Shown piece by piece: positions 1 to 64,000 of a stretch of DNA of 64,000 bases. Numbering within the stretch: position 1 is the first letter of the stretch; each line of letters begins with the position of its first letter. The position numbers and the translations under genes are program-made. The notes under the pieces are model-generated. The model saw only the letters and a program-made list of their open reading frames with translations, was not told where the DNA came from and did no database searches. The stretch is taken from NCBI GenBank assembly GCA_964017155.1, contig OZ024861.1, forward strand, positions 744,001 through 808,000, in the 5' to 3' direction. Source of the DNA: Oasisia sp. SBJ-2009 (taxonomy: Eukaryota > Annelida > Polychaeta > Sabellida > Siboglinidae).

Positions 1-402
1 TACACGACACACGTCTACATGACACACGTCTACATGACACACGACTACATGACACACGTCTACACGACACACGTCTACACGACACACGACTACATGACAC
101 ACGACACACGTCTACACAACACACGACTACATGACTACATGACACACGTCTACATGACACACGTCTACATGACACACGTCTACATGAGACACGTCTACAC
201 TACACACGACTACATGACACACGACTACATGACACACGTCTACATGACACACGTCTACACGACACACGACTACACGACACACGTCTACACGACACATGTC
301 TACACGACACACGTCTACATGACACACGTCTACATGACACACGTCTACATGACACACGTCTACATGACACACGTCTACACGACACACGTCTACACGACAC
401 AT
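1..402. repeat. 15-bp minisatellite in CTPS intron 13
   Basis: About 27 copies of a 15-bp unit (GACACACGTCTACAT and variants CACGAC, CACGTC), running to within 10 bases of the exon 13 donor. 15 is divisible by three, so several frames stay open by chance; these are not genes. Confidence 0.9.
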
Positions 403-412
403 GTAATCATAC

Positions 413-16262
<15,850 letters not shown>

Positions 16263-16311
16263 CGCGGCTCTACCCAGAGCAGCCAGTTTTCTTAATTAAT
16301 TTCCCAAAGTC

Positions 16312-18600
16312 CTGCAAAGAAATTTGCATTCATTATATAATTGTTTCTTATTCATTCAGGATGTTTTCTTCTGACATGCCCATTGAACAAGCACTATCAA
16401 AGTGGTGTGATTGGCTATATAAATAATTAGTACACGTGTAGGTGCACAGCACGTATTTATATGCCAATTGCTGTCTACATGACCCAGATAAAGATGCTAG
16501 TGGATGCAGAAGACAAGGCCGGTCGATGGCCATGGGGACTGTCACCCACAGCCGTGAATGCCGTGCTAACAACACACAGGTGACGATGTGGCTGGTCTAG
16601 AAGCTACATGATTTATTGGGAAACTGTCACAGATCTCCTGTCATTATGTAGCTACATTATTCTTTAGTATTAAACTTGTTAACTACGACCATCCTATTCT
16701 TGTCTAACAAAGACCTTATTTTGATATTAACAGAACATCTGCCGCATGTGATTATCTTTCCATCTCCGAATTTCAGTCAGATCAGTCCATGATAAAGGTA
16801 AGGTAAATTCCATGAAACATGACAAAAAGACAGTTTTCTTAGTTTGAAGGTTTCCACCCCACATGTTTGGCTTTGTAACTTCATATATAATGAACATATC
16901 TTCTTACATGATACATCATGTGAAAGCTGAGATTGTGCTCGTTCCAATGGGGCAAATAACTCAATTAAAAAAATTACTGATATCTGACTCATTTTGTTAT
17001 ATATATATATATATTGTATTTTTTATTCATGAACACAACAAACTAACTACTACACAGGTCCTTGTTCTGATTATTTATGTATGACATGGATAATGTGTAT
17101 TGTTTTGAAATAATGGTCAAATAAAAACAAATTCTTCTTCTTCTTCCTTGCATTTTTGCGCATGCAGCTAGCAGCTGGTCTGCAGTGTGGCTCCCAGCAT
17201 CTAACTCTGCCCACAGTGCGAAGTCGCACAGGTCTGGTATCTCAGGTATGTGTCACACTAGTGCCGCTTTAGCTTGCATTTGGACACAAGCTCAGCATGG
17301 ATTAATACCAGCATTACTTGTAACAAAGTCTCGGAAGCACGTGTGGCACTCTTTGTCACTGTTTTGTTTGTTGTTATTGTCGTCGCATATTTGTGTATTT
17401 TGTTTTGGTTTGTCGCCATTTTGGTGTGTCGCCAATTTAGCATGTAACTGTTTGGGATTTGTCCCCGTCATTTTGCCATGTACCTGAAGAAACTATTCAT
17501 TATGTTGTGTTTAAGAATCTTTAAACAGTGGAAAATAAAACAGGTAAATACAAGGGTATTTTTTTATATATCATAGTCAATATATATTTACACATATCCA
17601 TCAATACAATGTAGAATTGTCGTTAATTAGTAACTAATAATCAACTAAACGGTGGACAACGTTGGATCGAGATCGAACTGAGTCAAGATGTAATGACTAA
17701 TGTAATGACAGAAACTGGCAGACTGAACAGTACCCAGAGACTGGTAGAATGAACAAAGTATAAACCCTCCATGGGTAGATCGAACCCATACATGACTCAT
17801 GAGCACTTCATGAACTACCGTCCGCATGGTCACATCAGTTACCATATCCGATTATCGCTCAATCAATGTCAATCAATGATTCCCAAGACAGTCATAAATA
17901 AAATCTGAATTACTGAACTGTGATCAGTTCAGTAATAATACTCGAATTAAGTACGAAACAGGGATTGTCTCGATTCATCCACGGAAGTTTCAAACAAGTT
18001 CGCGACATGACCATCCGATGGTGACCATGACATGTGCTTGCCGGATCTACATAATTTGCTAAATTGACATGTTACCTGCTATTGCACAATTACCTGCTAA
18101 ACAAGTGTTATACATACCTCACAAAAACATTAGAAATATTGACGGACCAGGCGATAGTAGTTATAACAAACAGTATAACGTAATAGAACACCGCATTTAT
18201 ATCGCCAATGCCATGGCAAAGCCTAGCCTTGCCGAAGCCAGCCACGGTCACGCTGCGTACTCCCCGCATTTCGACATATAAAATTCCCCAAATCAATTTA
18301 TGCTGTTGTCTCTAAAATAATGGCATCATCGCACTCAGCCCCAGAACGTACAACAAAACGCATATTTAAACATCACGTGTTATGTAATGCGTTACCCAAT
18401 GTGCTACATAATAACTGTTTGCACCTAAAACAATACCCTCTGAAAAAAGCATGACAAATACGCACCAAATTTCGTTCCTCGCAAACAGCTGCACTGACTG
18501 ACACTTGCTGTGCCGCTGTGTGGCGCCACGTATATAATAGGACGAGACTATTCGTATCGGAGTCCTATTCGTATTGGTTTATTTCATTCTCTGGGCAATC
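16312..18600. other. CTPS 5' side: putative UTR intron and promoter
   Basis: No conserved coding sequence was found. A likely acceptor at 16312 implies a non-coding CTPS exon upstream. On the minus strand a TATATA word at about 18531-18536 followed by GC-richer sequence could be its promoter, but this is only a guess. There is a short TA tract at 16998-17016. Confidence 0.3.
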
Positions 18601-18946
18601 AATACAGATTGAAATAGGTACATAAAACATGCAAAATATATTTGTTAAAATAGATTGAAATAATATATAATTTAAAACATTAGCATAAATGTAAAATTAA
18701 TTAAAAAAGTAGAGAATAATTTATTTGAAATGCATCTATAAAGGTAATTTAAATAGGTTAAGATATTAAAACATATTTTCTGTGATTATTTGACTAAACT
18801 TAAAAAAATACTTTAATAAAATATTTTAATAAATACTTTAAAACATTAAAATAAATAGATCTAAAGAATAAATTAAGGTTTTACAATATTTTACACATTT
18901 CCATCTATATCAGCATTCACGAAAGTTTGCTAATTAATGGTTGAAA
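18601..18946. other. AT-rich flank of the duplicated block
   Basis: Very AT-rich (TTTAAA/AATATA words) single-copy sequence at the border of the tandem duplication. No gene seen. Confidence 0.5.
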
Positions 18947-19690
18947 AGGCACCAGTTAATGAAGCAGTTCTTGGTTCTGTTGGTTTTGACTCTGGAATAA
19001 GGATATCGAGTTCGGCATCTTGTATTGTATGTTGCAGTTCTTGGTTTTGGTAGAAGTTTATGCAGTTTGTGCTGCGGCTCTTCAATTTGTGTGAAGAAAT
19101 GTTCACATAACTGCGCACGTCTTTGTTTCAGAGAATTATTAAGTCAGCTGTGCATTCGCTAATGCTTCGGCATAGGTAGTGTTCGGGTATATGATGTTCA
19201 TAGCACGTCTTTGTACTCGCTCCATATCACTTTGGAGACCCAATGTGAGTGAGGTCGACCATGCTGGACATGCGTATTCCAGAGTAGGCCGGACCATCGT
19301 TGTATATACCGTCAGAAGGTCTTCGACGGGAATGCCTGATCGTTTGAGTTGTAGCAGTAGAAACAGCCTCTTGCCTGTTTTTCGTGTTATTTCATCAATT
19401 AACGTATACGTCCCATGTCAGGTTGCTGGTGATGGTAATGCCAAGTATCTTCGCCTTGGTTACTCGCTGAGTGTCTGTTCCGTCGATACGTATGGTTGGG
19501 ATCGAAGTTTGTCCTTGTTTTAGAGAAATCAATAACAAGCTCTGTTGTCTTACTTTTGTTGATTTTCATGTCGTTTTGGATTGTCCACAGATATGCCGCA
19601 TCGGCTGCTTCCTGGAGATTTGGTGCTTGGGAGTCTGATCCAGTATAGACGATCGATGCACGTCCCTTGGCAAAAAATTCTATAGAAAAC
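18947..19690 (-). pseudogene. LINE fragment (family 1), copy A
   Basis: Minus-strand conceptual translation, with frameshifts, gives ILGITITSNLTWD, RLFLLLQLKRSGIPVEDLL, TTMVRPTLEYACPAWS, RVQRRAMNIIYP and HKLHKLLPKPR. These are typical of the C-terminal region after the reverse transcriptase in CR1/L2/Rex1-type non-LTR retrotransposons. It is truncated on its 5' side by the foldback element and by stops. Confidence 0.8.
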
Positions 19691-19828
19691 TATAGATTTT
19701 GTATATAGAATTCTGTAGAATTCTAAAGAATTTTGCAGTGTTCTATAGAATTCTACAGACTTTTCTATAGATTGTGTGTGGCCTAAAGTTTTCTATATAA
19801 TTTTATAGATTTTTCTATAGTTTTCTAA

Positions 19829-20150
19829 AGAATTCTATAGATTTTTCTATAGAAAACTATTGGCGAAAATCCTATAGAAAACTATAAGCAAAAATCCTTT
19901 AGAATATTCTAAGGGTACTATAGACCATTATCATACATAATTATTTTAATGTTTTATTTTACCCTCCTGTCTTTGTTTTATCCACCATGTGGAGCATATG
20001 GAGCCACTTCCTGTCTGGTTACCGTTGTAACATCCCTTCGCCAAAAAAAAAACTTTAAATTTTCTATAGAATATTCTATAGGATTTTTGTTTATAGTTTT
20101 CTATAGGATTTTCGCCAATAGTTTTCTATAGAAAAATCTATAGAATTCTT
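19829..20150. mobile_element. TATAG-rich foldback element, copy A
   Basis: An ~83-bp inverted repeat flanks a ~150-bp core. The left arm (19829-19911) contains TTTTTCTATAGAAAACTATT and GGCGAAAATCCTATAG; the right arm (20063-20150) carries the reverse complement almost perfectly. Further CTATAG words extend left to 19675. No coding capacity. Looks like a MITE; family unknown. Confidence 0.8.
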
Positions 20151-20156
20151 TATCCC

Positions 20157-20530
20157 TGTCTGTCAGCCTCCCTCCCTGTCTGTCAGCCTCCCTCCCTCCC
20201 TCCCTCCCTCCCTCCCTCCCTCCCTCCCTCCCTCCCTCCCTCCCTCCCTCCCTCCCTCCCTCCCTCCCTCCCTCCCTCCCTCCCTCCCTCCCTCCCTCCC
20301 TCCCTCCCTCCCTCCCTCCCTCCCTCCCTCCCTCCCTCCCTCCCTCCCTCCCTCCCTCCCTCCCTCCCTCCGTCCCTCCCTCCCTCCCTCCCTCCCTCCC
20401 TCCCTCCCTCCCTGCCTGCCTGCCTGCCTCCCTCCCTCCCACCCTCCCTCCCTCCCTCCCTCCCTTCCTCCCTCCCTCCCTCCCTCCCTCCCTCCCTTCC
20501 TCCCTCCCTCCCTCCCTCCCTCCCCCTCCC
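20157..20530. repeat. (CCCT)n tract, copy A
   Basis: About 370 bases of almost pure CCCT (GGGA on the minus strand), with a few CTGC and CTTC interruptions. Open frames of GREGGREGG type are artefacts. Confidence 0.97.
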
Positions 20531-20749
20531 ACTGCACTGCGAATTAGGGAGACGTAAGACCACAATAAGGTCCTCGTCTTTTTAAGGTCCTCATTTTTCC
20601 GGCGTTAATTATAAACGTTCTGATTGACTTTTCTGTGCATGCGCAATAAATGTAAAATCATCAATGTGCATGCAGCGAAAGGACAAAGCATTTGTGGCAT
20701 AAATATATACCACATTGTTCGTTTGGATGTATATATATAATAATAATAA

Positions 20750-21376
20750 TAATTCCGTTGCTTAATATAGCGCTTTTTAGCTAACTAAATATCAATCAAA
20801 GCGCTTCACATTAATACGATGTGTTCACTAAATCTAAAATCTAAATTAACTAAATACATAAGGTAAGATAACAATAAATAAGCTAAGATAAATAAGTTAA
20901 GATCAATAAAAACGCATTACTATGACGTGTTGACCAAATCTAAAATATAGACTAATTAAATACATAAGGTAAGATCAAATTATTAATCTAATTTAAATAA
21001 ATAAGTAATATAAGAGCAATAAGTAAGTAAAAATAAATAAGCTAAGATAAATAATTATAAAACAATAAATTAGTGTGTAAAAATACAATTCCAAACCGAA
21101 CAATTTAAGACCAAGCAGCGTCATAGAATACAAATCAGTGTGATCAAGGCAGGTAGTGTAAACGAAATAAGTGAGTTTTTAGATGTTTTCTGAAAGCTGC
21201 CAATGTCTCAATTGTTCTCACACTCTTAGGCAAGCTGTTCCACATGGTTGGACCTGCCACTGCAAAACTGCACTTTCCGACCGTTCTCCTCGGCACCGTC
21301 ACTGCGAGCAATGTTACGTCACTCGCTGATCGCAATGCACGAGTAGGCGCGTGGCGAGCTATCGCACAATTGAGGT
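20750..21376 (-). pseudogene. LINE 3' end (family 2), truncated copy A
   Basis: Identical to the 3' part of the LINE at 23641-25600: short TAA-type tail at 20738-20752, 3' UTR, and the last ~70 codons (ending HLFRLHYLP). Truncated at the duplication junction. Confidence 0.85.
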
Positions 21377-22120
21377 AGGCACCAGTTAATGAAGCAGTTC
21401 TTGGTTCTGTTGGTTTTGACTCTGGAATAAGGATATCGAGTTCGGCATCTTGTATTGTATGTTGCAGTTCTTGGTTTTGGTAGAAGTTTATGCAGTTTGT
21501 GCTGCGGCTCTTCAATTTGTGTGAAGAAATGTTCACATAACTGCGCACGTCTTTGTTTCAGAGAATTATTAAGTCAGCTGTGCATTCGCTAATGCTTCGG
21601 CATAGGTAGTGTTCGGGTATATGATGTTCATAGCACGTCTTTGTACTCGCTCCATATCACTTTGGAGACCCAATGTGAGTGAGGTCGACCATGCTGGACA
21701 TGCGTATTCCAGAGTAGGCCGGACCATCGTTGTATATACCGTCAGAAGGTCTTCGACGGGAATGCCTGATCGTTTGAGTTGTAGCAGTAGAAACAGCCTC
21801 TTGCCTGTTTTTCGTGTTATTTCATCAATTAACGTATACGTCCCATGTCAGGTTGCTGGTGATGGTAATGCCAAGTATCTTCGCCTTGGTTACTCGCTGA
21901 GTGTCTGTTCCGTCGATACGTATGGTTGGGATCGAAGTTTGTCCTTGTTTTAGAGAAATCAATAACAAGCTCTGTTGTCTTACTTTTGTTGATTTTCATG
22001 TCGTTTTGGATTGTCCACAGATATGCCGCATCGGCTGCTTCCTGGAGATTTGGTGCTTGGGAGTCTGATCCAGTATAGACGATCGATGCACGTCCCTTGG
22101 CAAAAAATTCTATAGAAAAC
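21377..22120 (-). pseudogene. LINE fragment (family 1), copy B
   Basis: Duplicate of 18947-19690 with the same frameshifts, so the decay preceded the segmental duplication. Confidence 0.8.
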
Positions 22121-22258
22121 TATAGATTTTGTATATAGAATTCTGTAGAATTCTAAAGAATGTTGCAGTGTTCTATAGAATTCTACAGACTTTTCTATAG
22201 ATTGTGTGTGGCCTAAAGTTTTCTATATAATTTTATAGATTTTTCTATAGTTTTCTAA

Positions 22259-22580
22259 AGAATTCTAAAGATTTTTCTATAGAAAACTATTGGCGAAAAT
22301 CCTATAGAAAACTATAAGCAAAAATCCTTTAGAATATTCTAAGGGTACTATAGACCATTATCATACATAATTATTTTAATGTTTTATTTTACCCTCCTGT
22401 CTTTGTTTTATCCACCATGTGGAGCATATGGAGCCACTTCCTGTCTGGTTACCGTTGTAACATCCCTTCGCCAAAAAAAAAACTTTAAATTTTCTATAGA
22501 ATATTCTATAGGATTTTTGTTTATAGTTTTCTATAGGATTTTCGCCAATAGTTTTCTATAGAAAAATCTATAGAATTCTT
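22259..22580. mobile_element. TATAG-rich foldback element, copy B
   Basis: Copy of 19829-20150 within the duplicated block, with a single visible change in the left arm (CTAAAG for CTATAG). Confidence 0.8.
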
Positions 22581-22586
22581 TATCCC

Positions 22587-23440
22587 TGTCTGTCAGCCTC
22601 CCTCCCTGTCTGTCAGCCTCCCTCCCTCCCTCCCTCCCTCCCTCCCTCCCTCCCTCCCTCCCTCCCTCCCTCCCTCCCTCCCTCCCTCCCTCCCTCCCTC
22701 CCTCCCTCCCTCCCTCCCTCCCTCCCTCCCTCCCTCCCTCCCTCCCTCCCTCCCTCCCTCCCTCCCTCCCTCCCTCCCTCCCTCCCTCCCTCCCTCCCTC
22801 CCTCCCTCCCTCCCTCCCTCCCTCCCTCCCTCCCTCCCTCCCTCCCTCCCTCCCTCCCTCCCTCCCTCCCTCCCTCCCTCCCTCCCTCCCTCCCTCCCTC
22901 CCTCCCTCCCTCCCTCCCTCCCTCCCTCCCTCCCTCCCTCCCTCCCTCCCTCCCTCCCTCCCTCCCTCCCTCCCTCCCTCCCTCCCTCCCTCCCTCCCTC
23001 CCTCCCTCCCTCCCTGCCTCCCTGCCTCCCTGCCTCCGTCCCTGCCTCCCTGCCTCCCTGCCTCCCTGCCTCCCTGCCTCCCTGCCTCCCTGCCTCCCTG
23101 CCTCCCTGCCTGCCTCCCTCCCTCCCTCCCTCTCTCTCTCTCCCTCCCTCCCTCCCTCCCTCCCACCCTCCCTCCCTCCCTCTCTGCCTCCCTGCCTCCC
23201 TGCCTCCCTCCCTCCCTCCCTCCCTCCCTCCCTCCCTCCCTCCCTCCCTCCCTCCCTCCCTCCCTCCCTGCCTCCCTGCCTCCCTGCCTCCCTGCCTCCC
23301 TGCCTCCCTGCCTCCGTCCCTGCCTCCCTGCCTCCCTGCTTCCCGGCTTCCCCCCCCCCTCCCTCCCTCCCTCCCTCCCTCCCTCCCTCTCTCTCTCCCT
23401 CCCTCCCTCCCTCCCTCCCTCCCCCCCCCTCCCACTGCTC
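22587..23440. repeat. (CCCT)n tract, copy B
   Basis: About 850 bases of CCCT with an added CCTGCCTC phase and CTCTCT interruptions. It is more than twice as long as the homologous tract in copy A, showing length change after duplication. Confidence 0.97.
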
Positions 23441-23640
23441 TGCGAATTAGGGAGACGTAAGACCACAATAAGGTCCTCGTCTTTTAAGGTCCTCATTTTT
23501 CCGGCGTTAATTATAAACGTTCTGATTGACTTTTCTGCGCATGCGCAATAAATGTAAAATCATCAATGTGCATGCAGCGAAAGGACAAAGCATTTGTGGC
23601 ATAAATATATACCACATTGTTCGTTTGGATGTATATATAT

Positions 23641-25600
23641 ATAATAATAATAATAATTCCGTTGCTTAATATAGCGCTTTTTAGCTAACTAAATATCAAT
23701 CAAAGCGCTTCACATTAATACGATGTGTTCACTAAATCTAAAATCTAAATTAACTAAATACATAAGGTAAGATAACAATAAATAAGCTAAGATAAATAAG
23801 TTAAGATCAATAAAAACGCATTACTATGACGTGTTGACCAAATCTAAAATATAGACTAATTAAATACATAAGGTAAGATCAAATTATTAATCTAATTTAA
23901 ATAAATAAGTAATATAAGAGCAATAAGTAAGTAAAAATAAATAAGCTAAGATAAATAATTATAAAACAATAAATTAGTGTGTAAAAATACAATTCCAAAC
24001 CGAACAATTTAAGACCAAGCAGCGTCATAGAATACAAATCAGTGTGATCAAGGCAGGTAGTGTAAACGAAATAAGTGAGTTTTTAGATGTTTTCTGAAAG
24101 CTGCCAATGTCTCAATTGTTCTCACACTCTTAGGCAAGCTGTTCCACATGGTTGGACCTGCCACTGCAAAACTGCACTTTCCGACCGTTCTCCTCGGCAC
24201 CGTCACTGCGAGCAATGTTACGTCACTCGCTGATCGCAATGCACGAGTAGGCGCGTGGCGAGCTATCGCACAATTGAGGTAGTCCGGGGCCAGGCCATGC
24301 AGGATCTTATACATGCAAGTACAGATCTTGAACGTTACTCTCATCTTGATCGGCAGCCAATGCAACGATCGCAGAATCGGTGTGATGTGATCTCGCCGTC
24401 TGACACGGTTGATAACGCGAGCGGCCGAGTTTTTTGCTCGTTGGAGTGGGTTTGTCAGTCCAGTGTTCCGTCCACCGAGTAGACAATTGCAGTAGTCAAG
24501 GCGACTCAGCACAAGACAACGTATTGCGGCATGGCACGCGTCTCGGGTCAGCAGGTGTCGAATTCTGCTGATCAGGCGTAGATGGTAATATACCGAAGAG
24601 CAGTAGCTATAGACACGATGCGATCAAATTGCATATATGCCTATCGAAGTAGCAGCCCAGATTTCTCACTGCGTCTGTCGATGTTAATGTTAGGCCAGGT
24701 AGCTCCAAGCTGGGGCTGCCATAGACTCGCAGATTGTGCGGTGACTGCAGCACGATAAACTCGGTTTTCTCGTTGTTCAGTTTCAATTGATGTAACAGCA
24801 TCCAAGCTCGTATTTCTGCTATGCACTGGACGAGCAGCTGTTTCGCGTGTTCCAGCTCAGCAGACATCACAGGGTTATAACTGACATATAGCTGGATGTC
24901 ATCAGCAAATCGATGGTACAGCACATGATGCTTCGTACATATATCCGCAATGGATGTCGTGTACATATTGAACATCACTGGTCCTAGAACCGAGCCTTGC
25001 GGAACTCCATGGTAAATCAGAGTTGCATTCGAAGAAGACGAACCAACCATGACACACTGTGATCTGCCAGTCAAGTATGAGCTAAACCAGTCCAATGCCG
25101 TGCCGCTGATGTTGAAACGTGAACCCAGAGTGTTCAACAATATGTCAATGTTGATCGTGTCGAATGCTGCACTCGTGTCCAGGAGGATCAGCATGACACA
25201 CGTACCGTCCTGAATCGAGGTTTCGCACTATGTCGTGCTGTACTCTCATTAGAGCTGTTTCGGTGGAATGGTGTTGTCTGTAAGCAGATTGCATCTTATC
25301 ATGCAAGTTATTCGTCGTCATGTGCTGATTCAGGCGTTTGAGGACAACGTGCTCGATCAACTTTCCGATGAAAGCGAGGTTGGAAATGGGGCGATAGTTC
25401 CCTAGTTCGTTCTGGTCAAGCGAGGCTTTCTTCAGTAATGGTGTCAATATAGGGCGGTCTTAAATTGTTTAGGAAATGTTCCTGTGTTTAGTGACGCATT
25501 TATAATCTTGACGAGTGTGAATAGCGTAGCGGTTAAAGTAGTTTTTAGTAGCCATGTAGGTAGCACATCAAGTGGACAGCATTTTGTAACCTCTCAACGA
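23641..25600 (-). pseudogene. CR1/L2-like LINE reverse transcriptase, 5'-truncated
   Basis: Minus-strand RT of a non-LTR retrotransposon broken by frameshifts near 25453, 25195 and 24640. Motifs in order: PTWLLK, IINASLNTGTFP, NYRPISNL, DTSAAFDTI, GVPQGSVLGP, FADDIQLY (the catalytic F/YADD box), then ITPILRSLHWLP and WNSLPKSVRT of the C-terminal domain. The endonuclease is missing. It ends in a 3' UTR with AAGCGCT words and an ATT-rich tail. Inactive relic. Confidence 0.9.
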
Positions 25601-25828
25601 AATTATTGTCGCAAATTAACACGAGCCAAACAAGTTTTGAGGCATATTTTTATAGCAAGCGTAAATCACGTGACTGTAGTGCGCCATAACATGTGACAGT
25701 GATTTATTTATTAAAAAAAAAACTCATATATATATTTATTGCATTGAACGACATTTTAAGAAACTCTTCACAGTAATCATCATAGTTGAGTAACAAATAG
25801 CCCGTGGCATTTATACCGAAAATCCTTT

Positions 25829-26300
25829 GCCACTTTATGGGGACGATTTCACTTTTCTTCCACTCTTCCGGCATATGTTCCTCTTCCCAAATTCTCTTCA
25901 GTATTTCATGCATTGTGTCCACTCCACTCTCCCCTAGGTGTTTGATAAGGTCTATCGGGAGGCCTGAACATCCTGCAGCTTCTCCCTTGTTCATTCTCTC
26001 TATGGCGTTCTTCACCTCTTCCCTTGATATTTCATGGACTGGTCCTTCTACTGCTGATACTTCTCCAAGGTGTTCCCTGGCGTTTTCTACATTTAGTAGG
26101 TTGCTGAAATACTCTCTCCACCTCTCTTTGATCTTTACCTCATCTGTTAGCATATCCCCTGTTTGGTCTTTAATCACATTCACTTCCCCAATGTCTCTTC
26201 TTGATCTTAATATTGCCCTTTGTTTTGCCACTTTGTAGATCATCCGCTCACCTTCATCTGTTCCCATCTTGTCATACCACTCTTTGTATGCGCATCATTG
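25829..26300 (-). pseudogene. RTE-like LINE fragment
   Basis: Open minus-strand segment with YDKMGTDEGER, IKERWREYFSNLL, EVKNAIERMNKGEAAG and MPEEWKKSEIVPI. This is the region just N-terminal to the RT core in RTE/BovB-type elements. Both ends are truncated. It is unrelated to the neighbouring LINE families. Confidence 0.75.
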
Positions 26301-26394
26301 TCTAATGTTTGTAATAATCATCCAATCAGTATAAAGATCGAGATTCGCCCCTTAGCGTTGTGGCACATGGCTGTGTCAAGTCGTTGACTATAAC

Positions 26395-26780
26395 ACCGTA
26401 CCTGGATGACCAGCCGAGTTTGGAATACTCGAATCATATGGTCCGTGTACCAGCGAAGTGTCAGAACGAACAACGACGTGGAGGGGTGGCACCACCGGAT
26501 TAACCATGCAGCGTGTCCGCGTAACAGCTCCGCCTTTTTACCGGTTGGTGCCAATCCTCTCCCTCGAAGCATGGCTCGTTCCAATCGCATCATGCTTAAT
26601 ATTCGTGTCGGAGAAGAAACTCATGCGCCGGTAGCGGAAACTGTATCCGGAACTACAGGGAAGTTGTTTGGGTTGTCGGAGCGGTATGCGGGGGGTGCCA
26701 TGCACGTACATTTCCACACCCCAACTGTTAAAATCATGCGGCAATATTATATGCGCCAATTAAGTCGTGTATGAACTTGT
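26395..26780 (+). pseudogene. MULE-type transposase C-terminal fragment
   Basis: The plus-strand frame contains WSVYQRSVRTNNDVEGWHHR, the highly characteristic segment near the C-terminus of MULE/FLYWCH-associated transposase-like proteins. Downstream similarity continues in another frame (FYRLVPIL..., KKLMRR), then returns at KLFGLSERY, so frameshifts have destroyed it. No start, terminal repeats or upstream catalytic region are seen. Confidence 0.65.
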
Positions 26781-26914
26781 GTCGTCGTTGCATGATGTTT
26801 ACTTGTTGTGTTGCATTTGTTGTGGTTTGGCTTGCCATGCATAAGCTTTAATTGTTGACTTGTTTGTGGTGTGCGTGCGTGCGTTTGTCAAGAAACTTGT
26901 TTGTGGTGGTGGTG

Positions 26915-27085
26915 GTGATGTGCGTGCGCGTGCGCGTGCGCGTGCGCGTGCGCGTGCGCGTGCGCGTGCGCGTGCGCGTGCGCGTGCGCGTGCGCGTGCG
27001 CGTGCGCGTGCGCGTGCGCGTGCGCGTGCGCGTGCGCGTGCGCGTGCGCGTGCGCGTGCGCGTGCGCGTGCGCGTGCGCGTGCAC
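26915..27085. repeat. (CGTGCG)n alternating purine-pyrimidine tract
   Basis: About 28 perfect GTGCGC hexamers, flanked by GTGGTGGTGG. A perfect alternating purine-pyrimidine sequence of this kind is a classic Z-DNA former. The frames (RVRVRV, ARARAR) are artefacts. Confidence 0.97.
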
Positions 27086-27089
27086 GTGT

Positions 27090-28260
27090 GTGCACGTCAA
27101 GAAGCTTATACACACTAAAATTCACAATATAGTTTGGAAACAAATGTGGATGCCTTGAGTGCTTGTTGTTTATCATTCATTTACAACAATCAACTACACA
27201 CAATATAATTAGGCAGCAATCAATAATTATGGATGAGAATGCTGCGTTATGGTCATATTCAAGAAGAAGGCTGCAATTAATAATTTTGGCCACTATCAGT
27301 TGATACGTACATGATAACGCGAAGTATATGAATAAATAATTTCTTTGGTATTAAAATAATTGCTAAAAATAATAAAATATTCATCCAAAATATATAGCAC
27401 GGCCGCCCTTGCCAGGTAACGGTCAATTTAATTGGTGTTTTTTATTTATTATTCTGTGGCAGAAGGAGTACTTTCTTGTATCTTACCTAAGATATTATAA
27501 AATTATATGTCTTGACTAACGCAGCCTTATGGCCTGAGTGAGTGACCGCCTCTTGTCATATCTTATTTTAGTATAAAGAACATGTTCCTATCGATATCCT
27601 ATATAATTTTTTATATACTATCCGATATATGTATATATCGAATGAGAGCATAAAAAAAAAATTAAGCCAACGTTACCATCAACAACAATAGTAGAGTACT
27701 AGAAAAATTGAATTTCTCTACAGGAAATGAGACCTTCAGACAGCCTCGATGTTTTATCTGCACAAGTATTGGCCGTTTTTGAAGTAGACAAATAATAATA
27801 GTAAGAGAGTCAACTAACTCATTATATTTTTATATTTATTGTGCCAACATTATATAATAACAATAGTTATAAATATCATAGTAAAAGTTCGTGGACCTAA
27901 CAAAACTATGTAATCTTTTTATATTAGTAACATTACTAAACATCGTTTTAGTAACTAAACCAATCCAATTTTGGTTAATCGATCATGATGTTTTAAAATT
28001 GTCAATTTCCTAAATTAATGGCAGTGTTCGTATAGGTATAAAATTACCGCTAAGCGGGATATTGACCTCAGGTTAAACTAATTTCCATGTCACAAGCCTT
28101 CCCCCAATGACTAATCTGACCGATCTGGAAGCAACAGCCTACCCCATTAATTAATCACGAGTCACTTTGTCAAGGAATCCAGTGACAAATCTCCACCAAT
28201 CAACAATAGTTCGCTGTGGTACTTATACAAATACATGCGGGCCAACTTGTCTCCAGACAA
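27090..28260. other. Intergenic, no gene seen
   Basis: AT-rich sequence upstream of CDC40 with TATATA-rich stretches near 27600-27650. No coding signal recognised. Confidence 0.5.
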
Positions 28261-28261
28261 C

Positions 28262-28380
28262 TCCGCCTGGGCCGAGTTGTTCTGGGCCGAGTTGTTCTAG
28301 GCCGAGTTGTTCTGGGCCGAGTTGTTGTGGGCCGAGTTGTCCTGTGCCGACTTGTCCTAGGCCGAGTTGTCGGTGGGCCG
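28262..28380. repeat. 15-bp repeat upstream of CDC40 start
   Basis: Seven to eight copies of GGGCCGAGTTGTTCT with substitutions, ending about 45 bases before the CDC40 ATG. It may lie in the promoter or 5' UTR; function unknown. Confidence 0.85.
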
Positions 28381-28425
28381 AATCGTCTGCCCACCAAACA
28401 TTTACTGCTGAATTACAAAACAATC

Positions 28426-28605
28426 ATGGCGGGAATCGCGGCTCTAGCGGAATATGACAGTGACAATTCCAGCAATTCCGATGCTGAATCTGACGATATA
28501 TCAAAAGAATCCTGTCTACACTTGAAACCGTTAGATAAGGGAAAGACTCTTGCAGTTTTGCAGGCGGAATCTAGAATAATAGCGGCGCCGCTCGTAGCAA
28601 CAAAG
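28426..28605 (+). CDS. CDC40: CDC40 coding exon 1
   Basis: ATG with [13 protein letters not shown], matching the AAIAALA...S/D-rich start of animal CDC40. 60 codons, phase 0, donor AAG|GTGAGT. The Kozak context is ATCATGG. Confidence 0.9.
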
Positions 28606-31600
28606 GTGAGTGAGCGGAGCAACAAGGCGAAGGCGAGGGAAGTCGTCGACCACGACGCAGTAGCGGGTGTCGGATGTTTCGGCTTACGACGGTTGCACAG
28701 GAGTCGGAACATCCGTTTCGCAAGGGGAAGAATAATGATCGTTTTGTGGTAGCGTGTGTCAAAACATCCGACATTTCTGTAGATTCCGCAACCCACCTTA
28801 ATGTTACGGTTATAACTGACAAACGCTGTTTATCGCCCATTCCAAGGACCGAGTCCAGTGGCAAATGCACGGCACACTAACGCATAGTCTTGATTATCCG
28901 ACTGCGTAACGTCGCCGAGAGAAAATACGGGTCCGAGAAAATATGGGGCAAACCATGTTTACCTACATCACATACCTCAATCCTGTGTATATTTGTGTTT
29001 CACAGATATTGCATTTTGAGACCCAAATAGTACTCTGATTTGTGCCAGTTGCAAGCGCAGCGGTGCATGTGTTACTGCGCCATGCACATTGAATGAGCGA
29101 TAAATAGTTTGTGTATGTCGACCACATGTCTTTTCGACCTCGGACGTCTGCTAAGATGCGGTGTTTATAAAATATAAATATGCGTGAGATGATGTTAAAT
29201 GAATGAAATAACAAAATCAAGTATAAAATGTTGGCGAAGATACAGTTATAATGTCAAAATTGAGGTGGGTCTGAGGCTAATCCTGCCATAATTCCTGCTT
29301 CATAAGCAACAGCATATTTGTGTTTACTGTTTATTTTGTATAAATATATGTTTAATTTAATGCTTATAGTATTATTTTGTAAATGTATATCCTTTAAGGA
29401 TTGGACGAATCTTGGATTTCATTCGAATCGAATATCCTAAAAATTTTGAATACGAATCGAATATTGAATCGAATACAAATATTCAGTGGCTTCAAATTTT
29501 ATTAGAATACTGAACAGTGTCGAGATGTTTTGGCGGGACGCAGCGTCATCCCGTGGCCATGGCGACAAGTCCGGGCCAGAGTTGTCAGCATCGTGGCCAT
29601 TTGCATGAACCTTCTTGTTTACTTCTTACATCCGCCACACTTATCACATATCTTATGTATATATAAACTAACTAGGTTACAAAATAAAATCATTTAATTC
29701 CTGTAAAGAAAGAATTAAATTAGGAAAACAAACCCGCACAAAAATCGACATAATCTACGGGGCTTGGCAATATTACGGTAAGCTATGTGTAGCGGCCACA
29801 GACAGCAATGACACTACGTTGCTGGCAAGTTTATTTTGTGAAGATCTCCCTGGAATGATTTTGCAGCGGAGGACGTGGTGGACAATATCTGAGCGATATT
29901 CGTTTATATAGCTGCGAATTTTGGATTGAATAGCGGGGAAATATTCAAATATTCAAAATTTCAAATACGAATTGAATATTCGTCTCATCGTTAATATTTT
30001 TATTTCATTGTAAGTTTAATTGTTGAATACTTTTAATAGTTTAATATTGTATTATAAAAGTATGTCCGTATTTTATTTTTTATTTCGTCTCTATCCTATT
30101 CTGGGGTAAGCCGGCCTGGTGGCAACATTGGCCGAGTATTAATCTCCCAGACAGATGTGAGGTGCTACCACCTCATGGAGCCTAGGTAGTCGAGGCTAAG
30201 TAACACCTGGTTGCTGGCATGCAGCTGGCACAAATCCGAGTGCTTTACCTGGGATGATGTTGAAGGATTGAACTAATGCAACACAATAAAGTTTCTCTCA
30301 GACATAGTTATAATGGCAAAATTGATGTGGGTGCAGATTCTCCTCAAGTGCCAAAATCTGCTGATGTAACTGGTGTCCATAGGCCAAACCATCCGACCTG
30401 CTTCTCTGCTGACAGTGTTGTGTCAGATATTCTTAGAACTTTATAAGCCAGTTTGCAGTTACACAGCCGCAAGGCATCATAGGAAATACGGTAGGTAAAT
30501 CAAATAAACATCTTGCACGTAGTAACAGCAGTTTCAGCATGTGGTCGTGTGCCTTGCATTTTGTAATGATTTTGCTTTTTTGTGATTGTTGATGTCAGTT
30601 TAACAAGTTTCAATGGTGGAAATGGAAGTACAAAAAATGAACTTGTTTGCATCAACAAATGCTGCTATATCACCCACCGCAGTATATAATGCATTTAGAC
30701 TGTTGTAAAGAGTAAGAGGGTTGCTCATTTAGTCTAAAATGTGCCGAGATAAAATATTTTCATTATCGTTATGTTCAGAAGAAGTCCCAAAGAATGAAAC
30801 TCAAACACAGAGGAATCAAATTTAGGCAAACATTTTAATTTGTTTCTGAAGTTACCTGACAGTTAATATAACAACAAATAGCTGTGCATTATGCAATGTG
30901 TGTGATGAAAACCATAACATCACAACATGTGACACTGATCGGTCAATTTTACTCATTCATTGGTTAATTAGAAAACATACATATGCATGTAGTTTTGAGA
31001 TGTAAGTCTGCCCTAAAAGGCAATGGACATGTCACACACAGTATTCACTTGAACTGTTCTGTTTGAAGGAGTGTGTTGACGCAGGGAGATATATGGATCC
31101 AAAGGCAAAGGAGGTTAAATTCAACCCTAAATATGAGGAGCTCTTCGCACCAGCCGTAAGTAATGGATGGATCTGAACATCGCAGGAGACTTTCTGTGTT
31201 CATAATGATGAAGTGAATGTTGAATGGCGAACACTGATGTTTGATGAACACAAAGCACCGTGAGCGCCACCACGTGGCGAATACCAGCACTATAAAAATT
31301 GACACTATTATTATTACTCTGTGCGAAGAATGTGGACATTTTAGCTATTGTTCTTCTTTCAACATATATGTGTACCGTAACATTTGTGGTGCTATATACA
31401 TGAGTTATATGATTGAATAGTGAAAAAACAAAAGTGTATAATTATCTATTTTTGACGTGACCCAGTAAGTAAGTCTTGTTTTTGTGTTTGTAGACCTATT
31501 GGTCCTGAGGACCCAGTCTTGTTTTGTGTTTGTAGACCTATTGGTCCTGAGGACCCAGTCTTGTTATGTGTTTGTAGATTTTTTGGTCCTGAGGACCCAG

Positions 31601-34600
31601 TCTTGTTTCGTGTTTGTAGATCTATTGGTCCTGACGACCCAGTCTTGTTTCGTGTTTGTAGACCTATTGGTCCTGAGGACCCAGTCTTGTTTAGTGTTTG
31701 TAGACCTATTGGTCCTGAGGACCCAGTCTTGTTTCGTGTTTGTAGACCTATTGGTCCTGAGGACCCAGTCTTGTTTCGTGTTTGTAGATCTATTGGTCCT
31801 GAGGACCCAGTCTTGTTTCGTGTTTGTAGATCTATTGGTCCTGAGGACCCAGTCTTGTTTCGTGTTTGTAGATCTATTGGTCCTGAGGACCCAGTCTTGT
31901 TTCGTGTTTGTAGATCTATTGGTCCTGAGGACCCAGTCTTGTTTCATGTTTGTAGATCTATTGGTCCTGAGGACCCAGTCTTGTTTTGTGTTTGTAGATT
32001 GGTCCTGAGGACCCGTTGCGGACCAAGCAGCAGAAAGCTCACAAGAACATGCTCTGTGGCTTTGTGGAGGACAGTCACCTCGACCACTTCCAGTTCGAGA
32101 CACAACGACGCACATTTCAGAGTTATGGTAGGCACTGGTGGAGAATACAGTACCTGTAGCTAGGGTACCTGTTAGGGATGTGACGATACATATTTTTAAT
32201 TTTCGGTTCGATTTTCGATAATTGACCCACGGTTCGATATATTCACGATACTTTTCACAGCCACGCCACCTATCACACAACATTTTTAATGAACAGTTTT
32301 AAGTGCAGTACAGTGGAACCCCTTATTTAAGACCGCCACCCCCCCCCCCCCAGATAAGAGTGGGGTGGTCTCTTGTGAGGGGTTTGCAACATTCAACACT
32401 AGGGGGCGCTTACAACGACTAACATCAACACTAGGGAGCGCTTACAACCACTAAGTAGTAAAATACACAAAATAAAAAGGAGAAAATAATAAATGAGACC
32501 ACATAAAAATAAAAAATAAAACAATTATGTTTATTTTATGTGTGACACGTTTCAGTATAAGTTTACTTTTAAATCGGTTAAAAAAAAAAAATCTGATAAA
32601 GAGTATCCTGATTTTGAATTGTTTTTTTTTAAATAATATTTGATATAAATACTATTCTCAGTTAATTTATTTCAAATTCGGTCTGAGGGGCTAAAAAGTG
32701 CTGCCACCTCACGGCATCTGGGTAACGATCATTTACTTTCTGATCTTATCATGAAAACGACCTCCTACAGCCACGAAACTTCCTCTCTAATAACTCATAT
32801 TACATATACGCTAGGTCATAAAATTAAATCATTTAAATTGCTGTGACGAATAATATTTACAAAACAAAATCTTGCTAAACTAAAGTCAACATCGCCGGCG
32901 ACTGTTAGGCGAAGGCCGTAGGCGTAGAATACTGTGGCGTTACGTCGATATTTTATCGCGGTGTCGCTAAATCTGGATTCCGGTTTTATCCTAAACTAAC
33001 CTAATACTTAGCCTAAGTTTCTAAACTTTAATCGTACAGAACTTTCTCAGTGGTGGCCATGTTCGCCATGTACGGAAACACAGATTAGGCGATGACGATG
33101 TGCCATTTTTAAAAATAGAAAAAAAACGCGGTACGCAGACTGACTATGGTGCACCGAACCGTGAGCCTTAAAACCGCGATTAATCGTCTCATCCCTAGTA
33201 CCTGTAGCTCGGGTACCTGTAGTTTAATGTACCTGTAACTAGGGTACATGTAACTAAGGTACTTGTAGCTAGGGTACCTGTAGCTAGGGTACCTGTAGTT
33301 TAACGTACCTGTAACTAGAGTATCTGTAACTAGGGTACCTGTAAGTGTAACTAGGGTACCTGTAGCTAGGATACCTGTAACTAGGGTACCTGTAACTAGG
33401 GTACCTATAGTACCTGTAACTGCCTTTGTGGTGGTTTCAATGACATTGTGACAACAGCACTGAAGACTGACTTGCACAAAAACCTGATGTGGAAGGGCCT
33501 GTGTGATGGGCCTGTTTACAACAAATCACTACCTGTCATAAAATGCAAATTTGCCTGTCTAAATGATGGGTGGCAGGTCTCCAGGTGAGACCCAGGTAGG
33601 AAGTGGAGTGTTGACATGGTTGCCACTGGTCAGGGAAAAGTCAGGGAATTTTGTGGTGGGTCAGGGAAATTTGAGATTTTGAGAAAAGTCAGGATGGTGC
33701 TTTGTCCCCGTGTGTGTCACCAGGACTAGGGGAAGTGGTGCGTTGTCCCCGTGTGTGTCACCAGGACTAGGGGAAGTGGTGCGTTGTCCCCGTGTGTGTC
33801 ACCAGGACTAGGGGAAGTGGTGCGTTGTCCCCGTGTGTATCACCAGGACTAGGGGAAGTGGTGCGTTGTCCCCGTGTGTGTCACCAGGACTAGGGGAAGT
33901 GGTGCGTTGTCCCCGTGTGTGTCACCAGGACTAGGGGAAGTGGTGCGTTGTCCCCGTGTGTGTCACCAGCGCTAGGGGAAGTGGTGCGTTGTCCCCGTGT
34001 GTGCCACGTCTCCCTCTCAGTCATGTGCTTGGGCCTCGCTCCATCAACCAATCAAATGCCTCTGTTTACTGTCTCGCATGAAGCAGTGAATCTTCAGTCA
34101 TTGCCACCCAGAGCTGATGGCACTGGGATGTGTATCGCCCTTGTCCTGAGGGTGGGACTCCTTGCCCTGAGGGTGGGTCTCCTTGCCCTGAGGGTGGGAC
34201 TCCTTGCCCTGAGGGTGGGTCTCCTTGCCCTGAGGGTGGGACTCCTTGCCCTGATGGTGGGTCTCCTTGCCCTGAGGGTGGGTCTCCTTGTCCTGAGGGT
34301 GGGACTCCTTGCCCTGAGGGTGGGACTCCTTGCCCTGAGGGTTGGACTCCTTGTCCTGAGGGTGGGTCTCCTTGTCCTGAGGGTGGGACTCCTTGCCCTG
34401 AGGGTGGGACTCCTTGCCCTGAGGGTGGGACTCCTTGCCCCGAGGGTGGAACTCCTTGCCCTGAGGGTGGGACTCCTTGCTCTGAGGGTGGGACTCCTTG
34501 CCCTGAGGGTGGGACTCCTTGCCCTGAGGGTGGGACTCCTTGCCCTGAGGGTGGGTCTCCTTGCCCTGAGGGTGGGACTCCTTGCCCTGAGGGTGGGACT

Positions 34601-36850
34601 CCTTGCCCTGAGGGTGGGACTCCTTGCCCTGAGGGTGGGACCCCTTGCCCTGAGGGTGGGACTCCTTGCCCTGAGGGTGGGACTCCTTGCCCTGAGGGTG
34701 GGACTCCTTGCCCCGAGGGTGGAACTCCTTGCCCTGAGGGTGGGACTCCTTGCTCTGAGGGTGGGACTCCTTGCCCTGAGGGTGGGACTCCTTGCCCTGA
34801 GGGTGGGACCCCTTGCCCTGAGGGTGGGTCTCCTTGCCGTGAGGGTGGCACTCCTTGCCCCGAGGGTTGGACTCCTTGTGGTGGGTGTGGTCTGTTTGCT
34901 TGGACCCGATGTGACCACCAGGTGTCTCTTGCAGGGTACGCAGTAGACCCCAGTGTCAACACGCAGGGGAGGATCGAGACGTACGTGGGCGATGTGGAAA
35001 AGGCTGACGAAAAGAAAGGTAAGACAGCATGTGAAAGTGAAAGTAGAGTCAAGCCTTGTCTTATCACCAGCTTAATCAAAGAACCACCATCATCTTTTTG
35101 TTATGGGCTATAAATACAGAATATACGGTGACGTTTTGTCAGACTTTGGTTTCAAGAAAATGTAGGGCAGAATGTCTGAAAGCTTCAAGTACTCATACAC
35201 TCATACATTTGCTAGACCACAGACCACGTGATGGGTAGTCACATGACGGACAGGTCATTAGGGTCACTATCTGACAGTCCCAAATAATGTTGGTAACGAT
35301 GTGAAATATAACAAATTAATTGTGAGTTATTGGCGTAGGTTTGACGGTGTTTGAGGGAGCTGAGAAGAGGGAGGCAGACCAGAGAAAGAGACAGCGGAAC
35401 ATGGACGCGGGCGATGTCGAGGGCTACCTCGGCCCCTGGGGCAAATTTGTCGATGAGAAAACGGTGATGAAGCCATCAGAGGTGGGTTTTTCTTAGTTTT
35501 TATGCCCATTACAACAGAAACATACAAACAGGGTTTGCACATAGGGAATTGTGAGTATATTTTCTGTAAATTAAAAGTGATGCATGAAACAATTGCATGA
35601 GTCAATTCTGCAAATAATTTTACACAATAATCCATTTATGCATCTGTTTATGACTGAATACTTCAAGTTTATTTCTATTTTCTACAGTTAGTTCGTGTAA
35701 ACTGTGAAATATGTAGATTGTTGATAATATAGTTGGACGTTGCATTACTATTGTCTTGCAATAACAGCTTCTTTACAAGCATACTAGCACAGTCTCAAAA
35801 TATATGCATAACAGAAATATTACTAATATACACGGCTAGGGTCAATTTCATTCAATCAATTTCGATTCCAATAAAAATAAATTTAATTCCAGTTCCACAA
35901 ATTGCCAGCATTTCAAAATGCTAACACTTACAGTGAAACTATAATATTATTACATGCGAACTGCCAAAATAAATTACCATTATTTGATGACACTGTTTTG
36001 CGGTCCACTGTTTAAATGTGATTCTGTACTTGGGCGTGTTCTGGCCATGAAAGGGACTCGGGTTGATTCAGGCGTTCTGACCACAAGCGGGTTAAGCACT
36101 ATTGCCTGCATAGGAATACTCCCATGGGTGTGAACATTTTCCTTCACAGCATCATAGAAATATCATGCTCAATTCCTTTTTATTCAGTTCCAATTAAATT
36201 CAACATCTTTCAATTACAATACCAATTAATTTTGTTCCAAATCTTTCATTTCCAATTCCCTCTTCGGAATTGAATTGTAATTGAATTGATTATTTCCAAT
36301 CCTTTTTTAATTTACCCCAGCCCTGCTAATATGACCCCCTCACTATTCATGTCGCATTTGCCCAATCTCAAAGGATGTGACATTCCATTGTATTTGTAAT
36401 AACACTTGATTTGCCAGAAAATATACCCTTTTATGAGACTAAAGATTCTTGTGAAGTACTTGAGCAGTATGTTGTCTCTTTGCTCTGTGTCAGTCAGTGG
36501 GACGGCCTTCATCGGTTCATGTCTAATTATTAAATGCTAGGTCAATCCGTGTGCCTTTGATGAAGCTGTGGGGCTGTGTATTGTGAAACATGTCTTCCTG
36601 TCAACCAGTGTGTGTTATTGTGTATACCAGGAAGAACAGAAAGACTTGGATGAGATTCTCGCGAAGAGATCGAAGAAAGGGAAACAGGTGGAGGATAAAC
36701 CAGTGGAAGAGAAAACGACCCTTCACAGTAAGTGACAACACAGCATAATACGTATAATGTAAAGATATTAAATGTATTGAAATATCTTCAGTTGTTCTTG
36801 ATTCATTGCTAAAAAAATGAAGAACACATTGATAAATAATGTAAATTTTG

Positions 36851-36907
<57 letters not shown>

Positions 36908-39900
36908 TTTTTAACCCAAGAGGTGACCAGGGCTGACAATCGGCCAAAGGCACCAGGCTCTGTTGTAACAAGTTTCAATTCCATCACATGTAACTGACAC
37001 GCGAACATTTGGTATCACTCGATAGCTGATGGATTTTTCTACATTGTGTATATTTTTCAATGCGCAGATTCACTGACAGATTTTATAAAATAAATAACAT
37101 TTGAAATTCCTGTGATGAATCACCCGAGACAATCCGTGTTGTTATTTACAGTCAAGGACGCGTACGACTACCAGGGTCGCTCGTTCCTACACATCCCACA
37201 AGACACTGGGGTCAACCTCAAGTCGGACGCTCCGCCTGAGAAGTGCTTCCTGCCCAAGAAACACATCCACACGTGGACCGGTCATACGAAGGGCGTGGCC
37301 GCCATCAGGTGGTTCCCACGGTCAGCTCACCTCCTGTTGTCATGCTCCATGGACACCAAGATCAAGGTGAGTGTCACCTGTCCCATGGTGACAAGATCAA
37401 TGTGAGTGTCAACCTGTCCCATGGTGACAAGATCAATGTGAGTGTCAACCTGTCCCATGGTGACAAGATCAAGGTGAGTGTCACCTGTCCCATGGTGACA
37501 AGATCAAGGTGAGTGTCACCTGTCCCATGGTGACAAGATCAATGTGAGTGTCAACCTGTCCTATGGTGACAAGATCAAGGTGAGTGTCACCTGTCCCATG
37601 GTGACAAGATCAAGGTGAGTGTCACCTGTCCTATGGTGACAAGATCAAGGTGAGTGTCATCCTATCCCATGGTGACAAGATCAATGTGAGTGTCACCCTA
37701 TCCCATAGTTACAAGATCAAGGTGAGTGTCATCCTATCCCATGGTGACAAGATCAATGTGAGTGTCAACCTGTCCCATAGTTACAAGATCAATGTGAGTG
37801 TCAACCTGTCCCATAGTTACAAGATCAATGTGAGTGTCAACCTGTCCCATAGTTACAAGATCAATGTGAGTGTCAACCTGTCCCATAGTTACAAGATCAA
37901 TGTGAGTGTCAACCTGTCCCATAGTTACAAGATCAATGTGAGTGTCAACCTGTCCCATAGTTACAAGATCAATGTGAGTGTCAACCTGTCCCATAGTTAC
38001 AAGATCAATGTGAGTGTCAACCTGTCCCATAGTTACAAGATCAAGGTGAGTGTCAACCTGTCCCATTGTTTCAGAGATTGTTTCACTAAGATAAAGAGAT
38101 CAGGTAATATCCATCATTAAACTAAATCCATTGTTAAATTTAAAGAGCATTTTTAAGATGAAAAATTGTCACTGGCGGATCACATTGTTTTTGTGACACA
38201 CTGGCCTAAGTATCAAATCCCCTCCATACCTTCCTGTTAAAAATGTAACGTACATTCTCAGGCAATAAATCTGGCATCGCAAGCACATTGATTGACAGGT
38301 GTCAGTGTGACTGACCGATGTGTTTGCTGTAGATCTGGGAGGTGACACATTAATTGACAGGTGTCAGTCAGACTGACCGATGCGTTTGCTGTAGATCTAG
38401 GAGGTGACACATTGATTGACAGGTGTCAGTGTGACTGACCGATGCGTTTGCTGTAGATCTGGGAGGTGTACAATGACCGGCGTTGCGTGCGGACATACGC
38501 TGGACACAGACAGGCCGTGCGAGACATCTGCTTCAACAACGAGGGGACTCAGTTCCTCAGCTGTGCCTACGACCGATACTGTAAACTGTGGGACACCGAG
38601 ACAGGTAGGAGACAACCCTGTCACCCTTTCCTTCCCATCACAGCACCTACCCCCCTCCTCAGTTATTAATGGTTGTCATTCATAAACTCTCCCACAAAAT
38701 GCAGCATTACATTGTTGTGTGAAATTCATCTCACTGCAAAATTACGCACCTGCAAGAATTTAAGGAGGAGGTAGGACTAAGTTCACATGATTTCCAGGAG
38801 ATATAGTCTCTCTGCCATATTCCGTGCTCCTGTTACATTCCTCCTCTGGAGCAAGCCGTGTTGGTCTGTCGGTTGTAGACTTCATTTGTTTAACATGTTA
38901 GACTTACCGTCTTCTATCGATCAGGCTAACATGTTCACAAACAAGTGTGAGACCGTGTGAGACTGTGTGAGACCGTGTGAGACCGTGTGAGACCGTGCAC
39001 GTGCAGCTGACATGGTGCAGGCTCAGTATGGCAGGTGGGACTGATCTCGCATGACAATGTATTGATGGGTGATTACTGATAGAGTGACCTTAACCATGTC
39101 AAATATCTCGCATGACGCTGGTGTTACAACTTACACTGCACGTTGAAGATATTGCTTACATCAGAATAGTTCTTTGTCCTTGACAATGTAATGTGTGGTC
39201 AGTCCTGTTGATCATGTCTGGTCAGTCCTGTTGATCATGTCTGGTCAGTCCTGTTGATCATGTCTGGTCAGTCGTGTTGATCATGTGTGGTCAGTCCTGT
39301 TGATCATGTGTGGTCAGTCCTGTTGATCATGTCTGGTCAGTCCTGTTGATCATGTGTGGTCAGTCCTGTTGATCATGTCTGGTCAGTCCTGTTGATCATG
39401 TGTAGTCAGTCCTGTTGATCATGTGTGGTCAGTCCTGTTGATCATATGTGGTCAGTCCTGTTGAGTTGTGCATCTTGTTGATGTTGTCATGTATGAGTCA
39501 ATATGGCAACTTTCCATATCCATCTGTTAACAAGACTTAACAGTCTTCACATAAATTCGTATTGTTTGGATTTGTTTGCCGTAACACAAAAAGATGTTAT
39601 CGTTTTAGTACGAAGAAGATGTAAAAGTCAGCATGAGTGAATGAAGGTCGATGCGTATTGTTGAGCAGTACGTGTGATGTCATAGTCAGTGTGAAGACCT
39701 GACCAAGGTGACCTTGATGTCTGTCATTGTAGGTGACTGTATCTCGCGGTTCACCAGTAGAAAGGTTGCTTACTGCATCAAGTTCAACCCTGACGAGGAC
39801 AAACAACACCTGTTTGTGGCTGGAACGTCCGACAAGAAAATTGTTTGCGTAAGTTGAGGGTGTCTTGTTAGTCATTCTGCAGCCAGGAGAGTGTACTATT

Positions 39901-42900
39901 AAAACAGCAGAGTTGACCAAAAAGATGGTGTCACACATGGCTGTTAGCGTTGTGAAGTGTGAACATACATAGGCAGGTTATGTTTGTGTTGCTGGCATTT
40001 TAAAACTGGGTGTGTCTTTACTGGGTGTGTCTTTACTGGGTGTGTCTTTACTGGGTGTGTCTTTACTGGGTGTGTCTTTACTGGGTGTGTCTTTACTGGG
40101 TGTGTCTTTACTGGGTGTGTCTTTACTGGGTGTGTCTTTACTGGGTGTGTCTTTACTGGGTGTGTCTTTACTGGTTCAGTCAAGCTAAGAATGAATAAAT
40201 GTGAATAAAACAGTGTTTTGTGACTAAAAGAAGACTACTGATGACTGTATCCATGTGACAACATGCTGTTGTCATCATGTGACAACATGCTGTTTTCATT
40301 CATGTGACAACATGCTGTTTTCATTCATGTGACAACATGCTGTTGTCATCTGTGTGACAACATGCTGTTGTCATTCACGTGACAACATGCTGTTGTCATC
40401 AATGTGACAACATGCTGTTGTCATTCATGTGACAACATGCTGTTTTCATTCATGTGACAACATGTCATTGTCATTCGTGTGACAACATGCTGTTGTCATT
40501 CGTGTGACAACATGCTGTTGTCATTCATGTGACAACATGCTGTTGTCATTCATGTGACAACATGCCGTTGTTTATGTTCTTAAATGTTTATTAAGTAGAG
40601 CACTTTTGAGTTCATTCTTCTGTATCCTCTTCCTCCAAGGACCTGTTTATTTTTGCTCACATTCTTCTATAATACATCTTGTTCATGCACATAAGTATTC
40701 ATAACAGTATTAACTAAAATGAGTACAGTAAGCTTGTTACCCAAACACCACCCACCTTCAACTTTAAGTAAGCTGGTATGTAGTCAATGTCTGTACACAC
40801 CACACTACACTACACACTACACACTACACACTACACACACATGGATTCACATGTGTGTTCACGATGCTGTTGCAATGCTAAATGTGTCTGTCTAAAATCC
40901 TAGAAGCAGATGTAGTTTTAGCCACAGGCTCAGGTCACGTGATGTGGATAATCTCAGGTAATCAGACATAGAAGAGCTGCATGTGTCACCTATGTGTCAC
41001 CCATGTGTCACCCAGGTGTCACCCATGTGTCACCCATGTGTCACCTATGTGTCTGTCTTCAGTGGGACATCCGTAGCGGGGAGATTGTTCAAGAATATGA
41101 TCGTCATCTTGGACCTGTCAACACAATCACTTTTGTGGACCAGAATCGGCGATTTGTGACAACCTCTGATGACAAAAGTTTGCGAGTCTGGGAATGGTCA
41201 GTATATGACCAACTAATGACCACTCATTGAGCTCACTGAGATGACCACTCACTGAAATGACCACTCACTGAGATGACCACTCACTGAAATGACCACTCAC
41301 TGAGATGACCGCTCACTGAGATGACCACTCACTGAAATTACCGCTCACTGAGATGACCGCTCACTGAAATGACCGCTCACTGAGATGACCGCTCACTGAA
41401 ATGACCACTCACTGAGATGACCACTCACTGAGATGACCACTCTCACTGAGATGACCACTCACTGAGATGACCACTCACTGAGATGACCACTCACTGAAAT
41501 GACCACCACTGAGATGACCACTCACTGAGATGACCACTCACTGAGATGACCACCACTGAGATGACCACTCACTGAGATGAACACTCACTGAGATGACCAC
41601 TCACTGAGATGACCGCTCACTGAGATGACCGCTCACTAAGATGACCGCTCACTGAGATGACCGCTCACTGAGATGACCGCTCACTGAAATGACCGCTCAC
41701 TTAAATGACCGCTCACTGAGATGACCGCTCACTGAAATGACCACTCACTGAGATGACCACTCACTGAAATGACCACTCACTGAGATGACCACCACTGAGA
41801 TGACCACTCACTGAGATGAACACTCACTGAGATGACCACTCACTGAGATGACCGCTCACTGAGATGACCGCTCACTGAGATGACCGCTCACTGAGATGAC
41901 CGCTCACTGAAATGACCGCTCACTGAGATGACCGCTCACTGAAATGACCGCTCACTGAGATGACCACTCACTGAGATGACCACTCACTGAAATGACCACT
42001 CACTGAGATGACCACCACTGAGATGACCACTCACTGAGATGAACACTCACTGAGATGACCACTCACTGAGATGACCGCTCACTGAGATGACCGCTCACTA
42101 AGATGACCGCTCACTGAGATGACCGCTCACTGAGATGACCGCTCACTGAAATGACCGCTCACTTAAATGACCGCTCACTGAGATGACCACTCACTGAGAT
42201 GACCGCTCACTGAAATGACCACTCACTGAAATGACCACTCACTGAGATGACCACTCACTGAGATGACCACTCACTGAAATGACCACTCACTGAGATGACC
42301 ACCCACTGAAATGACCACTCACTGAAATGACCACTCACTGAAATGACCACTCACTGAGATGACCACTCACTGAGATGACCGCTCACTGAAATGACCACTC
42401 ACTGAGATGACCGCTCACTGAGATGACCGCTCACTGAAATGACCGCTCACTTAAATGACCGCTCACTGAGATGACCACTCACTGAGATGACCGCTCACTG
42501 AAATGACCACTCACTGAAATGACCACTCACTGAAATGACCGCTCACTGAAATGACCACTCACTGAGATGACCACTCACTGAAATGACCACCCACTGAGAT
42601 GACCACTCACTGAAATGACCACCCACTGAGGCTATGTCTGATGTTTTGGTCTCAATAGATTACTATGCCTCTGCGATTAACTTCAGATCACGTTCCTGGC
42701 AAGTTTTTGTAGAAAGCTTCTCAATTCAATATGTTTAACTAAAATGCCATGATATGTTGCACAGTAGACATTTTATAGTCTTAGTTGGATTATTCACTAG
42801 GAGATTATGAACAAATCATTAACTTGTGTTAAATTAGCAGTTCATGCACTACAACAATTATTCAGAAACAACATTTTCTGTAAATATATATGCAATGTTT

Positions 42901-45530
42901 GCATGAAATTATTTAATTTTCGACAGGTGAGTGATTGTCACTGGTGAACACATGCCTGTGTGTGATTGTACACGTGCCTGGGTGTGATTGTACACATGCC
43001 TGTGTGTGATTGTACACGTGCCTGTGTGTGTGATTGTACATGTGCCTGTGTGTGATTGTACATGTGCCTGTGTGTGATTGTACATGTGCCTGTGTGTGGT
43101 TGTACATGTGCCTGTTTGTGTTGTACATGTGCCTGTGTGTGTGTGATTGCACATGTGCCTGTTTGTGTTTTACATGTGCCTGTGTGTGTGATTGTACATG
43201 TGCCTGTGTGTGATTGTACATGTGCGTGTGTGTGATTGTACATGTGCCTGTGTGTGATTGTACACTTGCCTGTGTGTGATTGTACATGTGCCTGTGTGTG
43301 ATTGTACATGTAAATGTGTGTGATTGTACATGTGCATGGGTGTGATTATACATGTACCTGTGTGTGATTGTACGTGTGCCTGTATGTGATTATACACGTG
43401 CCTGTGTGTGATTGTACGTGTGCCTGTGTGTAATTGTACATGTGCCTGTATGTGATTGTAGGGACATCCCGGTAGACTTCAAGTACATAGCGGACACAAC
43501 TCTCAACTCGATGCCTGCCACAACCCTCTCCTGCAATGGTAAGTGGGGACAGTTGCCAGGCTAAGCCCTTTGACTGACCTGACAGATATCTCCACCGTAG
43601 ACCAAGACGTGTATTTCCTCACTGACCTGTTACGTTACACATGACTTCATGCAATACAAGGTTTCCTTCAATCTGTCGATAACCAATAATGGGCACACAG
43701 ATCTCGTCTGCCTCAAACTGTTTTATGGTATTTTGCAATGTTTATTTGGTCAACGAATGGAACGGGGTGTGTATTCTTTCACATACGGGTGTAATTGCCA
43801 CAGCAGAAACCTCCATTGTAAGTTTATAGGTTCCCATCCAACGAAAACATATCTAGGAGATATTATGCTGAGAATTTATTATTTTCAAATTGTTTGCATA
43901 TTGAAATATAAGTTTCACTTTGGATACATTTATATGGACAAGGTGAGACCAGTGGTGTGTGGTCTCTAGGTCTCACGGTGAGACCAGTGGTGTGTGGTCT
44001 CTAGGTCTCACGGTGAGACCAGTGGTGTGTGGTCTCTAGGTCTCACGGTGAAACCAGTGGTGTGTGGTCTCTAGGTCTCACGGTGAGACCAGTGGTGTGT
44101 GGTCTCTTGGTCTCACGGTGAAACCAGTGGTGTGTGGTCTCTTGGTCTCACGGTGAGACCAGTGGTGTGTGGTCTCTTTAGGTCTCACGGTGAGACCAGT
44201 GGTGTGTGGTCTCTTTAGGTCTCACAGTGATACCAGTGGTGTGTGGTCTCTTGGTCTCATGGTGAGACCAGTGGTGTGTGGTCTCTTTAGGTCTCACGGT
44301 GAGACCAGTGGTGTGTGGTCTCTTTAGGTCTCACGGTGAGACCAGTGGTGTGTGGTCTCTAGGTCTCACAGTGAGACCAGTGGTGTGTGGTCTCTTTAGG
44401 TCTCACGGTGAGACCAGTGGTTTATGGTCTCTTTAGGTCTCACGGTGAGACCAGTGGTGTGTGGTCTCTAGGTCTCACACAAAACGGACCCGAAACTAGA
44501 ATCACATGTGTCCTGTTACCGAGTGTAAAACCAACCATGTTATCTTGGCCTGCCTCTGTGCTACGTTTCCAAAGATTCAGATGCAACAGAAATTGTCTCA
44601 TCATTATAAGGACGGGATGTAAATGTTTCAGGCAAGTGGCTGGCCTGCCAGTCCATGAACAATCAGATCATCATCTTCAATGTGTTGAATCGCTTCAAGT
44701 ACATGCGTAAGAAGGTCTTCAAAGGTCACATGGTGGCGGGGTACGCCTGCAACATTGACTTCTCCCCAGACATGAGGTAGACGCTCTATTTTATTTCTTC
44801 TATAGCACACGGAATGTCCGTACATATTTGGACCCTTTTTTCAGACAGCTCAACAATCTAAAAAAAAATGTATGTACTCTATTTTTAGTGCACCTATTGT
44901 TTTGACTCAGTCATAATTTACTATAGCTACTACAGTTAATAGTGAAGATATGCCTACAAAATCATCTAACTGGCCAGTTGTAATAGCAATATATTATTTC
45001 ATTTTTGTATTACAAATTATCACCTGGTATATTACTTAAGAATTTTTTTTTATTGTCAGTTTTGTTACATTATTATTTTAGTCATTTGTTTTATGGAGTT
45101 AACTTATGACCCAACTGGTTTCAAAATGTTCACAATTATCATCTCATCTTTCTGCGGACAGTCGAATTATAGTTATTTCAAATAACGTTGCAGATCAGTG
45201 GTACAACTGGTGATCTCAGTAGCAGCGTGAGGATCCATTCAGAGTTGTATGTGATCTTTGTCAAATGTCTCATGAACAAATTTAAATACTACTCATTTTG
45301 AGTCATCTGGTGAAATGAGTCTCTTCACTCGTGCTCATTTCTGCCCTTTCAGTTACTTGATGTCTGGTGACGCGGACGGCAAACTGTTTGTCTGGGACTG
45401 GAAGACAACCAAGTTGTACAGCAAGTTCAAGGCCCACGACGACGTGTGTATCGCTTGTTTGTGGCACCCTCATGAAACATCCAAGGTGGTGAGTGCAGGC
45501 TGGGACGGACTCATCAAGTACTGGGACTGA
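28426..45530 (+). CDS. CDC40: CDC40/PRP17 pre-mRNA splicing factor, complete
   Basis: CDC40 (PRP17) is a WD40 spliceosomal protein needed for the second catalytic step of nuclear splicing. Coding exons: 28426-28605, 31069-31155, 31998-32127, 34935-35018, 35339-35481, 36631-36727, 37152-37366, 38457-38604, 39733-39848, 41063-41196, 43462-43538, 44632-44776, 45353-45530. They sum to 1734 bases, 577 residues plus stop, close to the 579 of the human protein. An acidic, low-complexity N-terminus precedes conserved [17 protein letters not shown] and [13 protein letters not shown]. Seven WD repeats run from [10 protein letters not shown] (about residue 284) to [10 protein letters not shown] at the C-terminus. 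Every junction is GT-AG and in frame. A polyadenylation signal lies at 46201. Confidence 0.97.
28606..31068. other. CDC40 intron 1
   Basis: About 2.5 kb. It contains a candidate hAT-like element (29395-29993) and otherwise AT-rich sequence with no recognised gene. Confidence 0.6.
29395..29993. mobile_element. Candidate non-autonomous hAT-like element
   Basis: Ends are TAAGGATTGGACGAAT and the inverse of TAACGATGAGACGAAT (short imperfect inverted repeats), with subterminal clusters of ATTCGAATCGAATATTC-type words. Flanks ATATCCTT and ATATTTTT could be a degraded 8-bp target duplication. No coding potential. Confidence 0.5.
31069..31155 (+). CDS. CDC40: CDC40 coding exon 2
   Basis: 29 codons ending [20 protein letters not shown], a conserved CDC40 motif. 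Acceptor TTTGAAG (weak pyrimidine tract), donor GCC|GTAAGT; phase 0 at both ends. Confidence 0.88.
31156..31483. other. CDC40 intron 2, start
   Basis: No recognisable feature between the exon 2 donor and the 42-bp array. Confidence 0.5.
31484..32017. repeat. 42-bp minisatellite containing exon 3 acceptor
   Basis: About 12 copies of a 42-bp unit, each with GTGTTTGTAG followed by ATTGGTCCTGAGGACCC: the exon 3 acceptor and ~20 exon bases. The intronic copies have CTAT inserted after the AG relative to the real exon start. Unit length is a multiple of three, so frames stay open on both strands. Confidence 0.95.
31998..32127 (+). CDS. CDC40: CDC40 coding exon 3
   Basis: Encodes [19 protein letters not shown], then [13 protein letters not shown]. 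Acceptor TTTGTAG, donor TATG|GTAGGC. The acceptor plus the GPEDP codons are the unit of the 42-bp array upstream. Confidence 0.94.
32173..33197. mobile_element. Non-autonomous hAT-like transposon, 8-bp TSD
   Basis: 1025-bp insertion with inverted ends TAGGGATGTGACGAT / TAGGGATGAGACGAT and flush 8-bp direct repeats GTACCTGT at 32165-32172 and 33198-33205. It interrupts a GGTACCTGTAACTAG minisatellite. It contains a C11-12 run near 32336 and no transposase frame. The host array itself repeats GTACCTGT, so the duplication is suggestive rather than proven. Confidence 0.8.
33198..33420. repeat. 15-bp GGTACCTGTAACTAG minisatellite
   Basis: About 14 degenerate copies; two more copies lie left of the hAT-like element at 32146-32172. 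In CDC40 intron 3. Confidence 0.85.
33695..34010. repeat. 41-bp minisatellite in CDC40 intron 3
   Basis: About 7.5 copies of a 41-bp unit (CCCCGTGTGTGTCACCAGGA + CTAGGGGAAGTGGTGCGTTGT). Confidence 0.92.
34132..34880. repeat. 21-bp minisatellite in CDC40 intron 3
   Basis: About 35 copies of GAGGGTGGGACTCCTTGCCC+T. Because 21 is divisible by three, up to four frames stay open on both strands (e.g. PEGGTPC, QGVPPSG, LRVGLLA repeats); none has coding support. The array ends about 55 bases before exon 4. Confidence 0.93.
34935..35018 (+). CDS. CDC40: CDC40 coding exon 4
   Basis: Encodes [20 protein letters not shown] then VEKADEKK. Acceptor CTTGCAG, donor AAAG|GTAAGA; phase 1 at both ends. Confidence 0.94.
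35339..35481 (+). CDS. CDC40: CDC40 coding exon 5
   Basis: Encodes [20 protein letters not shown] and [20 protein letters not shown], strongly conserved in the family. Acceptor GGCGTAG, donor GAG|GTGGGT; ends phase 0. Confidence 0.95.
35482..36630. other. CDC40 intron 5, no feature seen
   Basis: AT-rich intron with AATTCCAATT-type words near 36170-36300; no recognised element. Confidence 0.5.
36631..36727 (+). CDS. CDC40: CDC40 coding exon 6
   Basis: Encodes [19 protein letters not shown] and an acidic/basic stretch ending EEKTTLH. Acceptor ATACCAG, donor ACA|GTAAGT; ends phase 1. Confidence 0.94.
36856..36908. repeat. (TA)n(TG)n microsatellite
   Basis: About 18 TA dinucleotides followed by about 7 TG dinucleotides in CDC40 intron 6. 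Confidence 0.95.
37152..37366 (+). CDS. CDC40: CDC40 coding exon 7 (first WD repeat)
   Basis: Encodes [20 protein letters not shown], then [19 protein letters not shown] and [12 protein letters not shown]. Acceptor TTTACAG, donor AAG|GTGAGT. The last ~18 exon bases plus the donor are the unit of the 36-bp array. Confidence 0.96.
37349..38068. repeat. 36-bp minisatellite containing exon 7 donor
   Basis: Twenty units (35-36 bp) counting the real junction: CATGGTGACAAGATCAAG|GTGAGTGTCACCTGTCC. All 20 keep GTGAGT. Eight, including the real one, read AAG|GTGAGT and twelve read AAT|GTGAGT, a weaker donor. Confidence 0.96.
38275..38466. repeat. 62-bp repeat containing exon 8 acceptor
   Basis: Three copies of a ~62-bp unit including TTTGCTGTAG|ATCTGGGAGGT, the exon 8 acceptor and its first 11 bases. 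The two intronic copies continue as GTGACACATT and so present GAG|GTGACA, a donor-like word nine bases after the acceptor. Confidence 0.94.
38457..38604 (+). CDS. CDC40: CDC40 coding exon 8
   Basis: Encodes [40 protein letters not shown] and KLWDTET, the second WD repeat. Acceptor GCTGTAG, donor ACAG|GTAGGA; ends phase 1. Confidence 0.96.
38605..39187. other. CDC40 intron 8, start
   Basis: Single-copy intron except for about five 10-bp GAGACCGTGT repeats at 38948-38998. Confidence 0.6.
39188..39465. repeat. 23-bp minisatellite in CDC40 intron 8
   Basis: About 12 copies of TGTCTGGTCAGTCCTGTTGA + TCA. Confidence 0.92.
39733..39848 (+). CDS. CDC40: CDC40 coding exon 9
   Basis: Encodes [20 protein letters not shown], then [17 protein letters not shown]. 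Acceptor ATTGTAG, donor TGC|GTAAGT; ends phase 0. Confidence 0.95.
40010..40174. repeat. 15-bp minisatellite in CDC40 intron 9
   Basis: Eleven perfect copies of TACTGGGTGTGTCTT, so probably young. Open frames on both strands are artefacts. Confidence 0.95.
40245..40570. repeat. 25-bp minisatellite in CDC40 intron 9
   Basis: About 13 copies of GTGACAACATGCTGTTGTCA + TTCAT. Each unit contains the near-palindrome TGACAACATGCTGTTGTCA. Confidence 0.92.
40571..41062. other. CDC40 intron 9, 3' part
   Basis: Contains a short CTACACACTACACA run (40800-40840) and six 11-bp TGTGTCACCCA copies (40983-41050) just before the exon 10 acceptor. Confidence 0.7.
41063..41196 (+). CDS. CDC40: CDC40 coding exon 10
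   Basis: Encodes [20 protein letters not shown], then [14 protein letters not shown]. Acceptor TCTTCAG, donor ATG|GTCAGT; ends phase 2. Confidence 0.96.
41225..42629. repeat. 16-bp minisatellite in CDC40 intron 10
   Basis: About 88 copies of ACTGAGATGACCACTC, starting about 30 bases after the exon 10 donor. Larger blocks (variants GAACACTC, CACCACTG, CACTTAAATG in the same order) recur at about 41480, 41790 and 42010, which is a higher-order structure. Confidence 0.93.
42630..42940. other. CDC40 intron 10, single-copy part
   Basis: About 300 bases of AT-rich sequence between two arrays; no feature recognised. Confidence 0.5.
42941..43461. repeat. 22-bp minisatellite ending at exon 11 acceptor
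   Basis: About 23 copies of TGATTGTACATGTGCCTGTG + TG. The last copy supplies the acceptor itself: TGTGATTGTAG|GG. Confidence 0.94.
43462..43538 (+). CDS. CDC40: CDC40 coding exon 11
   Basis: Encodes [20 protein letters not shown] then TTLSCN. Acceptor GATTGTAG lies at the very end of the 22-bp TGTGTGATTGTA minisatellite; donor AATG|GTAAGT. Confidence 0.95.
43539..43937. other. CDC40 intron 11, no feature seen
   Basis: Single-copy intronic sequence between the exon 11 donor and the hairpin array. Confidence 0.5.
43938..44475. repeat. 35-bp palindrome-bearing minisatellite
   Basis: About 15 copies of a 35-37-bp unit. Each junction is the near-perfect palindrome GGTCTCACGGTGAGACC (8-bp arms around one base), and each unit also has GAGACC...GGTCTC arms around AGTGGTGTGT. 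Expected to form a row of hairpins in RNA or single-stranded DNA. Confidence 0.93.
44632..44776 (+). CDS. CDC40: CDC40 coding exon 12
   Basis: Encodes [40 protein letters not shown] and ends in a split Ser. Acceptor TTTCAG, donor GAG|GTAGAC. Confidence 0.95.
44777..45352. other. CDC40 intron 12, no feature seen
   Basis: AT-rich intron with no recognised element. Confidence 0.5.
45353..45530 (+). CDS. CDC40: CDC40 coding exon 13 (stop)
   Basis: Encodes [39 protein letters not shown] and the C-terminal [10 protein letters not shown], stop TGA at 45528-45530. Acceptor CTTTCAG. The final codons and stop are reiterated downstream in a 27-bp array. Confidence 0.96.
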
Positions 45531-46100
45531 GTCAGTGTCATCAAGTACTGGGACTGAGTCAGTGTCATCAAGTACTGGGACTGAGTCAGTGTCATCAAGT
45601 ACTGGGACTGAGTCAGTGTCATCAAGTACTGGGACTGAGTCAGTGTCATCAAGTACTGGGACTGAGTCAGTGTCATCAAGTACTGGGACTGAGTCAGTGT
45701 CATCAAGTACTGAGACTGGGTGAGTGTCATCAAGTACTGAGACTGAGTCAGTGTCATCAAGTACTGGGACTGAGTCAGTGTCATCAAATACTGGGACTGA
45801 GCGAGTGTCATCAAAGTACTGGGACTCAGTCAGTGTCATCAAGTACTGGGACTGAGTGTCATCAAGTACTGGGACTGAGTCGGTGTCATCAAAGTACTGG
45901 GACTGAGTCGGTGTCATCAAAGTACTGGGACTGAGTGAGTGTCATCAAGTACTCAGACTGAGTGAGTGTCATCAAGTACTGGGACTGAGTGAGTGTCATC
46001 AAGTACTGGGACTGAGTCGGTGTCATCAAGTACTGGGACTGAGTCAGTGTCATCAAGTACTGGGACTGAGTCAGTGTCATCAAGAACTGGGACTATGTCA
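45508..46100. repeat. 27-bp minisatellite containing CDC40 stop codon
   Basis: About 21 copies of GTCATCAAGTACTGGGACTG + AGTCAGT. The first copy is the end of the coding region (IKYWD then TGA) and the rest lie in the 3' UTR, so the C-terminal codons and stop are restated about 20 times after the true stop. Confidence 0.96.
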
Positions 46101-46200
46101 CTGTCACCAGGCACTGGTATCACACTGTGTATAATTTGTAAATATATCTTCATTTATAAAACCAGCCAAAAAGATTGTGCATAAAACACATACAGAAGAA

Positions 46201-46206
46201 AATAAA
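46201..46206 (+). promoter_or_regulatory. CDC40 polyadenylation signal AATAAA
   Basis: AATAAA followed by T-rich sequence, about 670 bases after the stop. It is the first good signal downstream of the 3' UTR array. Confidence 0.6.
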
Positions 46207-48858
46207 ACTTTTTATTTGTACGACTGTATTACTATTTATTATTTAAGTGACTGTATCAGTTATTAATTAAAATGTTGTGTAAATGCCTGATTAAGAACGT
46301 CGCTGTCCCACCCATAGTTCATAAAAAACGCTGAATCTTGGCAAGAGGCAATAATTATCATTGGCTCGGCCTAACTCATTTTGCAAAGCAGTTTGGCAGG
46401 CTGATTGACACTGGTGTCAGTAGCAGGGCCCCAGTCACGAGGATGTCATCATGTAGTCATCGAAGTTGTCAGTTAAATAGGACTTTATTCTTCAAGCATC
46501 ACCACATGTGTTAACACATGTGAACAGTGCAGTGGCACTTGACTACCTGTGTAGGACACCAGTGAACGAGTATAAGAACTACACGGCTTCAGTTATTCAG
46601 ATTCAGGTCCCCAGCCATTCAACTTTAGCATTCGACACTGAAATACATATTATTGCTACACTTGATGAAAAAGTAAGTTGTAGGCAAATGTCTTGTTTCT
46701 TAACACTTGTTAGAGCAACTTCTGTGGGAATACTCACAGACCTGTGTAACTGACCATTTGGAGATTATTACAATGAAATGGTCTCGCCAGAGAGAAAGCA
46801 ACAACTTTACTAACATTACCCACATTTATTGACAGAGTTAGCTAGGGATTTAACTCGTACAGAGGCTAATTTTAGACAAAAATATTTTGCGCGATATCCA
46901 CACGCAGCTCATACAACCTAAAGATACCAGATACTAATAATGTGACAGATTTTAAACACTAGTCAAATGATGCGTTTTTGTGCAAACCTTGACCTGCGTA
47001 GACAGACGGTACACATGAAGACTTTGTAAAGTTTGCCTGCTGATGATAGCAAAAGGCGCACTTTCACACGTACAGCATCACGTCCTTTATTTCATCCTGT
47101 TTCGTCACAGTCCAGAGTTGGCCGTCTCAAAGCAGACACTGATGAAGGTATTGAAACTTGAAATAAATCACAAACAATCTGTCTCCTTCGGTGTAAGTCA
47201 GATGAATGACCAGAGAGGGAAGAGCCTGGCAAGAAGTCTCGGCTCTAATGAGACTTTATTCTAAAACTGCCTGTGATGTCGTCATCACTGGCACATGGAC
47301 ACAGCTGACTTACATAACAATTGGCTTCTGTAACAAACCAACAAATCTGACAGTACAAAGCATTAAATAAAAATCCTGTCGCCGAGATACAGACACGTTT
47401 AAAAGCATCTAGGCCGGAGACACATAGCTGTCAAGAAGATGTTTCGAACACGTTAAATGCAAAACATTGGCGTAAACATATACAAAGAAAGTCGACTGGC
47501 ACAGTAAGTTCCAATGCAGCAGCATATACATAGCACACGAATATCTTTATTTCCAACATGTCATGTAGGTTTAGCCAAGCTTTCTTTGTGACAAGGTTCA
47601 GCCAAACCACAGTTAAACATGCAACAAGCATACATACATAACAATTGCCTGTATTAAAAACTATGCCAACATGACCTCTGCTTAATTACAAGAATAGTTT
47701 TGCATATGTCTTCCGGTAATGGTTTTTCAGTGAACACAACCACAGGTGCATCAACACACCTACACTTCAAAATGGGGACAAGGTAACACTGTATTGCAAT
47801 TTGACACAAAATATCACAACTTAACCCAGATTAATACGTAACCAACCACGTGACCCAGTTACAAGTTGGGCAGGTCTAGTCCGCACAACAGCTAAAAATA
47901 GATATCAAGGTCATGTGCTATAAATAGTTTTCTAGAATAAGTAATTGCAAACTAATAAGACACGAAGTGTGTGGTTACTTTAGACATTGCTTTTTACCTA
48001 GTCCAATTTATAAAGATCTTTATCTTTTTAATGTTGTCTCCCTCCTTGCTTCAGTTTTAGCAATATATAAAATAAAACTACTGAAAATATTCCAATAAGA
48101 GAGCTATAATTTTAAAGCTTATAATCTGTGGAACTAAAAATATGGCACCAAATGCGACATATTTCAATAAAACTATTATTAGCTTATTATATTTTATGAA
48201 TATGTCCATTTTTATTTGGCTCCTCTTCATTATGGGTTTGTTGTTGTTTATAACTTGACAACAGATGCATCCAATGTCACCATGTGTATTTGTATGTTGG
48301 TAGTGTTAATTTTACGACAATATTCCAGTGACATCAACTACTTATTGAGAAGAAAGATTTAAATAACTTACAATCTAGAATTTTGAACTTTACACATCAC
48401 AAGAATGTTCAACCATCATCGACTCAGTGTCTGACACTTTTTGTCATTTCATCAAAAACTGACAAAAAACTTGTATCAATTGCATAAAAACCATGAACAC
48501 ATTTCCTAAAATAAACAGCAATTCCCACCATCAGCCAAGGAAACTTAGCATAGACAAGACAGAAGAAAGCCATTTGATATTTTAAGACATTTGAACAACA
48601 TTACAGTTTGTGTACACTCTCACTTGTAACATGTGTAACAGGTTGTAACAGTACACTTGTAACAATATACTTGTAACAGTACATTTGCTTCACCAACCAG
48701 ACTGACCCAGCCAGAGAACAATTTGGGCAGAATCCACAGAATGTAAATGACACGGGACGTTGAAGTGTCAACCACAGCTGTGTGTGTGGACAGCAGCTGT
48801 TTGCTGTCACAGCTGCTTGCTGTCACAGCTGCGGCACTTGGTGACCATTCAGCCACTC
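46207..48858. other. Convergent intergenic region / TNPO3 3' UTR
   Basis: No conserved coding sequence. Minus-strand AATAAA words occur, e.g. at 47546-47551, so part is probably TNPO3 3' UTR. I could not choose the cleavage site. Short TTGTAACAGTACA repeats lie at 48625-48690. Confidence 0.45.
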
Positions 48859-48919
48859 TCACCTAAACAGGCGCTGGAATTCGCGTATGGCCCGTGACAC
48901 TTGCTTGATGTCGTCAGCA
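48859..48919 (-). CDS. TNPO3: TNPO3 last coding exon
   Basis: Completes Ser and encodes [19 protein letters not shown], stop TGA at 48861-48859. Acceptor TTTCAG. The RLFR C-terminus matches TNPO3. Confidence 0.95.
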
Positions 48920-51900
48920 CTGAAAGCACACGAGTGACTACAAACCACCACTGTTTTCAATATCTCTCTTCTAATAACAGAATTGCAATACTACTAAAAT
49001 TCAATAGAAACATATTTATATTCTTTCACTAAGTTGACATTCAACAAGACTGCAGCTGCGCACTGTGCAAAGACCAAGAAATCCAAACGTTTGTATTTAT
49101 ATAACTATGTCTTACCTGCTTAAAGGTATCAACATCTGTACATTCTCATTAGCAAAATGTCTGCCATGTACTTACAATACGGAAATGACTGCAACATATA
49201 TCTAGCTAAAATAGCTATAACTGAGCTACTTATGTGGTTATGTATGCAGGATTCAATCAGCGATTCTCATAATGTTTTGCTGGATTGGTTGGAGTGTCAC
49301 ATGACAGGTGTGTGGTTGTAGTGTCACATGACAGGTGTGTGATTGTAGTGTCACACGACAGGTGTGTGATTGTAGTGTCACACGACAGGTGTATGATTGT
49401 AGTGTCACATTACAGGTGTGTGATTGTAGCGTCACACGACAGGTGTGTGATTGTAGTGTCACATTACAGGTGTGTGATTGTAGTGTCACACGACAGGTGT
49501 GTGATTGTAGTGTCACATGACATGTGTGTGATTGTAGTGTCACATTACAGGTGTGTGATTGTAGTGTCACATGACAGGTGTGTGATTGTAGTGTCACACG
49601 ACAGGTGTGTGATTGTAGTGTCACATTACAGGTGTGTGGTTGTAGTGTCACACAACAGGTGTGTGGTTGTAGTGTCACATGACAGGTGTGTGATTGTAGT
49701 GTCACATGACAGGTGTGTGGTTGTTGTGTCACATGACATGTGTGTGATTGTAGTGTCACACGACAGGTGTGTGATTGTAGTGTCACACGACAGGTGTGTG
49801 GTTGTTGTGTCACATGATAGGTGTATGGTTGTTGTGTCACATGACAGGTGTATGGTTGTAGTGTCACATGACAGGTGTGTGGTTGTTGTGTCACATGACA
49901 GGTGTGTGGTTGTTGTGACACATGACAGGTGTTTGGTTGTAGTGTCACATGACAGGTGTGTGGTTTAGTGTCCCATGACAGGTGTGTAGTTCTAGTGTCA
50001 CATGACAGGTTTGGTGTTGTAGTGTCACATGACAGGTGTGTGGTTCTAGTGTCACATGACAGGTTTGTTGTTGTAGTGTCACATGACATGTGTGTGGTTC
50101 TAGTGTCACATGACAGGTTTGGTGTTGTAGTGTCACATGACAGGTGTATGGTTGTAGTGTCACATGACAGGTATGTGGTTGTAGTGTCACATGACAGGTG
50201 TGTGGTTGTAGTGTCACATGACAGGTGTGTGGTTGTAGTGTCACATGACAGGTGTGTGGTTGTAGTGTCACATGACAGGTGTGTGGTTGTAGTGTCACAT
50301 GTCAGGTGTGTAGTGTCCTACCTGGTGACTGCCTTGTGGAAGTCAGTGAGTTGTTTGTGTGTGGCTGTGACGGCGCCGCCGCTGTTCTCTGTCGGCAGAC
50401 CCTTCAACGTCACCTCCAGCCACTTACACACAGCCTGCAACAGACAGGACCTTTAACACACAGCCTGCAACACACAGGACCTTTAACACACAGCCTGCAA
50501 CACACAGGATCTTTAACACACAGCCTGCAACACACAGGACCTTTAACACACAGCATACAACACACAGGACCTTTAACACACAACCTACAACATACAGGAC
50601 CTTTAACACACAGCTTACAATACACATGACCTTTAACACACAACCTACAACACACAGGACCTTTAACACACAGTTTACAACACACAGGACCTCACATCCT
50701 CTCAATGGTTGTTCTTACGTTTGGGCAAAGGTTGTTCACGTGTGTCAGCCTCCCTAACTAACACACAACCGACAGTGGACAAGACATCACCAATATAGGA
50801 GGGAAGAAGGGTGACCAATGCAAGCGTGTATAAACAAGCTGCATTGACTGACACTGACACTGACACTGACACTGACACTGACCGGTCGATCTAGGAGCAG
50901 CAGGACATAGATGACGTCGGCGGAGTCAGTGAGGAGGTAGGACGGGAGGGAGAAGATGCAGGCATTGAGGAGGGCGGTCACTAGGAGCTGACCCTGCTCC
51001 CTCAACAACCCCTCCACCAGGGAGCGGCGCGTCTCAAAGTCATCCTTGTCCTACAACAACCAACAACAAGTGTGTTTTAGGCGGTTCTTGGGCGGTTCTT
51101 GGGCGGTTCTTAGGCATACATGTTAAGTTTTGGAAATGCCAATGTGGGAGATTTATACGTAAATCGGAGGGTCTCGGGGAAAACGGCATTTTATACGTAA
51201 ATCGGAGGGTCTTGGAAAATTGGGCTATTATACGTAAATTAGGTTTTTAACCATAAATGCAAATAATATAATACAAAAAGGAATAAATTGCACTGATTAA
51301 GATATTTACATAGATTTTTTGTTATATGAATTAACTTATTTTGGAGCAAAACCATTCTTGGAGCCATGAACAATAGATGTTTTATTATCACTAGTCATAA
51401 TACCACAAATATAATAAATTCCCTGCTAATCTCATTGGCATGTTTGTTGAACTTCTGATATGAATCATATGTTGCAAAAAAATCCCTTGGATGAAAAGCA
51501 GCAGCATCTACATGATATTTTATTACACAACTAATATAATCTTTACATGTAAAACTTGAATAGGGAATTCATTATTTATGAGCTGGACTGAGCCATGGTG
51601 ACATAGGCTCGACTGGAGCCATTTAAATAACTATGCTTTCTCAACTGTTGAGAATGTTTTTCATTTACATGTCAAATGTACTCAAATAGTAAAGAGCTTA
51701 GCAAAAGTACATATATTTACAAACGTGCACATGTAGTATAGATGTATGGATGGCCATTATTCCATTAGATCTAAACGGATTGCACTTTGTATTACAAGAC
51801 TGGAACGTACACAGCGGGCGATAATAGGGTATCAAAGCGGCTCGCGGTGATTCTACCAAGCTAATAAACAATGTCAGCGACAGGCAAAGTGTAGGCTTTG

Positions 51901-54900
51901 TACTTAGATATTTATTAGACAGTTTTTAATGTTCAGTCATCACAGTAAGACGGGATTTAAATAGTTCCAATTCAGGTCATTGTTCAAATCATTGTCTGCA
52001 CCGGCGAGCGCCCGGCGATGTCTGTGAGCATTAGCTCAGTCTCAGACTCGATTGCAATTAGTTAACTGGCACTACATTGTGAGGTGACACAGAAAAGCAC
52101 ACACGACAATACCCAGCCAGAAATAAACCAATTATCCGCACCCAGTTAGGTAACTTAGGTCAAATTTGTTTGTTTTTGGTGTTGGAGTCTCCCGCAATTT
52201 TTTTCACTTACATTTCAGTGAAATTGCGGGAGATTGGTTCTCCCGTGCGGGAGATCGGGAGATTTCCTGTAAATTGCGGGAGTCTCCCGCCGAATGCGGG
52301 AGACTTAACATGTCTGTTCTTAGGCGGTTCTTGGGTGGTTCTTAGGCGGTTCTTAGGCGGTTCTTAGGCGGTTCTTATGTAGTTTCCTCCAAACAGCCCA
52401 AACTTGGGAGTTCTCTAGAATTAGTAAGTTCATTACAGGTTACACATTTACCCCCTGTGTGGGATCTTTTACTTCCCCTGGCATAGACACCAGAGAGAAG
52501 GGACTAGCGATTTTTAGTGTCTCTTCCGAAAGACATAGGCAAATGTGGGGTGAACAAAATTGCCTAAGTTTCGAAACGGCGGCAGGTGGGATTGAACCAC
52601 CGTCCCCTCGATTCACAGTCCGGTGCTCTACCACACAACCACCGCTGTGGTGTGCGTACAATGTCACATTTCAATGCTACCGTGATGATAGTGTATATAT
52701 GTGGACATTATATTTTCAGACACCCTAAAATATACAAAAGTATTATTTTATTGTATTCAGTTTTTGGACATGTGATGTTATGTGCAGATCCTAGACTGGT
52801 GCAGCTACTGAAATAATAATAACAAGATTTTGTATTAATTGTCTTAAATGAACACAAAATGAAACTTGGGGGAGAATCAGCAAAAGATTTATTGCATATT
52901 GTCTGCATGCTATAACTAAGAAATAGTAATTACTGTAGAGGTCAAAAAGAAACGTAAAAACCTATTTAAAGAAAACAATTCTCCACATCTTTATCCCTTT
53001 CATGTTTTCAAATTATCTTTTCACTTTTTTCCTGGCACACAAATGCAGCTTTTGACAAATTTCCAAACATTCCTTTACGAACAAACACATGACTAACGTA
53101 TGCGAGGTAGACACAGTCCACTCACCTCCTTCACACTGGCTGTCTTGATGAGTTCAGACAGAAACTTGGTGACGGAGGCATTGGCTTCTCGGTGATCTAG
53201 ACTACAGGCTGCGATGGCACAGCACAGCACGGGCTTCATGACAGGGCTCTGCAGCAGCGCCACCGGTGTGCGTTGAGTGAACCTGTGGTATGTAGCCATG
53301 GCTGTTATTAATCGGATTAAAAACTGTACACATTTGTTGTGTTAATTATTTTCACCTGCACATTTAACCCATATGTATGTGTTTATTTTTCTTTCCATTA
53401 TTTGCGTCAACATTTTAAACTTGTCCTTATTTATGACCTACTTACATTAATATACACTGGCCATTACACAGCAGCTTGCCCGCCCACACAACAACAAACA
53501 AACGACAGGAATGAGCAATCTTACAGTAGTTCGATCCTTTAAAAAATCCTCCCTTAGTGGCGCCCTCTGGAGAAGTGAGTCACCCATAAATGCCGGAGAA
53601 AGGCCCTCTAGAAAGCACATCACCGGTTGGTAGATGAGAGGTCAAAGCGATACATAGCCAAATGACGTATGCGGACGTTGCTGCTTGGGAGGTGATGCTT
53701 TTGTACTGGCCCCAAACACACACATAACATTCTGCATAATACGACCACTGTACACATTTTTTGACAAATCAGTAGCATACATAACTGCTCCCCAGTCACA
53801 TTCAATATGACACGTTAACTGCAAATATTTGCAGCATACGTACATACTACACATAATATGTAACTAGTACTAACTACCCACCACAATCACATTCAATTTG
53901 TGACAGCATTCACACCCTGTGCTGACACAAGCATCAGAGCAGTGCAACAATGTAACTTAAAATGAAAACAATGTTTCGATTGATTTGAAGAAAAATAGAG
54001 AAAGAAAAATATTTATGTGATTTAGCTAGACATATTGATGATTGCATTACCTAAGACAGAGACGGAAGAAATCATCGACCGTGTCCGGGTGATTCTTGAG
54101 GCCGTTGTGCTCCTCCAACTGCTTGAAGGCGGGAACACAGAACGCCTACAACAACATTCCCTATTATCACTCACTGCCTTGAAGGCGGGAACACAGAACG
54201 CCTACAACAACATTCCCTATTATCACTCACTGCCTTGAAGGCGGGAACACAGAACGCCTGCAACAACATTCCCTATTATCACTCACTGCCTTGAAGGCGG
54301 GAACACAGAACGCCTACAACAACATCCCCTATTATCACTCACTGCCTTGAAGGCGGGAACATAGAACGCCTACAACATCCCCTATTATCACTCACCGCCT
54401 TGAAGGCGGGAACACAGTACGCCTGCAACAACATCCCCTATTATCACTCACTGCCTTGAAGGCGGGAACACAGAACGCCTGCAACAACATCCCCTATTAT
54501 CACTCACTGCCTTGAAGGCGGGAACACAGAACGCTTACAACATCCCCTATTATCACTCACTGCCTTGAAGGCGGGAACACAGAACGTGTTCAACATCACC
54601 CTGTTACTGTCTCAAGCTTTGGCTAGTTTGTTCATTCTCTGTCGCTCCAGTTCACTCAGTATGTAAGAATGAATACATGGTTAAAGACAGTGGTGGATAT
54701 TTGTGTACAAGTGCATGAATGGCAGTGTGGCTGAATGGTACCCAGGGAAGTTGAGATGATGTTTGATCGAATAGGTCTACTAGGGACTAAAGTATAAATA
54801 CAGCTCTTTGAGTTGTCCCAAGGATTGGATGTTGCACAATGCAGAAACTTACCTTTACCTATTTCAATGAAACAACATATTGAGTGACTCATATTGACTT

Positions 54901-57900
54901 TTGTGGGATCATCCGGCCATGTTACAGGCATTGAGCAAAGATTATACATACACAAATATCAACCACTCAACACTTGCGCAAGATGATTATAAATAGTAGA
55001 AAACACAAAAACTCCTCAGTAAATATGTGTAGTATGTAAGGTTTAAGGTTTATTCAGAACGTTGCATCTAGAACATTGCACTCAGACAACAATAAACACA
55101 CAATACAAACAGGCAAATTTGCCTACAACACTACAATCTACAAAGTTTATTACTATAACTTATTTGCATAATAGCATATATTTTACTAATAATTACCTAA
55201 TCAATTAGTCAAAACGTATTAGTTAGATTGTTTTTATTTACTGTGTTGTACTAAAATAAATGTCACTAAGGTCACTCCCATGAAAGTGACATTCATACGG
55301 GAGTCTCCAAGTTACAAGATCACAGGGATCTACGTTTATTATATCGTGACATGTTCTAATACTGTTAACAATTATCTTGACGTTATCACGCTCTACACAT
55401 GTATCACACGAACCACCACAACTCACTGACTGGGTCTGTCACAGTCCTGCACTGCAGACAGGTTAATCTTTCATATCTGTCACATCCTCACTTCTAAGCT
55501 ATCAAATCTGACATGTTTGGCATGAGGCTCACATATCTAGCTTTTATTTCACACTGCTATATGTAAATCTCACACATTTAATATTAAATATTACTAATAT
55601 AAACAAGCTTATTTCCATGCACCGTTTGATATATTCAATTTATATGCACATGTGATATCCCAGTATCTGTGAATCGACAAGGTCACTCTTATCAGTGCTG
55701 TGTAAACTGAAGTATCCTCAGTGATGATGTCACTGACTAGACAACACTGCCACCTGATGTTTTCTTGGGGAACTAGATCTCATATATTTCTGGCTGGAAC
55801 TTGCCAGTTCTGAATAATTATATCAGGTGGAAAACATCATAATATTATCAATTTACTTTTACTTACTGACAGTGATTAGTTTTGGATTTACAGAATATGT
55901 CAAAATATAATAAAAAGAAACTTGTGAACGTCACTGAAATGTTTTGTGATATCACAGAAGCACAATGTTGTCCACTTCCCCCCAGTGTCGAGATTATAAA
56001 TTTTGTATCATACAAATATTGATCAGCGACTACTTCCCTTGCCACTACTTCCCTTGCCACTACTTCCCTTGCCACTACTTCCCTTGCCACTACTTCCCTT
56101 GCCACTACTTCCCTTGCCACTACTTCCCTTGCCACTACTTCCCTTGCCACTACTTCCCTTGCCACTACTTCCCTTGCCACTACTTCCCTTGCCACTACTT
56201 CCCTTGCCACTACTTCCCTTGCCACTACTTCCCTTGCCACTACATCCCTTGCCACTACTTCCCTTGCCACTACTTCCCTTGCCACTACTTCCCTTGCCAC
56301 TACTTCCCTTGCCACTACTTCCCTTGCCACTACTTCCCTTGCCACTACTTCCCTTGCCACTACTTCCCTTGCCACTACTTCCCTTGCCACTACTTCCCTT
56401 GCCACTACTTCCCTTGCCACTACTTCCCTTGCCACTACTTCCCTTGCCACTACTTCCCTTGCCACTACATCCCTTGCCACTACTTCCCTTGCCACTACTT
56501 CCCTTGCCACTACTTCCCTTGCCACTACTTCCCTTGCCACTACTTCCCTTGCCACTACTTCCCTTGCCACTACTTCCCTTGCCACTACTTCCCTTGCCAC
56601 TACTTCCCTTGCCACTACTTCCCTTGCCACTACTTCCCTTGCCACTACTTCCCTTGCCACTACTTCCCTTGCCACTACTTCCCTTCCCACTACTTCTCTT
56701 CCCACTACTTCCCTTCCCACTACTTCTCTTCCCACTACTTCCCTTCCCACTACTTCCCTTCCCACTACTTCCCTTCCCACTACTTCCCTTCCCACTACTT
56801 CTCTTCCCACTTCTCTTCCCACTACTTCCCTTCCCACTACTTCCCTTCCCACTACTTCCCTTCCCACTACTTCTCTTCCCACTACTTCTCTTCCCACTAC
56901 TTCCCTTCCCACTACTTATCTTCCCACTACTTCCCTTCCCACTACTTCCCTTCCCACTACTTCCCTTCCCACTACTTCTCTTCCCACTTCTCTTCCCACT
57001 ACTTCCCTTCCCACTACTTCCCTTCCCACTACTTCCCTTCCCACTACTTCCCTTCCCACTACTTCCCTTCCCACTACTTCCCTTCCCACTACTTCCCTTC
57101 CCACTACTTCCCTTCCCACTACTTCCCTTCCCACTACTTTTCTTCCCACTACTTCCCTTCCCACTACTTCCCTTCCCACTACTTTTCTTCCCACTACTTC
57201 CCTTCCCACTACTTCTCTTCCCACTTCTCTTCCCACTACTTCTCTTCCCACTACTTCCCTTCCCACTACTTCCCTTCCCACTACTTCCCTTCCCACTACT
57301 TCCCTTCCCACTACTTCCCTTGCCACTACTTCCCTTCCCACTACTTCCCTTCCCACTACTTCCCTTCCCACTACTTCTCTTCCCACTACTTCTCTTCCCA
57401 CTACTTCCCTTCCCACTACTTCTCTTCCCACTACTTCCCTTCCCACTACTTCCCTTCCCACTACTTCCCTTCCCACTACTTCTCTTCCCACTTCCCTTCC
57501 CACTACTTCCCTTCCCACTACTTCCCTTCCCACTACTTCCCTTCCCACTACTTCTCTTCCCACTTCTCTTCCCACTACTTCTCTTCCCACTACTTCCCTT
57601 CCCACTACTTCCCTTCCCACTACTTCCCTTCCCACTACTTCTCTTCCCACTACTTCCCTTCCCACTACTTCCCTTTCCACTACTTCCCTTCCCACTACTT
57701 CCCTTCCCACTACTTCCCTTCCCACTACTTCCCTTCCCACTACTTCTCTTCCCACTACTTCCCTTCCCACTACTTCCCTTCCCACTACTTCCCTTCCCAC
57801 TACTTCCCTTCCCACTACTTCCCTTCCCATTACTTCCCTTCCCACTACTTCCCTTCCCACTACTTCCCTTCCCACTACTTCCCTTCCCACTACTTCCCTT

Positions 57901-60900
57901 CCCACTACTTCCCTTCCCACTACTTCTCTTCCCACTTCTCTTCCCACTACTTCCCTTCCCACTACTTCCCTTCCCACTACTTCCCTTCCCACTACTTCCC
58001 TTCCCACTACTTCCCTTCCCACTACTTCTCTTCCCACTACTTCCCTTCCCACTACTTCCCTTCCCACTACTTCCCTTCCCACTACTTCCCTTCCCACTAC
58101 TTTTCTTCCCACTACTTCCCTTCCCACTACTTCCCTTCCCACTACTTTTCTTCCCACTACTTCCCTTCCCACTACTTCCCTTCCCACTACTTCCCTTTTC
58201 TTGCAGAATATTGTTTAACTTCTCTCAGATTATTCGCAAACCATTTGTTCGTTTACGGGGACAACTAATCGTGTCCTGATTCGTGTTTCCTCGTCTTGAC
58301 AGCGCAATCAGACGTTTAATCAAACACGAAAACACATGGGATAATATTTTCATCAAACGTCAGGCTGGGTGTGTCCGCCATATGACGCTAACAACGCATC
58401 CGTGTCTCCCATTGTTCACACTTCAGGGCTGTGTGGTTCTGTGAAGGATGTCCGTGGGGAAAACATCAATATGAGCCCCCCGTGGCACGCCTGCTGATGG
58501 ATGACGTCAGGATGTGGACACCGTTCACAATGGCGCCATTCACAAATTCTTTTCCATCAGACTTGTCATTTCGTAGCACATGACATTTTCTCCTGCGAGT
58601 TATGTTTGACATGTATGCTTATGGTCACTATAAATACCTGTGCAAAAGTGAAAAGATGCTGTGATGAATGGGAGCTCGTATGTGGGCTGAAATGGGCACA
58701 ACAACGACCCACCCCCGGAGACACGAGGGACACACAAGGGACACACAAGGGACACACCAGGGACACACAAGGGACACGCCAGGGACAAGGGGCAAACAAC
58801 TTAACAAACACAATTTTATTTGATAAACATTCTGAAACACGCTATTACTGTAAGTGTTGGTGTCTATTTTGTCTTTTTTGTGGCTTTGAAAAGAGAAGAA
58901 ATGTACACAGTGGAGCCTCTCAGTTAAGGTCACCCTTGGGACTGTGCAAGTGACCTGATTAATGAGGTGACCTTATTAAAAGGGTGACCTTATTAGCAAG
59001 ACTAATTTCCTATGCTGTTCTAATTTCCTACTCCTTTAGTAGTTCTGAGCGCTGCTTCTAATGACTACTTGGTGTGTTGACCGTTGACTGACCTGCAGCA
59101 TTCCCAGAAGGCCTTGCTCACAGGAAGCCTCACTTCCGTACTCATCGACAAGGATGCTGCCAAGGTACAGGAAGCAGGAGTGTTTGTGTGTCTGATAGAG
59201 AGTCACCATCTGAAAGAACGACAGACACTATATCTTACAGAGAGTCACCATCTGAAAGAACGACAGACACTATATCTTACAGAGAGTCACCATCTGAAAG
59301 TACGACAGACACTATATCTTACAAAGAGTCACCATCTGAAAGTACGACAGACACTATATCTTACAGAGAGTCACCATATGAAAGTACGACAGACACTATA
59401 TCTTACAGAGTCACCATCTGAAAGAACGACAGACACTATATCTTACAGAGAGTCACCATCTGAAAGAACGACAGACACTATATCTTACAGAGAGTCACCA
59501 TCTGAAAGAACGACAGACACTATATCTTACAGAGAGTCACCATCTGAAAGAACGACAGACACTATATCTTACAGAGAGTCACCATCTGAAAGAACGACAG
59601 ACACTATATCTTACAGAGAGTCACCATCTGAAAGTACGACAGACACTATATCTTACAGAGAGTCACCATCTGAAAGTACGACAGACACTATATCTTACAG
59701 AGAGTCACCATCTGAAAGTACGACAGACACTATATCTTACAGAGAGTCACCATCTGAAAGAACGACAGACACTATATCTTACAGAGAGTCACCATCTGAA
59801 AGAACGACAGACACTATATCTTACAGAGAGTCACCATCTGAAAGAACGACAGACACTATATCTTACAGAGAGTCACCATCTGAAAGAACGACAGACACTA
59901 TATCTTACAGAGAGTCACCATCTGAAAGAACGACAGACACTATATCTTACAGAGAGTCACCATCTGAAAGAACGACAGACACTATATCTTACAGAGAGTC
60001 ACCATCTGAAAGAACGACAGACACTATATCTTACGGAGAGTCACCATCTGAAAGAACGACAGAAACTATATCTTACAGAGAGTCACCATCTGAAAGTACG
60101 ACAGACACTATATCTTCTACAACACGTTATATATTCTACAACACACACTCCAATACAAAAACACCTCAAACAAGTCGACTACAAACAGATCACACTTGTG
60201 ATGATTTATGTTGTTTGTTCCAAGCTTAATGAAGTAACTTAACAGGCAGTGGTCGGCAGTGAACAGAAACGTAATATTAAATGAAACAAATAAAACCCAG
60301 GAACTTTGAAATTGTCGTCACTTATGGAAATGAACACTACATCAGTGTTACATCCACATATGTACCTGCATGACTAGATCAGTGTCACATCCACCTACCT
60401 GCATGACTAGATCAGTGTCACATCCACCTACCTGCATGACTAGAGGAGTGAGGAGAGTGACTGATCCCTTGCCGACACACCGCACAGCAAATCTTATGCA
60501 GCGACAACATCGCTCGATGATGCGAACGTCCGACTGGTAGCGGTCACATGTCCGAGAGAGAATCGGCCAAACCTGAAGACATCCACCAGGTGGACACATG
60601 AATACATCCACCAGGTGGACACATGAAGACATCCACCAGGTGGACACATGAAGACATCCACCAGGTGGACACATGAAGACATCCACCAGGTGGACACATG
60701 AAGACATCCACCAGGTGGACACATGAAGACATCCACCAGGTGGACACATGAAGACATCCACCAGGTGGACACATGAAGACATCCACCAGGTGGACATATG
60801 AAGACATCCACCAGGTGGACACATGAAGACATCCACCAGGTGGACACATGAAGACATCACCAGGTGGACACATGAAGACATCCACCAGGTGGACACATGA

Positions 60901-63729
60901 AGACATCCACCAGGTGGACACATGAAGACATCCACCAGGTGGACACATGAAGACATCACCAGGTGGACACATGAAGACATCCACCAGGTGGACACATGAA
61001 GACATCCACCAGGTGGACACATGAAGACACGGCACATGCAAAGAACAAACTCAACACAGCTGTCTGGATGATGAACCAACAACACTTATGCTGGTTTTGA
61101 TTGGGTGAATATCTTTATCTTTTTATAACATTAATTAATATTTAATACATTTAATATCATATATAGCTGTATTTATTTTTGCAATTTAAATCAATATGTA
61201 ACGTTTAGTTTCAATTGTGCAACCAATAATTTTATTTATTATTTCAGTTATAATTCCACATATACTTTGAGATGTGTCAAATTAATAATTTATATATGCA
61301 TTTATATACTATTCATATTAATTAAATTATTGCATTAGAGCATAAAGTAATTAAGTCATTGTATACAGGTTTTATTTAAAATTATTACAAAAGTACATTA
61401 TGGGAATTATGTCAATAAAATTACATGTACATAACATGTCATAATTGTGATTTATATTCTACAAAGTACAAATAGTCTGACCACCCAGTGAAGTGTTTGC
61501 AACTTCTTTGTACTAATGTTTCATTAACAAACATTTATTAAGATACACACACTGCCTTCTATAGCAATTAGGTAGAAAATCATCACAGCATTAATTTATT
61601 GGAGCAATACCTTCCTGCTTGGCTATTTACGCTAGACAGGTGGGAAATGAATTACAACTTTGCAACAGCCATACTAGACTAGTTGACCACGGATACAGCC
61701 GGAGCACCGCAATAAAGAACATTAAAATAATCAATCGTCCATAGCATGTTGACCAGTCATTAGGTCTGAAAAATACATAAATCACCACTGAATGTTGACT
61801 ACAGTGGTCAGTGGCCACTGGACTAGACTGCTGACCAAGACTGTGGCCACTGGACTAGATTGCTGACCAAGACTGACATAATTCTGAAACTCGGTCAGCT
61901 TTCTTCACCTTATTTTGCTGTGATCCTGACATACCGACTGTTAATACTAAGGCTGGTCCCCATGATGTCAGTTCAACAGGATGATTATTTAAATTATTTT
62001 ATGTACATGCAACAGTCTGGTAAAAATGCACCATTCAACATATGATAGCTTCTAATAAAAAATATTTTTTTTAGTCAATGAAGATTCAGGTTAAAAAGTC
62101 TGTAAAATAAAAAAAAAACGGAACTGGCAGTTTTCAACTCTATAATTTAAGACATTATCCTGCAAGTTAGTTTCAACATAACAAGTGTTATCAGTTGCTA
62201 AACAGTGACCTTTCTACAGTAACCAACTACCCTAAATGGTGTCACCAGAACCCACCTCAGTGACGACAGGTTGACAGGGATGGGTCTGTCCATTCGTCAC
62301 TGTGGGATTCGTATGTCTACAACAGCGACAGTGAATACATTCAAGAGACACACACTACGTCACAAATGAAACAATTACCACAAATGTTTTTAAACAGCAG
62401 ATTGTGAGGGCTAATTTTTGGGATTGTTTAGATGAATATGTAAACGATCAGTTTCTAAAAAAAATTATTACTTCTTTGAAGGGTACAAATTATGTAAAAA
62501 TTAATTTGGTTTATTGTAAGTAAAAATGTAGTAATGTGTCATTTAGCAATCACATATTGTTTAACAACTTAAAATGCACTACAATTTATTAACTATAATG
62601 CATATTATATTGGTGCTGGATGAAAGTACCAAATAACCAATGTGCTTAAAATGTCTCTGTCCATTACAATTTTAATTTCCAATATATACATGTATTGAAT
62701 GTGAGTTAACTGGAAATGAAGAATTGAACAGCTAACTTTGTAGTGTCACGTTGTGACTTCATATAGCACTTCCTGTTTGTGTAATAGGACACGCTTCTTC
62801 TGTTACTTGGCATAATATAATCACTGACACTGACTGGTTTGATGTCATATGGTGTAATAACACACACTGGCCAGCTTTTGTCTCAGGACAAAGCGCCTGT
62901 CATTTGTGTCAACTGACACTGGCCAGCTTTTGTCTCAGGACAAAGCGCCTGTCATTTGTGTCAACTGACACTGGCCAGCTTTTGTCTCAGGACAAAGCTC
63001 CTGTCATTTGTGTCAACTGACACTGGCCAGCTTTTGTCTCAGGACAAAGCTCCTGTCATTTGTGTCAACTGACACTGGCCAGCTTTTGTCTCAGGACAAA
63101 GCTCCTGTCATTTGTGTCAAATGACACTGGCCAGCTTTTGTCTCAGGACAAAGCTCCTGTCATTTGTGTCAACTGACACTGGCCAGCTTTTGTCTCAGGA
63201 CAAAGCTCCTGTCATTTGTGTCAACTGACACTGGCCAGCTTTTGTCTCAGGACAAAGCTCCTGTTATTTGTGTCAACTGACACTGGCCAGCTTTTGTCTC
63301 AGGACAAAGCTCCTGTCATTTGTGTCAACTGACACTGGCCAGCTTTTGTGTCAGCACAAAGCTCCTGTCATTTGCGTCAACTGTCACTGGTGAGTTGCCA
63401 CACGACATCGCGCCTGTCTCATCTGTCACTGTCTTCCAACTACTCACCTGTTCCATCCCTGTTAGTCTATTGATTGCACACAATGTGACAACACCAACTA
63501 ATGCAAAGCTTACCAAGAAGTAATGTTTTCTTCTGTCAAACACAGAACAGCTATAAATAGACAGACACATGAAGTGAATCTGAGCTCCATTAGCTGTACT
63601 GTGTTTATACAGATTCATCTAAAACTCTTACCTGAAGATAATTGCGAGCCTGTCAATCCAATTAGTCGGGTCGTCTTTGCTGCCCGCGATGACCTTACTT
63701 GTGCTCACTTCTTTCTCTTCGTCCATTAA
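48859..63729 (-). CDS. TNPO3: Transportin-3 gene, last 9 coding exons
   Basis: TNPO3 (transportin-SR2) is an importin-beta family, HEAT-repeat receptor that carries phosphorylated SR splicing factors into the nucleus. Exons in transcript order: 63729-63632, 62316-62256, 60572-60432, 59209-59093, 54145-54051, 53282-53126, 51050-50883, 50434-50322, 48919-48859. They join in frame to 335 residues plus stop, the C-terminal third of a ~920-residue protein. Diagnostic segments are [90 protein letters not shown] and the terminal REFQRLFR. The N-terminal Ran-binding part lies beyond the window. TNPO3 and the related IPO13 differ in these motifs; the match is to TNPO3. Confidence 0.95.
49289..50318. 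repeat. 27-bp minisatellite beside TNPO3 donor 50322
   Basis: About 37 copies of GTGTCACATGACAGGTGTGT + GGTTGTA, reaching within about 5 bases of the donor. 27 is divisible by three, so frames stay open on both strands by chance. Variants (CACGAC, CATTAC, TTTGGTG) cluster. Confidence 0.94.
50322..50434 (-). CDS. TNPO3: TNPO3 exon
   Basis: Encodes [20 protein letters not shown] and [17 protein letters not shown]. Acceptor GTTGCAG (copied in the 30-bp array), donor CAG|GTAGGA; ends phase 2. Confidence 0.95.
50424..50692. repeat. 30-bp minisatellite containing TNPO3 acceptor
   Basis: About nine copies of CACACAGCCTGCAACACACA + GGACCTTTAA. On the minus strand every unit restates the acceptor and start of the 50434 exon (GTTGCAG|GCTGTGTG). 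Distal copies lose it (CTTACAATA). Confidence 0.93.
50843..50884. repeat. Hexamer repeat containing TNPO3 donor
   Basis: About seven ACTGAC hexamers next to the exon ending at 50883. On the minus strand CCG|GTCAGT is followed by reiterated GTCAGT, i.e. the donor word itself. Confidence 0.9.
50883..51050 (-). CDS. TNPO3: TNPO3 exon
   Basis: 56 codons: [40 protein letters not shown] and [11 protein letters not shown]. Acceptor GTTGTAG, donor CCG|GTCAGT; the donor word GTCAGT is repeated in the adjoining hexamer array. Confidence 0.95.
51075..51114. repeat. 11-bp GGCGGTTCTTA array, left part
   Basis: Three to four copies left of the hAT-like element; the array resumes at 52317. Confidence 0.85.
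51115..52316. mobile_element. Non-autonomous hAT-like transposon, 8-bp TSD
   Basis: 1202-bp insertion with inverted ends CATACATGTTAAGT and CAGACATGTTAAGT. Perfect 8-bp flanking repeats TTCTTAGG lie at 51107-51114 and 52317-52324. It splits an 11-bp GGCGGTTCTTA array. The interior has TATACGTAAATCGGAGGGTC repeats and, near the right end, nested inverted GCGGGAGA/TCTCCCGC words. No transposase frame. Confidence 0.82.
52317..52378. repeat. 11-bp GGCGGTTCTTA array, right part
   Basis: Five to six copies right of the hAT-like element, continuing the array at 51075-51114. Confidence 0.85.
52430..52660 (-). mobile_element. tRNA-derived SINE (second family)
   Basis: On the minus strand, a tRNA-like head: acceptor-type GCGGTGG, A-box-like TGTGGTAGAGCACCGG, anticodon loop CTGTGAA (GTG, His-like) and B box GGTTCAATCC. 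A non-tRNA body with TCTTTCGGAAGAGACACTAA follows. The anticodon stem is mismatched, so it is not a working tRNA gene. Confidence 0.65.
52670..53125. other. TNPO3 intron, no feature seen
   Basis: AT-rich sequence between the SINE and the 53126 donor; nothing recognised. Confidence 0.5.
53126..53282 (-). CDS. TNPO3: TNPO3 exon
   Basis: Encodes [40 protein letters not shown] and IKTASVKE. Acceptor CCACAG, donor GAG|GTGAGT; ends phase 0. Confidence 0.95.
53283..54050. other. TNPO3 intron, no feature seen
   Basis: Single-copy intron sequence without recognised elements or arrays at its borders. Confidence 0.5.
54051..54145 (-). CDS. TNPO3: TNPO3 exon
   Basis: Encodes [20 protein letters not shown] then [11 protein letters not shown]. 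Acceptor GTTGTAG, donor TTAG|GTAATG; ends phase 2. The acceptor and first 24 exon bases recur in the 56-bp array. Confidence 0.95.
54120..54597. repeat. 56-bp minisatellite containing TNPO3 acceptor and exon start
   Basis: About eight units of 53-56 bp. On the minus strand each reads GTTGTAG|GCGTTCTGTGTTCCCGCC, TTCAAGGCA|GTGAGTGATAA: the acceptor of the 54145 exon and 24 of its bases, then a new donor-like GTGAGT. Each unit thus resembles a complete 27-base exon. Confidence 0.95.
54598..56025. other. TNPO3 intron, single-copy
   Basis: 1.4 kb of AT-rich intron sequence with no recognised element. Confidence 0.5.
56030..58197. repeat. 15-bp pyrimidine-rich satellite, two domains
   Basis: About 144 copies of 15 bp in two homogeneous domains: GCCACTACTTCCCTT (56030-56690) and CCCACTACTTCCCTT with CTCTT/TTCTT variants and 9-base deletions (56690-58197). 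The minus (transcribed) strand is GGGAAGTAGTGGGAA-rich. Very long open frames in all directions are artefacts. Confidence 0.97.
58198..59092. other. TNPO3 intron, 5'-side stretch
   Basis: Contains six to seven 11-bp GGGACACACAA repeats at 58720-58795. A stretch at 58905-59000 (CAGTGGAGCCTCTCAGTTAA and GTGACCTTATTA words) resembles the end of a pogo/Tigger-type DNA transposon. No gene seen. Confidence 0.5.
59093..59209 (-). CDS. TNPO3: TNPO3 exon
   Basis: 39 codons: [39 protein letters not shown]. Acceptor TTCTTTCAG, donor CAG|GTCAGT; phase 0 at both ends. The acceptor and first 13 bases are the unit of the 42-bp array. Confidence 0.94.
59197..60118. repeat. 42-bp minisatellite containing TNPO3 acceptor
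   Basis: About 22 units of 42 bp (one is 40). On the minus strand each reads GTTCTTTCAG|ATGGTGACTCTCT|GTAAGATAT: the acceptor and first 13 bases of the 59209 exon, followed by a donor-like GTAAGA. AACG/TACG variants cluster. Confidence 0.96.
60355..60447. repeat. 33-bp repeat containing TNPO3 donor
   Basis: Three copies of ~34 bp. On the minus strand CTAGTCATGCAG|GTAGGTGG recurs, i.e. the last 12 bases of the 60432 exon and its donor; the third copy reads CAG|GTACAT. Confidence 0.9.
60432..60572 (-). CDS. TNPO3: TNPO3 exon
   Basis: Encodes [36 protein letters not shown] and LLTPLVMQ. 47 codons, phase 0 at both ends. Acceptor TCTTCAG; donor CAG|GTAGGT, itself copied twice downstream. Confidence 0.95.
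60574..61030. repeat. 25-bp minisatellite at TNPO3 acceptor 60572
   Basis: About 18 copies of GAAGACATCCACCAGGTGGA + CACAT, running up to the acceptor CTTCAG. Each unit holds the palindrome TCCACCAGGTGGA. Confidence 0.94.
61031..62255. other. TNPO3 intron, no feature seen
   Basis: 1.2 kb of very AT-rich single-copy intron with no recognised element. Confidence 0.5.
62256..62316 (-). CDS. TNPO3: TNPO3 exon
   Basis: A 61-base exon completing Arg and encoding [20 protein letters not shown], conserved in TNPO3. Acceptor TTGTAG, donor GAG|GTGGGT. Too short to show up as an independent open frame. Confidence 0.93.
62317..62858. other. TNPO3 intron, no feature seen
   Basis: AT-rich single-copy intron. 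Confidence 0.5.
62859..63375. repeat. 52-bp minisatellite in TNPO3 intron
   Basis: About ten copies of a 52-bp unit (ACTGGCCAGCTTTTGTCTCA, GGACAAAGCTCCTGTCATTT, GTGTCAACTGAC), very homogeneous. It is mid-intron and not attached to a splice site. Confidence 0.95.
63632..63729 (-). CDS. TNPO3: TNPO3 exon (first in window)
   Basis: Encodes [20 protein letters not shown] then [12 protein letters not shown]. Acceptor TTTCAG; donor CAG|GTAAGA; ends phase 2. The preceding exon is outside the window. Confidence 0.9.
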
Positions 63730-64000
63730 CTGAAAGTGCAAAACCAGTCAGTAGTGAAGTATTTTTATAACAATAATTTTATTTCTTCATTATTCACACA
63801 GCTTTACCAATTAATGTGCTTCATATGATAAACTACATGTCGACTAAATGGTAAACAATTCAGTAAATTAAGTTGAAACCTAAAATATTTATAGTTTTAA
63901 GATACAGTTTAAAAGAATGCAGTTAATAACCAGTACATAAAAAATAGAAGGAAGTGTCACCTAGATGTGCTTTTAAAAATAAACAACAATACCTGTACAC
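63730..64000. other. TNPO3 intron at window edge
   Basis: AT-rich intron sequence upstream of the 63729 exon; no exon seen. Confidence 0.5.

Follow-up and report, generated by a model that had tools for sequence, protein, structure and literature searches.

We show here that intronic minisatellites in the genome of a vestimentiferan tubeworm (Oasisia sp.) commonly have a repeat unit that straddles an exon–intron border, duplicating the splice signal together with adjoining exon bases, and that arrays at or over such borders lie at acceptors far more often than at donors. The pattern is real and non-random, and represents a known class of repeats, the 'mirage' minisatellites, in a new phylum. 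We suggest, with a probability that we put at roughly three in four, that these minisatellites were born at the loci where they lie, as duplications of exon borders that are tolerated, and that their births occur in excess at 3' splice sites. The pattern was first noticed in a stretch of 64,000 nucleotides, here called the window (assembly GCA_964017155.1, contig OZ024861.1, positions 744,001–808,000), and an earlier note on this DNA forms the starting point of several comparisons below.

Within the window the exons of CTPS, CDC40 and TNPO3 were placed by a custom splice-aware protein-to-DNA alignment with human CTPS1, CDC40 and TNPO3 as queries, the letters of which agree with PDB chains without a single difference for the complete CTPS1 (591 aa) and TNPO3 (923 aa) and for 309 aa of CDC40, the remaining 270 aa of the CDC40 query lying outside the PDB-checked part. 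The alignment gave 13 CTPS exons (− strand), 13 CDC40 exons (+ strand) and 9 TNPO3 exons (− strand) with GT–AG borders, and hence 32 mapped introns with 64 splice sites and an intron total of 43,532 bp. The spliced CDC40 model matches the Ridgeia piscesae protein over its full length and without gaps (565 of 576 residues identical), and there is an insertion at 0 of the 12 CDC40 junctions. The same protein identifies the lineage: identity is 98 % to Ridgeia piscesae, a siboglinid, vestimentiferan annelid, then 78 % to the scallop Ylistrum, and 68 % to Branchiostoma lanceolatum, so the amphioxus lineage entertained in the earlier note has to be given up, as has a coral lineage, which had also come under consideration. 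The assembly comprises 764 Mb (574.9 Mb is the figure for the Ridgeia piscesae draft in the available text of PMC9921365), and we read its large contigs, from C1 (71 Mb) to C14 (42 Mb; eleven lengths seen), as 14 chromosomes, accompanied by a mitochondrial contig; C15 has 11,486 bases. The mitochondrial role seems to fall to C33, in which COX1 (C33:7013–8353, L032) carries 11 internal TGA codons. In an N-terminal extension of TNPO3 the alignment exons 1–9 were spurious and were discarded; kept from the extensions were two extra TNPO3 introns, the more 3' of which has a GC donor, uncertain borders and no array, and one CTPS intron. The 40 kb adjoining the window on that side (L020–L023) gave no match to roughly the first 500 aa of TNPO3, its N-terminal part, which may be separated from the rest by a very long intron. 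On this TNPO3 side, about 34 kb past the window end, there is a long single-exon frame (L023:3658–4980, +) that presumably encodes something resembling a seven-helix receptor.

TRF returned 95 rows for the 64-kb window, and arrays with a period of at least 8 cover 44 % of the introns, 4.6 % of the exons and 10 % of the intergenic stretch 16263–28428. Two near-identical blocks lie in this stretch (about 19676–21054 and about 22106–23958, together 19676–23958), each containing a CCTC repeat, for which TRF counts 84 and 204 copies; sequences 94–100 % identical to the 3' end of the block occur by the dozen, dispersed over all 14 large contigs. A reverse-transcriptase fragment of a retroelement (Pfam RVT_1; 24607–25227, −) is also found between CTPS and CDC40.

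Counting arrays with a TRF period of at least 8, a score of at least 40 and at least 6 exon bases covered, we find that 12 of the 64 splice sites in the window are straddled, with 6–33 exon bases inside the array. In CTPS (−) these are the exon 2 donor (array 14265–15309, 55 bp × 19, 33 exon bases, exon 2 at 15277–15447; TRF also gives a period of 164, equal to 3 units), the exon 4 donor (12085–12120, 12 bp × 3, 6 exon bases, exon 4 at 12115–12231), and the acceptors of exon 6 (7573–8754, 28 bp × 44, 10 exon bases, exon 6 at 7502–7582), exon 9 (5237–5518, 25 bp × 11, 7 exon bases, exon 9 at 5060–5243) and exon 10 (3084–3909, 37 bp × 22, 24 exon bases, exon 10 at 3001–3107). In CDC40 (+) they are the exon 3 acceptor (31472–32014, 42 bp × 13, 17 exon bases, exon 3 at 31998–32127), the exon 7 donor (37357–38066, 36 bp × 20, 10 exon bases, exon 7 at 37152–37366) and the exon 8 acceptor (38284–38468, 62 bp × 3, 12 exon bases, exon 8 at 38457–38604), and at all three the junction matches the Ridgeia protein. 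TNPO3 (−) contributes the donor at 60432 (60363–60444, 33 bp × 2.5, 13 exon bases) and the acceptors at 59209 (59197–60116, 42 bp × 22, 13 exon bases), 54145 (54118–54586, 56 bp × 8.5, 28 exon bases) and 50434 (50426–50692, 30 bp × 9, 9 exon bases). At the end of CDC40 a further array (45511–46117, +, 27 bp × 22.5) has a unit that includes the last 17 coding bases and TGA, just as had been claimed, and the surplus copies of this C-terminal coding end sit in the 3' UTR. The coordinates in the earlier note agree with those of TRF, and its claim of straddling units at 13 splice sites and one stop codon holds in so far as all 14 borders carry an array and 11 of the 13 splice-site units copy both the signal and exon bases; it fails for the CTPS exon 4 donor, whose unit is CCACAGGGCAGT and whose copies have lost the GT, and for the TNPO3 donor at 50883, where a 6-bp ACTGAC repeat of the donor sequence (50847–50882, −) begins at the first intron base and includes zero exon bases.

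Seven further arrays in the window (by TRF, where about eight had been proposed) lie within 15 bases of a splice site without overlapping it, and six of the seven are at acceptors. The array begins 8 bases upstream of the CTPS exon 3 acceptor (12806–12879, −, 17 bp × 4), 5 bases upstream of that of exon 5 (9578–9795, −, 35 bp × 6) and 7 bases upstream of that of exon 8 (6194–6768, −, 23 bp × 25); it stops 10 bases upstream of the CDC40 exon 10 acceptor (40980–41053, +, 11 bp × 6.7) and 2 bases upstream of the exon 11 acceptor (42953–43460, +, 22 bp × 23). In TNPO3 an array begins 2 bases upstream of the acceptor at 60572 (60574–61029, −, 25 bp × 18), and the only donor case begins 11 bases into the intron from the donor at 50322 (49286–50311, −, 27 bp × 38).

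To gauge such figures we used a null that reduces every array to a single unit and lets its seed fall uniformly over all positions touching its intron; TRF rows with a period below 8 or a score below 50 were left out, as were rows overlapped by more than 30 % by a better-scoring row. The expectation so obtained is generous, since it ignores selection against broken exons, and it leans on the single-unit collapse and on present-day intron lengths, shorter introns at birth giving a higher expectation. In the window 12 of 47 arrays straddle a junction against 3.87 expected (P=1e-4). Since the window was picked for its striking look, other introns provide the fairer test, and mapping of XPO1, KPNB1 and UBA1, together with the three extra CTPS and TNPO3 introns, added 71 introns (48,934 bp, 14.6 % in arrays), in which 4 of 23 arrays straddle against 2.28 expected (P=0.17, with the S9 peptidase gene not yet added). 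With the 11 introns of that gene the set grows to 82 introns, in which straddling by itself is only weakly in excess (6 of 28 arrays against 2.91, P=0.048), and arrays that straddle or lie within 16 bases number 13 against 5.57 expected (P=6e-4), the 16-base limit having been taken from the 'about 15 bases' of the earlier note at a time when the offsets of the first 23 arrays had already been seen. Four random 10-kb stretches, two of which contain runs of N, were left out of the background. Pooled over 114 introns (102,663 bp, 75 arrays), in figures that take in the window where the pattern was first noticed, straddling arrays number 18 against 6.78 expected (P=2.4e-5; 13 at acceptors and 5 at donors, in 16 introns), and arrays within 16 bases or straddling number 32 against 12.37 (P=7e-9).

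The excess is not shared evenly between the two ends of the intron, and the concentration is more properly described as one at acceptors than at junctions in general. Acceptors account for 25 of the pooled near-or-straddling arrays and donors for 7 (p=0.002), the symmetric null predicting about 6.2 per side, and in the 82 other introns the counts are 11 and 2 (p=0.022); the comparison of acceptors with donors is free of the problem of intron length at birth. Considering arrays of at least 3 copies in the 81 introns of at least 420 bp, base 10 inside the acceptor is covered in 19 of 81 and base 10 inside the donor in 4 of 81 (p=0.001), and mid-intron positions in 66 of 243. Array cover at acceptors is therefore at the mid-intron level and no higher, and it is in excess only when set against the seed null and against donors; we reason that uniform seeds would leave both intron ends about as bare as the donors are. 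Border probes that make no use of TRF give a similar picture, at least 2 further intron copies being found for 13 of 114 acceptors and 3 of 114 donors (p=0.017), with 0 of 228 exon interiors and 98 of 570 random intron positions. The asymmetry is confined to the last tens of bases: when all distances are considered, 39 of 70 arrays have the acceptor as their closer junction and 31 the donor, which is no clear preference (p=0.40), and mid-intron arrays are common, 40 of 70 lying neither near nor over a junction. Two other properties of the arrays proved uninformative. A sense-strand G skew is positive in 34 of 47 arrays, yet it is also positive in 73 of 99 cases for array-free intron sequence, and the units of 40 mid-intron arrays do not look like decayed splice sites, sense and antisense strands being alike (acceptor p=0.60, donor p=0.48).

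The straddling units hold gene-specific exon bases (6–36), from which it follows that the straddling arrays were born in place. We reject an origin as introner-like or transposon-born introns, since the straddling units differ between arrays and contain the bases of their own exon. As to the manner of birth, we suggest that a segment across the exon edge, mostly of 25–62 bp, would be tandemly duplicated by slippage or unequal exchange and would then expand. The exon-adjacent copy would preserve both exon and signal, making the change nearly neutral, and the surplus copies would end up as decoys in the intron, or in the 3' UTR past a stop codon, with the spliceosome picking the site closest to the exon, the last of the acceptors or the first of the donors. 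Such births would be non-uniform: donors would receive them at about the uniform rate, while at the 3' splice site, with its branch point, polypyrimidine tract, AG and adjoining exon bases, they would be concentrated.

One array may preserve a trace of its birth. The S9 peptidase gene (Pfam PF00326), which was met in neighbouring DNA, has 11 introns and 5 arrays, of which 2 straddle, both at acceptors; its exons come mostly from a coding-potential scan rather than from a homologous protein, those at 51127–51213 and 55113–55238 (joined C3 stretch) were set by eye, and the latter was recognized since its array looked acceptor-like, which favours the acceptor reading for 1 of the 28 arrays. In the acceptor array at L028:4207–5147 (37 bp × 25) the unit includes the first 22 exon bases and an acceptor, and nearly one full unit (35–36 bases by TRF) lies within the exon. 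Beside those 22 bases the exon reads GCTCTGTGCCTGTGG, which by eye agrees at 10 of 15 positions with ACTCTGAGTTTGTAG, the acceptor that comes first in the array. This suggests that the array was born between an acceptor-like exon stretch and the acceptor itself, and the pair would form an imperfect direct repeat of the sort that slippage needs. As a general cause, microhomology at acceptors is unsupported by the flanks of 51 array-free introns, in which short direct repeats are about equally frequent on the two sides (5-mers, 5.9 at acceptors versus 5.6 at donors, p=0.3); since acceptor flanks are no richer in such repeats, the asymmetry is not accounted for by a simple propensity to slip. The odds are about even that the acceptor excess stems from a hotspot of mutation associated with the 3' splice site. 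The more far-reaching proposal, that some transcription- or splicing-related process makes the 3' splice site a birth hotspot and that acceptor-anchored duplication is a main route of intron growth in this lineage, is one that we advance tentatively, judging it closer to one chance in three.

It could be argued that no hotspot is necessary, births being uniform and selection purging the arrays that break exons so that those at borders survive. Donors do fit the uniform null (7 against about 6.2), an edge of constraint other than a splice site is enough, to judge by the stop-codon array, and straddling alone reaches just P=0.048 outside the window. Selection against broken exons, however, can only reduce straddling below the null, and what is seen is 18 against 6.78 and 32 against 12.37, with 25 arrays at acceptors against 7 at donors; we consider uniform births improbable.

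The decoys themselves are well preserved. At 16 junction arrays (the window and the XPO1, KPNB1 and UBA1 set) we counted 234 decoy copies by ungapped matching with a mismatch of at most 28 %, so that a few may be chance matches, and with the two S9 arrays left out; AG or GT is intact in 221 of the 234 (142 of 153 acceptor decoys and 79 of 81 donor decoys), and a simple splice score places 157 of the 234 level with or above the real site. GT is present in 18 of 18 decoys at the CTPS exon 2 donor, in 19 of 19 at the CDC40 exon 7 donor and in 40 of 41 at the UBA1 intron 19 donor, where 37 equal or exceed the score of the real site. AG is present in 40 of 43 at the CTPS exon 6 acceptor, in 10 of 10 at exon 9 and in all 25 matches at exon 10 (3 more than the copy number of the array, so a few are chance), as well as in 20 of 21, 6 of 8 and 5 of 8 at the TNPO3 acceptors 59209, 54145 and 50434. 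Splicing appears to take the exon-proximal copy, that is the last acceptor or the first donor, as the earlier note had it; we infer this from the protein alignments, with which it is consistent, and from one independent protein model, the gapless Ridgeia CDC40.

A selected function, whereby repetition of the branch point, polypyrimidine tract and AG would aid recognition of the 3' splice site and so favour acceptor arrays, would agree with the acceptor bias and with the intact AG of the acceptor decoys. Against it, in 13 of the 15 testable arrays splicing to the nearest decoy would cause a frameshift (8) or introduce an in-frame stop (5), and it would do neither at the TNPO3 intron 3 donor (+33) and the KPNB1 intron 6 acceptor (+42); donor decoys are equally intact, and recent expansion alone yields such similarity among copies. 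We hold a selected function to be very unlikely. In KPNB1 intron 6 (L014:7747–8126, −) the unit is 42 bp long with 33 exon bases, and the nearest decoy adds 42 in-frame, stop-free bases; this decoy is a possible source of protein variants. That the repeats were collapsed or expanded in assembly is scarcely credible: arrays of 1–2 kb are difficult to assemble, but the copies show individual variants and higher-order patterns, the contigs are of chromosome size and the flanking exons are read through in seven genes.

Returning to our preferred reading, that of tolerated border duplications born in place, the link drawn in the earlier note to a published class is borne out. Minisatellites of this kind were named 'mirages' for amphioxus Adh3 and the globins BflGb6 and BflGb9, and their generality in cephalochordates was suggested; in its available text the report cites two papers on other loci, gives units of 10–72 bp at Adh3 and of about 150–160 bp at the globins, and describes RT-PCR indicating regular splicing (PMC3087553). 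The tubeworm arrays share units that span the exon–intron border, occurrence at donors as well as acceptors, and many copies with AG or GT (PMC3087553, as available). In particular, border-spanning units with exon bases occur at the 12 window sites and in 6 arrays of the 82 other introns, the units are of minisatellite size (12–62 bp after dividing multiples), and both 5' and 3' borders are affected (5 donors and 13 acceptors). A further trait of mirages is instability of length between alleles, and the tubeworm data cover one haplotype. The differences are that the host is an annelid, that seven unrelated genes are involved (16 of 114 introns), that arrays reach about 44 copies and that one lies at a stop codon; the acceptor bias is likewise a feature of the tubeworm, not described for the amphioxus mirages in the available text of PMC3087553.

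Ordinary intronic VNTR minisatellites have unit sizes and homogenized copies like those of the tubeworm arrays, but a large minority of the latter are anchored on splice sites. A further parallel is the gain of introns when AG/GT proto-splice sites are duplicated in tandem (Rogers 1989, as cited in PMC3087553; PMC4974935, in the text available); there, too, the duplicated sequence carries splice signals and lies beside exons, whereas in the tubeworm it is existing introns that grow. Among the matches listed for tubeworm and border-repeat literature there was no report of annelid mirages or of an acceptor bias, which is weak evidence of absence, and a word search of the available text of three tubeworm genome papers (PMC9921365, PMC10192322, PMC8789280) found no mention of such repeats.

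Finally, mirage repeats, a curiosity of a handful of amphioxus genes, turn out on these observations to be frequent in another phylum (16 of 114 introns), and their presence there implies either multiple origins or that they have been widely overlooked. The arrays constitute a natural experiment on splice-site choice, in which up to about 40 near-identical sites stand side by side and, as far as the protein alignments indicate, the protein would come from the exon-proximal one alone. In addition, the asymmetry in favour of acceptors opens the growth of introns and the birthplace of minisatellites to genome-wide counting.
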